Program-made: the position numbers and the translations under genes
Assembly: GCA_013298775.1 (NCBI GenBank)
Contig: JAAFIV010000001.1
Coordinates: 62,001 to 126,000, forward strand
DNA length: 64,000 nt
From: Ignavibacteria bacterium
GTDB lineage: Bacteria; Bacteroidota; Ignavibacteria; Kapaibacteriales; UBA4661
Direction of reading: 5' to 3'
Notes under the pieces: generated by a model
What the model was told of the DNA's origin: nothing
The model's input: only the letters and a program-made list of their open reading frames with translations
The model's database searches: none
In this document: positions 1 to 64,000 of the stretch, one piece after another
How positions within the stretch are numbered: position 1 is the stretch's first letter
Layout: every line of letters begins with the position of its first letter

Positions 1-1
1 A

Positions 2-166
2 AATGCAGAGCGTTTGCGCCAGCGTTTCGACACCTTGCAGGAAACAAACAAACTTGAGCATGAAAAAATTGCTCGCGATGCAGAAAATGCGAGCGCGAAA
101 GCCCTTGCCGATGCAGCGATTGTGAGCCATGTTCGTGAAATTGTTCGCTTTTTCAAAGAAGCGTAG
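2..166 (+). CDS. C-terminal end of an unknown coiled-coil-like protein (partial)
   Basis: An open frame enters from the left edge and stops with TAG at 164-166, giving the last 54 residues of a protein. The visible part is rich in Ala, Glu, Lys and Arg with a heptad-like charge pattern (for example RLRQRFDTLQE and KLEHEKIARDAENA), so a helical or coiled-coil tail is likely. It ends in a short basic/aromatic segment, VREIVRFFKEA. No domain can be named from this fragment, and the start lies outside the window. It converges on the dicarboxylate transporter gene on the other strand. Confidence 0.6.
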   Translation, partial: NAERLRQRFDTLQETNKLEHEKIARDAENASAKALADAAIVSHVREIVRFFKEA

Positions 167-487
167 AAGGCTGTGTATGGGTCGGAAGATGGGCTTTGCG
201 ACAGTTGCCTCTTTGAAAAACTCAGGATGAAAGCGCAGTAAACGAACTAAACACGCACATTACGGAAGATTTCCTCCTATCTGTCTGCCATGAAAACAAT
301 CTATCCTTGAAAGAGAATGATAGGGATTTTGGAGAGATAATCATGGCTTGATATAACCTCTTTCTGGCTTCTACCACCCTCAAAGCGTGATGCAATCTAC
401 ATTCAGAAACACCAACCATTTATCCGCTTGAATTTACGCCAAGAAAACGCCCCTGTCTGCAAGCAAAAACACTGGGCAAAAAACCTC
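167..487. other. Intergenic region with no supported gene
   Basis: This stretch lies between two converging genes. A 65-codon minus-strand frame (222-419) is present but has no recognisable family, signal peptide or initiation context, so I do not call it. No clear terminator hairpin was found. Confidence 0.4.
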
Positions 488-1780
488 TCAATCACTTGCC
501 ATTCCTAGCTCTGAAGCTGCTTGCGTACTATTGAACTCGCCTTCACTTTGCGCAATCACAATCGTTGCGGCAACATTACCTACAAGATTCGTGAGCGAGC
601 GTGCTTCGGACATAAACCTGTCCACGCCAAGCAAGAGTGCTAGTCCTTGAACGGGGAGAATTTGCGTTGCCGACAGCGTTGCGGCAAGCGTTACGAAGCC
701 TGAACCAGCAACACCTGCTGCGCCTTTTGAGGTGATAAGTAAAATTCCCATGATAGAAAGCTGTTCCGCAAAAGAAAGGTGTTTTCCAAAGGCTTGTGCA
801 ATGAACATGGCTGCCATTGATAAATAAATTGCCGTACCGTCGAGATTGAAGGAATATCCCGTTGGCACGACCAATCCGACCACGTGTTTGCTGCATCCTA
901 AGCGTTCCAGCTTTTCCATGATACGCGGTAAAACGCTTTCGGAAGAAGAAGTGCCAAGAACAATCAAAAGTTCCTCGCGGATATAGCGCAAAACCTGCCA
1001 GAGCGAGACCTTATACCGCCAAAGAATGATATTGAGAATGACAAAAACAAAGAGGAAACACGTGATATATACAGCCAGCATGAGCTTTGCCAGCATCCAT
1101 AGCGAGCCGACCCCGAATTTCCCGACAGTGAACGCCATTGCGCCGAAGGCACCAAGCGGTGCGACCTTCATCACAATACCGATAATGCGAAAAAAGACTG
1201 CCCCCACACGCTCCAATCCCTCACGAATAGGCACTCCTTGTTCGCCCGTGCCAGCCAGTGCAACGCCAAAAAGAATCGCAAAAAACAGCACTTGCAACAT
1301 ATTTCCTTCGGTAAATGCACCAAAAGCAAATTCTGGTACAATATTCATCATGAATTTCAACACGGTCGTTTGCTTGGCGGCTGTGGCATATTCGGAAACA
1401 TCTGCATTAGTAGCCGCGCTAATATCTATGCCGCTTCCAGGCTGCGTAAGATGTACCACAAGAAGCCCGATTCCGAGTGCGAGTATGGTTACACATTGAA
1501 AATAGAGAAAGGCTTTCAGCCCAACTTTTCCCACCTTACGAAGATTGCCAATAGAAGCGATGCCCGTAACAATGGTAATAAAAATCACAGGCGCAATCAC
1601 CATTTTGATAAGTTTAATAAAAATGTCGCCCAGTGGCTTGAGTGAGACGGCAATATCGGGCGCAAATCCTCCCAAAAGCGCACCAATACTTACGCAAACG
1701 AAGACCTGTACGGTAAGATTTTTATACCATCGTTTTGTGCCGGATGCTGGCTCTGGCGCGAGATGCTGGCTCATGGACAT
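488..1780 (-). CDS. dctA: DctA-type C4-dicarboxylate:cation symporter (DAACS family)
   Basis: A secondary transporter of the glutamate/dicarboxylate:cation symporter family, expected to import succinate, fumarate or malate (or acidic amino acids) with protons or sodium across the inner membrane. The 430-residue length is normal for DctA. Family hallmarks are visible: the serine-rich hairpin SSSESVLPRIMEKLE, the GYSFNLDGTAIY helix, and the C-terminal DRFMSEARSLTNLVGN motif. The frame stays open 50 codons further upstream, but that stretch runs through a repeat element and has no membrane-protein character, so the ATG at 1780 (MSMSQHLAPEP) is chosen; the ATG at 1774 is an alternative. Substrate among the dicarboxylates is an inference. 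The repeat 1825-1968 sits in its 5' region and may affect its expression. Confidence 0.9.
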   Translation of the reverse strand: MSMSQHLAPEPASGTKRWYKNLTVQVFVCVSIGALLGGFAPDIAVSLKPLGDIFIKLIKMVIAPVIFITIVTGIASIGNLRKVGKVGLKAFLYFQCVTILALGIGLLVVHLTQPGSGIDISAATNADVSEYATAAKQTTVLKFMMNIVPEFAFGAFTEGNMLQVLFFAILFGVALAGTGEQGVPIREGLERVGAVFFRIIGIVMKVAPLGAFGAMAFTVGKFGVGSLWMLAKLMLAVYITCFLFVFVILNIILWRYKVSLWQVLRYIREELLIVLGTSSSESVLPRIMEKLERLGCSKHVVGLVVPTGYSFNLDGTAIYLSMAAMFIAQAFGKHLSFAEQLSIMGILLITSKGAAGVAGSGFVTLAATLSATQILPVQGLALLLGVDRFMSEARSLTNLVGNVAATIVIAQSEGEFNSTQAASELGMASD

Positions 1781-1824
1781 GGCTATTGTGTTGGTGAAAG
1801 TTATTCGCGAAAAGTTGTTATTTT

Positions 1825-1968
1825 GTAACTGGTCAGGTCTTCTCGTCGGGCGGCTGTTATCACAAGTGCAGTAGCCGTCCGGCGAGTGGTGTGCAAGCGA
1901 CGCACCCGCCGTAAGGCAGCATTTACGCACTCTTCAGCCGCCCGACGGGAAGATGCCTGACTAGTTAC
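1825..1968. repeat. Mobile hairpin element R1, copy A (GTAACTGGTCAGG ends)
   Basis: A 144-bp element with imperfect ~32-bp terminal inverted repeats starting GTAACTGGTCAGG and including GTCGGGCGGCTG, repeated as its complement at 1935-1968. A second inverted pair lies inside. Flanks are GTTATTTT (1817-1824) and ATTATTTT (1969-1976), a 7-of-8 match that looks like an 8-bp target duplication. No coding capacity. Further copies are at 37098-37243 and 49586-49698. I interpret it as a non-autonomous (MITE-like) transposon. Confidence 0.8.
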
Positions 1969-1979
1969 ATTATTTTTTT

Positions 1980-2240
1980 GTAACTGGTCAAGCCTTCCAG
2001 TCCTACGCTTTCCTGAGCATAGAACGGGTTTCGCAGTAATGGGTTTCCTAGGAAACAGTGCCATGAAACCCGTTCTAAGGTTGTGGACATAATTACGCTC
2101 GCTACATTGGGCAGACAAGAGTGTCTGCTTGTGCCGAAGCCAGTGTTTATCAGTAGCGCAGACACTCTTGTCTGCGCCACGAGATGCCAATATATTGTGT
2201 CCACAACCTTACCGTTCAGAAACGGTAGGACGGGAAGACT
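1980..2240. repeat. Mobile hairpin element R2, copy A, interrupted by another element
   Basis: Left arm begins GTAACTGGTCA like R1, then runs through TCCTACGCTTTC to AGAACGGGTTTC. The right arm has the complementary GAAACCCGTTCT (2066-2077) and resumes with ACCGTTCAGAAACGGTAGG (2211-2229) and ACGGGAAGACT. The uninterrupted relative is at 44774-44925. The break in the right arm is filled by the 132-bp element at 2078-2209. Confidence 0.7.
2078..2209. mobile_element. 132-bp TA-flanked element nested inside R2
   Basis: Exact 12-bp terminal inverted repeats (AGGTTGTGGACA at 2078-2089, TGTCCACAACCT at 2198-2209) are flanked by TA on both sides (2076-2077 and 2210-2211), as expected for IS630/Tc1-mariner-type targets. 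Inside is a hairpin made of GACAAGAGTGTCTGC and GCAGACACTCTTGTCTGC. It interrupts the right arm of R2, so it inserted after R2 was in place. It encodes nothing recognisable. Confidence 0.75.
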
Positions 2241-2474
2241 AAATTGAAAGGATTGTATTCCCTTTTGCATGTATAGTGCATTTTTCTCTCTGAATTTTAC
2301 AAACTCGGTATTCTGAGCGGCTCATAAAATCTGGGTTTTCAAAAATGTAACAGAAAGCGGGAAAAGAGAAGAGAAATTTTTTTTGGAAAAAAGTTATATG
2401 CTCCTTAAATTAGTATTCTATCTAAAGAACACGCGCGATTTTTAGCGAATGTTTAGATACGTTGTCTGCACTCA

Positions 2475-2557
2475 GCGGAGGTGGCGAAATGGCAGACGCA
2501 CCACTCTAAGGAGGTGGAGCCTTAACGGGCGTGCGGGTTCAAGTCCCGCTCTCCGCA
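2475..2557 (+). tRNA. tRNA-Leu, anticodon AAG (2508-2510)
   Basis: A class II tRNA fold can be drawn. The acceptor stem pairs 2475-2481 with 2550-2556 (one G-U at the inner end) and the discriminator base is A at 2557. The D-arm sequence is GGCGAAATGGCAGACGC. The anticodon stem is CCACT/GGTGG around loop CTAAGGA, followed by a long variable arm and a T arm GCGGG/CCCGC with loop TTCAAGT. Long variable arm, D-arm and discriminator A indicate leucine. The loop places AAG as anticodon, which would read CUU and, if A34 is deaminated to inosine, also CUC and CUA. The CCA end is not encoded. A strong terminator follows at once. Confidence 0.88.
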
Positions 2558-2566
2558 CTTTTGAAT

Positions 2567-2610
2567 ACACAAAACCCTTGTACAATCAACGTTGTACAAG
2601 GGTTTTGTGT
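2567..2610 (+). terminator. Intrinsic terminator of the tRNA-Leu gene
   Basis: A perfect 19-bp stem (2567-2585 with 2592-2610) closes a 6-base loop (TCAACG), followed by a T-rich stretch. It begins only ten bases after the tRNA end. The stem is itself nearly symmetric (T-rich on both sides), so it could act in both directions. Confidence 0.85.
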
Positions 2611-2922
2611 TTTGTGCGTATTTTGATACTACCTAGAACCTGCGAACAGTTCTACACAGTTCAGCATCATATCGTTATAGGCAGTTATTTTACTCGCAAT
2701 TACATTCAAAATAGCCATCGTTCATCGTTCCAATCTCTAACAAAATTTTCATCCGATGCCCGTAAAAAGTGGCTATTGAGCGCAGTTCTTCGTATATTTG
2801 AATAAGTGCGGCAAATAGTTTACACATCAACGGTTTTTGCTGCTCTTGCCTTGTATTTCAAGAATTTATCCACTTTCGGTACGAATATTTTGCTTGCATT
2901 CAAGCGAAAAAAGGATATTGCT
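2611..2922. promoter_or_regulatory. Upstream region of the DUF4397-like gene
   Basis: A 312-bp AT-rich stretch between the tRNA terminator and the next gene. It must carry the promoter for the secreted protein at 2923, but I see no convincing -33/-7 pair and no dyad operator. The reading frame of the downstream gene is open back to 2806, but that N-terminal part is not signal-peptide-like. Confidence 0.3.
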
Positions 2923-4950
2923 ATGAACAACGCACCATCACCTCGTCTTTTCTCGCGCTCTGCACTTCGCCGTCTGCGCACCATGTGTTTTCCTCCGTCT
3001 TTTTCTGCCTCATTTACCGCATCAATACTGGTTGCGTCGCTCTTGATGTTTTGTCGTTTCGCCGTGCAGGTACAAGCTCAACAGCCCGCAGTTACTTTCC
3101 AGCTTATTCACCTCGCACCAGAAGCGACACTGAGTCCCGTTGCGTTTTGGGCAGGGCTTCCCGTTGGAACAAGTACAGTTTTTGCCCCAGTATCGCAAAA
3201 TATTTCTTTTCGTGGCGCAACGCCCGCTATTTCTGGCTTTCCGCCTGCTGTTCCTTCCTTAGCACCTCTTGCAAATGTTCCTCTTGGAGCGAATATCACT
3301 CGCGTCACAAGCACTAATGGTACAACAGATGTTCTCCGTGCAGCAACAGGCATTCGTTTGCTTAATGGCGCAAACTATGTGTTTATCACGGGTTTGAGCG
3401 ATACCGCTAATTACGCGCCCAATCCTCAAGGCATTGCACGTGGCTTGAATATTTACACCATTGGCGGCGATACGCTCTCATTTCCACAGAACTTTACGCG
3501 TCTTATTTACTTGAATGGCACAACAGATTCGCCTCAATCTGGATTAGATTTCGTTATTCGTGAGCTAGGGCGAATTGTCGTACGCGGTATGGGCTTCACA
3601 AGCCTCATTGGTGATGTCATTCCCACCGACGATTACACGATTGATGTCTATACCAATAACGGCAGCGTACTAGTAAATTCCTTCCGTTTACCGCTTCGCT
3701 CGCAGCTAAACGCAGCAGGACAGCGCGTTGTTTTGACAACAACCGGCTTTTTCACTCCCGCGACGAACCGCAACGGACCAGCTTTCGGAATGCTCGCCGT
3801 GCCACATACTAGCACAGGTGTAGCAACGGTGCTACAAACAACCACACCGCCTTCACCAGCACAAAATCCTTTCGGTGAAACACGCCTTGCTCCCGTGAGT
3901 TTGCAAGCCGTTCATGCGGCTGCCGACCCCGCCGCATCTAGCGTTGGCGTGTGGTTGGGAACAATGGCACTCATGCCGCCGACTTTCCAATTTTTCCCGA
4001 TTGCGAGCAATTTCCCCTTCCGCAGTGCAACACCGACCATCACCAGCATTGGCGGGATATTGCCGCTTTCGGCTGCTTTGAACATGAATAATTTTAGTTT
4101 GAATATCACAGCACCAAACCAAACCGCCCCTACGCCGACGCTTCGCGGCTTTACAGGGTATGGTTTACAACAAGGCGGGAACTGGGCAATAGCAATGGGT
4201 GTTTTAGACACAACGCGCTTCGCCCGCAATCCCGAAGGGCGCAGTACGAGTTTAACTATTTTGCCACTTGTTGATACAACAACGACAGTTGCAAATTCCA
4301 ATGTTCGTATTCGCTTTATCAATGCAGTAACCGACGCAGGACAGCTTGAAATCGTGCTTCGTGGCTTTACCGAAAGCGTGCGCCCACTGAGTTATGCTAC
4401 GGGTGGTATCAATGCAGTGCTACCAGTTTCGGATTATATTTTTGATGTGCGCCAAGTAGGAAGCACCACAATTCTTGGCACATTCAGCGCGGAATTTGCG
4501 CGGCAGGGCTTGGGCGGAAAACGTGTGCTTGTTGCCGCAACGGGCTTTATTTCGCCCCTGCGGAATCAAGCTGGTCCATCGCTTGGTTTGCTTGTTGCGG
4601 TGAACGATAGCGGCGGACGCAGCTTTATGATGCCGACGCTTGCTCTCTCCGTCCGCGATAATGGCGGATTAACGGTACAATCACAAGGAATGACCATATT
4701 TCCCATTTCGCCAAACCCAGCTCGCGACCAAGCAATTCTCAACTTTGGGTTGAATGAAAGCATGCGTGCTTCGGTGGAAGTGATTGATGCTGGAGGGCGC
4801 ACCGTATGGGCTTCCGAAGCCCAACAATATACAACGGGCAAACATTCTCTCACGATTGACACGCAAAATCTAGCGCAAGGCGCGTACATTGTGCGTTTGG
4901 GCAATAGCACTGGAGGCAACGTCGTTACACGCTTGTCGGTGGTGAAGTGA
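2923..4950 (+). CDS. Secreted T9SS cargo protein with two DUF4397-like modules
   Basis: A 675-residue exported protein. A basic N-terminus and hydrophobic stretch (SFTASILVASLLMFCRFAV, ending VQAQQ) form a signal peptide. Two ~230-residue modules of similar layout follow: the first from about VTFQLIHLAPEATLSPVAFW, the second from VSLQAVHAAADPAASSVGVW. Each contains a YTIDVY/YIFDVR strand and ends in a G-FGMLAV or L-GLLVAV strand. The pattern resembles DUF4397 domains. The last ~85 residues (FPISPNPARDQAILNFGL through AQGAYIVRLGN) are a type A T9SS sorting domain. The ATG at 2923 is chosen because an AAAAAGGAT stretch precedes it; a later Met (residue 21) would also leave a full signal peptide. 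It is probably a cell-surface or released protein of unknown role. Confidence 0.8.
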   Translation: MNNAPSPRLFSRSALRRLRTMCFPPSFSASFTASILVASLLMFCRFAVQVQAQQPAVTFQLIHLAPEATLSPVAFWAGLPVGTSTVFAPVSQNISFRGATPAISGFPPAVPSLAPLANVPLGANITRVTSTNGTTDVLRAATGIRLLNGANYVFITGLSDTANYAPNPQGIARGLNIYTIGGDTLSFPQNFTRLIYLNGTTDSPQSGLDFVIRELGRIVVRGMGFTSLIGDVIPTDDYTIDVYTNNGSVLVNSFRLPLRSQLNAAGQRVVLTTTGFFTPATNRNGPAFGMLAVPHTSTGVATVLQTTTPPSPAQNPFGETRLAPVSLQAVHAAADPAASSVGVWLGTMALMPPTFQFFPIASNFPFRSATPTITSIGGILPLSAALNMNNFSLNITAPNQTAPTPTLRGFTGYGLQQGGNWAIAMGVLDTTRFARNPEGRSTSLTILPLVDTTTTVANSNVRIRFINAVTDAGQLEIVLRGFTESVRPLSYATGGINAVLPVSDYIFDVRQVGSTTILGTFSAEFARQGLGGKRVLVAATGFISPLRNQAGPSLGLLVAVNDSGGRSFMMPTLALSVRDNGGLTVQSQGMTIFPISPNPARDQAILNFGLNESMRASVEVIDAGGRTVWASEAQQYTTGKHSLTIDTQNLAQGAYIVRLGNSTGGNVVTRLSVVK

Positions 4951-4969
4951 TTGTCCTGAATTTCAGCTC

Positions 4970-5114
4970 TGTACACGACAAAACTGTTTTCACAGTGGCA
5001 CAGACATTCTTGTCTGTGAGTGTTAGTGCGGGTTTCAGGCGACAAACACAGACAAGAATCTCTGTGCTACTGAAGCCTAATCTTACGCGCTTTACAAAGG
5101 TTTTGTTGTGTACA
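4970..5114. repeat. TA-target hairpin element R3, copy A
   Basis: Ends TGTACACGACAAAAC (4970-4984) and GTTTTGTTGTGTACA (5100-5114) are inverted repeats with one mismatch. If the outer TA pairs are target duplications, the element proper is CACGACAAAA to TTTTGTTGTG. The core holds CACAGACATTCTTGTCTGTG and a partner near ACACAGACAAGAATCTCTG, giving internal hairpins. Related copies: 34334-34468, 40696-40836 and 63071-63216. It lies between the T9SS protein and the desaturase gene. Confidence 0.75.
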
Positions 5115-5225
5115 AAAGAATTCAGTACCGTTTTTTCAGAGAAGAGCCTTTTATTTTTACCGCGAACACCTCTGTTCGCATGATTTCGCAATACTGTTCC
5201 ACTTTTTTTCATTTTTTTTCATCGT

Positions 5226-6200
5226 ATGCTCAAATACAAAGCTGATTGGCGAAGCCTCGCCTTTTTGACCGCAATGGTTGCCATACTCGTAACGAATTGG
5301 ACAATCGGATTTAATCCGGTTCTCTATTTCCTCACGCTCTATCTCGCAATTACGGCGGCGGTTATCGCACACAACCACAATCACGTTCCGATGTGGAAAA
5401 ATCAAACCTTGAACCACATCACCGATTATTGGATTACACTTTTTTATGGTTTCCCCGTTTTTGCGTGGATTCCGACGCACAATCGCAATCACCACCACTA
5501 TACCAATCGCGAAGGTGATTACACCATAACATACCGTTACAGCGAAAATAACAACTTGGGTACGGTTATCACCTATCCAGCAGTAAGCAGTTATTTCCAA
5601 AAGTTTCCGATTACCGCTTATTTACAAGACCTTTGGACACGCAATCGCTCGAAATTTTTGATTTCGATGGGTCAGGGTGTTGCACTCGTCGCATTTTTGG
5701 CAACGGCATTGTATCTGGATTGGCAAAAAGCATTGTTGTACATTATTATTCCGCAACAAGTTTCTACCTTTACGGTGTTGGTGTTTAATTACATTCAGCA
5801 CGTGCATGCAGACGAGGAATCGGAGTATAATCACTCACGCAATTTTGTAAGCAAATTCACCAACTGGACACTCTTCAATAACGGCTTGCACACAGCACAC
5901 CACATCCGCGCAAACACGCATTGGAGCGAGGTTCCAGCATTGCACGCAAAAATTGACCACTTGATTGATGATTCTCTCAAAGAGCGTGGTTTCTGGCCCT
6001 ATATGATTCGCACGTACCTTGTTGCGCCAATTGTTCCGTCTGTTCGCCGCCATTCTATGCGCTTGGAGCGTATGGCGCGTGAAGCAGCAGCCCGCGAAGT
6101 AGCAGCAATGGACAAAGGTGCAATCCCGTCTGAACACGGACACGGACATCATGCACATACACATCATCATGGGCATCATCAAGCAACAGCAAAAGCCTGA
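5226..6200 (+). CDS. Membrane fatty-acid desaturase
   Basis: A 324-residue integral membrane di-iron desaturase/hydroxylase. Three histidine boxes are visible: HNHNH (49-53), HNRNHHH (85-91) and HTAHH (222-226), with an extra QHVH at 191-194. Hydrophobic spans lie before the first box and around residues 148-190. It probably introduces a double bond into acyl chains of membrane lipids using oxygen and an electron donor; the regiospecificity cannot be told. The C-terminal ~25 residues are very histidine-rich (HGHGHHAHTHHHGHH), which is not part of the catalytic fold and may bind metal. The start ATG follows an AT-rich stretch without a clear Shine-Dalgarno sequence. It stands alone as a transcription unit. 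Confidence 0.88.
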   Translation: MLKYKADWRSLAFLTAMVAILVTNWTIGFNPVLYFLTLYLAITAAVIAHNHNHVPMWKNQTLNHITDYWITLFYGFPVFAWIPTHNRNHHHYTNREGDYTITYRYSENNNLGTVITYPAVSSYFQKFPITAYLQDLWTRNRSKFLISMGQGVALVAFLATALYLDWQKALLYIIIPQQVSTFTVLVFNYIQHVHADEESEYNHSRNFVSKFTNWTLFNNGLHTAHHIRANTHWSEVPALHAKIDHLIDDSLKERGFWPYMIRTYLVAPIVPSVRRHSMRLERMAREAAAREVAAMDKGAIPSEHGHGHHAHTHHHGHHQATAKA

Positions 6201-6258
6201 GAAATGATATTGGCTCATAGATATTTACTCACTCACCGTACGCAAACTAAGCAATACC

Positions 6259-6360
6259 GCCCTCACCCAACCCTCTCCCAGAGGGAGAGGGCTTCAGAAT
6301 CTTTTGCCTTCCAACCCTCGCCCTTTGGGAGAGGGTCTCGCATAGCGAGGGGTGAGGGTA
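6259..6360. repeat. CCCTCACCC-type hairpin repeat, copy 1
   Basis: Outer arms GCCCTCACCC and GGGTGAGGG pair, and inner arms CCCTCTCCCAGAGGGAGAGGG and CCCTCGCCCTTTGGGAGAGGG each form their own hairpin. The same layout recurs at 38165-38266 and 48107-48210, always between genes. Confidence 0.8.
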
Positions 6361-6460
6361 GCACGAGGACTTGCGTAAGGTGAATTACTTATAGATATTT
6401 ACTCAGTTCTATTTGCCCATGTTCTAAGAGTTTGCTATCTTCCTTCGTCTGAAGATGTTC

Positions 6461-6501
6461 AAGTTCCGTTATCTCTTGTGGTAACGGAACTTGATTTTTT
6501 T
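6461..6501 (+). terminator. Intrinsic terminator
   Basis: An 11-bp stem (AAGTTCCGTTA with TAACGGAACTT) closes a 10-base loop and is followed by GATTTTTTTT. It lies 260 bp after the desaturase stop and before the CPBP protease gene, on the far side of the CCCTCACCC repeat, so it probably ends desaturase transcripts. Confidence 0.8.
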
Positions 6502-6631
6502 AGGAGAGCTAGAAACGTATGTGGAAGACTTCTCAGCCGCTACAAATCTGCACGTATATAGTCTGCATATACATCAAGATATATCTCTGTTCTCTTCATC
6601 AACCTCATTCATTCAATAACCCCTTGCTCGC

Positions 6632-7783
6632 ATGAGTGCATCGCATGAACCCCCTTTTGATGACGACTCAACGCCCCGCGACCAAACTAATGACAATAGC
6701 GATACGAGCAGTAATAGCGATAACAACACCAACGATAAAATAACGGAAAACAGCACTCATCAGGATAAACCCGCCGAACAAGCTCCGGAAATGATCATTC
6801 CGCCAAGCGAGATTCCACCAGACGAGATTCCACCAAGCGAGTTTCCGCAAGCTATTCAGCCTCTCCTTGCCCCCGATGACCAGATTTTACGTGCCGAAGA
6901 GCGCGAAGAACCATTTGCGCACGCGAAATATGCTTTTGTTGCGGTATTTGGAATTTACTTGATGTATCAGTTTGCTGGTGGTGCGCTCCATTCGGCGATG
7001 CGCTCGCAGTCTATCACGGCTGCCGCTATTGTTCAGGGTGTTGGGCAGGTGTTCTTTATGCTTGTTCCCGCGCTCTTTGTTATGCGCTACTCTCCGCTTC
7101 GCATGGAAGGTTTGATGCGCTTTGGCGGGGAAATTACGCTTTTACAGTGGTGCGCAGGACTCGTGGGCGTGTTTGGTGTGCAGCTTTTCGATGCAGGATT
7201 TATCGTCGTGCAGGAGCGGACGCTTCCGCATATTGCGCCACAATTTTTTGAGCAATTGCGCCATTGGTCGGAATTAGTCGAGCAGGCGTACCGAGATTTT
7301 TTTGCTGGTACAACCGCTTGGCAAGCCCTTCGTGCGTTAATCATTGGCGCAGTCGTGCCAGCATTTGCGGAGGAGATGCTGTTTCGCGGATTATTTCAGC
7401 GTTCTTTAGAGGAAGTATATTCTGTACGTCGCGCTATTGTTATCACGGCAGTCATTTTTGGGATGTTGCATTTCAATCCCCTTTCGCTTGTGCCGCTCAT
7501 GCTGATTGGAGCATATTTAGGATTTTTAGCATACTACACACAAAGCCTTGCACTGCCGATAGTTGCTCACTTTCTCAGCAATGCTATTGCTATTGTCGCG
7601 CTCTTTGCACCGCAGCAAAACGGCGAATTACCGCCACAAAGTATCACACTTCTTCAAGCGTGCTTGCTTGCTTTGCTTGGTATTGTTATATTGTCGCTCG
7701 CGTTTATCACGATTCTTCGCCAAACTCCCCAAGCAACTGTTCGCCAAAGCGCATCGGAGCTTGCTCGGCAGGATAAAGAATAA
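6632..7783 (+). CDS. CPBP-family (CAAX-like) intramembrane metalloprotease
   Basis: A 383-residue membrane protein of the Abi/CPBP family (glutamic-type or metal-dependent intramembrane proteases). The signature is complete: EEMLFRG at 247-253, FGMLH with H280, and H313/N317 in VAHFLSN. About eight hydrophobic segments follow residue 98. Unusually, the first ~97 residues are acidic, Asn/Ser/Asp-rich and disordered, with a short Pro repeat (IPPSEIPPDEIPPSEFP, ~56-72). It is probably a cytoplasmic or periplasmic low-complexity tail. In bacteria these proteins serve in self-immunity to peptides or in membrane-protein processing; no bacteriocin gene is nearby, so the substrate is unknown. Confidence 0.85.
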   Translation: MSASHEPPFDDDSTPRDQTNDNSDTSSNSDNNTNDKITENSTHQDKPAEQAPEMIIPPSEIPPDEIPPSEFPQAIQPLLAPDDQILRAEEREEPFAHAKYAFVAVFGIYLMYQFAGGALHSAMRSQSITAAAIVQGVGQVFFMLVPALFVMRYSPLRMEGLMRFGGEITLLQWCAGLVGVFGVQLFDAGFIVVQERTLPHIAPQFFEQLRHWSELVEQAYRDFFAGTTAWQALRALIIGAVVPAFAEEMLFRGLFQRSLEEVYSVRRAIVITAVIFGMLHFNPLSLVPLMLIGAYLGFLAYYTQSLALPIVAHFLSNAIAIVALFAPQQNGELPPQSITLLQACLLALLGIVILSLAFITILRQTPQATVRQSASELARQDKE

Positions 7784-7908
7784 AACACACAGAATACAAT
7801 AAAGAGAATACGACGGAGAGAATCAATCCTATTCTCGTGCTTTATCCGCCACCCTTTTCAACGATGACTTCTAACCGTTCCTTTTCACTTTTTCCACATT
7901 TGGGCATT

Positions 7909-8841
7909 ATGAATATTTTCCCGCATTTCGCTGTTCGAGAGAGCATCACGCGCCCGCTTGCCGCATTCTTGCTTGTTTTGGGAATGCTTACGCTCACAAA
8001 TTGTAAGGATAAACGCGATGGCGAGCCAATCGAAGACCCGCGCCTTGCCAATAAATCTCGCGAAGAACTTGCCGATGAAGTTCGGCGTTTGAGCGTTACG
8101 GCAAGTGAAAAAGATAGCTTGTTCAATGAAGTTGTTGAAAACACAAAATTTATCAGCGAGGTTTATACCGAGCTTTCGTCGCTTTCTGGTGAATTAAATT
8201 CCCGGAGCATTGAGCAAAAATCGCCAGATTATCGTCAAGAAATTACGAAGAAGATTCAGCTTCTTTCCAAGCGCATGAGTGATAACGAAAAACGCTTGAA
8301 AGAAAGCCAATCACGCATTCAGGAATTGAAAAAAAGCAATACGAAGTTTGCGAATCAAATTGCCAGCTACGAGCAGGTAATCGCAGACTTGAATACGATT
8401 ATTCAAAATCAAAAAGAAGAAATCGTTACCCTGAACGGCAAAGTTTCGGAACTCTCGGGCAAAGTCGCCACCTTGACCGAAGAGAAAACAGCACTCAACG
8501 ACCAAGTAAATACGCTCACCGAAGAAGGCAACACGTGTTATTATGTAATTGGCACGCAAAGTTTCTTGCAGCAGAATAAAATTATTGACCGTAAAGGTGC
8601 TGTCCTCGGCTTTATTGGTGGAAAAAATGTTCCAAATGAAAACTTGAACACGAGCGCGTTTACGGCAATCAACATTACGCGCCAAACCGAAATTACCTTG
8701 CCTGGGAATTTTAATGAAATTGTTTCCTCACAAAGCCCGCAATTTCTCAAGGTTTCGGATGATAAAAAGCGTATCACCATCACCGACCCGAAAAAGTTCT
8801 GGCAAACCTCACGTTATTTGATTGTACAGATTGACGGGTAA
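7909..8841 (+). CDS. Coiled-coil lipoprotein of unknown function
   Basis: With the ATG at 7909 the product has 310 residues and a clean lipoprotein signal: a hydrophobic stretch ending LTLTNC, with Cys32 as the lipidation site. Upstream ATGs at 7837 and 7864 are in frame but would add an untypical N-terminus. Residues ~45-190 are a long alpha-helical coiled coil (heptad-rich, with ASEKDSLFNEVVEN, KKIQLLSKRMSDNEKRLK and KVATLTEEKTALNDQVNTL). The C-terminal ~120 residues begin with NTCYYVIGTQSFLQQNKI and look globular, a layout shared with uncharacterised Bacteroidota lipoproteins. It is probably anchored to the outer or inner membrane facing the periplasm. A strong terminator follows. Confidence 0.75.
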   Translation: MNIFPHFAVRESITRPLAAFLLVLGMLTLTNCKDKRDGEPIEDPRLANKSREELADEVRRLSVTASEKDSLFNEVVENTKFISEVYTELSSLSGELNSRSIEQKSPDYRQEITKKIQLLSKRMSDNEKRLKESQSRIQELKKSNTKFANQIASYEQVIADLNTIIQNQKEEIVTLNGKVSELSGKVATLTEEKTALNDQVNTLTEEGNTCYYVIGTQSFLQQNKIIDRKGAVLGFIGGKNVPNENLNTSAFTAINITRQTEITLPGNFNEIVSSQSPQFLKVSDDKKRITITDPKKFWQTSRYLIVQIDG

Positions 8842-8863
8842 ACGTGTTTGAACTTCATACACA

Positions 8864-8911
8864 AAAACAACAAGGTCTGATGCTGAATGGAGCATCAGAC
8901 CTTGTTGTTTT
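8864..8911 (+). terminator. Intrinsic terminator after the coiled-coil lipoprotein gene
   Basis: A perfect 21-bp stem (8864-8884 with 8891-8911) closes a GAATGG loop. The stem ends in A4 on one side and T4 on the other, so it could work on both strands. It lies 22 bases past the stop codon. Confidence 0.85.
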
Positions 8912-8913
8912 AA

Positions 8914-9333
8914 GACTTTCGCAAATGGCACAGACAAGAGTGTTATCTGTAGTGGAGTAGAAGTCATAGAGTTCTTTGACAATCAGAGTTTTGATAGTCC
9001 ATGGAAAATGGCTTTGCAGCTTGTCGCATTCGCCCCCTTGATAAAGGGGGAACGGGGGATTGCTGTTTTGCGCGGTCTCCACCACCCCAAGCTCACGCGA
9101 AGGCGACCAAATCCCCCGTTCCCCCTTTATCAAGGGGGCGAAGGATTGATGCGGCTTTCACGGCATTGTCGGCAAAAGACCGAACTACCAAAACTTTCGT
9201 TGTCAAAGACCATACTGCCGTCTACTCAAGTGCAGGTAACAAGAGTGTCTGTCCTACCGGCTCAGATTTCATGCGACTTCGGTAGCGTGGACACTCTTGG
9301 TACGCGCCATACAATCACCCTTTTGCGAAAATC
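8914..9333. repeat. Composite of nested inverted repeats
   Basis: At least three layers can be read. The innermost is a perfect 31-bp inverted repeat (9031-9061 with 9110-9140) starting CGCCCCCTTGATAAAGGGGG. Around it, CTTTGACAATCAGAGTTTTG (8974-8993) pairs imperfectly with its complement at 9184-9207. Outside that lie ACAAGAGTGTTATCTGT (about 8933) and ACAAGAGTGTCTGTCCTACCG (about 9240) and the GTGGACACTCTTG arm (about 9287), related to the R3 core. No gene is present. The order suggests successive insertions. Confidence 0.7.
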
Positions 9334-9393
9334 CTATGTTTTGATGAGCCTTTGATGGAACGACGTGAATACACGTGAGCAAACATGCCAGTC

Positions 9394-12011
<2,618 letters not shown>

Positions 12012-12296
12012 TTATCGCAAAAAAGTTCCCCCAAATTTTTCAGTAATTTCTTCGAGAAAAATAATCACGATTGCCGCCATAATGCTAAAGAGAAGCAAGC
12101 CCAAACGGAGGCGTTGGATTGCGGGCGAATACTGTGGAATCACGCGCTTCCGCAGCGAATTCACGCCATTGATAAGAACACCAATTCCCGCAGTCAAAAA
12201 CGCTACCGAGCCGACTACATCACGCCTCCGCACCGCAAGCGCACCCATAACAAGCAAGAGCAAGCCCAAGACGATATACAAACGATGTTCATTCAT
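12012..12296 (-). CDS. Small integral membrane protein, unknown function
   Basis: A 94-residue protein with three predicted hydrophobic segments: YIVLGLLLLVMGALAV (~7-22), VGSVAFLTAGIGVLI (~28-42) and LGLLLFSIMAAIVIIFL (~65-81). Basic loops (RRRD, LRKR) lie between, consistent with a real membrane protein. The opposite strand also has an open frame over this region, but its sequence is not protein-like. I do not recognise a family. It is divergent from the susC operon and may be monocistronic. Confidence 0.6.
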   Translation of the reverse strand: MNEHRLYIVLGLLLLVMGALAVRRRDVVGSVAFLTAGIGVLINGVNSLRKRVIPQYSPAIQRLRLGLLLFSIMAAIVIIFLEEITEKFGGTFLR

Positions 12297-12489
12297 AATG
12301 ATTATTTGGCATTTCGTTTCTTATAGATTTTAACAAATTCTTCCGCTAAACAGTGCGAAAATACTTGCTTCTGAGGATATTTCAGAGTATTTTCTGCGCT
12401 GGTTTTTATACGTTGTTTGTTTATCGACGTATCATCCCACAAAATTGTCTCAATCACCATATTTTTTCACTCAAAGAAAGGTCTATCCA

Positions 12490-15400
12490 ATGAAACGATT
12501 GTTTCTCGGTATAGTGCCGATACTGCTTGTGTGCGTGTGTAGCTTTACGGCTTTTGCACAGAAGACGGTTTCGGGTCGTATTACAGCCTCTGAAGACGGT
12601 GCGCCGCTTCGCGGGGTGAAAGTGCTGGCAAAAGGCACAAAAGTAGGCGCGTTCTCGGATGCAAAAGGCGAATATCGCCTTGCTGTGCCAGAAGGCTCGT
12701 CGATACTCGTTTTTAGCTATATTGGTTTTGCCTCACGCGAGGTAAATATCGCTAACCGCGACGAAGTAAATGTAAAACTTGATTTCGATACCAAATCGCT
12801 TGATGACGTTGTTGTAACAGCATTTGGTATTGAACGCGAGAAAAAAGCTCTTGGCTATGCAGTGCAAGAAGTTTCAGCAAAGGAAATTCAACAGTCGCAG
12901 CAGTCCAACCTTGTTAATGCGCTTCAAGGACGCGTGGCGGGTGTGACCATTGGAAGCGGTGGCGGTGCTGTGGGTGCTGGTTCGAGCATCATTGTTCGCG
13001 GTATCACTTCTATCTCTCCCGGACGCGACAATCAGCCACTTTTCGTTATTGACGGTATTCCCGTGAGCAACCAAACGGCGGCTGGAAGTGTCCGCCCTAG
13101 CTCAGGTAGCAATGCCACAGGCGATGCAGAGCAGTTTTCGCAAACAAACCGTATCGCGGACTTCAATCCCGAAGAGATTGAAAATATCAGCATCTTGAAA
13201 GGTCCCGCCGCTACTGCGCTCTACGGCTCGCGTGCGGCAAATGGTGTTGTGGTTATTACGACAAAGCGCGGCGCAGCAGGAGAATTTCGCGTAAACGTAA
13301 AACTCTCTGGCGGTCTCGACCAAGTAGGCAAAACGCCAACTATCCAGCGCAAATGGAGTTCGGGACGGCGCGGTGAGTACATCGACCCAGCAATTGCCGT
13401 AACCGACCCCAACGCTTTTGCTTTCTGGGAACTCGGTCCGCCACGCTCCCTTTCTAACGCGCCCTTCTACGATAACGACAATCGCTTGCTCCGCACGGGT
13501 ATTCGCTCGGATAATGCAATCGAAATCAGCACAGGTACAGAAGGTTTCAAGTTTTATGGAGCACTGGGGCGTTTCGACCAAGTTGGTATCGTTCCGGGAA
13601 CAAATTTTTCGCGGACAAACGTTTCGCTGCGGACAGAAATTAAGCCCGTAGAAAATTTCACCATCAATGCTTCTGCAATGCTCACGAACTCAGGCGGTAC
13701 GCGCCCTTCAGGTGGAGACCGTTCTATTTTCAGCGCGTATGCGTTTTGGTCGCCGTCGTGGCCCATTGATAGTGCGTATGGCGATAACTATTTGCCTACA
13801 AGAGGTCCGATTACTGCAAATTCTTACACGGCTGGCGTTGTTACACACCCAGTGTACATGGCAACAGCAAGTCCTTTCACCGACAACGTGAATCGCTTGA
13901 CGGGTGATATTGCCTTGAACTGGCAAATTGCAAGCTGGTTGAAAGCGCGGTATCAATTCACCGTAGATACCTACAACGATACACGCAACCGCCTTGCACC
14001 GCCCGATGTGGATGTTGGTATTGCGGTAAACGGTTTCATTATCAATGAAAAACGCTTCAATACGGAAATGAACTCCCAGTTGTTCTTGACCGGTACATGG
14101 GATTTAACCGATGATATTCGCTTGAATGCAATGGTGGGTAATGCTATTACCGACATTAAGTTCGATGGAACGGTGCGACGCGGCGAAACGTTCAAAATGC
14201 CGAATGTGTACACTTTTGAAAATGTAACCCGCGACATTACCCTCCCGCTCTTCCAGCAACGACGCTTCTTTGCGGTCTTTGGCGATGTCCAACTCAGTTT
14301 CAAGGATATTCTTTTCTTGCAAGCAACAGCGCGGAACGAACTTTCTTCAACCTTGCCGAAAAATAACAACTCGTTTTTCTATCCCGCAGTGAATGCGAGC
14401 TTTAATTTTACCGACCTCTTGAAACCCGCTCTTGGCGATTTTCTCAGCTTCGGAAAACTCCGTGCTTCATGGGCGCGTGCTGGAAAAGATGCCGACCCGT
14501 ACAGCTTGGGTGAATACTTCGAGCAATCCACGCTCTTCCCGATTGGCGGCGCGAATGCGTTTGTATTGCGCCTTGCAGCAGGGGATTTGAACCTGAAGCC
14601 AGAAATCACAACAGGTATTGAGTTCGGTACAGATTTACGCTTCTTCGATAATCGCTTGACGATTGATGCGTCGTACTTTATTCAGCGAAGCGAAAATCAA
14701 ATTGTTGCCGCACCCGTGAGCAATGCGTCGGGATTTGATAGATTGTTTTTGAATGCAGGTGTGATTGAAAATACAGGTGTGGAGCTGCTTGTCGGTATTA
14801 CACCTGTGGTTACGGATAATTTCCGTTGGGATATGTCGCTGAATTGGTCGCAAGTACGCGGTGTAGTCTTAGAAATGCCACCAGGCATTGATGAAATCAT
14901 CGTTGCTGAGTGGAATCAGGCAGCAGCAACGTCAAAAATTGTCAAAGGTGGTCGCCCAGGTGATATGTACGGCGTGGATTTCCGTCGCAATTCCAAAAAT
15001 GAGATTATTATTGAAGCCGACGGTTTACCACGTGTAAACGAGGCAAAACCTGTCCTTATCGGTAATGCGTTCCCAGATTGGCAAGGCGGCATCAACAATA
15101 CATTCACGTTTAATACGGGTAATGGTGGCGCGGTTAATTTCTCCTTCCTCTGGGAATTCCGTCAAGGCGGTACAGTCGTGGATATGGCAGAGCGTAATCG
15201 CTATCGCAATGGCGTGGCGGGCTGGACAGATATTCGCTATACCAATGTGGTTTGGAATGGTGTGAATGAAATCATCACACGCACGCCAGGTTCAACGCCA
15301 GGTACGGTGAGAGCCGATACCACCTATATTCCGAATACTATTCCAAATAACACCGACCCCGAGCTTACCTATCGTGGTGCGCGTATCAACATTGCGCAGC

Positions 15401-15663
15401 AATTCCAGTTCGATAACTCTTCGTGGATTCGCTTGCGCAACGTATCGCTCGGTTGGACGCTGCCGCGCGACTGGTTTGCTGGTGGTTTTGTCAAGGGTGT
15501 TCGCGCTACGCTTACAGGGAATAATCTCTGGCTTACAACACCGTTCCGTGGCTACGACCCCGATAATGCCTCGTTTGGTTCTGGTAGCAACGGCTTTGGC
15601 TTTGTTGGCAGAAATACTCCGCAAACACGTGGCGGCACTCTTACGTTGAATTTTACTTTTTAA
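12490..15663 (+). CDS. SusC/RagA-family TonB-linked outer membrane receptor
   Basis: A 1057-residue TonB-dependent transporter. The ATG at 12490 gives a proper signal peptide (MKRLFLGIVPILLVCVCSF, then AFAQ); 15 further codons upstream are not signal-like. A carboxypeptidase-regulatory-like beta domain follows (VSGRITASEDGAPLRGVKV). Next is the SusC signature and plug (DDVVVTAFGIEREKKALGYA, then FVIDGIPVSN and ALYGSRAANGVVVITTKRG). A ~22-strand barrel runs to the end and closes with TLTLNFTF, a typical barrel-assembly signal. It should import a ligand captured by the SusD partner encoded 55 bp downstream. No glycoside hydrolase, protease or regulator gene is adjacent, so the substrate (glycan, peptide or other) is open. 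Confidence 0.93.
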   Translation: MKRLFLGIVPILLVCVCSFTAFAQKTVSGRITASEDGAPLRGVKVLAKGTKVGAFSDAKGEYRLAVPEGSSILVFSYIGFASREVNIANRDEVNVKLDFDTKSLDDVVVTAFGIEREKKALGYAVQEVSAKEIQQSQQSNLVNALQGRVAGVTIGSGGGAVGAGSSIIVRGITSISPGRDNQPLFVIDGIPVSNQTAAGSVRPSSGSNATGDAEQFSQTNRIADFNPEEIENISILKGPAATALYGSRAANGVVVITTKRGAAGEFRVNVKLSGGLDQVGKTPTIQRKWSSGRRGEYIDPAIAVTDPNAFAFWELGPPRSLSNAPFYDNDNRLLRTGIRSDNAIEISTGTEGFKFYGALGRFDQVGIVPGTNFSRTNVSLRTEIKPVENFTINASAMLTNSGGTRPSGGDRSIFSAYAFWSPSWPIDSAYGDNYLPTRGPITANSYTAGVVTHPVYMATASPFTDNVNRLTGDIALNWQIASWLKARYQFTVDTYNDTRNRLAPPDVDVGIAVNGFIINEKRFNTEMNSQLFLTGTWDLTDDIRLNAMVGNAITDIKFDGTVRRGETFKMPNVYTFENVTRDITLPLFQQRRFFAVFGDVQLSFKDILFLQATARNELSSTLPKNNNSFFYPAVNASFNFTDLLKPALGDFLSFGKLRASWARAGKDADPYSLGEYFEQSTLFPIGGANAFVLRLAAGDLNLKPEITTGIEFGTDLRFFDNRLTIDASYFIQRSENQIVAAPVSNASGFDRLFLNAGVIENTGVELLVGITPVVTDNFRWDMSLNWSQVRGVVLEMPPGIDEIIVAEWNQAAATSKIVKGGRPGDMYGVDFRRNSKNEIIIEADGLPRVNEAKPVLIGNAFPDWQGGINNTFTFNTGNGGAVNFSFLWEFRQGGTVVDMAERNRYRNGVAGWTDIRYTNVVWNGVNEIITRTPGSTPGTVRADTTYIPNTIPNNTDPELTYRGARINIAQQFQFDNSSWIRLRNVSLGWTLPRDWFAGGFVKGVRATLTGNNLWLTTPFRGYDPDNASFGSGSNGFGFVGRNTPQTRGGTLTLNFTF

Positions 15664-15718
15664 GTTCTCCGTACTGAATGATTGTCTATCATTTTCTAAA
15701 TTTAATTTTTGAATACCA

Positions 15719-17164
15719 ATGAAACGAATCTCTCAAATTTTTCTCGTTGCGGTGGGTATTGTTCTAACCTTCGGAGGCTGTGCGCAGTTTTTGGATGTGA
15801 ATACCGACCCCAACGCACTCTCTAAGGTTTCGCTTGGTTCTTTGCTTTCGGTTGCGGAATTGCACCACTCGCAAGCGCACGCCAACGTTGCCTTAACAAC
15901 ATCATTCTGGACGCAACAGCAAGCGAGCATTCGCGCAAATGAATCCGATACACAATTGCCTGAAGGCATTGATGCTGCTTGGTCGAGCCTCTATCTGCGC
16001 TCAATGATGCACGGCAGCCGCCTCATTACCCAAGCACAGGAGTCAAAAGCTCCAACGTATGAAGGAATTGGCAAAATACTTATGGCAGCAAATCTCGGTT
16101 TGGCATCGGATACATGGGAAAATGTTCCTTATACCGATGCCTTCAAAGGTGCTGCGGGAACGATTAAATACGACAGCCAACAGCAATGCTACCAAGCAAT
16201 CACACGCCTTTTGGATGAAGGTATTGCCGCGCTTGGTCAAGCTCCTGGTGATAGTGTTCCAGGTGTCAATGACCTCTATTTCAAAGGCGACCGCGCAAAA
16301 TGGATTCGCGTGGCAAATACGCTCAAAGCTCGCTACGCGCTGCATCTGTCGGCAAAAGGTGCGCAAGCGGCGGGTCAGTCTGCATTGCAGACGTTGCAAG
16401 CTGCAAACGGCATCATTACTAGTATTGGCGATGGAATGGAATTCGACTATTCGCAAGCTCCTGTCCGCAATTTGAACCCCATTGCTTCACGTGCTGCCGA
16501 ACTAGTCGGTGGTCGTATTTTTGTGTCGTTGTTCTCAGAATTTTTCATCAACATTCTGAAGGACGACCCACGCCTACCACTCATGGCACGGACTTCCGCC
16601 GACCTTGTGGTAACGAACTACGTTGGAGCGCCAACGGGCGCAGGTGCTGGCAGTGGCAATGCGTACATAACTCCAAGAACGTGGATTTCGAGCAATCCTT
16701 ATCAGCTCGTCAGTTACTCAGAAGCCTTGTTGATTCGCGCAGAAGCTCGCTTCCTTGCTGCAAATGGTACACCTTCTACACGCGGTGTTTCGCTAGAAGT
16801 CTATAACGATGTGGTTGCAGGCATTACCGCAAACATGACCCGCATGGGCATTAGCGCGGCAGACATCAAAACCTACACTGACAAATTACCCAAAGCGGCA
16901 GATATGCGCCTTTCTACCATTATGCTCGAAAAATATAAAGCAATGTTCATGCATCCCGAAGTGTGGACAGATATGCGCCGCTACGGGTACAGCGCAGATG
17001 TGTACACGGATTTCCGTTTGCCGCAAAACCATAACCCCGAACTTGGCGGACGTTGGTTGCAGCGTGCAAATTACCCGCTTACCGAGCGCACACGCAATGC
17101 AGTCAGCGCACCAGCAACAACAGGCGGCTTCTTCGTAAACCCAATGTGGCGCGACAGCCGTTAA
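15719..17164 (+). CDS. SusD/RagB-family substrate-binding lipoprotein (SusD-like 2 type)
   Basis: A 481-residue surface lipoprotein that caps the SusC barrel and captures substrate. The signal peptide ends TFGGC with Cys21 as lipidation site, followed by the family hallmark FLDVNTDPNAL. Helical TPR-like segments carry further family motifs (GKILMAANLGLASDTWENVPYTDAF and SYSEALLIRAEARF). The C-terminal KYKAMFMHPEVWTDMRRYGY region is typical of the SusD-like 2 subgroup. It lies 55 bp after susC and 33 bp before the third gene, so a three-gene operon is likely. Confidence 0.92.
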   Translation: MKRISQIFLVAVGIVLTFGGCAQFLDVNTDPNALSKVSLGSLLSVAELHHSQAHANVALTTSFWTQQQASIRANESDTQLPEGIDAAWSSLYLRSMMHGSRLITQAQESKAPTYEGIGKILMAANLGLASDTWENVPYTDAFKGAAGTIKYDSQQQCYQAITRLLDEGIAALGQAPGDSVPGVNDLYFKGDRAKWIRVANTLKARYALHLSAKGAQAAGQSALQTLQAANGIITSIGDGMEFDYSQAPVRNLNPIASRAAELVGGRIFVSLFSEFFINILKDDPRLPLMARTSADLVVTNYVGAPTGAGAGSGNAYITPRTWISSNPYQLVSYSEALLIRAEARFLAANGTPSTRGVSLEVYNDVVAGITANMTRMGISAADIKTYTDKLPKAADMRLSTIMLEKYKAMFMHPEVWTDMRRYGYSADVYTDFRLPQNHNPELGGRWLQRANYPLTERTRNAVSAPATTGGFFVNPMWRDSR

Positions 17165-17197
17165 TTCATCCTTCCGAACATTTTTTCTTTTCATTGT

Positions 17198-17641
17198 ATG
17201 AAGACTATTCGTATTTCATTTCTGCTTGTCGTCTGCTGCGTTGTTGGCAGCCTAACAAGCTCTTGCTACAAGGAAACCAATCCGTGGGATGGTTTAGTTA
17301 CCGTCAAAGGTCCAGTGGCAGTTGTGCGCTCGCAAGTAGTTGCTCCCACGACACAAACTGCTGGTTCGCCAGTTACGCTTACCATTGTTTTTTCAACATT
17401 TGAGAAACCCGTAACAAAATTGAATCTCTACGCAACCGTTGGTGCAACTGGCACGCGGACACTTGTTGGCACAACCGCCATCAGCGACGCATCTCCGAAG
17501 CTCGACCGCTACACGCGGATGCTCACTTACACTGTACCGGCTGGTACAGCAGCAGCAACACGCATTCTGCTTGCCGTTGGTATCGTAACGGAAGGCGATA
17601 ATGAAGTTTTTACTGGAAATATGACGCTCACAACGCGCTAA
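17198..17641 (+). CDS. Small lipoprotein, third gene of the susCD operon
   Basis: A 147-residue lipoprotein with signal ending TSSC (Cys23). The mature part is short and beta-rich, alternating Thr/Val (SPVTLTIVFSTF, KLNLYATVGATGTRTLVG), suggesting one immunoglobulin-like domain. It lies 33 bp after susD and before a terminator, so it is probably co-transcribed. Small SusE/SusF-like or unrelated surface lipoproteins often accompany SusCD pairs. I do not recognise this one as SusE or SusF and infer only an accessory surface role. Confidence 0.75.
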   Translation: MKTIRISFLLVVCCVVGSLTSSCYKETNPWDGLVTVKGPVAVVRSQVVAPTTQTAGSPVTLTIVFSTFEKPVTKLNLYATVGATGTRTLVGTTAISDASPKLDRYTRMLTYTVPAGTAAATRILLAVGIVTEGDNEVFTGNMTLTTR

Positions 17642-17664
17642 CTTTTTCCACCGCTCATAAACAC

Positions 17665-17702
17665 AAACCGCCGCTTGAAACCTAGATTTCAAGCGGCGGT
17701 TT
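17665..17702. terminator. Bidirectional terminator between susD operon and DUF1640-like gene
   Basis: A perfect 16-bp stem (AAACCGCCGCTTGAAA with its complement) closes a 6-base loop. It lies between convergent genes. A near copy of the stem recurs at 18184-18221 downstream of kynU. Confidence 0.8.
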
Positions 17703-17724
17703 GCATTTTACACCAAATTTTCCT

Positions 17725-18120
17725 CTACTTCAGCACACCCAGCAATCGCAATAAAAACGAGATGGTATCTTGGTTGGTAATAAAAATAGCACAAAGAATA
17801 ACAATCATGTAAATCGTCAGTTTTCGGTCAAGACGAGCTTCGACGGCATCAATCCTACCACTTAACTTATGTTCAAGAGCAGTGATTTCTGCTCGTACCG
17901 TACCAAGTTCAGCTTTGACTAATGCTACATCCGCCTTCGATGCAAGCTCCTTACTCATTTCATCCCGAATTTCAATCTTCTTTTGTTGAGCCACATTATG
18001 TGCTTCTTGGGCAAAGGCATTCGCCGCTTGCTCTATGGTGCGAGCAAGGTTTAATGCGGCTTCTTGACCAATTTGTTTCTCAAGAAGCGCGTAGCTTTCG
18101 ATGGGGAAAGTAAATGTCAT
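17725..18120 (-). CDS. DUF1640-like coiled-coil protein with C-terminal membrane anchor
   Basis: A 131-residue protein. A short N-terminal head (FPIESYALLEKQIGQEAALNLA) resembles the N-terminus of the DUF1640 / coiled-coil domain 90 family. A long helical coiled coil follows (about 25-95, with KADVALVKAELGTVRAEI and LSGRIDAVEARLDRKL). It ends in one hydrophobic segment (YMIVILCAIFI, then FLLRLLGVL). In bacteria these proteins are widespread and uncharacterised, often with variable coiled-coil length. It lies between two nearly identical hairpins and is co-oriented with kynU upstream, but a terminator-like hairpin separates them. Confidence 0.75.
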   Translation of the reverse strand: MTFTFPIESYALLEKQIGQEAALNLARTIEQAANAFAQEAHNVAQQKKIEIRDEMSKELASKADVALVKAELGTVRAEITALEHKLSGRIDAVEARLDRKLTIYMIVILCAIFITNQDTISFLLRLLGVLK

Positions 18121-18183
18121 GGTGCGAGATATTTGAGGGCAATTATGGATACATCAAAAATACATTCATTTCCCAACATTCAC

Positions 18184-18221
18184 AAACCGCCGCTTGAGAA
18201 CCAGATTTCAAGCGGCGATTT
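18184..18221 (-). terminator. Probable terminator of kynU
   Basis: AAACCGCCGCTTGA (18184-18197) pairs with TCAAGCGGCGATTT (18208-18221). It lies 53 bp past the kynU stop on the minus strand. The stem is almost the same as the one at 17665-17702. Confidence 0.65.
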
Positions 18222-18273
18222 TGTTTTCCAGCATTTTCTGCGCTGGCGGATAAAAGCATGAATTTTAAGAAAT

Positions 18274-19560
18274 TCAAGCTCCTGCTGGCACATTTTTCAG
18301 CGCACTTTTCAAGAGTTCGCCAAAACGCCATACGTCTTCGTAGGAATTGTATAGCGGTGCTGGTGCAGCGCGAATGACATTCGGCTCGCGCCAATCAACA
18401 ATTACGCCGTTTGTCATCAAATGCTCAAAAATAGCCCGTCCGCCTCCGCCATGCACAAACATTGAGAGCTGCGCACCGCGTTCTGAGGGAGTGTTTGGCG
18501 TGATAATCTCAATGCGGTCTTTTGCACTGTCGTTCACAATAAACTCCAGAAAGCCCGTCAGATGCTCGCTTTTGGTACGAAGCCGCTCCATTCCTGCTTC
18601 ATCGAAAATATCCAAGGCGGCTTTGTGTGCTGCCATGATGAGAATGGGCGCGTTGCTCATTTGCCACGATTTTGCGCCCTCGGCAGCACGAAAACCTTTT
18701 TTCATCTGAAAGCGTTCTGATTCTTCATTGCCCCACCAACCTGCAAAACGAGGTGTAGAGCGACTCATCGCATGCTTTTCGTGTATGTACGCACCCGCAA
18801 TACCGCCCGGACCAGAGTTCAAGTATTTGTACGAACACCATGCAGCAAAATCTACGTTCCATTCATGCAATGCGAGCGGGATATTGCCCACAGCATGCGC
18901 CAAATCAAAGCCCACGACCGCACCAACCTGATGCGCGGCATAGGTAATTGCCTTCATATCAAACACCTGCCCCGTGTAATACTGCACACCAGAGAACATC
19001 ACGAGTGCAAGTTCCTGTCCTGCTTCGCGGATAGCCGTACAAATATCCTCCGTGCGCAAGGTGTGTTCGCCCGTGCGCGGCGCGACTTCGATAATTGCTT
19101 CATCAGGATTGATGCCACGCAAGCGCAAATGCGTTTCCAGTGCGTATTGGTCGGAGGGAAAGGCTCCTGCCTCGCATACAACCTTATTGCGCGTTGCCGT
19201 AGGATGGTAAAAACTCATCATCAGCAAGTGTAGGTTTACCGTGAGCGCGTTCATTGCCACGACTTCATGCGGCTTCGCGCCGACAATCCGCCCAAGTGGT
19301 TCTTCAAAGAGCGTGTGATATTGCCACCAAGGATGCTGCGCATGGAAATGTCCTTCCACGCCAAGCGTTGCCCAATCCGATAAGGTTTGGTCAATCATGG
19401 AGCGTACAGACTTTGGTTGCAAACCCAAGGAATTACCTGTGAAATATACGACATCGTGGTCGTTGTGCTGTGGGAAATGAAAACAATGCCGAAAATGCTG
19501 CAAGGGGTCGGCATCGTCGTGAACACGCGCAAATTCGAGCGAATTGATGTACATGGACAT
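18274..19560 (-). CDS. kynU: Kynureninase
   Basis: A PLP-dependent hydrolase of fold type I, 428 residues, the usual size. It cleaves kynurenine or 3-hydroxykynurenine to (3-hydroxy)anthranilate and alanine, in tryptophan catabolism or the aerobic route to quinolinate and NAD. Visible features: VYFTGNSLGLQPKSV near residue 38, the cofactor-binding GFDLAHAVGN (D219, H222), the Schiff-base lysine in WCSYKYLNSGPGG (K245), the FAGWWGN loop, and VDWREPNVIRAAPAPLYNSY near the C-terminus. Met1 and Met3 are both possible starts. No other kynurenine-pathway gene is in the window. Confidence 0.95.
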   Translation of the reverse strand: MSMYINSLEFARVHDDADPLQHFRHCFHFPQHNDHDVVYFTGNSLGLQPKSVRSMIDQTLSDWATLGVEGHFHAQHPWWQYHTLFEEPLGRIVGAKPHEVVAMNALTVNLHLLMMSFYHPTATRNKVVCEAGAFPSDQYALETHLRLRGINPDEAIIEVAPRTGEHTLRTEDICTAIREAGQELALVMFSGVQYYTGQVFDMKAITYAAHQVGAVVGFDLAHAVGNIPLALHEWNVDFAAWCSYKYLNSGPGGIAGAYIHEKHAMSRSTPRFAGWWGNEESERFQMKKGFRAAEGAKSWQMSNAPILIMAAHKAALDIFDEAGMERLRTKSEHLTGFLEFIVNDSAKDRIEIITPNTPSERGAQLSMFVHGGGGRAIFEHLMTNGVIVDWREPNVIRAAPAPLYNSYEDVWRFGELLKSALKNVPAGA

Positions 19561-19687
19561 AGGAAGGTGGTGTGGAATGATGGTGTTGGGAAGATTTTGC
19601 GATTATATCCTGAGAATTATTCACAAAGAATACAGGAAAATTAGTGAAGATGCGGGATTTGGGCAAGGTAAATACGGAATGTGAGCA

Positions 19688-19740
19688 TGAAAAAAAATCC
19701 CCCGCACCATTCCCAGAAACTGGGTTTGATGCGGGGGAAA
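19688..19740 (-). terminator. Intrinsic terminator of the large T9SS protein gene
   Basis: On the minus strand the sequence reads TTTCCCCCGCA, a loop carrying a second small stem (CCCAGTTTCTGGG), TGCGGGGGA, then a run of T. It lies 58 bp past the stop codon at 19799. Confidence 0.85.
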
Positions 19741-19798
19741 TGCAGGAGAAGTACGAGTGAGAGATATGCGAAAAATGATATGTTATCGTTTCACGACG

Positions 19799-22700
19799 TT
19801 ATCGTTTCACGAAACGCTGAACTTTACGGTCTGTACCTGCGCGAAGTTCAAGCATATACGAGCCTGCTGGAAGTGCGCTCATATCCAAGGAACGCTCTAG
19901 CGTGCCGATGGCAGACGGAATTTCTTCCGACCACACCACCACACCAAGCACGTTCACCACCGACAAACGAACTGTTGCTGCACGTTCCAATGCCGCTTGC
20001 ACACTGAGTGCCGACGATACTGGATTCGGGAAGAGCAGAAGTTCTGCGTTTGTGAGTGTGTGTTCGCGCTCTTGAGCTACTGCCGTGCTTGCGTTGGAAT
20101 GCGATGCAGAGCCATCTTTGGAGAATGCAAGCATCGGAACAAAGGTAAAGCCTGGACGCAATGCCACACCATTCGGCGTAACAACACGAATGACACCAGA
20201 AGCAGCATTCGCTGGAACAACAACCGTGATACGGCTGGAATTCACTACTGTAAACGGCACCGATGCGCTGCCCATGAATACTTGCGTTGCACCCGTAAAG
20301 TACGTTCCGTTAATCGTAACGGTCTGACCAACGGTCGCGCTTGCAGGTGAGAACGAAGTAATTGTTGGAAGCGGCTTCGGAAGATAGGTGAAGCCTGATT
20401 TGCTTGCCGAACCGCCTGGCGTGGTAACGCTCACATTACCCGATGCACCTGCACCCACAACCGCCGTGATGCGACCTGAGTTCACCACCGTAAAGGATTG
20501 TGCGGCTGTACCGCCAAAGCTCACTGCTGTTGCGCCCGTGAAATTGCTACCATTGATGGTAACGACTGTCCCCGTGGTCGCAATGGCGGGTGAGAATGTG
20601 CTGAGTGTTGGTGCGGGTGGCGGAGTCGGGAAGGTGAAATTACCTGCCGATGTTGCCGTGCCGCCTTGTGCTACCACCGTAACGCGACCACTATTGCCCG
20701 ATGCAACCGTTGCCGTGATTTGCGTTGGAGACACAACCGTGTACGCGCTCACATTGACACCACCGACTTTCACCGAACTTACACCGCTAAACTCTGTACC
20801 TGTGATAGTTACAACTGTTCCAGCCGGACCATTGGTCGGGGTGAAGGACGAAATTGTTGGCGGCGGGAAGTAGGTAAAGGTTTGTGTTGAAGTCGTTACG
20901 CCTGCTGGGGTATAGACGCGAATCGCGCCTGTTGCACCGCCATTAACCCGCACAACAAGACGTGTTGGGGTCATTGATTGGATAATCGCTGTGCGCGGAC
21001 CATCGGGAGCATCGCCAATACGTACCGCCGTTGTGAACCAATCCGTGCCTTGGAAATTCAACCCATTGATAGTAACCACCGTGCCGTCGGGACCTTGTGT
21101 TGGGCTGAACGACGTGATAATCGGCGGATTCGGACGACCTGCGCCTGGTGCGTAGTAAATGAACTTCGAGCGCGAACCAACGCCACCGGGACCAATCACC
21201 GATACTGCACCCGTTTTACCATTGCCAACAACAGCCGTAATGCGGGTTGGAGAGACGACGGTGTAGGATGCAGCAACGGTATCGCCAAATTTCACTGCGC
21301 TGGCATTATCGAAATTGATACCGTCAATCGTGATAACGTCACCATTGGTGCCACCGGAGAGCCAGAAACCGTAGATAACGGGCGCGGGAATGAAGGTAAA
21401 GGTTGCCAAATCGTCGGTACACTGCGGCGTAGTCACGCTAATGCTGCCTGTAATCGGCGTACCTGCTGCGGGGAACGCACGAATTTCCGTGTCGGAAACA
21501 ACCGTGTACGATGCTGCCGCACGACCATTGAAGCGAACTGCTGTCGCACCTGTGAAATTGCTGCCCGTGATAACAACTTGCGTACCTGTGCTTGCGCTTG
21601 TTGGTGCGAAGGCAGTAATAAGCGGAGCCATGTAGCAGAAGCCTGTGCGCGTACCAACATTGCCCGGAAGCGTTTCCACGCGGACAGCACCCGTCGCACC
21701 TGCGCCAACCGTGGCTTGGATTTGTGTTGCGGAAATCACGGTGAAGGATGTCGCGGGAACAGCACCAAAGTACACGCTTGTAGTTGTCCAATTTGTGCCG
21801 TTCAGAGCCGTTCCTCGAAAGTTTGCACCATTGATAGTAACGACCTGTCCTTGATTGCCTGTTGTCGGCGTGAAGGAAGAAATCGTCGGACGCGGAACAA
21901 AGGTAAATCCTGGAAGAATACCGAATCCTTGTGGATTGACGACGGTAACATCGCCTGTGGAGCCGTAATCAACCACCGCAGTAACGATAGAATCCGAAAC
22001 AACAGTGTAGGATTTCGCGGGCGCGCCACCAAAGAGAACGTTTTGTGTGCCTGTGAAACCAAAGCCTGTAATTGTTACCACCGTGCCATTTGTTCCCACT
22101 TGCGGCGTAAAGCCAACAATGTTCGGGCTGGATGGCGGCGGAACAACAACGGGGTCTTGGAAGAGAACGCGCAAGGTTTTCGGTGTCAAGCCAACGATGC
22201 TGCTTGCCGACGCACTTTTCACAACGGCTGCATTCAAGAAGGACAGTACCACACTTGCGTTATTTGCAGCTGCATGTGCTGAAGCTGCGCCTGTGAAGCT
22301 GAGTTGTGCAGTAGAATCGTTTGTACGGACAAGCGAAAGCGTCAAGCCAGAGGGAACACCCGTTGCGGTAAAATGTGTACCTGCAACCAACGGTGTGGTT
22401 GTGAAGCTGTCGCCACTCAATGTAACGGTGCGGGTTGTGGTAACGGTACCGTTGTTTGCAGCCGCTTCGGTAAAGGTCGTATCGGAATACTGCGCTGTGT
22501 AAGGATTGCGGAAACGCAAGGACAACGTTACGGGTGTGAGACCTTGTACACCAGCAACATTGCCGTTGGTAACGGCTTCATGCGTGAAAGTAAGCGTTAC
22601 ATTAGCATTATTTGCGGCGGTGTGCTGCAAGGCTGTACCTGTAAAGCTGATTTCCGCGACGGTAGGAGAAATGGCGCGAACAGAAGGAATTAAGCCCGAC

Positions 22701-24808
22701 GGAACACCCGTCATGCTATATTGGCTTGGATACAACGACGTAGGAAAGGATACATGATAACGAAATGTCGTACCACTGAGCGTAACCAACTGTTTGGTCA
22801 CAATAGAACCGTCATTTTTATCCGATTCATCAAAGACCAAGCCAGAGTAAACTGCCGTGTAGGGGTCAATAAACTGCACCGAAGGACTACGGTTCAAGCC
22901 TGTTACCGATGCCGCATTGCCGTTAGAAACAGCTGCATCCAAGAAAGTAAGCGAGAACGCAGTGTTGTTGGCAACCGCGTGTGCTGAAGCCGCTCCTGTG
23001 AAGGAGAGTGCGACCGTCGTCGGCGAGGTGCGCGTCAGAACGAGCGTCAATCCTGCTGGAACGCCTGTTGCGGTGTAGTGTGTACCTGCGACGAGTGCGC
23101 CTGTCGGGACGAAGGTGGCATTGAAAAGGCTGATAGTAGCTGTACTGGCTGTTGGGGAAAGTACACCGATATTGGAAGCCGCTTCGCTAAAGAGCGTACG
23201 CGTGTAGATAGCAGAGGCTGCGGCTTGCGCATTATCATCAAACGTGATAGTGAGAGTTTTCGGCGATAAACCTGTTACCCCCGCAACACGACCGCTATAC
23301 AGAGCATCATTCAAAAATGTGAGAACAACGCTCGCATTATTCGCGCTTTGGTGCGCTGTGGCGTTGCCTGTGAAGGCAATTTGCGCCGTTGTTTGCGAGG
23401 TTTTGGTAATCGTCATCGTTAAACCGGCTGGAACGCCTGTGGCGGTGTAGTGTACGCCAGGCGTTAAAACGCCTGTCGGCAGAAAAAGGTCATTCGTAAG
23501 GGTAATCGTTCCTGTTTGTGCGATAGAACCGTTGTTTGCTGGTGCTTCGACGAAAGCTGTGGTAGAGTACACTGCACTGGCAGAAACAGAAGTGAGAGAT
23601 GTACCTAAGCGCGTAAGACCTTCTGTCCGGATTGCGTCTGGATTAGGATGATTAGGATAATACCCTCTAATGGAACCTGCTAGTAATAATTTTCCATCTG
23701 GCTGCATGGTAACACCCCAAATAGTAGGACCAAAGCCACCTGACCCAAGATTAAATGTTGAATCAATACTACCATCCAAATTTAATCGTAAGGCACCTTT
23801 ATCAAATGCACCAGCCGCAACTAGTTTACCATCAGGTTGAACAAGTGATGCCCATACAACTCCGCTTGCAACATTACTAGCAGTGGCAAAATTCACATCC
23901 ATTGCGCCATTGGTATCCAGAAGAAGAAAGTCATTAAACGGAATCCCATCCGGAAATGCTGGATTTCCTCCATATCTACCTGATGGGAAGGCTCCGCCAA
24001 CATAGTATTTACCACTTGGATGGAGACTAATTGTTCTGATACCATTATTAGTTAACAAGTGGGTAACAAATGTTGTGTCTAAACGTCCATCAGCTAAAAT
24101 ACGACACAGGAGATTGACATTTTGCCCATCATAACTTCCATAATTGAGTCCTACAAGACAGCGCCCATCGGGGAGTAAGCATATTCCATTTAAGGATCCT
24201 CCAGCGCGTAACTGGCCTTGTGCATTATATGTAAATGTACTATCTACAGAACCATCTGCATTCAGTCGTATCAAGGCACCGATTAAGCCATTCCCACCAA
24301 ACATAATTTTGTCATTCGGCAGGACAAGCATATCCAGTATCTGACCAAAATTTTGTGCCTCTTGGCTGATAATAAAAGTGTTATCAATACTACCATCTTG
24401 ATTCAAACGAGTAATGCCCATACCTCGTGTATTGGCAACGATAATCTTACCTGTTGATTGCAATCCAATTCTGCTCATAGGCTCTCTAATGAATGTTAAT
24501 CCAGCATCTTGAAATGTATTATCAACGGTTCCATCAGGATTTCTACGGATAAGTTTAGCTTGAGTTGAGGAAGTTCCACCAAGATAAATCATTTTCCCGT
24601 CAGGCTGAAGGGCAACATTGCCATAACCATGGAAATCTCTACTGCCAGGAACGGGTACACTAGCTACCACATTCGCATTAAACACACTATCCAGTTGCAG
24701 AATAGGATACTGCGCCAACAGAGGCTTTTGCCCCCACAGGACACCAAGCATAAGTGCCATGAGTAAAAAATAACGCTGTGCAAGAGAGCGTCGTTGTTGT
24801 AAAGACAT
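19799..24808 (-). CDS. Large T9SS surface protein with delta-60 repeats, four ~115-residue repeats and eight IPT/TIG domains
   Basis: A 1669-residue secreted protein. A signal peptide (FLLMALMLGVLWGQKPLLAQ) is followed by three blocks. Block one (~45-410) has about seven delta-60-type repeats recognisable by QPDGK cores (VALQPDGKMIYLGG, VQPDGKLVAAGAF, MQPDGKLLLAGS), a probable beta-propeller. Block two (~415-890) has four repeats of ~115 residues with HYTATGVPAGL and NNASVVLTFLN. Block three has eight immunoglobulin-like IPT/TIG domains (pattern PTISSFTP, then GTVVTITG and NFTG). The end (LLLFPNPVSSALSVQ, ALPAGSYMLELRAG) is a T9SS sorting domain. It is probably an adhesin or matrix protein. 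It is divergent from the first ECF sigma cassette, across a 243-bp region with a large dyad. Confidence 0.9.
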   Translation of the reverse strand: MSLQQRRSLAQRYFLLMALMLGVLWGQKPLLAQYPILQLDSVFNANVVASVPVPGSRDFHGYGNVALQPDGKMIYLGGTSSTQAKLIRRNPDGTVDNTFQDAGLTFIREPMSRIGLQSTGKIIVANTRGMGITRLNQDGSIDNTFIISQEAQNFGQILDMLVLPNDKIMFGGNGLIGALIRLNADGSVDSTFTYNAQGQLRAGGSLNGICLLPDGRCLVGLNYGSYDGQNVNLLCRILADGRLDTTFVTHLLTNNGIRTISLHPSGKYYVGGAFPSGRYGGNPAFPDGIPFNDFLLLDTNGAMDVNFATASNVASGVVWASLVQPDGKLVAAGAFDKGALRLNLDGSIDSTFNLGSGGFGPTIWGVTMQPDGKLLLAGSIRGYYPNHPNPDAIRTEGLTRLGTSLTSVSASAVYSTTAFVEAPANNGSIAQTGTITLTNDLFLPTGVLTPGVHYTATGVPAGLTMTITKTSQTTAQIAFTGNATAHQSANNASVVLTFLNDALYSGRVAGVTGLSPKTLTITFDDNAQAAASAIYTRTLFSEAASNIGVLSPTASTATISLFNATFVPTGALVAGTHYTATGVPAGLTLVLTRTSPTTVALSFTGAASAHAVANNTAFSLTFLDAAVSNGNAASVTGLNRSPSVQFIDPYTAVYSGLVFDESDKNDGSIVTKQLVTLSGTTFRYHVSFPTSLYPSQYSMTGVPSGLIPSVRAISPTVAEISFTGTALQHTAANNANVTLTFTHEAVTNGNVAGVQGLTPVTLSLRFRNPYTAQYSDTTFTEAAANNGTVTTTRTVTLSGDSFTTTPLVAGTHFTATGVPSGLTLSLVRTNDSTAQLSFTGAASAHAAANNASVVLSFLNAAVVKSASASSIVGLTPKTLRVLFQDPVVVPPPSSPNIVGFTPQVGTNGTVVTITGFGFTGTQNVLFGGAPAKSYTVVSDSIVTAVVDYGSTGDVTVVNPQGFGILPGFTFVPRPTISSFTPTTGNQGQVVTINGANFRGTALNGTNWTTTSVYFGAVPATSFTVISATQIQATVGAGATGAVRVETLPGNVGTRTGFCYMAPLITAFAPTSASTGTQVVITGSNFTGATAVRFNGRAAASYTVVSDTEIRAFPAAGTPITGSISVTTPQCTDDLATFTFIPAPVIYGFWLSGGTNGDVITIDGINFDNASAVKFGDTVAASYTVVSPTRITAVVGNGKTGAVSVIGPGGVGSRSKFIYYAPGAGRPNPPIITSFSPTQGPDGTVVTINGLNFQGTDWFTTAVRIGDAPDGPRTAIIQSMTPTRLVVRVNGGATGAIRVYTPAGVTTSTQTFTYFPPPTISSFTPTNGPAGTVVTITGTEFSGVSSVKVGGVNVSAYTVVSPTQITATVASGNSGRVTVVAQGGTATSAGNFTFPTPPPAPTLSTFSPAIATTGTVVTINGSNFTGATAVSFGGTAAQSFTVVNSGRITAVVGAGASGNVSVTTPGGSASKSGFTYLPKPLPTITSFSPASATVGQTVTINGTYFTGATQVFMGSASVPFTVVNSSRITVVVPANAASGVIRVVTPNGVALRPGFTFVPMLAFSKDGSASHSNASTAVAQEREHTLTNAELLLFPNPVSSALSVQAALERAATVRLSVVNVLGVVVWSEEIPSAIGTLERSLDMSALPAGSYMLELRAGTDRKVQRFVKR

Positions 24809-24875
24809 ACAAGACTCCTTTAAGAGAATAAAAATGTGAGAGAAATAATGAAACCTTGTTGGTTCAGTATTGCGA

Positions 24876-24970
24876 GTAGGATATTTTGCCCCTTCAAAAA
24901 GTCACATCGTTTTCTGAAAAAATATTTTTTTGTGTACAATGTGACTTTTGGTCATGCTCGAATATCCTAC
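24876..24970. repeat. Large dyad in the shared upstream region of the T9SS giant and ECF sigma gene 1
   Basis: GTAGGATATT (24876-24885) pairs with AATATCCTAC (24961-24970), and AAAAGTCACAT (24896-24906) pairs with ATGTGACTTTT (24939-24949). The loop is very AT-rich. It could be a small mobile hairpin or a double operator; it lies between the two divergent starts. It resembles the other MITE-like elements in size (~95 bp) but no second copy was found here. Confidence 0.6.
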
Positions 24971-25051
24971 ATGGGAAAGGCAGAAAAAGGATGAAGGCAA
25001 AGGAATAAAGGAACAATGCAGGACTTGCCGCACCCAAAACTGCCTGTATAG

Positions 25052-25606
25052 ATGACACGAGAAGTACGAGCAACAAGAACTATGAGAGATACGCCAAACA
25101 ATGAACGCTTCTTCAGACTGCTGGAACCGCTCTATGAGCGACTTGTGCGCTTTATTCGCATGACCACGACCAGTCCTGAAGAAGCGGAGGATATTCTGCA
25201 TGACACCGTTTTGCAGGGCTATCAGCATTTTCACCAGCTTCGCGATGAGAAAGCCCTCCTTAGTTGGTTATTTTCGATAGCCAGCCGCTTAGAAAAAAAA
25301 CGGCGCGTAAAGGCATTCATCTTTACGCGGCTGGACGCACTCACGCACGACCGCGAAGAGCATCATTACACACGTCCTGATGTTTCAGCAGATGTACAGC
25401 TTTTGCACGAGGCATTGCAGCATTTATCCCCCAAAATGCGCGAAGCATACACGATGTTTGAAATTACGGGGCTTTCGCTCCAAGAAATACAAACAATTCA
25501 AGGAGACTCGCTCTCTGCCGTGAAAATGCGCATTGCACGGGCAAGAGAGAAAGTAGAAGCACTCTTACGTGAGAAAATTCAGGCATTGGAATTGCAAGAA
25601 CGGTAG
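25052..25606 (+). CDS. ECF-type RNA polymerase sigma factor, cassette 1
   Basis: A sigma-70 family extracytoplasmic-function regulator of up to 184 residues. Region 2 is seen as LYERLVRFIRMTTTSPEEAEDILHD followed by FHQLRDEKALLSWLFSIASR. Region 4 is MREAYTMFEITGLSLQEIQTIQ followed by SAVKMRIARAREKVEALL. A second in-frame ATG at 25082 would give 174 residues and is equally plausible. It heads a same-strand set with the membrane partner at 25716 (gap 109 bp) and the lipoprotein at 27230. It is divergent from the large T9SS protein gene. Of the three sigma factors in this window it is the least similar to the others. Confidence 0.88.
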   Translation: MTREVRATRTMRDTPNNERFFRLLEPLYERLVRFIRMTTTSPEEAEDILHDTVLQGYQHFHQLRDEKALLSWLFSIASRLEKKRRVKAFIFTRLDALTHDREEHHYTRPDVSADVQLLHEALQHLSPKMREAYTMFEITGLSLQEIQTIQGDSLSAVKMRIARAREKVEALLREKIQALELQER

Positions 25607-25715
25607 AATTGGTCAAGGTTTTCATCAAGGGTTAGTGAAGAGTTCACCAGAGAGTATCAAAAAGAGTATCAAATAACAGCAAGCACAAACGAATATCATT
25701 TGAAATAGAACAGTC

Positions 25716-27146
25716 ATGAAAAAATCAATAGAAGAAATCCTGAATGCTGCACGGAACGAGCCTGTTTCGCCGCCATTCGTCCATATAGTAGAAACAACAA
25801 AAGAGCGTGCCGCCCTGCAAGCCGCACAACCACGAGGCTTTCGCCGCTTTCGTACTTTTTTTTCGGGTGTCGTTGTTGGCATATTGCTTGCAAGTATCGG
25901 CATGGGACTGTTCCTGCGCTTCGCTGGAGCAGGCAACTTTACTGCGCTCTTTGAGTCCCCTCGTTATGCGGGCGCAAAGCAATTTTCCCAAACTGATTCC
26001 GCAGTGAACAATGATTCCGTAGTGAACAATGATTCTGTAATGAACAATGATTCTGTACCGACATCTGCACCATTTGTGGATATGCCATTTGTCTCGGAAG
26101 CACGAGATAGTACCTCCTTGAATTCAAACTCGAAAAATGTGAATCCAAACACCATTGTTCGAGAACCAGTGCGTAAGCAGGTACGTGAGCAAGTGCGGGA
26201 ACAAGTGCGCGAGCAGATTCGCTATCGGACGCAGTATATCCGCGTTCCCGTGCAAGCATATCCCAGCACCGCGCCGCCTTCTTGGAGCGACCTTGCCTTG
26301 TTCTGGAATAAGAATTTTTCAATGAAAAGCGCATCATCGGCGGACGAACAAGAACAGGCGCATAGCACAGAAAGCCCATCAATACTTGCACGTGGAGCTT
26401 CTGGGCAATCAGGACAACCATTACCGAATGCACCACAACCAACGCCCGACAACTCGTCGTCGTCGGTGGCTTCTCCATTCGGTCAGTACCCACCAAGTTT
26501 ATCCGCACGTGCATCCGAACGGGGTGGAATACCTTCTCTGTTGAATAATCTTTCTCAAACCATTGTTTCTATACCACTTTTGGTGCGGGAGTCGCCCTCT
26601 GAGCAAAGCAAATCTGCCATGAGCGCGTTACTGCAAGAGCAATTCAACAACACAGAACTCTTCAGCATTGGTCTGCGTGGCAGCACGACGCTCTACAACG
26701 GGCAGCCTGCCTTCGATACCTTAAAGCCAAACGCACTTCCCTTACCAACAGCGATCCTTTCGGCACACTACTTCACCTCGCCCACAACAGCCTTTGGCGT
26801 AGAAGTTGGCTACGACACGTACTTTCTTCGCCTCACCGAGACCCAAACAAGCACCATGACAGAGTTTAGAAATATTTACCCGAATCTCTTCTGGCTCGCT
26901 GCTTATGTGCAGCAGCGCGTAGAGCTTATGCCACAAATGCTCCTCCTGACGCAAGCAGGTTTGGGAGCATCGCAGTATGGTCCAATAGGGCGTGGCTTGC
27001 TTGGCTTCCTCTACGCCCCCGATACCCGCACGGAGCTGCTTCTGGGGCTGGAAGGGAGTTCTCTCCTGTTCCGCGATGCTGGTGGGGCGGGCGTGGGTTT
27101 CAGCTCGAAAATTGGCATTACTTATGGTGTTTCAGTAAAGTTTTGA
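25716..27146 (+). CDS. Single-TM sigma-partner protein with barrel-like C-terminal domain, cassette 1
   Basis: A 476-residue protein following an ECF sigma gene. A ~45-residue cytoplasmic N-terminus (MKKSIEEILNAARNEP, then basic RGFRRFR) is followed by one transmembrane segment (~50-68). A long low-complexity linker comes next, with tandem repeats NNDSV (x3) and VREQ (x3-4). The C-terminal ~170 residues are amphipathic beta strands (LPTAILSAHYF, AFGVEVGYDTYFLRL, LLGFLYAPDTRTELLLGLEG) ending ITYGVSVKF. That tail matches the product at 42516 closely (APDTRTELLLGLE versus SPDAKTEFTLGLE; GITYGVSVKF versus GFSYGVSLRF). By position it is probably an anti-sigma factor, but no zinc-finger motif is seen. 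The combination of an inner-membrane anchor and an outer-membrane-like barrel is unusual. Confidence 0.75.
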   Translation: MKKSIEEILNAARNEPVSPPFVHIVETTKERAALQAAQPRGFRRFRTFFSGVVVGILLASIGMGLFLRFAGAGNFTALFESPRYAGAKQFSQTDSAVNNDSVVNNDSVMNNDSVPTSAPFVDMPFVSEARDSTSLNSNSKNVNPNTIVREPVRKQVREQVREQVREQIRYRTQYIRVPVQAYPSTAPPSWSDLALFWNKNFSMKSASSADEQEQAHSTESPSILARGASGQSGQPLPNAPQPTPDNSSSSVASPFGQYPPSLSARASERGGIPSLLNNLSQTIVSIPLLVRESPSEQSKSAMSALLQEQFNNTELFSIGLRGSTTLYNGQPAFDTLKPNALPLPTAILSAHYFTSPTTAFGVEVGYDTYFLRLTETQTSTMTEFRNIYPNLFWLAAYVQQRVELMPQMLLLTQAGLGASQYGPIGRGLLGFLYAPDTRTELLLGLEGSSLLFRDAGGAGVGFSSKIGITYGVSVKF

Positions 27147-27229
27147 GTATGTTTGTAGGATTTTTCAACGATACATCCAAGAAACGCGCTTTTATCATCT
27201 CCATTCTCACCATTCTTTCGGGTATCTCT

Positions 27230-28387
27230 ATGTACAAGGTTTTCTCTTCAATCGCAATGTTTCGCCTCTTCTGTTGCGTGGCTTGTTCTCTGAGTATGTT
27301 GAGTCTTGCTGCCTGCGACCCCAAAGATTACGCGGGTCCAGCAACAAAAGATACCACCGTGAAAGCTCGTGAAGCCAGAGGCATCAGCAGAGTAGGTACA
27401 GTAGATACGCTCGGTGGGCGTGTCATTTACCAAACAATTGCTGTTGGAAACAGACTTTTTTCTTCTAGTGCGGAAGGTCTTTTTTGGTCAAATGATTGGG
27501 GAAAAACATGGATGAAAATTACAGGAAATGGTTTTCCTGATATTATTAACCCCAGCGATAGTCGCTTTAATGGGACAACGTTTGTTTACGAACAACAAGG
27601 TATGATGCTCCTTGGACGCAAAAACGGCGGGGTATGGCTCTCTCTTGATAGCGGACGCGCGTGGAAGCAGATAATATCCGACAATTATCTCCCTATCAGT
27701 GGGGGGATATACGACCAATCATCAATCTTTCTCAATAAAGATACCCTACTTGTTCCTATGCTCTCTCGTAATCAGGGAACCTCGTATATTTTACTTTCGA
27801 CAAACAAAGGTGAAACATGGTCGGAAGTTCAACAAAGTGTTGGTGTTGTTACTTTTTCTTCTTTCTGGGCTGTAAACGATAAGGTTTTTGCTTTTGGCAG
27901 AAGAGGTGAAGTTTTTTCTTCTGACCGTAACACAGGTTTAACACAATGGACGCGGCGTGAAAATATACCTGACGTTACCGCAACATACTCGTTCTTACCT
28001 TTGGGTGAAAATACTCTTCTTATGAATAGCCCAGTAACTGGTTTATTTAAGACAACCGATGCTTGTCAATCATGGCAAAGCGCAAATAATGGATTGGCAA
28101 GAGGATACACGAATATTGCAATAAATGATAAATATATTTTTGTAACACTGGAGAAACAAATCTCAGCAACAGGATATTCTTTTGACGGTGTGTATTGGCA
28201 AAGTAAAACTGGTCCAGCGAAATGGGAGAGACTGAATATAGATGCTATTATTCCACCTGGTAAGACGATAAATACAAGTGATAACGGTCTTTATGTTTTC
28301 TGCCTCCACGCAACAAACGACCGCCTCATCATTGGCACAAACGGTGATGGCGTGAAAACATACAAGTTCAAGAATCCTTTTCCGTAA
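27230..28387 (+). CDS. Lipoprotein with BNR/Asp-box-like beta-propeller repeats, cassette 1
   Basis: With the ATG at 27230 the protein has 385 residues and a lipoprotein signal ending LSLAAC. The frame is open back to 27143, with an ATG at 27149 close to the previous stop, so the start is uncertain. The mature part has repeated Asp-box-like turns (SNDWGKTWMKI, SLDSGRAWKQI, STNKGETWSEV, TTDACQSWQSA), each followed by a strand. This is typical of sialidase-like or photosystem-stability-factor-like beta-propellers. No catalytic motif was seen, so it is more likely a binding protein. It is the third gene of the sigma cassette and probably sits on the cell surface. Confidence 0.78.
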   Translation: MYKVFSSIAMFRLFCCVACSLSMLSLAACDPKDYAGPATKDTTVKAREARGISRVGTVDTLGGRVIYQTIAVGNRLFSSSAEGLFWSNDWGKTWMKITGNGFPDIINPSDSRFNGTTFVYEQQGMMLLGRKNGGVWLSLDSGRAWKQIISDNYLPISGGIYDQSSIFLNKDTLLVPMLSRNQGTSYILLSTNKGETWSEVQQSVGVVTFSSFWAVNDKVFAFGRRGEVFSSDRNTGLTQWTRRENIPDVTATYSFLPLGENTLLMNSPVTGLFKTTDACQSWQSANNGLARGYTNIAINDKYIFVTLEKQISATGYSFDGVYWQSKTGPAKWERLNIDAIIPPGKTINTSDNGLYVFCLHATNDRLIIGTNGDGVKTYKFKNPFP

Positions 28388-28478
28388 GATTTTGCTTGAG
28401 TGCCGCAGTAGTACCGCGCCATTCCTACACATCTCCTCAAAGTCAGTAGCACACACCCAAGCACCACATAACAAAAGC

Positions 28479-29216
28479 TCAGAATTCCTGAAAAACTTCA
28501 CGAACCTCGAAAAAACCTTGCTTCCCGCGTAACCAGCGTGCTGCACGCAGCGCACCAAGCGCGAAACCGCTTCTGTTGCGGGCGCGGTGCGTGAGTTCCA
28601 GCGTGTCTGCAAGAGAGTCGAGATACACCGTGTGTGTGCCGGGTATTTCCCCAACCCGCGTAGAACTGAGATGCAGTGCGGTCTCTGCAATACGTCCGTG
28701 CGATGTTTCCGTCAATAGCTCTGGTTTTTTGGGTGTATGTTGCATCAATATCTCACCGAGAGCAAGCCCTGTGCCGCTTGGTGAATCAAGTTTGCGGCGA
28801 TGGTGAAGTTCATGGAGCGCAACATCATACTCGTCGTATCGTGCCACAAGCCGTGCTGCTTCCTCCACAATACGCATAAACATGAGTACGCCAACCGAGA
28901 AATTCGCCCCCCACACTGCACCAATTCCTGCCGTAGCGACAAGTTCACGAAGCGAGGTAATATCAGATGTCCAGCCTGTCGTGCCAATCACAATATTTTT
29001 CCCACGCCGAGCGCATTCAGCAACATTCGTTTGCACAGCGTGAGGCTTAGAAAAATCAATCGCCACATCAAAATTCCACGCGCTTTCGGGTGCGGAAGTG
29101 AGTGGTGTAGCGGAAGTGAAAATTTGCTCCACACGGCATCCATACTGGGGCGCGAGACGTTCTAATTCTTTTCCCATTGAGCCATAGCCAATGAGCGCGA
29201 TTGGGCAATCGTTCAT
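28479..29216 (-). CDS. dapB: 4-hydroxy-tetrahydrodipicolinate reductase
   Basis: It reduces the dapA product with NAD(P)H in the lysine / meso-diaminopimelate pathway. It has 245 residues from the ATG at 29216 (MNDCPIALIGYGSMGKE); 17 upstream in-frame codons are not conserved-looking. The nucleotide-binding GYGSMG is at 10-15. The DFSKPHAV and GTTGW motifs follow, and the catalytic HELHHRRKLDSPSGT (His-His ~138-139, Lys ~142) is intact. It fits with the DAP-type murE at 51474: this cell makes mDAP peptidoglycan. The next gene upstream on this strand is deoC, separated by about 110 bp. Confidence 0.95.
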   Translation of the reverse strand: MNDCPIALIGYGSMGKELERLAPQYGCRVEQIFTSATPLTSAPESAWNFDVAIDFSKPHAVQTNVAECARRGKNIVIGTTGWTSDITSLRELVATAGIGAVWGANFSVGVLMFMRIVEEAARLVARYDEYDVALHELHHRRKLDSPSGTGLALGEILMQHTPKKPELLTETSHGRIAETALHLSSTRVGEIPGTHTVYLDSLADTLELTHRARNRSGFALGALRAARWLRGKQGFFEVREVFQEF

Positions 29217-29329
29217 AAAAAAGGATGAGATATGAGGATGGAGGGATGAAGTTTCTGGGAGACGCAATCTTGCGTACAGATATCGGTTAAAGTTTCTGTC
29301 CTCAGCCCTCGGACTTCGTTCTTTCTTGG

Positions 29330-30034
29330 TTAATATCCTTGTGAGGGCGCACCAATACTTGTTTTTCCGCCGAGCGCATCTACAATTGCCACGCCTGCGC
29401 TTGCACCAATGCGAGATGCTCCAGCAGCAATAAGTTCTTGTGTAAACGCTAAGTCACGAATGCCACCAGAGGCTTTAATACTGACGTTCGCGCCAACGTG
29501 TGTTTTCATGAGGCGAATGTCTTCCAGTGTCGCGCCTTTTGTGGAGAAGCCAGTGGAAGTCTTGATGAAATCTGCTCCCGTGCGAGTAACAATTTCACAT
29601 GCTTTGATTTTATGCGCCTCACCAAGCAATGCCGTCTCAATAATCACCTTCACAATCGCACCCGCTTTGTGTCCGGCTTCTGTAACAGCGCGAATGTCGC
29701 TTTCCACCAACGCATCATTGCCCTCCACCAACGCGCCGATATTCAGCACCATATCAATTTCCGTCGCGCCATGCGCCAGTGCATTTTCTGCTTCAAATAC
29801 TTTGGTGGCGGTAGTATTTGCGCCCAAAGGAAAGCCAATCACCGTGCAGACCTTCACCGCAGAGCCGCGTAAAAGCTCGCTTGCATGCGAAACATGGCTT
29901 GGGTTCACACATACCGACGCAAAACCGTATTCGCGGGCTTCGCGGCAGAGCGTTTCGATGCCAGCACTGGTGGCTTCGGGTTTCAGCAAGGTATGGTCTA
30001 TCATTGCGGCGAGACGTTGTTGTTCGACAGTCAT
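29330..30034 (-). CDS. deoC: Deoxyribose-phosphate aldolase
   Basis: A class I aldolase of 234 residues that splits 2-deoxyribose-5-phosphate into acetaldehyde and glyceraldehyde-3-phosphate in deoxynucleoside catabolism. Motifs: [11 protein letters not shown] at the N-terminus, the [10 protein letters not shown] strand with the proton-relay Asp (D94), the Schiff-base lysine in [10 protein letters not shown] (K158), and the second lysine in [11 protein letters not shown] (K187). It lies upstream of dapB on the same strand; the two have no shared pathway, so co-transcription would be incidental. Confidence 0.95.
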
Positions 30035-30403
30035 AGGAAAAAATAAAAAAAGGGAGAAAGTGACAAACTTGAATTAAAAGGCTTGAATTGAAAGACTTGA
30101 ATTCAAGAGTGTTTTTGTGATTTGTTGTCTAGGAAAATCTACGAAGATTCGGTAAATTCGACAACTCTTGTTTTTGAAAGCATGACTTTATCTGGTTTGC
30201 CAGCAAAAGTATTTTGAATGTGTTCATTATTGATGCCGATCCACGGGAGCAACGCTCTTGCTTGCCCCGCGTTCAATTCACAGTCTATCTACCCCGCGTT
30301 GTATCTTGGGTTCGTAACCTTTCGAGTGGTCATTCGCAAAGAGCGTGTGGTCGCAACACAGTGTTTACCAACACCATACGATAAACGCCCAATCCTTCTG
30401 TTC
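30035..30403. promoter_or_regulatory. Divergent upstream region of deoC and the response regulator gene
   Basis: This 369-bp region separates two divergent genes. It holds short direct repeats of CTTGAATT (about 30070-30110, three copies) close to the deoC start. The frame of the response regulator stays open back to 30218, but that portion has no domain. No clear promoter can be fixed. Confidence 0.35.
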
Positions 30404-31072
30404 ATGTTTCAAGGCGATACTATCAATGTCTTTGTAACCGACGACCACGAAGCGGTGCGCTTTGCGTTGGAATCGTGGATAAAAACAAAAGCAGGTACCG
30501 AACCGCCCTTTATCAATCTTGTCGGTACGTCGTCCACTGGTGAAGATACCCTGCGCTCGCTCAAAACTATTCATGCCGACGTACTGCTGATTGACGTGCA
30601 ACTCGCCGATACAAGCGGCTTGGAGGTAATTAAATCGCTCCGACAAAAAGGCATTGGCAATGATAAACTCAGCATCCTTTCTATGACGGGCAATGAAAAT
30701 GTTTCCGTACATGATATTCTTGCAAGCGGCGCGAATGGCTATTTGTCCAAAGCAGAATCTGGCGATACGTTTATTGCAGCAATACGCTGGATAGCCCAGC
30801 ATCCATCGGAGTTGTGGCTGAGTTCGAGCGTCGCACAGCAGCTTGTGGTCATTGACCACGCCTTGAATAGTGCAGGAATTACGCCCGTTGAGCGGAATGT
30901 GCTGCGTCTTATTCGCTTGCCGAACAAGGAAATTGCGGAACTGCTCAACATTAGCGAAGGTACAGTGAAAAACTACATTTCGAGTATTTACCAGAAACTC
31001 GGCGTAGGTTCTCGCTTAGAAGCAACAAAATTTGCTGCGAAAATTGGTCTTATTCCCGCAACACAACGCTAA
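30404..31072 (+). CDS. NarL/LuxR-type response regulator (orphan)
   Basis: A 222-residue two-component regulator. The receiver domain shows the acidic pair in VTDDHEAV (D13, D14), the phosphoacceptor in LLIDVQLADTSG (D64), the switch Thr in ILSMTGN, and the conserved Lys in GYLSKAESGD (K116). The DNA-binding domain is LuxR-type: TPVERNVLRLIRLPNKEIAELLNISEGTVKNYISSIYQKLGV. The ATG at 30404 (MFQGDTINVF) is chosen because it places the receiver at the N-terminus. No histidine kinase is adjacent. It is followed at short distances by a small membrane protein (55 bp) and a DCC-family protein (22 bp further), suggesting one operon. Confidence 0.92.
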   Translation: MFQGDTINVFVTDDHEAVRFALESWIKTKAGTEPPFINLVGTSSTGEDTLRSLKTIHADVLLIDVQLADTSGLEVIKSLRQKGIGNDKLSILSMTGNENVSVHDILASGANGYLSKAESGDTFIAAIRWIAQHPSELWLSSSVAQQLVVIDHALNSAGITPVERNVLRLIRLPNKEIAELLNISEGTVKNYISSIYQKLGVGSRLEATKFAAKIGLIPATQR

Positions 31073-31127
31073 TCTTTCCGTTTGTAGTCTATCTCAAAGC
31101 ACTCACCACTCTCCGTTTTTTTCTTTT

Positions 31128-31448
31128 ATGTTCTCTCCCAAAACCGCAAAACGCCTTGCCCTTGCGCACCTCATTCTGAGTATCATGCTGTTGTATTTTT
31201 TGGTTGCCTTGCAGCTTCCCGGACGCACCGAACCCAACGCTGTATCTGTTGTCGCGGGTGCAATATGGGGAAGTCTGAATGTGCCGCTCTATCTGCTCCG
31301 CGAGGCATTTACGCACCTGACGGGTCAGCCACTTGCATTTTTTTCAGTTTTGGCATTGCAAGTGCTGTTCTCGTATGGCATCTATGTTTTACTCCTGTGG
31401 ATTATTGACCGTACAAGCCCCAAAGCCGCTTCGGAAGCGCAATCATAG
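31128..31448 (+). CDS. Small membrane protein in the response regulator operon
   Basis: A 106-residue protein from the ATG at 31128 (MFSPKTAKRLALAH). About three hydrophobic segments are seen: LILSIMLLYFLVALQL, VVAGAIWGSLNVPLYLL and FFSVLALQVLFSYGIYVLLLWII. Upstream in-frame codons to 31032 overlap the previous gene's end and are not convincing. Family not recognised. The position between the regulator and the DCC protein suggests co-expression. Confidence 0.65.
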   Translation: MFSPKTAKRLALAHLILSIMLLYFLVALQLPGRTEPNAVSVVAGAIWGSLNVPLYLLREAFTHLTGQPLAFFSVLALQVLFSYGIYVLLLWIIDRTSPKAASEAQS

Positions 31449-31470
31449 GGTGTGAAGGAAAAAATAAAAT

Positions 31471-31923
31471 ATGAAGCCGCTCCATGCCTCATCGTTCCCA
31501 CTCGACCATTTCCCCAAGAACATTGTTTTTTTCGATGGTGTGTGCCATTTCTGCAATGGCGCAGTACATCTTCTTCTTCGTTTGGATTCCCGTAAACGCC
31601 TGTACTACGCGCCATTGCAAGGAGCGAGCTTTCAAGAGCTTTGTAAGAATATTGCCCCAATTTCTTTACCAGATTCTTCCTCGCCAGACACCATCGTTTT
31701 CCTCACGGAGGATGGACGCATGTTCACCAAATCCGATGCCGCCCTGCGCATTGGTGCGTGTTTGGGCGGTGCATACCCGCTTGTGCTGGTATTCTTGCTT
31801 GTACCGCGTTTTCTCCGCAATGCGCTCTACGACTACGTTGCACGGAATCGCTATCATTGGTTTGGAAAAGACGACCACTGCCGCATCCCGCATCCTGACG
31901 AGGCTGCACGGTTTTTCCCCTGA
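31471..31923 (+). CDS. DCC-family (DUF393) thiol-disulfide oxidoreductase-like protein
   Basis: A 150-residue protein with the family start NIVFFDGVCHFCNGAVHLLL (residues ~17-36), which holds the CxxC redox pair of a thioredoxin-like fold. The SDAALRIGACLGG stretch and the C-terminal DYVARNRYHWFGKDDHCRIP signature also match DUF393 (DCC1-like) proteins. The cellular role of the family is not well defined; a thiol redox role is inferred. It ends 27 bp before a terminator shared with the convergent gene at 32018. Confidence 0.88.
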   Translation: MKPLHASSFPLDHFPKNIVFFDGVCHFCNGAVHLLLRLDSRKRLYYAPLQGASFQELCKNIAPISLPDSSSPDTIVFLTEDGRMFTKSDAALRIGACLGGAYPLVLVFLLVPRFLRNALYDYVARNRYHWFGKDDHCRIPHPDEAARFFP

Positions 31924-31954
31924 ACACCATTCACCTCGAAAAATAAAAACAAAA

Positions 31955-31981
31955 AGAGCAGCTCTTGTGCAGAACTGCTCT
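31955..31981. terminator. Bidirectional terminator between the DCC gene and the outer-membrane protein gene
   Basis: AGAGCAG (31955-31961) pairs with CTGCTCT (31975-31981), extended inward by a TC/GA pair after one mismatch. On the minus strand it is followed by a T-rich run, which suits the gene ending at 32018; on the plus strand by TGAAAATTTT. Confidence 0.65.
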
Positions 31982-32017
31982 GAAAATTTTCGCACTGATA
32001 TTGCCCAAACACGAGAT

Positions 32018-32773
32018 TTATTGCCGCTCCGAGCCGAAACCGATACCAAGTTGGAAAAATACACCGCGACCAGAAAACCAATTTATATTTGCATCTGGTA
32101 AGAGAACACCTTCACTTGTCCATGCACCAAGCACAGACAAGGTATAGCCAGCTTTTGCAACAATGTAGAGGTCGCCGTATTCCAAGGGGAAACGATAATC
32201 TGCACCGACAGCAATGCCAAATCCGCCAGCGTCGCGCTCCATAGAAAAACTGTTTGAGGCATTTGATTGCAGCAGGGCAGTAAAAGATGTTTGTCGTGTA
32301 ATGGTAACTCTATCTGTAATTGCAACAGAGGAAAGAAGTGGATACAAGCGGAAACGCGGGCTGTTAATGAGAGCATACCCGACACTAAAATCGTACTCAA
32401 ACCCTCTACGGATAGCAGTAATACCAGAACCAGATATCGCGCTAAATCGTATTAATCCTGGAACTGCAAGGATATTAAAACTACCTGAAACTATCCAACG
32501 ATTATGACTCCATGCTATATGAAACGGCGAGATATTGATGGATAGTCCTGTCGTAGGAAGGTCGCTGTTTGGTTGAATTCCAAGCCTCGCATTAAAGTCT
32601 GCATCAAAGCCCGTTGGTCTGGAAGTATTAAGTATTTGCCACATCCAAAATGGACGCTCCGTCGTTTTCGGAACAGTAAGCGTACTATCCTCTATTGCCC
32701 ACAAAGGCGCATATACACTCACTGTGAGGGCAACGCACAGCGCAAGCACTCGTACAAAAACATACAATTTCAT
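32018..32773 (-). CDS. Outer-membrane beta-barrel-like protein, cassette 2
   Basis: A 251-residue exported protein: signal peptide MKLYVFVRVLALCVALTVSV to LWA. The mature part has alternating amphipathic strands (GLSINISPFHIAW, RWIVSGSFNILAVPG, YDFSVGYALINSPRFRLYPLL, GFGIAVGADYRFPLEYGDLYIVAKAGYTLSVLGAW). It ends VFFQLGIGFGSERQ, consistent with an 8-10-strand barrel or OmpW/OmpX-like fold. It lies on the same strand downstream of the second ECF sigma / partner pair, separated by 248 bp containing a hairpin repeat (32884-33013). It may or may not be in the same transcript. Family not recognised. Confidence 0.7.
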   Translation of the reverse strand: MKLYVFVRVLALCVALTVSVYAPLWAIEDSTLTVPKTTERPFWMWQILNTSRPTGFDADFNARLGIQPNSDLPTTGLSINISPFHIAWSHNRWIVSGSFNILAVPGLIRFSAISGSGITAIRRGFEYDFSVGYALINSPRFRLYPLLSSVAITDRVTITRQTSFTALLQSNASNSFSMERDAGGFGIAVGADYRFPLEYGDLYIVAKAGYTLSVLGAWTSEGVLLPDANINWFSGRGVFFQLGIGFGSERQ

Positions 32774-32883
32774 ACAAAAAACTCCTGTGCCGCACAGAAT
32801 CTGGTGCAGCAGAATGTGAGTTGAGGAAAAAAGGGATTATTTATCAGAAATGCGAATTAAAAGTTAAGCTAAGTTATTGATTT

Positions 32884-33013
32884 TTTTTGACACTGATTGG
32901 ACTGATTTCACTGAAGAACACAGATTTTTTGAGAATACAGCACTGTTTTGATTTTGCCTAACATATTTGTAAATCAGCGTTTATCAGTAAAATCAGTCCA
33001 ATCAGCGTCAAAA
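32884..33013. repeat. GATTGGACTGATTT-type inverted repeat
   Basis: TTTTTGACACTGATTGGACT (32884-32903, continuing GATTT) pairs with AAATCAGTCCAATCAGCGTC (32989-33008, continuing AAAAA), 24 of 25 positions. Smaller inverted arms (AAATCAGCGTTTATCAGT) lie inside. It starts just after the stop of the cassette 2 partner gene. A differently diverged relative of the GGACTGGGATT element at 47068-47223. Confidence 0.75.
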
Positions 33014-33021
33014 ACTATCTT

Positions 33022-34302
33022 TTAATCCGCATCAGAAATATGATACTGCATTCCGACCGAAAGCGCAGTTTTGCTTTGAAAGTAATTTTCCGAGTAAAAA
33101 ACAGGTACTTTTGCTTCGGCGGACACAGTAAAGGACAATTCAGGCAATACATCAAAACGCAGCCCAAGCAAGCCCTGAAGCGCACCGCATCTGCCCACCA
33201 CGCCCACACCAGCTTGCGCAAAAGGAACAATCTGCTTTGTGTGCGGAAATGCCAATCCTACAAAAGAATACCGATAAAATGCTGTACCAGAGAACAGTGC
33301 ATCATTGCTGGTGTTGGTGCGATTTCCTTCGCCCGCCGTCCCTGCTTGTCGTGTGAAAAACGCCGCACTTTCCGAACCGCCTTCAAAGCCAATCGTATGC
33401 TCTTTCGTGAGCGCGTACTGCACACCAAAATGCACGCCCACTTCCCCCGCAGCCAGAACATGGCGCAGCGTCAGGCGCACGGGCAAAAGCTCCAAACGCG
33501 AGGCGACCGGAAGTGCTGGTAATGCTTGCTCCTCCGCGTGTGAAAGGGTTTCGGGGTATAAATGCTCGAATGCACCAAGAGGCTCATCATTCCTTGTGTT
33601 GAGGGAGGTGTTTGGTGTTTTTTTAGAGGCACAGACAAGAGTGTCTGTGCTACCGAAGCCCATGTTTACTGATTGTGCGGATGCTTCTGTTTGCGCCACG
33701 TCCGCGCCGCTAAAGCCTGTATTCACGGGCAGCGCAAATACTCCTGTCTGTGCTGCTTGATGGAAAGAATTCTTTCCATGAATTCTCATTGTGCTTTCTG
33801 ACCCTGTACGCGCTGTATGCGCTGTATGCGCAGACATTCCTTTGAATGTTTTTTGCATTCTCAATTGCTCAAATGCTTCATCAATTCTGGCTTTCTGAGT
33901 TGCTGGGTACATAAAAAGCATCATCAAAAATGCCGTTACGAGTGAGGAACAAACGCTTGCCGCTACTGCAAAACTACGCGGATGCTGGGCAATAGCACCA
34001 ATGCCAGAAGAAGACGGAGAAGCAAGTATTGGTACGGCTATTGTGGAGGAAGCGTTTTCGGGCAAGGCTAAACCAAGTTCAGCAAAAATTGCATTTTTTG
34101 ACCGCGAAGGCGCGTGAATACTTGCTGCATGATTCTTTGCGAGCGAAAGCGTGCGAATTTGCTCACCGAGTTCTGCGCGGAGGTCGTTGTTATGCGAAAG
34201 CTCTGCAAAGAGCGTGGTTTCTGCGTAGTCGGGCAAAATGCCTTCTACGTACAGATGCACGTATTCGTAAAATTGACTGTGGTCGTGAGATGAAGCGTTC
34301 AT
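33022..34302 (-). CDS. Single-TM anti-sigma-like protein with barrel-like C-terminal domain, cassette 2
   Basis: A 426-residue protein. The cytoplasmic N-terminus (YEYVHLYVEGILPDYAETTL, then LRAELGEQIRTLSLAK) and the NAIFAELGL motif parallel the cassette 3 product (YLDGTLGDVEEASLL, LRDELRHAIALKA, NSIFANLGF). One TM segment lies at ~111-133. A low-complexity linker follows with AHTAHTAR repeats. Residues ~184-228 are encoded by DNA related to the R3 hairpin element. The C-terminal ~150 residues are barrel-like strands (VGVHFGVQYAL, FSGTAFYRYSFVGLAF, GLLGLRFDVLPELSFTVS), ending SVGMQYHISDAD, so the terminal aromatic residue is not at the very end. Sigma gene 2 is upstream on the same strand with an R3 copy between them. 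Anti-sigma function is inferred from position and the shared N-terminus. Confidence 0.75.
   Translation of the reverse strand: MNASSHDHSQFYEYVHLYVEGILPDYAETTLFAELSHNNDLRAELGEQIRTLSLAKNHAASIHAPSRSKNAIFAELGLALPENASSTIAVPILASPSSSGIGAIAQHPRSFAVAASVCSSLVTAFLMMLFMYPATQKARIDEAFEQLRMQKTFKGMSAHTAHTARTGSESTMRIHGKNSFHQAAQTGVFALPVNTGFSGADVAQTEASAQSVNMGFGSTDTLVCASKKTPNTSLNTRNDEPLGAFEHLYPETLSHAEEQALPALPVASRLELLPVRLTLRHVLAAGEVGVHFGVQYALTKEHTIGFEGGSESAAFFTRQAGTAGEGNRTNTSNDALFSGTAFYRYSFVGLAFPHTKQIVPFAQAGVGVVGRCGALQGLLGLRFDVLPELSFTVSAEAKVPVFYSENYFQSKTALSVGMQYHISDAD
33628..33757. repeat. R3-related sequence inside a coding region
   Basis: GGCACAGACAAGAGTGTCTG and the following GCTACCGAAGCCCATGTTTA closely resemble the core of the element at 2078-2209 (GACAAGAGTGTCTGC, GCCGAAGCCAGTGTTTAT). 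A second, more diverged half-copy (CCTGTATTCACGGGCAGCGC, CTCCTGTCTGTGCTGC) follows. It is read in frame as part of the cassette 2 linker. Confidence 0.65.
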
Positions 34303-34333
34303 TGCGAGAAAGATTGAGAACTAAAAATCCTCA

Positions 34334-34468
34334 GTACACGATAAAATTCTTTCCATAGTGGCACAGACATTCTTGCCTGTGAGTATTGGTGCGAGATTCA
34401 GGCGACAAACACAGACAAGAATGTCTGTGCTACTGAAGCCTCATTCTCCTTACCATTCGGAGATTGTA
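34334..34468. repeat. TA-target hairpin element R3, copy B
   Basis: Starts GTACACGATAAAATTC; core GGCACAGACATTCTTGCCTG and CACAGACAAGAATGTCTGTG; right end degenerate (GAGATTGTA). It sits between sigma gene 2 and its partner gene, enlarging the gap to 187 bp compared with 60 and 109 bp in the other two cassettes. Confidence 0.7.
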
Positions 34469-34489
34469 TCATATTCCAAGGTAAAAAAA

Positions 34490-35056
34490 TCAAAACTGAT
34501 TGAGGTCGTTGATAAAGGGCGATAACACATTTTTCAAGCGTTCCTTTGCCCGCCAAATGCGCTTGGTGACAGTGGTTTCTGGCACATTCGTCAGCGTAGC
34601 AATTTCCTCGTACGATAAACCTTGATAATGCCGCAGCACAAATGCCTCACGGACATCGAACTCCAAATACTCCAGCGCAATCTCCACAAGCCGCATGAGT
34701 TCTTGCTGCTCGTAGTTTTTGGTCAGCGAAGGTGCATTTTCTAGGATGAGCGTTTCTTCATTCATTACCACCATTGGCTTTCGCCTACGACGCTGGTCAA
34801 TACAGGCGTTGCGGGCAATTGTGGTGAGCATTGCGGGAACGTTGTCAATCACAAGCGTTTGTGCGGATTTGTAAAAGCGGACGAAGGTTTCTTGAAAGGC
34901 ATCATTACCATCGGCTTTGCCCAAAACCGCCACGCAATACGCATTCACGCGCCCGTGATAGCGGTCGTAGAGTTCGGAAAAAGCGTAGTTGGCATCAGAT
35001 TTTTGGGAGCAAATACGCGCAAGTAGTTGTTCGTCAGAAAAGCCGGAATAGTTCAT
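34490..35056 (-). CDS. ECF-type RNA polymerase sigma factor, cassette 2
   Basis: A 188-residue sigma factor from the ATG at 35056 (MNYSGFSDEQLLARICSQ); the frame is open 74 codons further upstream but without domain content. Region 2: AFSELYDRYHGRVNAYCVAV followed by DAFQETFVRFYKSAQ. Region 4: VREAFVLRHYQGLSYEEIAT followed by TTVTKRIWRAKERLKNVL. It resembles the cassette 3 sigma factor in both regions (AFSELYRRLGQRMYAYCVRV; REAVILREYDGFSYQEIAEL), so the two are probably paralogs. It is followed by the anti-sigma-like gene and is divergent from the operon at 35326. Confidence 0.9.
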   Translation of the reverse strand: MNYSGFSDEQLLARICSQKSDANYAFSELYDRYHGRVNAYCVAVLGKADGNDAFQETFVRFYKSAQTLVIDNVPAMLTTIARNACIDQRRRRKPMVVMNEETLILENAPSLTKNYEQQELMRLVEIALEYLEFDVREAFVLRHYQGLSYEEIATLTNVPETTVTKRIWRAKERLKNVLSPFINDLNQF

Positions 35057-35325
35057 GGCATCTGGTTTTTTGGGCTGTTCGTGTGCGATTGTTGTCGTGT
35101 TGTTATCGTGTTGTTGTGAGTGCTGTTCTTGTACAATGACGCAGCAAAAATACATTCCTTCCCAGTAAAAATGCGTTTTTGTGGAAAAATTTGGTTCGGC
35201 GAGCAAACATGACAGCAATGGCAAATTTTCTTTGCTATCTTCATCGGTAATGTTATTTTTGCTTACTCTATAAAACAAAGTTCTCTATAAAAAACATTTT
35301 TAAAGAATCCTAACCGAAATGCACG

Positions 35326-35913
35326 ATGGAACAACGTTCACCAGAAAGCGAACTCGCATTTATTCGCAATATGATGATGCAAACAAGGCGCACTGCCGTT
35401 GATAACGGTATGAATTATATGTTTTGGGGCGTATGGATAGCTGCAAGTGCTGTTGTCGGTTATTGCTCTTCTGTGTTTCACTGGCACTTGGGCTGGTATT
35501 TATGGACAGGAGTCATTTCCATCGGGTGGATTGTGTCGTGGTTGCTTATACGGCAAATTCGGCGGCGGTCTGGCGTAACAAGCCTTGCGGGCAATATTCT
35601 CGTGGCGGTTTGGGCTGGATGCGGCATTGCTTCTACACTTGTGGGCTTTGTTGGTGGAATGACGGTACTGGGCAATGGCATTACGGGTGTGATTGCTCTG
35701 ATTACTGGTACAGGGTTCTATATTTCTGGCGTGTTGTATGGTTCTGCGTGGCTTCGTTACTATGCTGCGTTTGGTTGGTGGCTGACGGGTGTGTTGATGT
35801 TTCTGTTTCCAGGAATTCATGTTTTGCTCATGCTTGCGCTGGCAATGGTCTTGTTTCAGCTTGTTCCAGGCATTGTCCTCTATCGTCAGTGGCGGCAAGA
35901 GCAAGCCGCATGA
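35326..35913 (+). CDS. Polytopic membrane protein, first gene of a regulator/protease operon
   Basis: A 195-residue protein. An N-terminal soluble stretch (ESELAFIRNMMMQTRRTAVD) is followed by about five to six transmembrane segments (YMFWGVWIAASAVVGYC, WYLWTGVISIGWIVSWLLI, ILVAVWAGCGIASTLVGFV, ITGVIALITGTGFYISGVL, YYAAFGWWLTGVLMFLF, LLMLALAMVLFQLVPGIVL). This type is often found directly upstream of a small winged-helix regulator in Bacteroidota, as here (79 bp). Its function is unknown. It is divergent from sigma gene 2. Confidence 0.75.
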   Translation: MEQRSPESELAFIRNMMMQTRRTAVDNGMNYMFWGVWIAASAVVGYCSSVFHWHLGWYLWTGVISIGWIVSWLLIRQIRRRSGVTSLAGNILVAVWAGCGIASTLVGFVGGMTVLGNGITGVIALITGTGFYISGVLYGSAWLRYYAAFGWWLTGVLMFLFPGIHVLLMLALAMVLFQLVPGIVLYRQWRQEQAA

Positions 35914-35992
35914 AATCTTGACTTCATCATCTCTTGACTTCATCATCATCATCAGGCACATTTCCTCTTGTTTCCATTTCGGGCAAAGCACC

Positions 35993-36319
35993 ATGAATGA
36001 TTTCGATTATCAACAACTCGATGACATAATCCACTCACGGATTCGCCTTGCAGTGATGGCACTTCTGGCAAGCCTAGAAACGGCGGAGTTTACGTTTATT
36101 CGTGAAAAAATTGGTGCAACTGATGGCAATCTTAGCATTCATCTGAAAAAACTCGAAGAAGCTGAATACATCGCTGTTACAAAGACGTTTGTAGATCGCA
36201 AACCTGTAACAATATACACGTTGAATAAAAAAGGTCGCAAGGCATTCGAGCTGTATGTAGAGCGTTTGGAACAATTAGTGAAACAATCTGCGCACACTTC
36301 CGTAAAGGGAAAAAAGTAA
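35993..36319 (+). CDS. Winged-helix transcriptional regulator (HTH_34-like)
   Basis: A 108-residue DNA-binding protein from the ATG at 35993 (MNDFDYQQLDDIIHSRIRLAVM). The winged helix is typical of the small ArsR/MarR-like group: TFIREKIGATDGNLSIHLKKLEEAEYIAVTK is the helix-turn-helix, then a wing (KPVTIYTLNKKGRKAFELYV). There are no cysteine metal-binding motifs. It probably controls its own operon (membrane protein upstream, CPBP protease 37 bp downstream). A dyad AAAGTGCTTT just upstream of the protease start is a candidate site. Confidence 0.88.
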   Translation: MNDFDYQQLDDIIHSRIRLAVMALLASLETAEFTFIREKIGATDGNLSIHLKKLEEAEYIAVTKTFVDRKPVTIYTLNKKGRKAFELYVERLEQLVKQSAHTSVKGKK

Positions 36320-36360
36320 TTTTTTTGTTCATTTACTTTGCAAATTAAAGTGCTTTATGT
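36320..36360. promoter_or_regulatory. Conserved upstream block, copy 1 (candidate operator/promoter)
   Basis: The block (ACTTTGCAAATTAAAGTGCT and its T-rich left side) matches 37246-37285 (ACTTTGTAAATTAAAGCACT) at about 33 of 39 positions. It contains the dyad AAAG-N2-CTTT. Copy 1 overlaps the CPBP protease start codon; copy 2 precedes the TPR gene. Confidence 0.5.
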
Positions 36361-37091
36361 TTAGAGGAATTTTCACCACAAAAGCTATCATGCCTTGGCT
36401 CCTCGTTGGAGCAATAGCGTGTGTTCTCGCTGTACCGCGTTTTTACTGGATGTTGCACGGCAATTACAATGCGATAATGGTGATATTTCTTGTCATGATG
36501 TTGCTGCCGTTCCTGCTCTTGAATACCTATGGCAGACGGCAAATTGGCTTAACCAAGCCTGGCTCATGGCTGCGGATGCTTGTTGCGATTGCGCTGGGCT
36601 GTCTTGGTGCATTTTTTGTCCACGCGCTTGGTGTAGCACTTTATGGTGAAACCAGCCCGCTTCATTGGTACAATGCGGTCAAAGCAACCATCACGCAGCG
36701 TGGCAATGCGATTGAAATGGTTCGCGCTACGCCCAGTCTATTCCTTATCTTCACGCTGCCAGCGATGACGTTGAGTCCGCTTGGTGAGGAATTTTTCTTT
36801 CGTGGTATTTTTCACGAAACTCTTGTCGAAGGCTTCAATATGCGCACTGCGCTTCTTGCCGATGCTGCTGCTTTTGGACTAACCCACATAGCGCACTACG
36901 GCTTGGTTCTGCACTCTGGCACATTCACGGTCTTGTTTCCATCGGTCGTTTGGTGGGTCGCGCAAATGGCAGGCGCAGCATTGCTCTTTTCCTTCGCGCG
37001 GGCGTACACAGGGACACTCTGGGGAGCGGTACTGTGCCATGCAGGCTTTAACGCTACAATGATGTGGTGTATATTTTTTGCTCTTGGTTGA
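36357..37091 (+). CDS. CPBP-family intramembrane metalloprotease (second copy)
   Basis: A 244-residue membrane protein with about seven hydrophobic segments. The family signature is complete: EEFFFRG (144-150), FGLTHIAHY with H177, and CHAGFN with H228 and N232. Unlike the protein at 6632 it lacks a disordered N-terminal extension. It is the third gene of an operon with a membrane protein and a winged-helix regulator. That arrangement suggests a regulated membrane-processing or self-protection function, but the substrate is unknown. The mobile element R1 copy B follows its stop codon directly. Confidence 0.87.
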   Translation: MFRGIFTTKAIMPWLLVGAIACVLAVPRFYWMLHGNYNAIMVIFLVMMLLPFLLLNTYGRRQIGLTKPGSWLRMLVAIALGCLGAFFVHALGVALYGETSPLHWYNAVKATITQRGNAIEMVRATPSLFLIFTLPAMTLSPLGEEFFFRGIFHETLVEGFNMRTALLADAAAFGLTHIAHYGLVLHSGTFTVLFPSVVWWVAQMAGAALLFSFARAYTGTLWGAVLCHAGFNATMMWCIFFALG

Positions 37092-37097
37092 TTTTTT

Positions 37098-37243
37098 GTA
37101 ACTGCTCAGGTCTTCTCGTCGGGCGGCTGTTATCACAAGTGCAGTAAGCCTTACGGCGAGTGGTGTGCAAGCGACGTACCCGCCGTAAGGCAGCGTATCG
37201 GCACTCCTCAGCCGTCCGACGGGATGATGACCTGACCAGTTAT
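37098..37243. repeat. Mobile hairpin element R1, copy B, with 8-bp target duplication
   Basis: Starts GTAACTGCTCAGG and ends CCTGACCAGTTAT. It is flanked by an exact 8-bp direct repeat GATTTTTT (37090-37097 and 37244-37251). The inner hairpin is GCCTTACGGCG paired with CGCCGTAAGGC. It is inserted within a few bases of the CPBP stop codon. Confidence 0.85.
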
Positions 37244-37245
37244 GA

Positions 37246-37285
37246 TTTTTTTGCTCAATAACTTTGTAAATTAAAGCACTTTATA
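37246..37285. promoter_or_regulatory. Conserved upstream block, copy 2 (candidate operator/promoter of the TPR gene)
   Basis: Duplicate of 36320-36360 (see that entry). TAACTTTG inside it fits the Bacteroidota -7 consensus TAnnTTTG. It ends 29 bp before the TPR gene start. Confidence 0.5.
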
Positions 37286-37313
37286 GAATATCCTCTTTTT
37301 AAGGAATACCCCA

Positions 37314-38123
37314 ATGATTGTTTTCTCTTTCTCGTCTCGTTTTGCAATTATTTGTGTAGCTATTATGCTTGCACAGAGCTTGAATACTCGCGCTCAAGAT
37401 ATTACTACTCTTTTGCTCGAAGGAAAAAATTCTCTCGAAACTGCCGTTGTCAAAGGTAATGTACAGGAATGCAACAAGGCTCTTTCGGTCTTTCAGCAAA
37501 TTCTCGCCAAAGAGCCAACGAATAAACTCGCGCTTTATTACCGCTCATACACAGAGTTTCGCTTACTCATGCTCAGTGATGAAGCGGTTTCCAAGGCACT
37601 TATGCCGAAAGCAAGCGAACACGCAGAAGCACTCTTGCAACAGCATCCGCAGTGGTCGGACGCAATGACGCTTTTAGCAGGAATAACGATGTTGCAAATT
37701 GACGGAATGAACGCTATTACGCTTTCGCCCAAATGCACAAAGCTCCATGAAAATTCGATTGCCGCCGATGGGAACAACCCTCGCGCCTTGATTGTACGAG
37801 GCTTGTACACGATGAATGCGCCCGCTTTCTTCGGTGGCGGCGCAGACAAGGCACTCGAACATTTTACCAAAGCAATCTCGCTGTGCGAGAGAAGCGGCAT
37901 CAACGCTGCTCCCATAGCACTCGGCAGCAAGGCACAGGTAACGTGGGGCTACTTGGACGCACTCATCTGGTCGGGACGCTGCCACGTAAAGATGAAACAG
38001 TATGCGCAAGGAATCGCATTTTTCAAGAAAGCACTGGCTCTCACGCCTGATTATATCTGGGTTCAGCAGCTTTTGTCTCGCGCGGAGCAGAAACTTTTAG
38101 AGAGCAATAACGCGACAAAATAA
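37314..38123 (+). CDS. Exported TPR-repeat protein
   Basis: A 269-residue protein with a signal peptide (FAIICVAIMLAQSLNTRAQ) and at least three TPR-like helical hairpins: ECNKALSVFQQILAKEPTNKLALYYRSY, ADKALEHFTKAISLC and GIAFFKKALALTPDYIWVQQLLSRA. The periplasmic location is inferred from the signal. TPR proteins of this type serve as scaffolds; the partner is unknown. The gene follows the CPBP protease and R1 element and has its own candidate promoter. A CCCTCACCC repeat separates it from the TonB receptor gene. Confidence 0.82.
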   Translation: MIVFSFSSRFAIICVAIMLAQSLNTRAQDITTLLLEGKNSLETAVVKGNVQECNKALSVFQQILAKEPTNKLALYYRSYTEFRLLMLSDEAVSKALMPKASEHAEALLQQHPQWSDAMTLLAGITMLQIDGMNAITLSPKCTKLHENSIAADGNNPRALIVRGLYTMNAPAFFGGGADKALEHFTKAISLCERSGINAAPIALGSKAQVTWGYLDALIWSGRCHVKMKQYAQGIAFFKKALALTPDYIWVQQLLSRAEQKLLESNNATK

Positions 38124-38150
38124 TTCTTTCACAACATCCTATCACACAAT

Positions 38151-38304
38151 GTCATTACGTTAAGCCCTCACCCCGCTCTGCGAGCGATCCTCTCCCAAAG
38201 GGCGAGGGTGAAGAATTACCTCTGCATCTTACCCCTCTACCTCTGGGAGAGGGGTTGGGGTGAGGGAAAAACGCTTAACTCAATGACATTACCTATCACA
38301 CAAT
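38151..38304. mobile_element. CCCTCACCC-type element, copy 2, with long flanking direct repeats
   Basis: The hairpin core is 38165-38266. Around it, AATGTCATTACGTTAAG (38148-38164) pairs with CTTAACTCAATGACATT (38274-38290). Outside lies an exact 13-bp direct repeat CCTATCACACAAT (38138-38150 and 38292-38304), which looks like an insertion duplication. The downstream copy ends four bases before the start codon of the TonB receptor gene. Confidence 0.75.
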
Positions 38305-38307
38305 ACC

Positions 38308-40689
38308 ATGAACACCCTCAACAAAACCTCACCCTCGCAGAGAACTATACTCGCAATGCTTCTAACGCTGATGTTATCTCATCTCCCACTTCTTGCGCAA
38401 ACGCAAATCATTCGCGGAGCAGTACAAAATGCGAACACGAAACAAGCCGTAACGGGCGCACGAATACTGGTCGCGGAGCTTGGCAAAGGCGCGAATTCTC
38501 AGGCAGACGGCGCGTTTCGTTTGCCCGCGCTTCCTGCGGGACGCTACACGCTGCGCATCACCGCGCTTGGCTACGAGGCAGTATCTATGCCTGTTGTTCT
38601 CACTTCTGGCAAGGAACTCATTCTCACGATTTCGCTTGCGGAAAAAATTATTTCCACCGGAGAACTGACTGTCATGGGCAGGAAAGACAGCTTTACAGCC
38701 ATCAACGAGGCTTCCTTGGTGTCCTCGAATGCTTTTTCGGTGGATAATGCGTACCGTTTTGCGGGAGCGCGAAGCGATGTAGCCCGCATGGCATCTGCAT
38801 TTGCAGGCGTTGTTGGCGCGAATGACCAGCGCAACGACATCATCATTCGCGGTGGCTCACCAACAGAACTACTTTGGCGGCTCGACGGCTTGGACATTCC
38901 GAACCCCAATCACTTCGCAACGCAAGGCGCGACGGGCGGTCCGGTGAACGCGCTCAATATCAATCTGCTCGACAACAGCGATTTCCTCACGGGCGCGTTT
39001 TCTGCCGAATATGGCGACCGTCTTTCTGGCGTGTTCGATTTGCGCACGCGGCGCGGCAACGACGAAAAATTTGAATTCACTGGGCAATTTGCCTTCAACG
39101 GCATTGAGGCAATGGTAGAAGGTCCCGTGCCGCTTCAAGCCTTGTTTTCACCCTCGACCAATGCGACCATTAAAAGCTCATTTATGGCAAGTTATCGGAA
39201 ATCATTTTTGGATGTATTTATTGGAGCGGGCGGAAACGTGGGCGTTTCGGGCATTCCGCGCTATGAAGACCTTTCGCTGAAATTCGACCTCAGCATCGGA
39301 GAGCGGCATAAAATCTGGCTTACAGGCTTGGGTGGCGTAAGTTCTATCACGATTGACCCCGCTCGCGGCGATGAAGTGTTCACAGGCGACCAGCGCGTTG
39401 CCAACAGCAATCAACTGGGAACGCTCGGTGTGCATTGGCAACATTTACCCACCGACCGAAGTGTGGGAACGCTGACGCTGGGCGTGGTTGCGAATAGATT
39501 TGGCAATCAAATTGACTCTATTACCGCAACAAGCGATTTCAAGCCAAACGGCTTCACGCCTTGGTTTTCGGGCAATTCGCTCGAAGGCTACGCTACGGCG
39601 AAATATCGCTATTCCGTTTCCCCCGACGCGCAGCATACGTTTGTATTCGGCGCAGAGGCGCGGTCTCGCTTTTTCGACCTGCGCGAAGAACGCTTTTTTC
39701 CAACGCGCACAGGGTTTCTTTACAAACTGCAAAATCAAGGAAACGCGCTCCACACCTTGAGCTTTGCGCAATGGCTCTTTCATCCGAATGATAATCTGAG
39801 TTTGAATGTGGGCATTCATTCGCAATATCTTGGCGTGAGTAATCGTGCGACAATCGAACCACGTTTCTCGCTAAACTGGAGTATTGGTGCGGGACACAGC
39901 CTTTCCTTTGGAACGGGCATCTATCGCCAATCGCAGCCGCTTTTGGTGTATTTCACCAACGATAATGCAGGTTTAGACTTCACGCAAGCCATTCACTACG
40001 TTGCGGGATATTCTTGGCAAGCAAGCACTGATGCGCTTTTTAAGGCAGAAGGCTATTTCAAAGATTATTCGCTTGTGCCAGTCGAGCGTGAGCGCAAAAG
40101 CAGTTATTCGATGCTGAATGCGGGTGCAAACTTTGGTTCGGTACGCTCTGGCGGGCTTGTAAACACGGGTGCAGGGCGTACATACGGCGCAGAAGTTTCT
40201 TTTCTCAAGCATTTCGCGGGGTCGTGGTATGCGCAAAGTGCCGTCTCGTGGGTGCGTCAGGAGTTTCGCGCCTCCGACAGCTTGTGGCGATATGGCGCGT
40301 TCGATAACGGCTTGGTTGTGAGCGTTTTGGGCGGTTACGAATGGAAAGTAACGGAGAGTTTTACGATGGAATTTTCCCTGCGCTACACTCGCGCTGGAAG
40401 CGGTGCGCGAACTCCGATAGACCTCGCATCATCACGCGCTCGCGGCGAAACCGTTTTCAATACCAATGAGGCATTTTCGCTCCGCTATCCTGATTACGAG
40501 CGGGCGGACGGGCGTATAGATTTTCGCTTAAATTTTCAAGGCTGGTCGCTTATCAATTTCTTTTCCGTTGAAAATATCTTCAACAGGCGCAATCTGCTGA
40601 ACCAAAGTTTTTCGCCCAATACTGGCGCGATTACGGACAATTACCAGCTCGGTCGGTTTTTTATTGGTGGCTTTCGGATTGAATTTTAG
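38308..40689 (+). CDS. TonB-dependent outer membrane receptor with carboxypeptidase-like N-terminal domain
   Basis: A 793-residue receptor. The signal peptide ends LLAQT. A carboxypeptidase-regulatory-like domain follows (IRGAVQNANTKQAVTGARIL, AGRYTLRITALGYEA), then the plug (VMGRKDSFTAINEASLVSSN, DIIIRGGSPTELLWRLDGLD, FLTGAFSAEYGDRLSGVFDL) and a barrel ending GRFFIGGFRIEF. It lacks the SusC-specific signature and is shorter, so it belongs to the general TonB receptor group rather than SusC. The ligand (siderophore, vitamin, metal complex) cannot be told; no uptake partner gene is adjacent. The DNA just before the start codon is the target repeat of a mobile hairpin element. Confidence 0.92.
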   Translation: MNTLNKTSPSQRTILAMLLTLMLSHLPLLAQTQIIRGAVQNANTKQAVTGARILVAELGKGANSQADGAFRLPALPAGRYTLRITALGYEAVSMPVVLTSGKELILTISLAEKIISTGELTVMGRKDSFTAINEASLVSSNAFSVDNAYRFAGARSDVARMASAFAGVVGANDQRNDIIIRGGSPTELLWRLDGLDIPNPNHFATQGATGGPVNALNINLLDNSDFLTGAFSAEYGDRLSGVFDLRTRRGNDEKFEFTGQFAFNGIEAMVEGPVPLQALFSPSTNATIKSSFMASYRKSFLDVFIGAGGNVGVSGIPRYEDLSLKFDLSIGERHKIWLTGLGGVSSITIDPARGDEVFTGDQRVANSNQLGTLGVHWQHLPTDRSVGTLTLGVVANRFGNQIDSITATSDFKPNGFTPWFSGNSLEGYATAKYRYSVSPDAQHTFVFGAEARSRFFDLREERFFPTRTGFLYKLQNQGNALHTLSFAQWLFHPNDNLSLNVGIHSQYLGVSNRATIEPRFSLNWSIGAGHSLSFGTGIYRQSQPLLVYFTNDNAGLDFTQAIHYVAGYSWQASTDALFKAEGYFKDYSLVPVERERKSSYSMLNAGANFGSVRSGGLVNTGAGRTYGAEVSFLKHFAGSWYAQSAVSWVRQEFRASDSLWRYGAFDNGLVVSVLGGYEWKVTESFTMEFSLRYTRAGSGARTPIDLASSRARGETVFNTNEAFSLRYPDYERADGRIDFRLNFQGWSLINFFSVENIFNRRNLLNQSFSPNTGAITDNYQLGRFFIGGFRIEF

Positions 40690-40695
40690 TCCTTT

Positions 40696-40836
40696 GTACG
40701 CGCCAAAATTCTTGTCTTAGTTGCACAGACATTCTTGTTTGTGGGTATTGGTAGGAGATTCAGGTGGTAAACACAGACAGGAATGTCTGTGCCACTGAAG
40801 CCTGATTGCATCTATCATTCAGAGATTTTGACGTGT
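40696..40836. repeat. TA-target hairpin element R3, copy C
   Basis: Left end GTACGCGCCAAAATTC and right end GATTTTGACGTGTAC pair imperfectly. The core has TTGCACAGACATTCTTG and CACAGACAGGAATGTCTGTG. It starts seven bases after the TonB receptor stop. Confidence 0.7.
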
Positions 40837-40890
40837 ACTGAGGTTTTAATCGTACAAACCGCATACATACTCACTTTTTTCTTTACAACC

Positions 40891-41544
40891 ATGCTTCACA
40901 ATGCAAATATCTTTCTTCACGTCTCGTGCGGGACAATCGCACTGTTACTGGGTTTCGTGGCAATTTTTTCTCGCAAAGGCGGGCGCACTCACATCAAAAG
41001 CGGACAGATTTTCCTCGCATTGCTCGTCGTTGTGATAACGACGGCACTTGTGGGCGTGTTTATTTTTGGGCGGAACACGTTTCTGCTCGTGATTACCTTA
41101 CTTGCAGCGTATCAAGGTTTTTCGGGATATAGAATTCTTCAAACGCGAGTAAATACGCTGCATTGGGCGGATATTGGTGCGGGTATTCTCACGCTCACAT
41201 CGGCGGCATATTTTCTGTACTTTTTGCGTCAAATCGGCATGATATGGTCTCCAGCGGTGATTTACTCTACGCTTGGCTGGCTTTTTGGCGTTGTTGTGTA
41301 CGATGTTGCGCGATATAGCATTCCCGCAGAACTCTACAAGCACCGTAAAATCTGGCTTCTGGAGCATATTGTAAAAATGATGTCCGCCTTTGGTGCAATA
41401 GCATCTGCCTTTGCAGGCACGGTTTTACCGAACTTTCAACCGTATAGCCAGCTTTTACCTTCGCTTGTAGTAACGCTCGGAATGATGTACTTTCTTGTTG
41501 TGTGGTTGAGGAAAACCTCTCCTCTTGATACAGCATCTCGTTGA
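40891..41544 (+). CDS. Polytopic membrane protein, DUF2306-like
   Basis: A 217-residue protein from the ATG at 40891 (MLHNANIFLHVSCGTIALLLG). About six to seven transmembrane segments are seen. The HVSCGTIALLLGFVAIFSRKGGRTHIKSG stretch near the N-terminus matches the pattern of small membrane proteins annotated DUF2306 or similar (helix, small loop, then H-x3-G before helix 2). Function unknown. Upstream frame to 40783 runs through the R3 repeat and is rejected. It is followed by an inverted repeat (41551-41649) and a terminator. Confidence 0.7.
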   Translation: MLHNANIFLHVSCGTIALLLGFVAIFSRKGGRTHIKSGQIFLALLVVVITTALVGVFIFGRNTFLLVITLLAAYQGFSGYRILQTRVNTLHWADIGAGILTLTSAAYFLYFLRQIGMIWSPAVIYSTLGWLFGVVVYDVARYSIPAELYKHRKIWLLEHIVKMMSAFGAIASAFAGTVLPNFQPYSQLLPSLVVTLGMMYFLVVWLRKTSPLDTASR

Positions 41545-41550
41545 TTCTCA

Positions 41551-41690
41551 ATGATTTCGGTTGGAAAATTTTCGTCACTCCGGCGTAGGTTGGCATCCAT
41601 TGGAAGCGCGTAGGTGCTTTCTATTCCCGAAATTTCCAACTGAAATCATGTAGAACTATCTTGTAGAACTATCTCGTAGAACTTCTCTCG
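41551..41690. repeat. Inverted repeat followed by a short tandem repeat
   Basis: ATGATTTCGGTTGGAAA (41551-41567) pairs with TTTCCAACTGAAATCAT (41633-41649), 16 of 17. Directly after it come three tandem units of the type GTAGAACTATCTC (41650-41690). No gene. Confidence 0.6.
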
Positions 41691-41701
41691 TTTCTGAATA
41701 C

Positions 41702-41750
41702 AATACCCGCCAAGCCTCACTGTTAGTGGTCTGGGCGGGTATTTTCTTTT
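41702..41750 (+). terminator. Intrinsic terminator
   Basis: AATACCCGCC (41702-41711) pairs with GGCGGGTATT (41734-41743), followed by a T-rich tract. It separates the DUF2306-like gene from the third sigma cassette. Confidence 0.8.
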
Positions 41751-41885
41751 CTGCAATATCCTTTGCTAGTGTTTCAAGAAAAAAAACTTTCAAAAAATCT
41801 GCAACGTTCTTGCGCATCGTGTGTCATTGCTTTATTGTTACAGATGCCTTTGCTTTTCTCCTTACATCTGATTCACACATAATCC

Positions 41886-42455
41886 ATGAAACAGCGCATC
41901 ACTGCTTATACCGATGAAGAACTCTTCGCGTGTTTGTCCGAGACAAACGAGGCAGAAGCGGCGTTCTCTGAACTATATCGACGATTAGGGCAGCGTATGT
42001 ACGCGTATTGTGTGCGGGTTCTCGGTGATATGCGCCTTGCAGAGGATGTGTTTCAAGAGGCAATGCTTAAATTTTACCGAGCAGGACAAGAAGGTACGAA
42101 AGTAAAAAATGTGGCTGGATACCTCATGCAGAGCGTCCGCAACCTGTGTTTGAATGCAAAACGCGACCGCAAAATAACGTTCTCTTTTGAAGACTTCGAC
42201 CTCCACACGCCAAGCGGCGCGGCGCGATACGAAGCGGAAGAATTGGCACAACTGGTAGTTTCTGCGCTGGAACTATTGGACGATGAATACCGCGAAGCCG
42301 TGATTCTACGCGAATATGACGGCTTTTCGTATCAAGAAATTGCGGAACTCACAGGCTGTACGGAGGTAAACGCCAGAACACGCGTTTTTCGCGGTAAGCA
42401 GCATCTTCGTACCATCCTGCAACCATATTTCAATGATATAGTAAAACACCGATAA
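41886..42455 (+). CDS. ECF-type RNA polymerase sigma factor, cassette 3
   Basis: A 189-residue sigma factor. Region 2: AFSELYRRLGQRMYAYCVRV then LAEDVFQEAMLKFYRAGQ. Region 4: YREAVILREYDGFSYQEIAE then VNARTRVFRGKQHLRTIL. It is close to the cassette 2 sigma factor in both regions. The membrane partner gene starts 60 bp downstream, and a TIG-domain lipoprotein follows that. Autoregulation is likely by analogy with other ECF loci, but no promoter match was established. Confidence 0.92.
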   Translation: MKQRITAYTDEELFACLSETNEAEAAFSELYRRLGQRMYAYCVRVLGDMRLAEDVFQEAMLKFYRAGQEGTKVKNVAGYLMQSVRNLCLNAKRDRKITFSFEDFDLHTPSGAARYEAEELAQLVVSALELLDDEYREAVILREYDGFSYQEIAELTGCTEVNARTRVFRGKQHLRTILQPYFNDIVKHR

Positions 42456-42515
42456 ATACTAGCACAGACAATACTTGAGAGAATATTGATTATCGTTTGT
42501 ATAAGGATTCACGCC

Positions 42516-43787
42516 ATGAACTATTCTGAACATTATTCCGAAAAAATTCACGATTACCTTGATGGTACGCTCGGCGACGTGGAAGAAGCGAGTTTGCTCG
42601 GCGCAATTGCCACTAGCGCGGAATTACGCGATGAACTTCGCCATGCGATTGCCCTCAAAGCCGCATTCAAAGCTGATGTACAGGCATTAACGCCGCCGCC
42701 GCATCTGACAAATAGCATTTTTGCTAATCTTGGTTTTATCTCGTCTGGCGTGCCACACCACGCCTTGCCGAATGAAACAGTACACGCACGTTCCAGCAAT
42801 ACCGCACTCGCAAGTGTACTTTCCTCCTTGCTCACTGCCGTTTTGCTTCTTTCGTGGAATCTACTTGGCACACAGGGAAGCAAGAAAAGAAGCGACACTC
42901 AAGCTACTTTTGCCCAAAACAATGCTCCAAGCACATCTCCGCTCATATATTGGCGTATTTCATCCGCTCCAAGGGCGGCATTTCGCAGCCCAACACCAGC
43001 GCATTCTCAGGTGGCTTCCATGCTTGCTGTGAGCCAATTTTCTCCGTCAGTATTTTCTCCGTCAGTATTTTCTTCGTCAGTATTTTCTTCATCAGAATCT
43101 GTCTCATCAACATTTCCTTTAGAACCAGCACCAGAACTATTCCCAGAGCATGAGTCTCCGCAAGAGCAGATTACGATTACGAATAATTCATTTCGCCTGA
43201 ATACGGCATCAGAACTTGTGCCGATGCCCATAGCGAACACGCTGCCTCTGGAAAATGGTTCTTTCAATACTCAAACATCCGAACAGGAATCATGGTTGCA
43301 GCGTGTTCAGATTCATGCGCGGCGTATTGTTTCTACTTCACTGCCAGCAACAGAATTCCCTTCCAATCCATCATCATTTTTGCGCAATACTGCTCTTGCT
43401 GCGACCTTCAAGCTCTCCGAGCGTCATTCTGTAGGCGTAGAATGTAGCGAGGAGACATTTTACCAACGTTTTCAGGAACGTTTGGGCGAAGGAGAGTCAC
43501 CAGTTACAATACAACAAAATCCGTCGCTGTTTTGGGCAGGAATCAGCTATCGGTATTTGTTGCTTGAAAACCCTACGCATGGCTTCAATCCTTTCTTGCA
43601 AGGTCTTGTTGGCGGAACGCAACTTGGCGCGACGGGGCGCGTGATGCTGGGGCTGAACTATTCGCCCGACGCAAAAACAGAATTTACGCTCGGCTTGGAA
43701 ACAAGTGCGCTTGTGTTTTTGCATCAAGGCGTGCTGTATGCCTCACCAAAACTGGGCTTCAGCTATGGTGTTTCGCTCCGATTTTAG
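42516..43787 (+). CDS. Single-TM anti-sigma-like protein with barrel-like C-terminal domain, cassette 3
   Basis: A 423-residue protein from the ATG at 42516, preceded by AAGGAT. The N-terminal ~75 residues (EKIHDYLDGTLGDVEEASLL, LRDELRHAIALKAAF, NSIFANLGF) look like the cytoplasmic part of anti-sigma factors and parallel cassette 2. One TM segment is at ~97-117. The linker holds a perfect or near-perfect 15-bp tandem repeat (SPSVF units, x4). The C-terminal ~150 residues (ALAATFKLSERHSVGVECSE, NPSLFWAGISYRYLLL, VMLGLNYSPDAKTEFTLGLE) end LGFSYGVSLRF with a terminal Phe, as in outer-membrane barrels, and match cassette 1. It probably restrains the adjacent sigma factor and senses the envelope through its C-terminal domain; this is inference. 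Confidence 0.78.
   Translation: MNYSEHYSEKIHDYLDGTLGDVEEASLLGAIATSAELRDELRHAIALKAAFKADVQALTPPPHLTNSIFANLGFISSGVPHHALPNETVHARSSNTALASVLSSLLTAVLLLSWNLLGTQGSKKRSDTQATFAQNNAPSTSPLIYWRISSAPRAAFRSPTPAHSQVASMLAVSQFSPSVFSPSVFSSSVFSSSESVSSTFPLEPAPELFPEHESPQEQITITNNSFRLNTASELVPMPIANTLPLENGSFNTQTSEQESWLQRVQIHARRIVSTSLPATEFPSNPSSFLRNTALAATFKLSERHSVGVECSEETFYQRFQERLGEGESPVTIQQNPSLFWAGISYRYLLLENPTHGFNPFLQGLVGGTQLGATGRVMLGLNYSPDAKTEFTLGLETSALVFLHQGVLYASPKLGFSYGVSLRF
43038..43096. repeat. In-frame 15-bp tandem repeat in the cassette 3 linker
   Basis: Four units of the type TTTTCTCCGTCAGTA encode SPSVF/SSSVF. Copy number changes of one unit would keep the frame and lengthen or shorten the periplasmic linker by five residues. 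Confidence 0.8.
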
Positions 43788-43823
43788 CATTTTTATTCCC
43801 ACAATTATTCACAAGGATATTCT

Positions 43824-44762
43824 ATGAAAACTCCATCATTACTAGTGCTGTGCTGTGTTTGTCTTGCTTCATTCACCGCTTGCACAAATTCAACAGATTT
43901 TAACACGCCAAGAGCGATTATTCAAAATAGACAAATAGCACCGCCCAGCATTGCTAGCGACACGTCTGGAACAATGCAATCCGATACGGCGACACCACTC
44001 AATATCCTCCGCAGACCTGTTATTACTGGTTTTTCCCCCTCTGTCATTTCAAGATTTTTACATCTTGGTACCGTTTTTATTTTTGGGAGCAATTTCTCCA
44101 ATGTTACACAAGTATTGTTGGGGGGCGTGCCTGCGAAGTCATTTACCATCACTTCTGACAAAGAATTGAAGGTCTTTGCAGACCCTGAAAATACAGTATC
44201 AGGCTCTATTACTGTCATCAATCAGTTCGGCAGCACAAGAGTACCCAACTTTTATTTTAACTCTCCACCTGCCGAAGGTGGCGGCATAATAAGAAATTTC
44301 TTCCCCAATTCGGTAACTCCTGGCTCGACGGTGTTCATTACAGGAGTATATTTGAATCTAGCAACTCTGGTTACATTTGGAGGCTTTCCTGCTACTTCTT
44401 TCACTGTTATTTCAGATACACAAATCAAAGCTATTGTCAGTCATGAAGCACGTTCAGGTGCAGTTGGGCTAACATCTGGTAATGTGTTTTCAACAGTGGA
44501 AGGATTTACTGTATTGCAAGGTCAAAGAAACATTTCTTCCTTTGAACCAAGCTCAGGGAGAATCAATACAAGAGTTAGTATTTTTGGTTTAGGATTTCAA
44601 GGAGCAAGCTCCGTGCGATTTGGCGGGGTAAATGCCGCTTCTTTTATCGTCGTCTCCGACACAAGAATTGATGCGGTTGTTGGGGCAGGAGCAACAGGTG
44701 AAATTACCATCAGCACGCCTGGAGGAGCAACTTCTTTGGCGGGGTTTACGTTTTTGCCATGA
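43824..44762 (+). CDS. Lipoprotein with three IPT/TIG domains, cassette 3
   Basis: A 312-residue lipoprotein; the signal ends ASFTAC with Cys20 as lipid site. Three immunoglobulin-like IPT/TIG domains follow: PVITGFSPSV with LGGVPAKSFTITSD, IIRNFFPNSVTPGSTVFITG with FGGFPATSFTVISD, and ISSFEPSSGRINTRVSIFG with FGGVNAASFIVVSD. The sequence pattern is the same as in the eight TIG domains of the large protein at 19799. It lies 36 bp after the anti-sigma-like gene, so co-transcription is likely. A surface binding role is inferred. An R2 element follows directly. Confidence 0.88.
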   Translation: MKTPSLLVLCCVCLASFTACTNSTDFNTPRAIIQNRQIAPPSIASDTSGTMQSDTATPLNILRRPVITGFSPSVISRFLHLGTVFIFGSNFSNVTQVLLGGVPAKSFTITSDKELKVFADPENTVSGSITVINQFGSTRVPNFYFNSPPAEGGGIIRNFFPNSVTPGSTVFITGVYLNLATLVTFGGFPATSFTVISDTQIKAIVSHEARSGAVGLTSGNVFSTVEGFTVLQGQRNISSFEPSSGRINTRVSIFGLGFQGASSVRFGGVNAASFIVVSDTRIDAVVGAGATGEITISTPGGATSLAGFTFLP

Positions 44763-44773
44763 TAAAAAAAACC

Positions 44774-44925
44774 GTAGCTGGTCAGGTTTTCCCTTCCTAC
44801 CGTTTCTGAACGGTAGAACGGGTTTCACGGTGCTATTTTTCTGAAAAAAGCATTACCGCGACAGCATTACCGCGAAACCCGTTCTACGCTTACGAAAGCG
44901 TAGGACGGGAAGACCTACCAGTGAC
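44774..44925. repeat. Mobile hairpin element R2, copy B, with flanking direct repeat
   Basis: Starts GTAGCTGGTCAGG and ends CTACCAGTGAC. The arms contain CTACCGTTTCTGAACGGTAG (itself a hairpin), AACGGGTTTC, GAAACCCGTT and CTACGCTTACGAAAGCGTAG. The flanks AAAAAACC before and AAAAAACC after (about 44766-44773 and 44926-44933) give an 8-bp duplication, as in R1 copy B. It is uninterrupted, unlike copy A. Confidence 0.8.
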
Positions 44926-44994
44926 AAAAAACCGCACAAGCAGCATAAAAACGTGCTGTATTGCAAAGAATGTAGCTGTTTTTTATCAAAAATT

Positions 44995-46389
44995 TTACCG
45001 CGCAAGCGTCCGCGCACAGCGAAAGCCGCTCACCATCCAACGGTCGGAAGGCGCGAAGAAATTGCGGTACGTGGCGCGAACACTCATGCGCGGAGTAGCG
45101 TAGGACGCGCCGCGCAGCACTTTTTGATTCACGAACCATTTGTCATTATACTCGTCAAATTGCGTTGTAAAACCTGGATAAGGCGCGTAATCACTTGTTG
45201 TCCACTCCCACGCATCGCCAATAAGTTGATAGATTCCCTGCGCATTTGCCGCAAACGAACCTGCCTCGGAGCAGCACCAGAGCTTGTTTTCAAAGAGATT
45301 TGCGTGGTCAGCTTCTACACGCGCATTGCCCCAAGGAAAGGCATTTTTCGTGCTTGCTGAATCCTGTTGCATTGCCGCAAACTCCCATTCTGCCTCGCTT
45401 GGAAGCCGTTTGCCACGCCACTTTGCAAATGCGGCTGCTTCGTAATAGCTGATGTGCGTTACGGGTTCGTTATTGTCCGCCGAGCGCAGACCGCGATAAT
45501 CGCGGATATTCCAGACGGTTTTTTCAGCATCTATGCCATCTTCAGCCCGCTCCCAATACATCGGCGCGTCAATTCCTTCGCTCCTCAGCCATTCCCAAGC
45601 AGCCGACAGCCACCAACGATAATCTGCATAGCCGCCAGAGCGCATAAATTCAAGAAACTCCGCATTTGTTACCAAGCGTTTGTCGAGTGCAAAAGGGTTT
45701 ACAAACGTGGTGTGGCGCGGACATTCATTGTCCCACGCAAAAAGGTGGTCGGCGGCATTTGTGCCAAGTTGCATCAGTCCGCCCGCATATTCAATATCAC
45801 CTTCGACGGAAATCGTGCTTTTCGGCATGATTGCTTGCTCGCTTGGCACGTATTGATTGGCGAGCAAATGCTTAATATCGTACACCAACAATTCCTGATG
45901 CTGCATTTCGTGTTCCAAGCCAAGCCGCAGAAGCCGCATGATTTCTGGCGCGTCGGGGTGCGTAGGAATCCGCTCAATCAAAATGTTCATATGCCCGTCA
46001 ATCCGCGAGCGATAGAGCATTGTTTCCTGCACCGTCGGACGCGAGACAGCACCTCGCTTCTGGCGATTTATTCTTTTGCCAAACCCTTCGTAGTACGAGT
46101 TGAAATAGTACAAATATTCTTCCGAATGGATGCGATATTCAGGCATGAAGCGCGTGAGCAGCATCTCGAAAAACCACGCAGTATGCCCAAGATGCCAACG
46201 TGCCGGACTCATAAATGGCGCGGTTTGTATCACATAATCTTCAATGTGCAGAGGCACACACAAATCCAGCGTTGCAGCGCGGACGTTGTTGTAGTCTTGC
46301 TGTAACTGCGCTTGCGTATCGAGGATTGATGCGGTGCTGAGGTCGGCATTGCTGGAAATGGTGTGTGGTGTGGTCATGGGGATATTCAA
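44995..46389 (-). CDS. egtB: Ergothioneine biosynthesis sulfoxide synthase EgtB
   Basis: A non-haem iron enzyme of 464 residues that joins cysteine or gamma-glutamylcysteine to hercynine with oxygen. The N-terminal DinB-like part carries the iron ligands: H66 in RWHLGHTAWFFE and H160/H164 in GLEHEMQHQELL. The C-terminal FGE-sulfatase-like lectin fold runs from NPFALDKRLVTNAEFLEFM through VTHISYYEAAAFAKWRGKRLPSEAEWEFA to the end (VSGFRCARTL). Met5 is an alternative start. The SAM-dependent partner EgtD is not in the window. It is divergent from a small DinB-family gene across a 142-bp gap, an arrangement that may be functional since both use the same helical iron-binding fold. Confidence 0.94.
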   Translation of the reverse strand: MNIPMTTPHTISSNADLSTASILDTQAQLQQDYNNVRAATLDLCVPLHIEDYVIQTAPFMSPARWHLGHTAWFFEMLLTRFMPEYRIHSEEYLYYFNSYYEGFGKRINRQKRGAVSRPTVQETMLYRSRIDGHMNILIERIPTHPDAPEIMRLLRLGLEHEMQHQELLVYDIKHLLANQYVPSEQAIMPKSTISVEGDIEYAGGLMQLGTNAADHLFAWDNECPRHTTFVNPFALDKRLVTNAEFLEFMRSGGYADYRWWLSAAWEWLRSEGIDAPMYWERAEDGIDAEKTVWNIRDYRGLRSADNNEPVTHISYYEAAAFAKWRGKRLPSEAEWEFAAMQQDSASTKNAFPWGNARVEADHANLFENKLWCCSEAGSFAANAQGIYQLIGDAWEWTTSDYAPYPGFTTQFDEYNDKWFVNQKVLRGASYATPRMSVRATYRNFFAPSDRWMVSGFRCARTLAR

Positions 46390-46531
46390 AAAAGAAACCT
46401 AAAATCGGGGAAATCGCGGTAAAAAATGTAATCTACAATTTTTTTCTGCAATTTTTTTTGCATTTTGGTAGGCTGATTTTGACCAATAAAAAATTCTTGG
46501 AAAATTTCTACCATCAACAACAATCTCCACA

Positions 46532-47038
46532 ATGGCTCACCAACAAGAACTGAAGCGCATTCTGAACCAAGCTGAACGCAGTTTCGCGGGCGACGCATGG
46601 CACGGCTCATCATTGAAAGATATTGTCCAAGACATTTCCGCCGAACAAGCAATGATGCGCCCCATAGCCAGTGCGCATACGATTTGGGAGCTTATTCTGC
46701 ACATCACCGCATGGGAAGGCGAGGTTGTACGCCGCTTGCAGACGGGCGATGCACATCTACCAGAAGAAGGCGATTGGCAAGAAATACCCGCAATGAGCGC
46801 AGCAGAGCGCGATGCAGCATGGGAAAAAGCATTGCAGCGTTTATTTTCTGTCCATCACGCACTGGAAGAAGAAATAATGCGCCATTCCGACGAACAGCTT
46901 GATGAAATGCCCGCCGTACCGCGTGTGCGCGAGGTTGGCTCAGGTGTGTCGTTGTATGTGCTGTTGCATGGCGTTGTGCAGCATGGTATCTACCATGCGG
47001 GGCAGATTGCTTTGCTTAAAAAAGCTCTCCAAGACTGA
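46532..47038 (+). CDS. DinB-family protein
   Basis: A 168-residue four-helix protein of the DinB/YfiT superfamily. Metal ligands can be read as H57 (WELILHITAWEGE) and H151/H155 (VVQHGIYHAGQIALLKKAL). Family members are metal-dependent thiol S-transferases or have unknown roles. It is divergent from egtB; a link to thiol metabolism is possible but not shown. A strongly AT-rich region containing the promoters separates the two. A GGACTGGGATT-type inverted repeat follows. Confidence 0.85.
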   Translation: MAHQQELKRILNQAERSFAGDAWHGSSLKDIVQDISAEQAMMRPIASAHTIWELILHITAWEGEVVRRLQTGDAHLPEEGDWQEIPAMSAAERDAAWEKALQRLFSVHHALEEEIMRHSDEQLDEMPAVPRVREVGSGVSLYVLLHGVVQHGIYHAGQIALLKKALQD

Positions 47039-47067
47039 GATTTTTTTGTCAATTTCATCACCAAACT

Positions 47068-47223
47068 GGACTGGGATTTTTTGAGATTTGTGGGATTACT
47101 GGGATTTTTCGTTGGTCAATTTTGCAAAAAAACTGTACACAATTCCAGTAATCCCACAATCCCAGTCCTCTTGAAGAATCTTGACCAACGGCAAAAATCC
47201 CAGCAATCCTATAATCCCAGTCC
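47068..47223. repeat. GGACTGGGATT-type inverted repeat element
   Basis: Left arm from 47068 (GGACTGGGATTTTTTGAGAT, GTGGGATTACTGGGATTTTT, CGTTGGTCAA) pairs with the right arm (TTGACCAACGGCAAAAATCC, CAGCAATCCTATAATCCCAG, TCC) ending at 47223. A further internal pair is CCAGTAATCCCACAATCCCA. This sequence type is known as a dispersed repeat in many bacteria. It separates the DinB gene from the SDR gene, and the SDR start lies 29 bp later. Confidence 0.8.
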
Positions 47224-47251
47224 TTTTACATCATCGTTCATATCTACGACA

Positions 47252-48028
47252 ATGACACAAAACGCACTTCACAACACCACCGTTTTTATCTCCGGCGCGT
47301 CTGCTGGCATCGGACGCGAGACAGCCGAACTCTGTGCCGAAGCTGGTGCGCGACTTATTCTAACGGCTCGTCGCCAAGACCGTTTGGACGCGCTTGCGAA
47401 AGAATTACACGAAAAATATTCGACCGAATGCTACACATTTGCACTGGATGTTCGCAAGTATGACGACGTAAAAGCGAGCATCCACGCGCTTCCCGAAGCA
47501 TGGCGCACGATTGATATTTTGATAAATAATGCTGGTTTATCACGCGGACTGGACACGATTCAGGACGGACTCCTCAGCGATTGGGAAGAAATGATTGATA
47601 CAAATCTAAAAGGTTTGCTCTACATTACACGCGAAATTCTCCCGCAAATGGTGGCTCGCAAGCAAGGAACGGTGGTCAATCTGGGTTCGATTGCGGGCAA
47701 AGAAGTCTATCCAAAAGGGAATGTCTATTGCGCAACAAAACACGCCGTCCGCGCCCTTTCGCAAGCAATGTACCGCGACACTAACGGCGCAAATGTGCGC
47801 GTGGTGAACATCGACCCAGGCATGGTGGAAACGGAATTTTCAGAGGTGCGTTTTCATGGCGATAAAGACCGCGCAAAGGCTGTGTATCATGGTTTGAAGC
47901 CGCTTTCAGGGCGCGATGTTGCGGAGGTGATTCTCTTCGCCATCACGCGCCCAGCGCACGTAACCTTGCATGACATTCAAATTATGCCCACCGCTCAAGC
48001 CGCAGCCACGATTGTTCATCGGGGATAA
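47252..48028 (+). CDS. Short-chain dehydrogenase/reductase (SDR), YdfG-like
   Basis: A 258-residue classical SDR from the ATG at 47252 (MTQNALHNTTVFISGASAGIG). The cofactor motif GASAGIG is at 15-21, the NNAG motif at ~92-95, the catalytic Ser at ~146 and Y159/K163 in YCATKHAV. The MYRDTNGANVRVVNIDPGMVETEFSEVRF region matches the NADP-dependent 3-hydroxy acid dehydrogenase group (YdfG-like), which oxidises serine or 3-hydroxy acids. Precise substrate is not certain. In-frame codons upstream of 47252 run through a repeat and are rejected. Confidence 0.9.
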   Translation: MTQNALHNTTVFISGASAGIGRETAELCAEAGARLILTARRQDRLDALAKELHEKYSTECYTFALDVRKYDDVKASIHALPEAWRTIDILINNAGLSRGLDTIQDGLLSDWEEMIDTNLKGLLYITREILPQMVARKQGTVVNLGSIAGKEVYPKGNVYCATKHAVRALSQAMYRDTNGANVRVVNIDPGMVETEFSEVRFHGDKDRAKAVYHGLKPLSGRDVAEVILFAITRPAHVTLHDIQIMPTAQAAATIVHRG

Positions 48029-48106
48029 ATCACTTTGCTATGCGGCTGGGAATAGCGATATTGCGCCTTCTCTACTGCATTTCCGTAAGCGGGGCTGTTA
48101 CGTTCT

Positions 48107-48210
48107 CCCCTCACCCCTCGCTGCGCGAGACCCTCTCCCAGAGGGCGAGGGTGAAGAAACTGGCTCGGTATCTTGCCCTTCTCCTTCTGGGAGAAGGGTT
48201 GGGATGAGGG
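48107..48210. repeat. CCCTCACCC-type hairpin repeat, copy 3
   Basis: CCCCTCACCCCTCG pairs loosely with GGGATGAGGG, with inner stems as in copies 1 and 2. Outside it, GCTGTTACGTTCTC (48094-48107) pairs with GAGAACGGAGCAGC (about 48217-48230). Direct repeats ACTGCATTTCCGTAAGCG (about 48074) and ACTGCATTCCAGTAAGCG (about 48230) flank the whole, suggesting an insertion. Confidence 0.7.
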
Positions 48211-48281
48211 CTACGCGAGAACGGAGCAGCACTGCATTCCAGTAAGCGCATCGCAGCATTTTTTCTCCATTCTTCCTTTCA

Positions 48282-49577
48282 ATGACACCACAAAAAACAA
48301 GGCTTCCGAATGGTCTTTGCATCGTGAGCGAGCAGATACACACCGCGCAATCCTTCGCGCTCGGCGTGTGGATTGACGTTGGTTCGCGCGACGAGGAGCC
48401 GCATGAACACGGCATGGTGCATTTTATTGAACACCTTGTTTTTCGCGGCACGGAGAAGCGCACCGCGCGAAAAATTGCGAATGAATTGGAATCGGTCGGC
48501 GGCTACATGAACGCTTTCACGAGCAAAGACCACACCTGCTACTACACCCGTGCGCTCATGCAGCACTTCGATTTGTCGCTGGATATGCTTGCCGATATTT
48601 GCCAGCACCCGCTTTTCCGCGAGGCGGACATCACCAAAGAACGCGCCGTCATTACCGAAGAAATCGCCTCGTTGCAAGACGAACCAGAAGAGCTTGTTAC
48701 CGATAATTTGGACGAATTACTCTTCGACGCTCATCCTTACGCACACTCCATAAGCGGCACGGCAAAAGGCTTGCAAAAGATTCAACGCGCCGACATTGAG
48801 CATTTTCACAAGCAGCATTATACGCCAGAGCGCATCATTGTTTCGGCTTCGGGGAATATTGACCACGACAAGCTCTGCAAGCAGCTTGAAACCTTGTTTC
48901 CTGCGTCTTCTTCTCCTCAACAATCATTGCCAAAAGCAAAAAAGAAAACTGCTTCAACAGCGCATAAAAGCTCGCTTTTTATCCCGCGAGCATTTCTCTC
49001 GCCGCCGCGCCGAAGAGCCGAAGAGCGTGAGATTCGCATTGCAACGCAGCAAACGCATTTGTGTATGGGTGTGGTTGTGCCAAAGCCCAGCGATGCAGAT
49101 TACTACTCGCTTTCAGCCTTGAACATTGTTTTGGGCGATGGTATGAGTTCGCGCTTGAATCAGGTCGTGCGGGAAAAACATGGCTTGTGTTACAACATTT
49201 ATTCAGGCATGAGTGAAATTGGCGAAAGCCTGATAATGAGTGTTTATGCGGGTTTTGAGCCGTCGAAGCGTAAAAAAACCGAGCAACTTATTCGTAAAGA
49301 ATTAGAAGGAATGACGGAAAAAGCCATCACGCCAAGCGAACTCCGCCGCGCAAAAGAACAGCTCAAATCCAGCTTGATTATTGGCGTGGAGAGCCTTTCG
49401 GGGCGTATGAATTTGCTCGCAAAAAGCGAATTGTACATGGGAACGTTTGAATCGCTCGAAGAACGCCTTGCGAAAATTGAAGCAATTAGCAGCAATGATA
49501 TTCTCCAGAAAGCGCAAGAATACTTGCGTGTGGAGGATTGGCATACGGCGCGAGTGGTGCCGAAAAAGCGGAAGTAA
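48282..49577 (+). CDS. M16-family zinc metallopeptidase (pitrilysin/processing-protease type)
   Basis: A 431-residue peptidase. The inverted zinc motif HFIEH (H47, E50, H51) is followed by the family sequence VGGYMNAFTSKDHTCYYTRA and the second-ligand helix (RAVITEEIASLQDEPEELV). The C-terminal half-domain with GMSSRLNQVVREKHGLCYNI is present, so both halves of the clam-shell are there. No signal peptide is seen; the protein is probably cytoplasmic, as in the YmxG-like group. A ~35-residue basic insert (about 215-250, KAKKKTASTAHKSS) between the halves is unusual. It lies after a repeat and before the R1 copy C, with no operon partner. Confidence 0.92.
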   Translation: MTPQKTRLPNGLCIVSEQIHTAQSFALGVWIDVGSRDEEPHEHGMVHFIEHLVFRGTEKRTARKIANELESVGGYMNAFTSKDHTCYYTRALMQHFDLSLDMLADICQHPLFREADITKERAVITEEIASLQDEPEELVTDNLDELLFDAHPYAHSISGTAKGLQKIQRADIEHFHKQHYTPERIIVSASGNIDHDKLCKQLETLFPASSSPQQSLPKAKKKTASTAHKSSLFIPRAFLSPPRRRAEEREIRIATQQTHLCMGVVVPKPSDADYYSLSALNIVLGDGMSSRLNQVVREKHGLCYNIYSGMSEIGESLIMSVYAGFEPSKRKKTEQLIRKELEGMTEKAITPSELRRAKEQLKSSLIIGVESLSGRMNLLAKSELYMGTFESLEERLAKIEAISSNDILQKAQEYLRVEDWHTARVVPKKRK

Positions 49578-49585
49578 ATTACAAT

Positions 49586-49698
49586 CTTCTCGTCGGGCGG
49601 CTGTTATCACCAGAGCAGTAGCCGTCCGGCGAGTGCTGTACTAGCGACCCACCCGCCGGACGGCTATCGTGCTTGCACTCCTCAGCCGCCCGACGGGG
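49586..49698. repeat. Mobile hairpin element R1, copy C (ends lost)
   Basis: The TTCTCGTCGGGCGGCTG arm and CAGCCGCCCGACGGGG arm are clear and the inner pair GCCGTCCGGCG/CGCCGGACGGC is perfect. The outer GTAACTGGTCAGG ends are missing or degenerate, so this copy is older or truncated. It starts about nine bases after the M16 peptidase stop. Confidence 0.75.
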
Positions 49699-49730
49699 AC
49701 ACGAATCTACAAAAAATCACCCAAAAGCAG

Positions 49731-51347
49731 ATGAATACTCGCCTTCAGCGCATTGTCCTCTTATCAGCATTGATGCTCCTTGCCTTCGTTTTGCGTTGGG
49801 TGGACATCGGTACAGAATCGCTGTGGGTTGATGAAATATACTCGTACAGACAAGCAATCAAGCCGATTGCGAACATTATTGCCAATGCCCAAGCGGATGT
49901 GCATCCGCCGGTGTATTACATTTTGCTACACTTGTGGACAATGCTTTTCGGCACGAGCGAAGCGGGTTTGCGGGGATTTTCCTTATTCTGCGGTGTACTT
50001 GCCGTGCCGCTTATGTACTTGCTCGGCAAGCGGGTGTGGAACCCCAGAAGCGGCATGATTGCTGCCTTCTTGCTGACTATTTCGCATTTCCACATTCATT
50101 ATTCCCAAGAAACGCGCTCGTATTCGTACCTCGTTTTGGTCAGTATTGCTGGAATGCTTGGTTTTATGCGGCTTTGGGATGAGGTTCGAGAAAATATTCG
50201 TACAGGAAATTCACTACTCATTTCGCGGCAGACCGCACTGCTGTTTGTGGTTGCGCATATTTTGCTCTTGTACTCGCACTTTTTCGCGTTGTTTTTGGTT
50301 GTTGCGGAGAATGTTTTTGTTGCGTCGTTATTGGTTTTTCGCAAAGATATTTTTTTACGATTCTGGAAAACGTGGTTTGTTCTGCAAGCCTCATTATTGC
50401 TTATCTTCACGCCTTGGCTGAATGTATTATATTGGCAAATTCAAGCCGTGCAGCAAGGATTTTGGATTGACCGGCCGACGGTGTTTGTGCTTGGTGAAAC
50501 GCTTGTGGAATACTGCGGTTCATTGCTTGCGAGCCTTGTGATGATGCCGCTTCTCGTGCTTGTTTTTGTGGAAATTCGCTCGCAAAATTTGCGCACCGAA
50601 GAAGGCAAGGAAACAACATTCTATCGTGTTCAATCCTCTGAGCCGCTTCATCACTGGTTTCTCTGGCTGTGCGTTGTGCTGACTATTCTCATTCCTTTCG
50701 TAAAATCACTCAAAGGAACGCCGATTTACTACGTGAAATATACGATTCCCGCACTGCCAGCTTTTTTGCTCCTCGTTGCAAAGGGCATGGATGCTTGGGA
50801 ATGGAGCAAATGGTACGGTAAAGTGGCAACGGGCGGCGTTCTTCTCGCGCTCACCGCCATTGCTGCCTACAATACCCGCAACGACTGGAATGCGCTTGAA
50901 AAGGAGCGTTGGCGCGATGCGGCGGTGTATCTTGCTGGGTTAAATTCTCAAGGAAATACCGCTAAAGAGCTAGTGTTTGTCCATGATTGGTACTGCTGGT
51001 ACAATCTCGCATACTATGGTGCGGACACCACAACCAAGCTGTACGCCTTGCCGCCAGAGCGTTTGCGCATCACAAGCGAGACGTGGCAACACCTCTACGC
51101 CTCGCGGATTGTGGGACGCGAGCAAATATACCTCGTGCTTTCGCATCGCACGGGAAAAACGCAAGTAATTCTGGATGGTATTGAGCGAGATTTTACGCGG
51201 CTTTCCGATACGATTTTCCCCTCGCGCTACCGCAAATACGTGGTCAGCGACAGCTTTCCTCAGCAAACACGCGCTATCTTTCTTATGAAAACGTATTTGT
51301 CGAATGATATTCGTGTGATTCGCTACAAACGCAAAAACAAGTTGTAA
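49731..51347 (+). CDS. GT39/ArnT-like membrane glycosyltransferase
   Basis: A 538-residue polytopic protein of the GT-C fold. The N-terminal start is typical: FVLRWVDIGTESLWVDEIYSY, with the acidic pair in the first periplasmic loop, and VHPPVYYILLHLW. About ten further hydrophobic segments follow (for example VLAVPLMYLLGKRVW, QTALLFVVAHILLLYSHFFA, KASLLLIFTPWL). The C-terminal ~150 residues are soluble. These enzymes transfer sugars from polyprenyl-phosphate donors to lipids, glycans or proteins at the periplasmic side. The acceptor is unknown. It lies 126 bp upstream of murE. Confidence 0.85.
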   Translation: MNTRLQRIVLLSALMLLAFVLRWVDIGTESLWVDEIYSYRQAIKPIANIIANAQADVHPPVYYILLHLWTMLFGTSEAGLRGFSLFCGVLAVPLMYLLGKRVWNPRSGMIAAFLLTISHFHIHYSQETRSYSYLVLVSIAGMLGFMRLWDEVRENIRTGNSLLISRQTALLFVVAHILLLYSHFFALFLVVAENVFVASLLVFRKDIFLRFWKTWFVLQASLLLIFTPWLNVLYWQIQAVQQGFWIDRPTVFVLGETLVEYCGSLLASLVMMPLLVLVFVEIRSQNLRTEEGKETTFYRVQSSEPLHHWFLWLCVVLTILIPFVKSLKGTPIYYVKYTIPALPAFLLLVAKGMDAWEWSKWYGKVATGGVLLALTAIAAYNTRNDWNALEKERWRDAAVYLAGLNSQGNTAKELVFVHDWYCWYNLAYYGADTTTKLYALPPERLRITSETWQHLYASRIVGREQIYLVLSHRTGKTQVILDGIERDFTRLSDTIFPSRYRKYVVSDSFPQQTRAIFLMKTYLSNDIRVIRYKRKNKL

Positions 51348-51473
51348 TGCCGATTGCTCCATGAATTTCTGCCTCCTGCGCGATGTTCTCACGTTGTTTT
51401 GATAATTTCTCCTTATTTTGCATTCCTTGAATTCACGTCCTCTACACTAGTGAGTTTCTCTATCATTTGAGCT

Positions 51474-53072
51474 ATGAAATCACTCCATACTCTTCTCGGC
51501 GCACTGCCGCATTTCACCATGACAGGCGATGGACACGCCCTTGCCCGCGCCGTTACTGGCATTTACTACGATTCCCGCCAATGCGCGGAGGATGCACTCT
51601 TTGTTGCCATGCGCGGTTTGGCGGTGGATGGATATGATTTTATTCCGCAAGCAATAGAGCGGGGTGCGCGGTGTATTGTTGCCGAGCGCGAGTACGAAGC
51701 CCCTTCTGGCGTTACGATGGTTGTTGTTCCCGATGCACGGAAAGCACTTGCCTCGCTGTCTCACGCTTGGTTTGATGAGCCTTCCGAGAAACTCCATGTC
51801 TTCGGCGTAACAGGAACAAATGGCAAAACAACAACGACATTTATGCTCAAATCTCTTCTTGAGCAACACGGCGAGAAGGTAGGAATTATCGGCACCACAG
51901 GTAATTACATTGGCGCGGAGGTTATTCCTTCGAGCTTTACTACGCCCGAAGCACCCGAACTCTGTGCCTTGTTTGTGGAAATGCGCAAGCGTGGCGCGAC
52001 GGCAATTGTGATGGAAGTCAGTTCCCACGCGCTTTCGCTGGAGCGGGTGCATGGAACGCACTTTCGCGGTGCAATTTTTACCAATCTTACTCAAGACCAT
52101 TTGGATTTCCACGAAACAATGGAAAACTACGCGGCTGCAAAACAACGTCTCTTTACCATGCTGCCCGCCGACGCGCTTATTTCCTTGAATGGCAGCGATG
52201 CGTGGTCGGCGTTCATGGTAGCAGAAAGTATCGTCCCCAAGCAACAACGACGCGCTTTTTGGCGTACACCTTTGCCCGCAACAACGCAAAACGCTCACGT
52301 GCAGAGTACCGATGTTGAAATCACTGCTATTCGCCTAGGGTTTACGGAAACCGCATTCACGCTTGCGGCGGAGGGAAAGAGCTATAATTTCACCATGTCG
52401 CCGATTGGTGGATTTAATGTTGATAATGCTGCTGGATGCCTTGTAATGATGCGACTTTTAGGTGCGACGTGGGAAGAATTGCAAGCATATATGCCGCATG
52501 TAGAAGGTGCGCCCGGAAGGATGCAACGTATTCCACTTGTGAAATCAACACTACATCTCGCTGCAACACAAGAAATGACGGGCGATACAGCCGTTGCGAT
52601 TGTTGATTATGCACACACGCCGGATGCACTCGAAAAAGCCTTGCTATCGTGTGTGGAATTGCGCAACTCTCTCACAACACACTCCAAAGCAAGTAACGGC
52701 GAGGCTTCTAGCCAGAAAGGTCGTATCCTCTGCGTCTTTGGATGCGGCGGCAACCGCGACCGCACCAAACGCCCAAAAATGGGTGCGTGCGCGGCAGAAC
52801 TCGCAGATTTTATCATTCCAACCAGCGATAACCCACGCGAAGAAGAGCCACTCACCATTTTGGATGATATTTTAGCTGGTATTCCAAAAGAAAAATTTGC
52901 GACCACGCACGTTCTTGCCGATAGACGGGAAGCCATTCAGTACGCCATTGGGCAAGCACAGGCGGGTGATATTGTCCTGATTGCGGGCAAAGGGCATGAG
53001 AATTATCAAATCATTGGCAAAGAGCGTATTCACTTCGATGATGCCGAAGAAGTGCAGAATTGCTTGCGCTAA
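51474..53072 (+). CDS. murE: UDP-N-acetylmuramoyl-tripeptide synthetase, meso-DAP type
   Basis: It adds meso-diaminopimelate to UDP-MurNAc-L-Ala-D-Glu. It has 532 residues, slightly longer than the usual ~495. The ATP P-loop GTNGKTT is at 114-120, TTPEAPEL and the MEVSSHALSLERV carbamylated-lysine-type region follow, and TNLTQDHLDFHETMENYAAAK is present. The DNPR specificity motif (~452-455, TSDNPREEEP) shows the DAP-adding type, not lysine. It is not in a dcw cluster here; hisC follows at 74 bp and an aldo/keto reductase overlaps that. An insert of charged/hydrophobic residues near 260-275 explains part of the extra length. Confidence 0.96.
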   Translation: MKSLHTLLGALPHFTMTGDGHALARAVTGIYYDSRQCAEDALFVAMRGLAVDGYDFIPQAIERGARCIVAEREYEAPSGVTMVVVPDARKALASLSHAWFDEPSEKLHVFGVTGTNGKTTTTFMLKSLLEQHGEKVGIIGTTGNYIGAEVIPSSFTTPEAPELCALFVEMRKRGATAIVMEVSSHALSLERVHGTHFRGAIFTNLTQDHLDFHETMENYAAAKQRLFTMLPADALISLNGSDAWSAFMVAESIVPKQQRRAFWRTPLPATTQNAHVQSTDVEITAIRLGFTETAFTLAAEGKSYNFTMSPIGGFNVDNAAGCLVMMRLLGATWEELQAYMPHVEGAPGRMQRIPLVKSTLHLAATQEMTGDTAVAIVDYAHTPDALEKALLSCVELRNSLTTHSKASNGEASSQKGRILCVFGCGGNRDRTKRPKMGACAAELADFIIPTSDNPREEEPLTILDDILAGIPKEKFATTHVLADRREAIQYAIGQAQAGDIVLIAGKGHENYQIIGKERIHFDDAEEVQNCLR

Positions 53073-53146
53073 GGATACATTTCAGAATTATTTCTTACCA
53101 AAACAAGGTTGTATCACCTCATTTTCTTTCCTCATAACCAGATTTT

Positions 53147-54325
53147 ATGCGCTCTTTAGACCAATTACTTCGTAAACATATTCTTACCGTAAAACCATAC
53201 GCTTCCGCCCGCACAGAATATACAGAAACCACCAAAACCGCATCAACGCCCGTTCTTGAGGCGAATGTCTTTTTAGATGCCAATGAAAATGCCTTCGGTT
53301 CGCCCGCCGCTTTGAAGGTGAATCGTTATCCCGACCCGCTTCAAATCTCGCTCAAGCAGCGTATTGGCACAATAAAAGGATTGTACACAAACGGTCTCGA
53401 CCCGATAGCATCTATCTTTCTCGGCAATGGTAGCGATGAGCCGATTGACCTTTTGCTCCGCGCTTTTTGCGAGCCAATGCCCAACAATGCTGATGAAATC
53501 AAGAACGAGCGAGCAGAAGAACCGCATGGTTTCGATACTATCATCATCACCCCGCCGACGTATGGAATGTATGAGGTAAGTGCGGCAATTCACAACGTGC
53601 GTGTCCGCCACGTGCCGCTTCGGAAGGACGCTGCGGGCTTTCATCTTGTTGCGGAGGACGTGCTTGCGGCTGTTACGCCACGCACCAAAATTATCTTCTT
53701 GTGTTCGCCCAATAATCCAACGGGAAACAGCCTCGACCGCAGCACGATAGAGCGCATTATTACTGGCTTTGACGGGATTGTGGTCATTGACGAAGCGTAT
53801 ATTGATTTCGCTCCAGAGCAGAGCTTCCTTTCTCGCTTGCATTTACCAGCGTTTCGCCATGTTGTGGTGTTGCAAACCTTCTCCAAAGCATGGGGAATGG
53901 CAGCATTGCGCTTGGGAATGGCATTTGCCACGCCGGAAATTATTGCGGTATTGAATAAAATTAAAGCTCCGTACAATATCAACACCCTTGCTCAAGATGC
54001 AGCATTGAAGGCACTTTCCGACCATTCTTGGAAAGACCGCATGGTTGCTGAAACCGTCCACGAGCGCGACCATTTGGCGGATGTTCTCCGCGAATACGAG
54101 CTTGTACGCCGCGTCTATCCGTCGGATGCAAACTTTTTACTGGTGGAAATGGATAATGCTCGCCGCGTGTATGAAGAACTCGTGTATCAAGGCGTGGTGG
54201 TACGCGACCGCTCGGCAACACGGTATTGTGAGAATTGTTTGCGTATTACCATCGGCACCGCCGAAGAAAATACGCGGCTTCTGGGCGTATTGGGGAAAAT
54301 TGACGCAGAGAAAGGGAAGGCGTAA
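53147..54325 (+). CDS. hisC: Histidinol-phosphate aminotransferase
   Basis: A PLP-dependent aminotransferase of 392 residues that makes histidinol phosphate from imidazole-acetol phosphate and glutamate. Features: DANENAFGSP and YPDP near residues 44-64, the SPNNPTGN strand (187-194), IDEAYIDF (214-221), the PLP lysine in TFSKAWGMAALRLG (K247), and the C-terminal RITIG. It has a ~15-residue insert (NADEIKNERAEEPHGF, ~114-129) compared with most HisC proteins. No other his genes are adjacent, so a related aromatic aminotransferase role cannot be excluded. Its TAA overlaps the next gene's ATG by one base. Confidence 0.9.
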   Translation: MRSLDQLLRKHILTVKPYASARTEYTETTKTASTPVLEANVFLDANENAFGSPAALKVNRYPDPLQISLKQRIGTIKGLYTNGLDPIASIFLGNGSDEPIDLLLRAFCEPMPNNADEIKNERAEEPHGFDTIIITPPTYGMYEVSAAIHNVRVRHVPLRKDAAGFHLVAEDVLAAVTPRTKIIFLCSPNNPTGNSLDRSTIERIITGFDGIVVIDEAYIDFAPEQSFLSRLHLPAFRHVVVLQTFSKAWGMAALRLGMAFATPEIIAVLNKIKAPYNINTLAQDAALKALSDHSWKDRMVAETVHERDHLADVLREYELVRRVYPSDANFLLVEMDNARRVYEELVYQGVVVRDRSATRYCENCLRITIGTAEENTRLLGVLGKIDAEKGKA

Positions 54326-55242
54326 TGAATGCAGAACTTGCTCAAAAACTTGTCTTAGGAACAGTGCAGTTAGGGATGCAGTATGGCATCAACAATAATG
54401 CTGGACAACCCAGTAACGACGAGGCATTTGAGATTTTACGCACAGCATTTCAGCATAGTATTCGCACGCTCGATACTGCCGATGCGTACGGTTCGGCGAT
54501 TGAGCGAATTGGCGCGTTTCACAAAGCGGAAGCAAGGAATGAGGCGGCTTCTGAGCAAACACACCTTCCTCACGCGCGTTTTCGCATCATCACCAAATTT
54601 CACGCCGAATCAACGACAGACCTCCTCCAAAAAACGCCCGAAACGCTTGCCAAACTGGATGTTTCCTCGCTTTGGTGTTATCAATTTCACCGTTTTTCGG
54701 ATGTTGCTGCGTTCCCACATCTGCACGAGCAACTCCTTGAACTCAAGCATCGGCGGGTGATTGAGCGTATTGGTGTTTCGGTTTATACCAATGAAGAATT
54801 GCAGGAAGCCGCAGAGCATTCCTTAATTGATGTTATTCAACTACCGTTCAATCTACTTGATAACATGAGGCTTCGCGGCGAGGAGATGCGCAAAGCAAAA
54901 GCACGCGGCAAGGAATTACACACGCGTTCGGTTTTCCTACAAGGGCTATTTTTCAAGCCATTGGAACAGTTTCCGCATAAACTCCGAGCATTGGTGCCAC
55001 ACGTAGAGCATTTGCATAAAATTTCTGGTCGAGAAAACATCGCTCTCTCCGCTCTCGCGCTCAACTACGTGCTGCATAATTCGCTCATTGATGCCGTCCT
55101 TTTTGGTGTAGAAACACCCGCGCAACTGACAGAAATACTCGCTTCTGTGCAATCACATTTTGATGCGCTTCTGTGCGAGCAAATTGAGCAAATATGCGTA
55201 GAAGAGCCGTCGCTGTTGAATCCCGCGACGTGGACGGTGTAG
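54325..55242 (+). CDS. Aldo/keto reductase
   Basis: A 305-residue TIM-barrel NADPH-dependent reductase. The catalytic tetrad is readable as D50, Y55, K91 and H122 (TLDTADAYG, IITKFHAES, WCYQFHRF). The start LVLGTVQLGMQYGI resembles the group of aldo/keto reductases found in polysaccharide and cell-surface sugar gene clusters. The start codon overlaps the hisC stop (TAATG), so translation is probably coupled. The substrate is unknown. In context (GT39 enzyme, murE nearby) an envelope-sugar role is conceivable but not supported beyond position. Confidence 0.88.
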   Translation: MNAELAQKLVLGTVQLGMQYGINNNAGQPSNDEAFEILRTAFQHSIRTLDTADAYGSAIERIGAFHKAEARNEAASEQTHLPHARFRIITKFHAESTTDLLQKTPETLAKLDVSSLWCYQFHRFSDVAAFPHLHEQLLELKHRRVIERIGVSVYTNEELQEAAEHSLIDVIQLPFNLLDNMRLRGEEMRKAKARGKELHTRSVFLQGLFFKPLEQFPHKLRALVPHVEHLHKISGRENIALSALALNYVLHNSLIDAVLFGVETPAQLTEILASVQSHFDALLCEQIEQICVEEPSLLNPATWTV

Positions 55243-55862
55243 GAGCGAGTAGATTTCGCAGTAATTATCTTGCTGTAATTTTAGGCTATCCCAAAATCAT
55301 TCTAAACGCAGATATACAAACCACGTAGAGGAATACTAGCGTATCTGAAGCATGATGTGGAGAATTTTCGTTTTGAAAACGAGGGAGAATGTCGTATATT
55401 ACAGGCTGTTCATTAACAATTACGCAGGTCGGAACACATTTCACCGAAAGAAATTTGTAGTCTCTTTGATTATGAAGATTTTACGGGAAAAACTTGTGTT
55501 CTCCGTTTTGCATGCAGAGGCTTTGAGAAGTATCTTTCAATACACGTTGTTCTACAAAAACTGTTTCACAATAGTTTTTTGATAGCACGTATTTTTAGGA
55601 CTGTCTTAGAACTTGACACTTTTCGTTTCATGTGTAAAGTTTTTCTCACATTGGAACAAGGTTCTTTCAAAAAGTGTCAGATTTGCTTCTCAAAAGCAAG
55701 ATTTTACCTCTTCTATGGGTAATAGCTGCAAAGTGTATGCCAAATATATCTACTACCGCACACGCAGCATTTGCTCGCACTGTGGCTTGATGTCGCCAAA
55801 ACGTGTTTATGCAAGTGTTGTTTTAATCAATCATTTTCCACACCGGACAACAAGGAGGAAAA
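55243..55862. promoter_or_regulatory. 620-bp upstream region of the NlpC/P60 gene
   Basis: A long AT-rich non-coding stretch. TTGACACTTTT (55612-55622) and AAAAAGTGTCAGA (about 55670-55682) form a dyad. A short frame at 55352-55582 is not convincing. The region ends with AAGGAGG (55853-55859), the strongest Shine-Dalgarno sequence of the window. I recognise no known riboswitch; the ydaO-type c-di-AMP consensus was looked for and not seen. Confidence 0.4.
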
Positions 55863-56852
55863 ATGCATCGTTGGAAAAGTACCCTTTGGATGGTTTTAAC
55901 AGGATTCGTCGCGCTGTGCATCCTGATTCCCTCATTACCGCTTCAAGCGGCTCTCAAACTCAAGAAAAAAGCGACGAGTATTCGCTACAAAAAAGCGCAT
56001 AAAAAGCATAAACGCCATTCTCGCGCTCACCGTTCTTCTTGTAATCCCGTGCTTGGAAAAATTCAAGCATTAGCGTTTTTACAATCCAGCCGAGAACTTG
56101 CTGCACTTGCAGCCGTACAATATCAGCCCGACCCAAATATCCAATCTATGATGGATAACGACGGCGAAGATATGACAGATGACCTGAACTACGAAGGTAT
56201 TGCAAGCTCAGACTACGACGACGAAGGCTTGGAAGATGACATGTCGGAAGGTTTCTCAGCAGATGTCAATTCGTTCCAAAAGCTGTGGATGTCGTACATG
56301 AAGGGCGTAGATCCAGCACATTCTGGCGTTCAGGAAGATGACATGATGACACACGCGGGCTTCGCAAAACGCGATGTCATGGCAGCAGTAATGGATTGGA
56401 TTGGCACGCCATACTACTACGGTGGCAATGGTCGGGGCGGAATTGATTGCTCTGCTTTTACGCGCACTGTGTACAAAATGGTTGGCAATATCACCATGCC
56501 ACGCTCGGCAGCCCAACAATCTACTGTTGGCGAGGTTATTCGCGAAGGTGATAAATTACAGTTTGGCGATTTGGTATTCTTCAACACCCGCCGCGCCGTG
56601 TATGTCTCGCACGTAGGAATGTATCTCGGTGATAACCTTTTTGCTCATGCAAGTTCTCGCTTTGGTGTAACGGTTTCTTCTTTACAAGCGAATTATTACC
56701 GCACACGCTTTATCGGTGCGCGTCGCTTGCGTCCAAGTGATGTAGAGAAACTTTCAACAGAACAAACAGTAAGCGAGCTTTCTGAGGGATTCCAGAATAT
56801 TATTCCCGCACAAGCACAAAGCCGCAAGCGCACACTCGCCGCGCAGGACTAA
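55863..56852 (+). CDS. NlpC/P60-family cell-wall peptidase
   Basis: A 329-residue exported endopeptidase, expected to cleave the D-Glu-mDAP bond in peptidoglycan peptides. Signal peptide ~9-30 (WMVLTGFVALCILIPSLPLQA). A strongly basic stretch follows (KLKKKATSIRYKKAHKKHKRHSR), then an acidic region (~95-135). The catalytic domain starts near 170: WIGTPYYYGGNGRGGIDCSAFTRTVY holds the catalytic Cys, SHVGMYLGDNLFAHAS the His, and the third polar residue follows. The N-terminal half has no SH3 domain but this unusual basic/acidic pair. A clear Shine-Dalgarno AAGGAGG precedes the ATG. It fits the mDAP peptidoglycan implied by dapB and murE. Confidence 0.92.
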   Translation: MHRWKSTLWMVLTGFVALCILIPSLPLQAALKLKKKATSIRYKKAHKKHKRHSRAHRSSCNPVLGKIQALAFLQSSRELAALAAVQYQPDPNIQSMMDNDGEDMTDDLNYEGIASSDYDDEGLEDDMSEGFSADVNSFQKLWMSYMKGVDPAHSGVQEDDMMTHAGFAKRDVMAAVMDWIGTPYYYGGNGRGGIDCSAFTRTVYKMVGNITMPRSAAQQSTVGEVIREGDKLQFGDLVFFNTRRAVYVSHVGMYLGDNLFAHASSRFGVTVSSLQANYYRTRFIGARRLRPSDVEKLSTEQTVSELSEGFQNIIPAQAQSRKRTLAAQD

Positions 56853-56945
56853 TTTCACAGAACAAATTTCACAGAACAAATTTCGTACAACGAATTTCGT
56901 AGAAACGATAGAACGGTTGTACAGAGCAAATAGCTCTCAAAAAAT

Positions 56946-56998
56946 AAACTCATCGCACAAATGCTTCTTGGTAAGCTGCGCGATGAGTTTTTTATTTT
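56946..56998 (+). terminator. Intrinsic terminator of the NlpC/P60 gene
   Basis: AAACTCATCGC (56946-56956) pairs with GCGATGAGTTT (56980-56990) followed by T5-A-T5. Before it lies a short tandem direct repeat of TTTCACAGAACAAA (56853-56881). Confidence 0.85.
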
Positions 56999-57045
56999 TG
57001 AGGAAATATCTACTGATAGAAAGTGATGTTTATGAGCATTGTAGC

Positions 57046-58848
57046 TTACCGCAAAAGCTGTGGAGCGGCTTTGCTGGTATTCAAAGAATGCCCATTTCCA
57101 TTATGTCCATTATGTCCATTTTCATAAATCTGGAAGCCACTGACAAGCGTATCTAAACGCTCGGTCAGGCGACTGAGGTCGTGCGCAGTGCGAGCAATTT
57201 CGCCAGTCGCGGCGGCAGATTCGCCAATAATCGCACTAATGCTATCGGCATGCTCAGAAGCCGCATGAACACTATCTGTCTGCTCTTGCCCTGCGGATGC
57301 GAGTTCTGCGACAATCATTGCAACTTTGCTTGTCCGCGAGAGGATGCCATCAAGCGCAGTTACGGCTTGCGCGGCGGCTTGTTTACCCGTGTTTACTTCT
57401 TGCGTGCCTTGGTTGATAGATTGCACCGCTTTATTGGTGTCTTGCTGAATTTGCCGAATAGTCGTACCGATTTCCTTCGTTGCTTTTTGCGTGCGCTCGG
57501 CGAGTTTCCGGACTTCATCAGCAACAACCGCAAAGCCGCGTCCCTGCTCGCCTGCACGGGCAGCTTCGATAGCAGCATTCAGCGCAAGTAAGTTTGTTTG
57601 GTCGGCAATTTCTTCAATTACCTGCACAATTTCGCCAATCTGCTCGCTTGATTTTCCTAGTGCTTCAATCGTCTGTGCCGAACGCAAGACCACTTCCGCA
57701 ACGCCGTTAATGCCACGTATTGCCTCGCGCACAACGTTTCCGCCATGCACCGCATCATTTTTTGCCGCTTCTGCTTCATGCACCGCCGCGCCCGCTTGAC
57801 GGCTTGTTTCCTGAAGTACACGGCTCACATTTTCAATTGACCCCGCAATACGCGATGTTTGCTGCGCTTGCTCGTTAATACCGCTCGACATCTGCTCGGT
57901 AGCCGCAGAAATCTGTGTGCTTGCGCTCGCTGCCGTCTGGACGCTTTCTGCAATTTCCTGCATCATGCCGCGAACCTTTGCTAGAGCTTGATTAAAGCCT
58001 TTGTAGAGCATCTGAATATGCGGGTTCGTCGAATCGCCATGCACTTTCACCGTGAGGTCGCCGGCGGAAAACTCACTAATGGAAAAGAGCATTTGTTGAA
58101 CGCTTGCCGACAAGTCCTGACGCTGCTCTTCAGATTCTTTCACGGCTTCATCCACACGTTGTTGGATAATCTGATTTGTGGAAGCAAGTTCTGTGTTTTT
58201 AGCTTCCGTGATGCGTTGCTGCGCTTCAGTTTCGGCGCGGGCTTTAGCAATTGTTTCGAGTTCCTTTGTACCATCAATACATGCTTTTATCAAAATAACG
58301 TCTTCAAAAAGTACCCACGCAGCGTGTTCAAGTGTGCGCGAGAGATTTATCCAAAAGCCAGCTTCTGCCAATGGTCCAAACACCGAATACGGATACAATA
58401 TCCCGCGAACCAAGTGTTCAACGGCTATCACAACTGTTGCGGTAACAATTACCTTCCAATCGCGATAGTACGCGAAAAAAGCCAGCGACGCAAAATAGCC
58501 GAAGTGCGTCTCAATGCGCCCACCCGTCAAGTGAACCAATAAGCCAACCATAAGGCTTTGCGCAATAGCTATCACGTGCCGATTGATGGTCGCGCCAGCA
58601 TTCATGCGCACAAGCACTGTTGGAAAGATTGCCAAAAGTCCGCCCAAGCCCAACGTTACAAAAATATGGATATGCGCCGATGATTGCGCACCAATCCACG
58701 TGTTGGGCGTGATGACAAACGCTGCGACAATGGCAAGAACCCATTCGACAAGCAGCAAGCGGCTTAAAATCTTGTCGGCGCGGACAAAAACATCGTACTG
58801 ATAGCCTGCCGTGAGTTCGACAGTGCGAGCTGGTACAAGGTGTGGCAT
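57046..58848 (-). CDS. Methyl-accepting chemotaxis protein with membrane-embedded N-terminal domain
   Basis: A 600-residue chemoreceptor from the ATG at 58848, which has a good Shine-Dalgarno (CAGGAG) six bases upstream. The N-terminus has about six hydrophobic segments and no large periplasmic loop ([84 protein letters not shown]). A coiled-coil linker, a HAMP-like segment ([16 protein letters not shown]) and the signalling tip [20 protein letters not shown] follow. The C-terminus is [11 protein letters not shown]. The sensory mode is likely membrane or small-molecule sensing. A thioredoxin-like protein gene lies 93 bp upstream on the same strand. Confidence 0.9.
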
Positions 58849-58941
58849 ACATAACTCCTGAACATGAGTAGTAAAAAGTGTAGATTTTATATGAGGTCTG
58901 AGATGCTTTCGTAAAAGCAAGAAGCACAAACAATCAACCGA

Positions 58942-59601
58942 TTATCTTCCACGAATTGCACACCCAAACGTAGGTGCGGCGGCGGCTTGTATCACCGATA
59001 TATGCTGCGTTTCAACGGATTGACTCTTCGTGAAATCATTAAGCGTTTTTTGTAGAACATCGCGCAAGACTGCCTCGCCAGCGTTATCGCCTTCATGCCC
59101 GCGAGAGCCAGTAATACCGCCATTGTAGAGCAGCGTGCCAGCAGCATCGTACGCCACAACGAAGCCCGATGTTTCTGCGTGAAAGCGTTCCGATTCTTTA
59201 CCGCCCTCATCAATACTGACGCGGACGTTATTATGATTTGCTGCCAACACACGAGCTTTGGCAAATAAATTATCACCTTCAACCCACGAAAGCTGTTTTT
59301 CTGCGGGTTTGAAGAAGATAATCCGAAAAGTAGCACGATTACCGAACTCCCGCACAAGTTTCGCAAATTCTACAAGCGAGGCGTGGCTACACGCACAGCG
59401 CGGATGCAGAAACATTGCAACAGTCGGCATATTAGTGGTGGTGGCTAGAACATAACTAGTGGTGGGAAGCACACGAGGGGCGACACTTTGCTGTGAAGAA
59501 CGCACATCATACCATGCAAAAAAAATAATTCCAGCACTCACGCACATTGCCCAAAGTATCGTCATCACAACGACACGACGTTGGAGATTCTTGGTTTTCA
59601 T
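58942..59601 (-). CDS. Membrane-anchored thioredoxin-fold protein (RedB-like)
   Basis: A 219-residue protein with one N-terminal transmembrane helix (VVVMTILWAMCVSAGIIFFAW) and a periplasmic thioredoxin-like domain. The MFLHPRCACSHASLVEFAKLV stretch holds a CxC pair at the position of the thioredoxin CxxC active site. A VAYDAAGTLLYNGGITGSRGH strand and loop matches the RedB-type proteins. It would act as a periplasmic thiol redox or metal-binding protein; this is inferred from fold. The next gene on the same strand is the chemoreceptor at 57046 (93 bp gap), so a redox-signalling pair is possible. Confidence 0.78.
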   Translation of the reverse strand: MKTKNLQRRVVVMTILWAMCVSAGIIFFAWYDVRSSQQSVAPRVLPTTSYVLATTTNMPTVAMFLHPRCACSHASLVEFAKLVREFGNRATFRIIFFKPAEKQLSWVEGDNLFAKARVLAANHNNVRVSIDEGGKESERFHAETSGFVVAYDAAGTLLYNGGITGSRGHEGDNAGEAVLRDVLQKTLNDFTKSQSVETQHISVIQAAAAPTFGCAIRGR

Positions 59602-59867
59602 AATATCACTTCAAAAGCATCCTAAATACTCTCATTTCACGAAAAATAGCGGCACAAAACGTCTTCATTACGAGAATCATTATCAAGGAAGTAATCTACA
59701 AAAAGCTCGCAACTCGCACAAAGGATGTATTTTTTCGTTGTGGGCAAAAAGTGGGAACTTTGTAGTTGTCCGAAATCTGAAAAGGAAACTAACTCAAGAC
59801 ATTATTTCACCGCACACCAGCATTGATGGGCTTTCCAGCTCATTGGCTTTCTGGGCAATGTGTAGAA
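59602..59867. other. Intergenic region with no supported gene
   Basis: It lies between the RedB-like gene start and the stop of the barrel protein gene. No terminator or dyad of note was found; several short plus-strand frames are not protein-like. Confidence 0.35.
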
Positions 59868-62111
59868 CTATTCCGTCGGCACCACAATCTCCACACTTGC
59901 CTCGCCAATGTTCGTCGCCTGCGCACGCCGAATGATGCGGGTTTGCAGCGTATTTCCCCGCAAACGGGCGGCAAGATTTTCCGCGTACTGCACCGCAGAA
60001 GTCTCGTTATTACTTGCGTTCACGTACAAGGTGCATTGATACTTCTTCCCACGTGGCAAGCGCATAGCAAATGCTGTAAAAAGCTGCTCATTCATAGATT
60101 CTGCTGCCTCTTCGCCATTCTGTGCTACACTATGTTGTTCGGTACTATTTTGTTCGGCACTATTTTGTTCCAATGCTTTTGGCACAGGAAACGCAGCCAC
60201 AAGCCAACGCGAACGCGACGTGCTACCGCTCGCACTATTAGCGGTGGCTGCACCTGCATTTGCAACACTTTGCGGTGCATTTTTCTCGGTGCGTGCCGAC
60301 ACCAGCGATGCTGGAGAACGCTCAAACGTAGCTTCAATGCGTATTTTGACCGTATCGCTGCGCCGCACTTGCCCTTCGGCATCGCTGGCAGTCAGAACGC
60401 TGAAAAGCGGCTTACCAGAGTTCACAATATCGGTGAGCGCGTCGTTATTGCTTTTGAGGAAAATGTGCTGCATGTCCCAATCTACCGTGCGTTTGGACTC
60501 GACTGCAAAGCGTTCAATACTTGTGCCATCCAACGAGAAAACATCCACCACCGATGATTCTATGCCGAGTTCGCCCGATATTTCTGGTTGAAAGCGGAGT
60601 TTGGGCATTTTCACAACGTCAATCGTATCGGACTGCTCGTAAATGCGGGCTTTGAGAGGCAAAAGCGCGACGGTATCAATCGAAAATCGCTGAATAAACA
60701 TCCTGTGCGCAAGCAAACGCGAGGCTTGGAGGCTTTCTTGCGATTTTGCCGCTCCTAAATTTGGTATAAATCGGACATTCAGATTTGCAGCCAAGAACGG
60801 GCGCGGCTTCGGCACTCGCCTCATATACAATTCCCGCACTTCAAGCAAAGCGGCTATACGAATTTCCGTTGGTGTTTCTGTGCGTTGTTCGTTCACGCGA
60901 GTTTCTGTGCGGTCTTTGAGCAATACACGTGCTTCCTCGTACCACGCACCAATTTGGAAAACGGTATCACGCGCAAAGGCAGTATCTATGCGCTCTACAA
61001 GGCGTTTTTGTATCTTCACGCTTTCTCCAGAATTCCCCTGCAAAGCAGTCATCGTGCCGCTTGTGGAATTTTTAGGAGAATCACTTGCTATTGAAGAAGG
61101 TGCTGTACTGCGCGTAGAATCAGGCGACGGTGTTTGTGGCGGTGGTTGCACAGGCGCGGGAAAATTCAGCAAAACACTTAGTTTGCCCTGCACAGCAAGA
61201 AGATTCCACGCAATGTTATCAAACGGGCGATATTGTGTTTGCAGCTCTACCTCTGGCACGAAGGTTAGTCTGCCAACGTTGAATGTTGCCCCGACACCGA
61301 ACACGGGAGAAATGTTGAATCGCGTGCGACCCGCATAGTTATTGGTCTGCACGAAATTTCGACGCAATGGCGCAATTGGCAAAGGCACTAAGCGAACAAG
61401 AGAATCGGACTCAATCGTGTACGAAAGCGGCATTTGGTAAATAGATGCAAAACGCGCACCAACACTCAAGGTTAGCACATTCCACAGCCGCGCACGCGCA
61501 AAAGCGGTTGCCTCAAAACTTTCGGTAGAAAAGGTAAGCGTTTCACGCCGGAAAATAAGGATTGGTGCGGGTTGTCCGAAAATATCGCGCTGCCCTTGCA
61601 TATCGAACGGTGCGCGTGTCCCACCCACTGGAACAAGGGTATTTCCTATCGCCTCACCTTGCATTCGGGCATAGCTGCCACGCGCTCCCAGAGCCAGCCA
61701 AGGTAACACGCTATACTCCACTTCCGCGCCAACATTCCAACCTTGTATCAGCGTATCGCGCAAAGGGCGGAAAAATGGTTCGGGGAACGTCGGTGGCGGG
61801 AGACCAACAAGTCTTTGGTTCGTAAAAAAAATGCTCACACCGCCCGTAATTCCTATGCGAAATGGCAAAAAAACGTCTTTTTGCACGGACGCGCTCGTTG
61901 CGAAGAAGAAAGGAGAAACAGCCACAGAGCTTGTCCTGATGGGGCTTTGCGAGGATGTATTCAAGGATGAGTTGAAACTAGACTGAGCAACAACGGTACT
62001 CGCAGAAAACAGGAATCCAACGAAAAACACCACCGCAAACGCATGTATTGATGCGCTCTGCAGCTTACTCTGCTTACAGAGATGTGTGCATGTGGTGGTG
62101 AAGAATGTCAT
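59868..62111 (-). CDS. Outer-membrane barrel protein with large C-terminal domain
   Basis: A 747-residue exported protein. The signal peptide ends VVAQ. The N-terminal half (~75-320) is barrel-like: FRIGITGGVSIFF, GWNVGAEVEYSVLPWLALGA, FARARLWNVLTLSVGARFAS, FGVGATFNVGRLTFVPEVEL, then a Pro/Ser/Thr-rich linker (~320-365). The C-terminal half is soluble and charged with a low-complexity EQNSAEQNSTEQHS segment (tandem 18-bp repeat) and ends TNIGEASVEIVVPTE. The C-terminal NAENLAARLRGNTL-like segment (AVQYAENLAARLRG) resembles parts of OmpA-like C-terminal domains but the key peptidoglycan-binding motif was not found. It follows the gene at 62148 by 36 bp on the same strand and probably forms an operon with it. 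Confidence 0.72.
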   Translation of the reverse strand: MTFFTTTCTHLCKQSKLQSASIHAFAVVFFVGFLFSASTVVAQSSFNSSLNTSSQSPIRTSSVAVSPFFFATSASVQKDVFLPFRIGITGGVSIFFTNQRLVGLPPPTFPEPFFRPLRDTLIQGWNVGAEVEYSVLPWLALGARGSYARMQGEAIGNTLVPVGGTRAPFDMQGQRDIFGQPAPILIFRRETLTFSTESFEATAFARARLWNVLTLSVGARFASIYQMPLSYTIESDSLVRLVPLPIAPLRRNFVQTNNYAGRTRFNISPVFGVGATFNVGRLTFVPEVELQTQYRPFDNIAWNLLAVQGKLSVLLNFPAPVQPPPQTPSPDSTRSTAPSSIASDSPKNSTSGTMTALQGNSGESVKIQKRLVERIDTAFARDTVFQIGAWYEEARVLLKDRTETRVNEQRTETPTEIRIAALLEVRELYMRRVPKPRPFLAANLNVRFIPNLGAAKSQESLQASRLLAHRMFIQRFSIDTVALLPLKARIYEQSDTIDVVKMPKLRFQPEISGELGIESSVVDVFSLDGTSIERFAVESKRTVDWDMQHIFLKSNNDALTDIVNSGKPLFSVLTASDAEGQVRRSDTVKIRIEATFERSPASLVSARTEKNAPQSVANAGAATANSASGSTSRSRWLVAAFPVPKALEQNSAEQNSTEQHSVAQNGEEAAESMNEQLFTAFAMRLPRGKKYQCTLYVNASNNETSAVQYAENLAARLRGNTLQTRIIRRAQATNIGEASVEIVVPTE

Positions 62112-62147
62112 TGGGCATCGTCAATGATTACAAAATTATCGCAGAGA

Positions 62148-63035
62148 TTATTGCACAAAAACCAAACGCGAGACAGCGTAAGTGGCATACGCAAAGCGGC
62201 ACAGATACAAGCCTCGTGGTAATCTTGGTCCGTTATTTGGGAAACGCAATTCCCCGCGAAGCATTTCGGTTCTCCGTGAGCGAAAGAGCGGAGTCAAGTC
62301 ATCCCTAAAACTGATTGCTTCGCTACCGGCAAACGGACCTTGCAAAAAATACAGAGAAAGCGTTGGTACAGCAAGTGGTTGCGTGGGGAGATTGCCGATA
62401 CTGAGTTGAAAATTGAGAACATTTGTTGCTGGATTTGGACCAAGGGTCATACTAAGCGGCGAACCAAGCTGATTCAGTGTGAGCAAAGAATCGCCCCATG
62501 CGACATCACGAATACGAAAAAGATGACTTTCCAATGGAACACTCCGAAAATTCACGGCATCAACGACATTTATTTTGAACTCTCCACCACCTTTTAACTC
62601 GGAAAATTCGGTATCGCCCCACGTAATGAGAAGCGGAATTTGCAAAAGAGTATCTTCTTGGGCTTGCAGAGAACGGTTTACAGGACGCGCTATGCTTACT
62701 TCCATGTTGTTTCCGCCGTAGTAGGCAGCACGTGAAAGATTTGTATCAAGCAAATACACGACGCTTGGATTAAAGCGAAACAAAAATTCTACACTCGTAA
62801 TCGTGAGTTGCCGCGCAGCTGGCGTAAGCGCACGAAGGACGATAGCAGCACGCACGGTATCGCCAATACTGACCTCTCGCGGCATGCGTATTGATGCTGT
62901 GAACTCTTGAGGAGGTGTGGGAGTCGGTTGTGCGTGCAAGTTCGGCGCGAGGTGTGCTAGAACCTGTGCCACAACGCACAGCAGCAGCATACACACTTGT
63001 TGAAGAGTGATTGTTTTTGTAATAATGTATTCCAT
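62148..63035 (-). CDS. Exported protein with cohesin-like domain and T9SS sorting domain
   Basis: A 295-residue protein: signal peptide (VCMLLLCVVAQVLAHLA to LHAQ), a short Pro/Thr linker, and an immunoglobulin-like domain. The sequence IRMPREVSIGDTVRAAIVLR, VEFLFRFNPSVVYLLDTN and LLQIPLLITWGDTEFSELKG resembles cohesin-type folds. The C-terminal ~85 residues (LGPNPATNVLNFQL, LPRGLYLCRFAYATYAVSRL) form a T9SS type A sorting domain. It is probably surface-exposed, with a role in protein binding. It is the first gene of a two-gene unit with the barrel protein at 59868. Confidence 0.8.
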   Translation of the reverse strand: MEYIITKTITLQQVCMLLLCVVAQVLAHLAPNLHAQPTPTPPQEFTASIRMPREVSIGDTVRAAIVLRALTPAARQLTITSVEFLFRFNPSVVYLLDTNLSRAAYYGGNNMEVSIARPVNRSLQAQEDTLLQIPLLITWGDTEFSELKGGGEFKINVVDAVNFRSVPLESHLFRIRDVAWGDSLLTLNQLGSPLSMTLGPNPATNVLNFQLSIGNLPTQPLAVPTLSLYFLQGPFAGSEAISFRDDLTPLFRSRRTEMLRGELRFPNNGPRLPRGLYLCRFAYATYAVSRLVFVQ

Positions 63036-63070
63036 TCAGATTATCTCCAAAAATGACGCACATGTCTCTT

Positions 63071-63216
63071 TGTACACGACAGAATCTCTTGAAAGCTCGC
63101 AACCATTAGGCTTTAGTGGGACAGACATTCTTGTCTGTATTTGCCGCCTAAATCCCGCATCAACACTCATAGACAAGAATGTCTGTGCCACTACTAAAGA
63201 AATTTTGTCGTGTACT
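63071..63216. repeat. TA-target hairpin element R3, copy D
   Basis: TGTACACGACAGAATC and AATTTTGTCGTGTAC form terminal inverted repeats next to TA dinucleotides. The core has GACAGACATTCTTGTCTG and ATAGACAAGAATGTCTGTG. It lies between the T9SS gene and the FAH-family gene. Confidence 0.75.
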
Positions 63217-63232
63217 CAACACATATCCTTCT

Positions 63233-63919
63233 TTACGCACTAACGACAACGCTAAGGTCAAGTCCAGAAAAAGCAGCATGCGAAAGCCGAGCATTGATGC
63301 GGTCTCCAACGACGACGCGCCCAACGCCTTCGGGTGTGCCAGTAAAAATACAATCGCCTTTACGAAGGGTAAAAACTTCAGAAAGATAGGCAATGAGTGT
63401 AGCGACATCGCGCTCCATAAGCCGCGTAGAGGCTTGTTGGCGAATGACATCGTTTACGCGCAATTCTAATTCAAACTCTGGATTCTCTGGTAATTCTGCT
63501 GCGGGAAGAATCCGCGAACATGGCGCAGAAGCTGCATAGCCCTTCGCAACTGCCCATGGCGAACCGCTTGTTTTTGCCTCGCTTTGAAGGTCGCGCAGCG
63601 TCATGTCTAGCCCGATGCCATATCCCGCAATCACGCTTGCAGCCTCGCTTTTGGGAAGATTTTGACAATCTTTTCCAATCACTACGACAAGCTCTACTTC
63701 ATAATGAAGATTATTTGTCAAGGAAAGATGCGGTGTTTGGGCATTATCGCTGGGCGCAGCATTCACAAAAGAGGCTGGCGGCTTGATGAATACCATTGGC
63801 GAAGCGGGGACTTCGCCGCCCATTTCGCGGGCGTGAGCAGCATAATTTTTTCCAATGCCGTAGATTGTTCCAACGGGAAGTTGTGCGCCGCTCGTGAAAA
63901 GAAATTCTGGATAGAGCAT
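63233..63919 (-). CDS. Fumarylacetoacetate hydrolase (FAH) family protein
   Basis: A 228-residue enzyme from the ATG at 63919 (MLYPEFLFTSGAQLPVGTIY). The frame continues to the window edge but the first residues after that ATG match the normal family start (IYGIGKNYAAHAREMG). Metal-binding motifs are present: YEVELVVVIGK with the E-x-E pair, GIGLDMTLRDLQ, and the C-terminal FTGTPEGVGRVVVGDRI. The family hydrolyses C-C or C-O bonds in acylpyruvates, including fumarylpyruvate-type intermediates and oxaloacetate decarboxylation. Substrate is unknown. The kynU gene is 44 kb away, so no pathway link is claimed. Confidence 0.92.
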   Translation of the reverse strand: MLYPEFLFTSGAQLPVGTIYGIGKNYAAHAREMGGEVPASPMVFIKPPASFVNAAPSDNAQTPHLSLTNNLHYEVELVVVIGKDCQNLPKSEAASVIAGYGIGLDMTLRDLQSEAKTSGSPWAVAKGYAASAPCSRILPAAELPENPEFELELRVNDVIRQQASTRLMERDVATLIAYLSEVFTLRKGDCIFTGTPEGVGRVVVGDRINARLSHAAFSGLDLSVVVSA

Positions 63920-63969
63920 AAATGCTGGTGTTTCAAAGGTGATGTGGGGTAGAGTATGGAGTTTAACAG

Positions 63970-64000
63970 TGAGACCCTCACTACGAAGTGAGAGCCTCAC
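63970..64000. repeat. Start of a hairpin repeat cut by the window edge
   Basis: GTGAGACCCTCACTACGAAG followed by TGAGAGCCTCAC contains two short inverted arms (CTCACT/AGTGAG). It resembles the CCCTCACCC-type repeats. Only its left part is visible. Confidence 0.4.

Follow-up and report, generated by a model that had tools for sequence, protein, structure and literature searches.

Genes of the three cassettes

The stretch of DNA analysed here (the window, 64,000 nucleotides) encodes three neighbouring cassettes, in each of which an ECF sigma factor gene is followed by a gene for a partner protein and then by a gene for a lipoprotein or secreted protein (the third gene). All of these genes lie where a preliminary description of this DNA placed them. 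Cassette 1, on the forward strand, consists of S1 (25052..25606), P1 (25716..27146) and T1 (27143..28387). Cassette 2 is on the reverse strand and consists of S2 (34490..35278), P2 (33022..34302) and T2 (32018..32773); for S2 the ATG at 35056 is a more probable start than 35278. Cassette 3, on the forward strand, consists of S3 (41886..42455), P3 (42516..43787) and T3 (43824..44762), and for P3 the ATG at 42516 agrees better with relatives than the TTG at 42486. Divergent from cassette 1 is a reverse-strand gene (19799..24808) for a 1669-residue secreted surface protein with DUF5122 propeller repeats, TIG domains and a T9SS sorting tail (Pfam matches to TIG, 2.7e-62, DUF5122, 2.6e-33, and Por_Secre_tail, 1.2e-8, all above cut-off).

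The sigma factors were identified by Pfam matches to Sigma70_r4_2 and Sigma70_r2, respectively, all above cut-off (S1, 9.3e-12 and 5.6e-7; S2, 1.6e-13 and 1.1e-9; S3, 1.2e-16 and 2.8e-12). For ECF subfamilies, only NCBIfam matches below cut-off were present among the best 25 matches per protein.

Architecture of the partner proteins

The partners are predicted to have a cytoplasmic N-terminus, one transmembrane helix, a disordered linker and a C-terminal outer-membrane-type barrel, based on AlphaFold2 models for the barrels of cassettes 1 and 3 and on a profile match for that of cassette 2. In the P1 model, a short N-terminus is followed by the predicted transmembrane helix (residues 42-69), a low-confidence linker holding a few short helices, and the barrel (316-475). 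P3 has an anti-sigma-like domain modelled as four helices (3-71), a transmembrane segment (96-118), a disordered region (120-257) and a barrel (264-422). P2 is predicted to combine an anti-sigma-like N-domain, a transmembrane segment, a linker and a barrel. Modelling of the C-terminal ~160 residues of both P1 and P3 as an outer-membrane-type barrel supports the earlier proposal that an anti-sigma factor and an outer-membrane-like barrel form one polypeptide. The P3 barrel matched the structures of porin III (Z 16.5), NspA (Z 15.3) and OprF (Z 14.8), and the P1 barrel matched OprF (Z 16.9, rmsd 2.4, 117 aligned). Of the 142 barrel proteins among the matches listed, 116 end in F, L, W or Y. A PDB sequence search with alignment A2 returned one match (E 0.86), which is not credible.

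Barrel and N-domain HMMs were built from alignment A2, with P1 and P2 excluded. The barrel HMM matched P1 (1.4e-26) and P2 (4.3e-12), and the N-domain HMM matched P2 (1e-13) and left P1 unmatched. Thus, the C-termini of P1, P2 and P3 are related, and the N-termini of P2 and P3 only. The preliminary description had paired P1 with P3 by their C-termini and P2 with P3 by their N-termini; both pairings hold, and the barrel HMM adds P2 to the former. Judged by sequence, two unrelated-looking N-termini are joined to one barrel family, an arrangement for which we found no published description in the portions of the literature available.

We infer an anti-sigma function for the partners. NCBIfam anti-sigma families matched the N-domains of P3 (1.5e-6) and P2 (0.03), both below cut-off, and Pfam zf-HC2 matched P3 (E 0.061, below cut-off) and neither P1 nor P2. 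No anti-sigma homology to the P1 N-terminus was found in Pfam and NCBIfam; this region is of low confidence in the AlphaFold2 model, for which the input alignment held mostly P3-type relatives. The FecR domain of Pfam was not matched in P1, P2 or P3 at E up to 1, a range in which HMMER filters remove most matches above about 0.1.

A hydrophobic segment with a mean hydropathy of at least 1.4 occurs in 129 of the 130 two-domain proteins among the matches listed. In the same set the linker has a median length of 138 residues (5-95% range 105-171, shortest 49, CV 0.16), shows little sequence conservation, and includes cysteine at only 3 of 17,779 positions. Linker lengths are closer within genomes than between them (permutation P 0.011), with the same direction in all five identity bins having both kinds of pairs. 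The narrow length distribution and within-genome closeness modestly suggest a constrained span. In the portions of the literature available, we found no published description of linkers held to 105-171 residues in 90% of proteins despite low conservation.

Third genes and the lipoprotein tag

T1 is a BNR-type propeller lipoprotein with a lipobox by rule (lipidated Cys codon at 27314) and a match to Sortilin-Vps10 (3.9e-8) that, at 32.9 bits, falls just short of the cut-off of 33. T3 is a TIG-type lipoprotein (Cys codon at 43881) that matched NF058597 above cut-off (3.5e-11) and no Pfam family. T2 has a signal-peptide-like start and is a secreted, possibly outer-membrane, protein; the lipoprotein rule gave no call and PF13505 matched below cut-off (E 0.086). 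The initial assignment of the third genes as lipoproteins or outer-membrane proteins stands for T1 and T3 as lipoproteins, whereas T2 is not recognised as a lipoprotein and its barrel match is weak. A gene similar to T2 by eye lies 3' of a P2-like partner in another genome (G007).

By rule, a lipoprotein-like gene adjoins 111 of the 143 barrel partners among the matches listed; the other 32 lack one, although some of their neighbours look like lipoproteins that the rule missed, and a few picks among the 111 are questionable (e.g., L175). In 102 of the 111, at most 60 bp separate partner and third gene. Most third-gene lipoproteins carry, by sequence, a conserved segment of the approximate form CxSPxDxDTPR after the lipidated cysteine (the tag), followed by varied domains, which differ between cassettes. 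T3 has the tag-like CTNSTDFNTPR from its lipidated Cys on, and type-1 third genes have, by eye, no tag. In a leave-genome-out test uncorrected for orthology, a tag score of at least 3 was reached by 80 of 101 third genes versus 4 of the 43 remaining lipoprotein-like genes in the loci retrieved, and three of these four are located downstream of a partner gene at a greater distance. Single positions of the tag vary considerably: among 106 distinct tails, P+4 is present in 57, D+6 in 50, D+8 in 41 and R+11 in 44. No published description of it was found in the literature, as far as this was available.

Distribution of the family

The barrel family was identified in all 61 Kapaibacteria genomes searched. 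The matches listed comprise 132 match regions, and among them both domains occur in one protein in 57 of the 61 genomes. Several paralogues per genome are present, with up to 14 two-domain proteins in one genome (G024). An ECF sigma gene lies upstream of 129 of the 130 listed two-domain partners, window included (124 by rule, 129 after inspection of over-called starts), in line with the expectation that the partner family is linked to such genes. The exception is an N-plus-barrel partner, L132. Seven barrel-only proteins are without a sigma gene; five are cut by the locus end and two (L106 and L207) are uncut.

The window's own genome has 22 Sigma70_r2 matches, of which five are accompanied by a barrel-bearing partner: the three cassettes described here and the paralogues C23 (L217, barrel HMM 3.7e-21) and C44 (L218, with a barrel HMM value of only 2.8e-4). 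The barrel HMM matched none of the 17 further regions at E up to 0.1, and one of these (L259) has an N-domain match without a barrel.

A phylum-wide HMM search matched 95 of 395 genomes, 33 of them in the window's own order. Outside this order, most of the matches listed are to the N-domain only. We inspected 20 of these regions, drawn from 12 genomes. Eleven of the proteins are from G212, G252 and G179, three genomes in the same class as the window; 8 of the 11 are long and by eye end in a barrel-like part, but the barrel HMM matched only two (L229, 1.3e-15; L235, 3.5e-4). The remaining outside-order proteins are short, cut by a contig end (L233), or have other C-termini.

Promoter-like elements

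In the gap between cassette 1 and the divergent gene we identified a sigma-1 promoter-like element, TGTGACTTTT-N12-WTMTCCTAC, directed towards the surface protein gene (24876..24906, reverse strand), and a second exact copy directed towards the cassette 1 operon (24940..24970, forward strand). None of 100 shuffled versions of the window contained the element, even with two mismatches allowed. Genome-wide searches, for exact matches only, found two copies in 5.2 Mb, both in this one intergenic gap. The inverted pair is also present in another genome (G002). Based on these sequence elements, the divergent surface protein is a probable sigma-1 regulated output. No published description of a promoter-like element this local to its cassette was found in the available portions of the literature.

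A sigma-3 promoter-like element, TGCAAC-N15-GTGTCATT (41800..41828, forward strand), has one exact match in the genome and none in the backward control, and also precedes an S3-like gene in G007. The evidence is weak for a candidate sigma-2 element, AAGGAAT-N13-GTCATT (35135..35160, reverse strand). Its three exact genome copies lie at this site, before the sigma gene of the C44 paralogue, and inside an open reading frame; the backward control gave one match, and the element is not specific.

Generic ECF-like elements occur in a minority of upstream regions. The form YAAC-N15-GTKW is present in 19 of 128 (3.6 in shuffles, 2 on the opposite strand) and the N17 form in 29 of 128 (4.8 in shuffles, 30 on the opposite strand). 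TAAC-N17-GTTA is its own reverse complement, and the N17 form therefore shows no direction.

Comparison with known systems and proposed mechanism

An envelope-spanning anti-sigma factor has already been published, with genetics, for Bacteroides and Phocaeicola, according to the portions of the reports available (PMC9308784, PMC13088901, PMC13114119). The Dma1, Dma2 and Dma3 proteins of Bacteroides thetaiotaomicron, with Das1 and Das2, likewise combine a sigma-binding N-domain, a transmembrane segment, a long disordered tether and a C-terminal barrel, and the ECF sigma gene adjoins the anti-sigma gene. This likeness concerns the described architecture rather than a sequence comparison with Dma. 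Unlike Dma, the cassettes described here are from another Bacteroidota class (Eximiradiia), the third gene is often tagged, and a second N-terminal type occurs on the same barrel family. A PF13568 search of 80 genomes, aimed at Dma proteins of Bacteroidia, revealed no Dma-like protein in 11 regions picked mostly for their long open frames.

In the accessible text on EcfO-Reo of Phocaeicola vulgatus and Bacteroides fragilis, the anti-sigma factor is described as spanning all five compartments, and the EcfO regulon includes surface lipoproteins, three of them NigD (PMC13114119, PMC9308784). One NigD gene (M0N98_03762) seems, by locus number, adjacent to the sigma (03761) and anti-sigma (03760) genes, and a lipoprotein neighbour thus appears to have precedent there. 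The two further NigD genes have distant locus numbers, whereas the S1 element copies share one gap. FecI-FecR also relays an outer-membrane event to an ECF sigma factor, but requires, in the part of the report available, a separate TonB-dependent transducer (PMC2729926); P1-P3 had no Pfam FecR match at E up to 1. We found no published paper on anti-sigma factors in this bacterial group in the portions of the literature available.

Each cassette is probably a Dma/Reo-type envelope-spanning sigma/anti-sigma system, with S1 and S3 most likely acting at very local elements. The partner N-terminus would retain the sigma factor at the inner membrane, the transmembrane helix and disordered tether of about 105-170 residues are predicted to cross the periplasm, and the barrel, read as eight-stranded, is predicted to sit in the outer membrane. 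The sigma factor may be freed by a change at the barrel, whether through a ligand, damage to the outer membrane, a failure of assembly or loss of the lipoprotein encoded with it. Freed S1 or S3 would most likely act at the element of its own operon, with sigma factor, receptor and third gene made together, and S1 most likely also at the divergent surface protein gene.

The P3 barrel also matches avidins (Z about 11), as would suit a soluble periplasmic or calycin-like barrel; the partner would then be an anti-sigma factor in one membrane only, with a large sensor in the periplasm. However, the best structural rows for both P3 and P1 are outer-membrane barrels, and the terminal residues and the long linkers before the barrel also speak against this reading, which we consider improbable. 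Still less probable is a mainly mechanical tether between the membranes, with the sigma linkage only autoregulating its amount: it would account for the constrained linker length, but not readily for the several paralogues per genome, the differing third-gene domains, or the S1 element towards a neighbouring surface gene. Proteolytic release of ECF sigma factors is common among known systems, and disordered linkers are protease-prone. Cleavage after synthesis could accordingly yield two products, one a small anti-sigma factor and the other an outer-membrane protein, leaving no continuous span at rest. The narrow linker lengths and within-genome closeness argue, modestly, for a continuous span, and we regard cleavage as unlikely.

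The tag may be a surface-export or sorting signal unconnected with the barrel, a genuine possibility if not a probable one. It directly follows the lipidated Cys and is Asp-rich, and the Bacteroidetes lipoprotein export signal is reportedly positioned just after the Cys. Such a signal has been reported in Bacteroidetes in the accessible part of one study (PMC5080379). Against this, the tag is mostly absent from other lipoprotein-like genes in the loci, and of the four exceptions three are still found downstream of a partner gene, at a greater distance. We more hesitantly suggest that the tagged lipoprotein is the ligand-reader of the envelope-spanning receptor, its segment of ~11 residues after the Cys docking in or under the anti-sigma barrel and its interchangeable distal domain meeting the outside; this is rather doubtful at present. 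RcsF-OmpA is a lipoprotein/barrel sensor in which the lipoprotein N-terminus works with an eight-stranded barrel, and this pairing is the model hypothesised for the tag.

The architecture itself is known from gut Bacteroides, and is here spread through the little-studied Kapaibacteria. For Dma/Reo-type systems, outer-membrane stress or an unidentified glycan has been proposed as the signal in the portions of the reports available (PMC13114119, PMC9308784, PMC13088901). This group offers more than 100 natural cassettes, many with a tagged lipoprotein beside them as candidate partner, and sequence-defined promoter-like elements usable as reporters; direct tests of what the signal is, what the barrel does and how tether length matters thus become possible. 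With S1 and S3 most likely acting at very local elements, the paralogues look like insulated envelope sensors governing neighbouring surface proteins. If the proposed role of the tagged lipoprotein is correct, Kapaibacteria would rely on a single standard module of barrel, tether and sigma factor, present several times per genome and fitted with exchangeable lipoprotein heads; its sigma promoters would be as private as the S1 element, and some would drive a giant surface protein encoded next to them.

Gene layout and predicted fold of the partner proteins

The genome containing the window (5.19 Mb in 95 contigs) has 22 matches to Sigma70_r2, and 5 of the 22 have a barrel-bearing partner. The preliminary description reported three cassettes of an ECF sigma gene (S1, S2, S3), a partner gene (P1, P2, P3) and a third gene (T1, T2, T3), and the gene layout was found to be as described. 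The sigma gene products are ordinary ECF sigma factors. A protein of 793 aa, judged from its sequence to be TonB-dependent-receptor-like, is encoded at 38308-40689, between cassettes 2 and 3.

No match above cut-off to Pfam or NCBIfam was found for P1, P2 or P3. Two HMMs, one for the N-domain and one for the barrel, were made by splitting an alignment that held P3 with 18 relatives and did not include P1 or P2. The barrel HMM matched P1 at 1.4e-26 and P2 at 4.3e-12; the N-domain HMM matched P2 at 1e-13 and gave no match to P1. The AlphaFold2 model of P3 (input alignment of 16 sequences) has helices at 3-71 and a transmembrane helix at 96-118; residues 120-257 are disordered, and ten strand segments, mostly above pLDDT 90, follow at 264-422. 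Of these predicted segments, we read eight as strands within the membrane, and 317-321/330-334, a short pair, as forming an outer hairpin. The P1 model, built on an alignment holding mostly P3-type relatives, has a helix at 42-69, a middle part of low confidence and ten segments at 316-475, which may be read in the same way (hairpin, 371-378/381-387). By structural alignment (Foldseek was also run), the top matches of both models are outer-membrane barrels, among them NspA (Z 15.3, rmsd 2.8, 134 aligned) and OprF (Z 14.8, rmsd 2.8, 121 aligned) for P3, and OprF (Z 16.9, rmsd 2.4, 117 aligned) for P1. Avidins rank below these, at Z of about 11. Of the 142 barrel proteins among the matches listed, 116 end in F, L, W or Y, in line with expectation for insertion into the outer membrane.

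Distribution and linkage to sigma genes

Matches to P3 occur in each of the 61 genomes searched, which represent 27 genera of the order, and every genome (61/61) has a barrel partner of some kind. From the matches listed, 132 merged regions lying beyond the window were sampled, together with eight further regions. Within the same limit, 145 partner proteins were scored, with identical ones dropped and the window included: N-domain and barrel occur together in 130, and 13 have just the barrel. The other two have just the N-domain, and both are truncated by the end of the locus. Both domains occur within one protein in 57 of 61 genomes (among the matches listed).

A same-strand ECF sigma gene lies upstream of 124 of the 130 two-domain partners listed, with a median gap of 18 bp (maximum 286). 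Five of the six misses are only apparent, because the partner start was called too early and overlaps the sigma gene; one is truly without. Among the 13 barrel-only proteins listed, a sigma gene is upstream of six, all of the P1 type, and absent from seven, five of which are truncated by the locus end.

The linker between membrane helix and barrel, a presumptive tether, has a median length of 138 residues in the 130 proteins listed (90% within 105-171, CV 0.16, one outlier of 49). It is rich in S, A, T, P and N, and Cys accounts for 3 of 17,779 residues. Shuffling gives a wider spread of linker lengths within genomes than is observed (P 0.011). In each of the five identity bins containing both kinds of pair, linkers from one genome are closer in length than linkers from different genomes; two of these bins have very few within-genome pairs. 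We take these results as modest evidence that the cell constrains linker length.

Apparent exchange of N-termini and barrels

P1 and five relatives (L088, L217, L219, L220, L224), here called type-1, join a different short N-terminus to the same barrel. They come from five genomes of one genus, P1's own included, and a sigma gene is upstream in 6/6. The P2/P3 N-domain is also present on proteins without this barrel; among N-domain proteins, L236, L240, L241 and L244 have C-termini that we take to resemble a trypsin-type protease or a glycogen-binding domain. N-termini and barrels appear to be shuffled modules.

Several other domain combinations were observed. At L036:3989-4984 an anti-sigma-like N-domain is joined to a YCF48-type propeller (PSII_BNR, 1.4e-15) in place of the barrel. 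Two further ECF-linked proteins are in the window's own genome. One, of 645 aa (L258:2294-4231, following an ECF sigma gene), combines a T9SS sorting tail (4.1e-6) with a TonB C-terminal domain (5.5e-17), and is possibly an anti-sigma/TonB fusion. The other (L257:1234-2346) ends in a TonB C-terminal domain (7e-19), and by eye a lipoprotein-like gene with a similar ending lies just upstream of its sigma gene.

Third genes and a shared lipoprotein tag

A lipoprotein-like gene follows 111 of the 143 barrel partners listed, at a gap of no more than 60 bp in 102 of the 111. The 106 aligned third-gene proteins have a mean column identity of only 7%, and many are without a Pfam domain; at E up to 0.01, the best 25 of 35 families include Ig-like/ASH (10), DUF4397 (5), META (4), TIG (4) and serpin (3). 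The residues favoured after the lipidated Cys are about T/K-S-P-T/L-D-L/I/V-D-T-P-R: of 106 distinct tails, 57 have P at +4, 50 have D at +6, 41 have D at +8 and 44 have R at +11. With scoring that left out each genome in turn, and lipoprotein-like genes of the same loci for comparison, this tag scored at least 3 in 80 of the 101 third genes that follow N-domain partners vs 4 of 43 other lipoprotein-like genes. Three of those four begin 657-690 bp downstream of a partner, and are therefore probably further genes of the same cassettes. Tagged lipoprotein genes lie further downstream of a partner at L110:4249, L138:4602 and L139:178, suggesting tandem tagged lipoproteins.

T3 bears a tag-like segment (CTNSTDFNTPR), and T2 did not register as a lipoprotein. 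By eye, the tag does not fit T1 or the serpins, all of which follow type-1 partners. The three serpin lipoproteins among the 106 are at L217:3704-4975 (assigned by a single search, 7.6e-101), L219:1127-2392 and L224:2991-4250 (both assigned by eye).

Promoter-like elements and candidate outputs

We scanned the regions upstream of 128 sigma genes for a bipartite YAAC/GTKW element. At spacing 15 there are 19 occurrences, vs 2 on the opposite strand and 3.6 after shuffling. At spacing 17 there are 29 vs 4.8 in shuffles; the self-complementarity of TAAC-N17-GTTA accounts for a count of 30 on the opposite strand.

Two inverted copies of TGTGACTTTT-N12-WTMTCCTAC, an element absent from shuffles, lie between S1 and a divergently oriented gene. 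Allowing the spacer to be 11-13, there is no other exact copy genome-wide. Within the genus the element occurs in two of eight genomes, the window's own and G002, the only other genus genome aligned full-length in the P1 search. In G002, too, the element forms an inverted pair, flanked by the sigma-1 gene and a divergent ORF. TGTGACTTTT alone is found in 6/6 type-1 cassettes, before, overlapping or inside an over-called sigma ORF start. The product of the divergent gene in the window (1669 residues) combines DUF5122 propeller repeats and TIG domains with a type IX secretion tail; the G002 ORF, which also has propeller domains, is 30-41% identical to its middle repeats. With one copy of the inverted pair facing each gene, the probable outputs of cassette 1 are its own operon and this divergent surface protein.

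For the S3 element, TGCAAC-N15-GTGTCATT, the genome holds a single exact match, which lies ahead of S3. A candidate S2 element has three exact matches, one within an ORF, and its backward control one. Such exact-match searches understate degenerate sites.

Relation to known systems

Relatives of P3 are in genomes titled Candidatus Kapaibacterium, 'Ignavibacteria bacterium' and, for a few, Chlorobiota or Bacteroidota bacterium; NCBI places Kapaibacterium in Bacteroidota, class Eximiradiia. Barrel-bearing, envelope-spanning anti-sigma factors have already been described, in P. vulgatus as Reo (PMC9308784, PMC13114119) and in B. thetaiotaomicron as Dma (PMC13088901), and the Dma family is reported to be exclusive to Bacteroidota (PMC13088901). 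Under NCBI's present taxonomy, this exclusivity is still valid with the present group included. The lipoprotein neighbour also seems to have a precedent in P. vulgatus, where one nigD gene, judging by locus number, adjoins a sigma/anti-sigma pair. Our literature search found no publication on anti-sigma factors of this Kapaibacteria group, the tag or such local elements. Thus, we regard these cassettes as a variant on a known theme.
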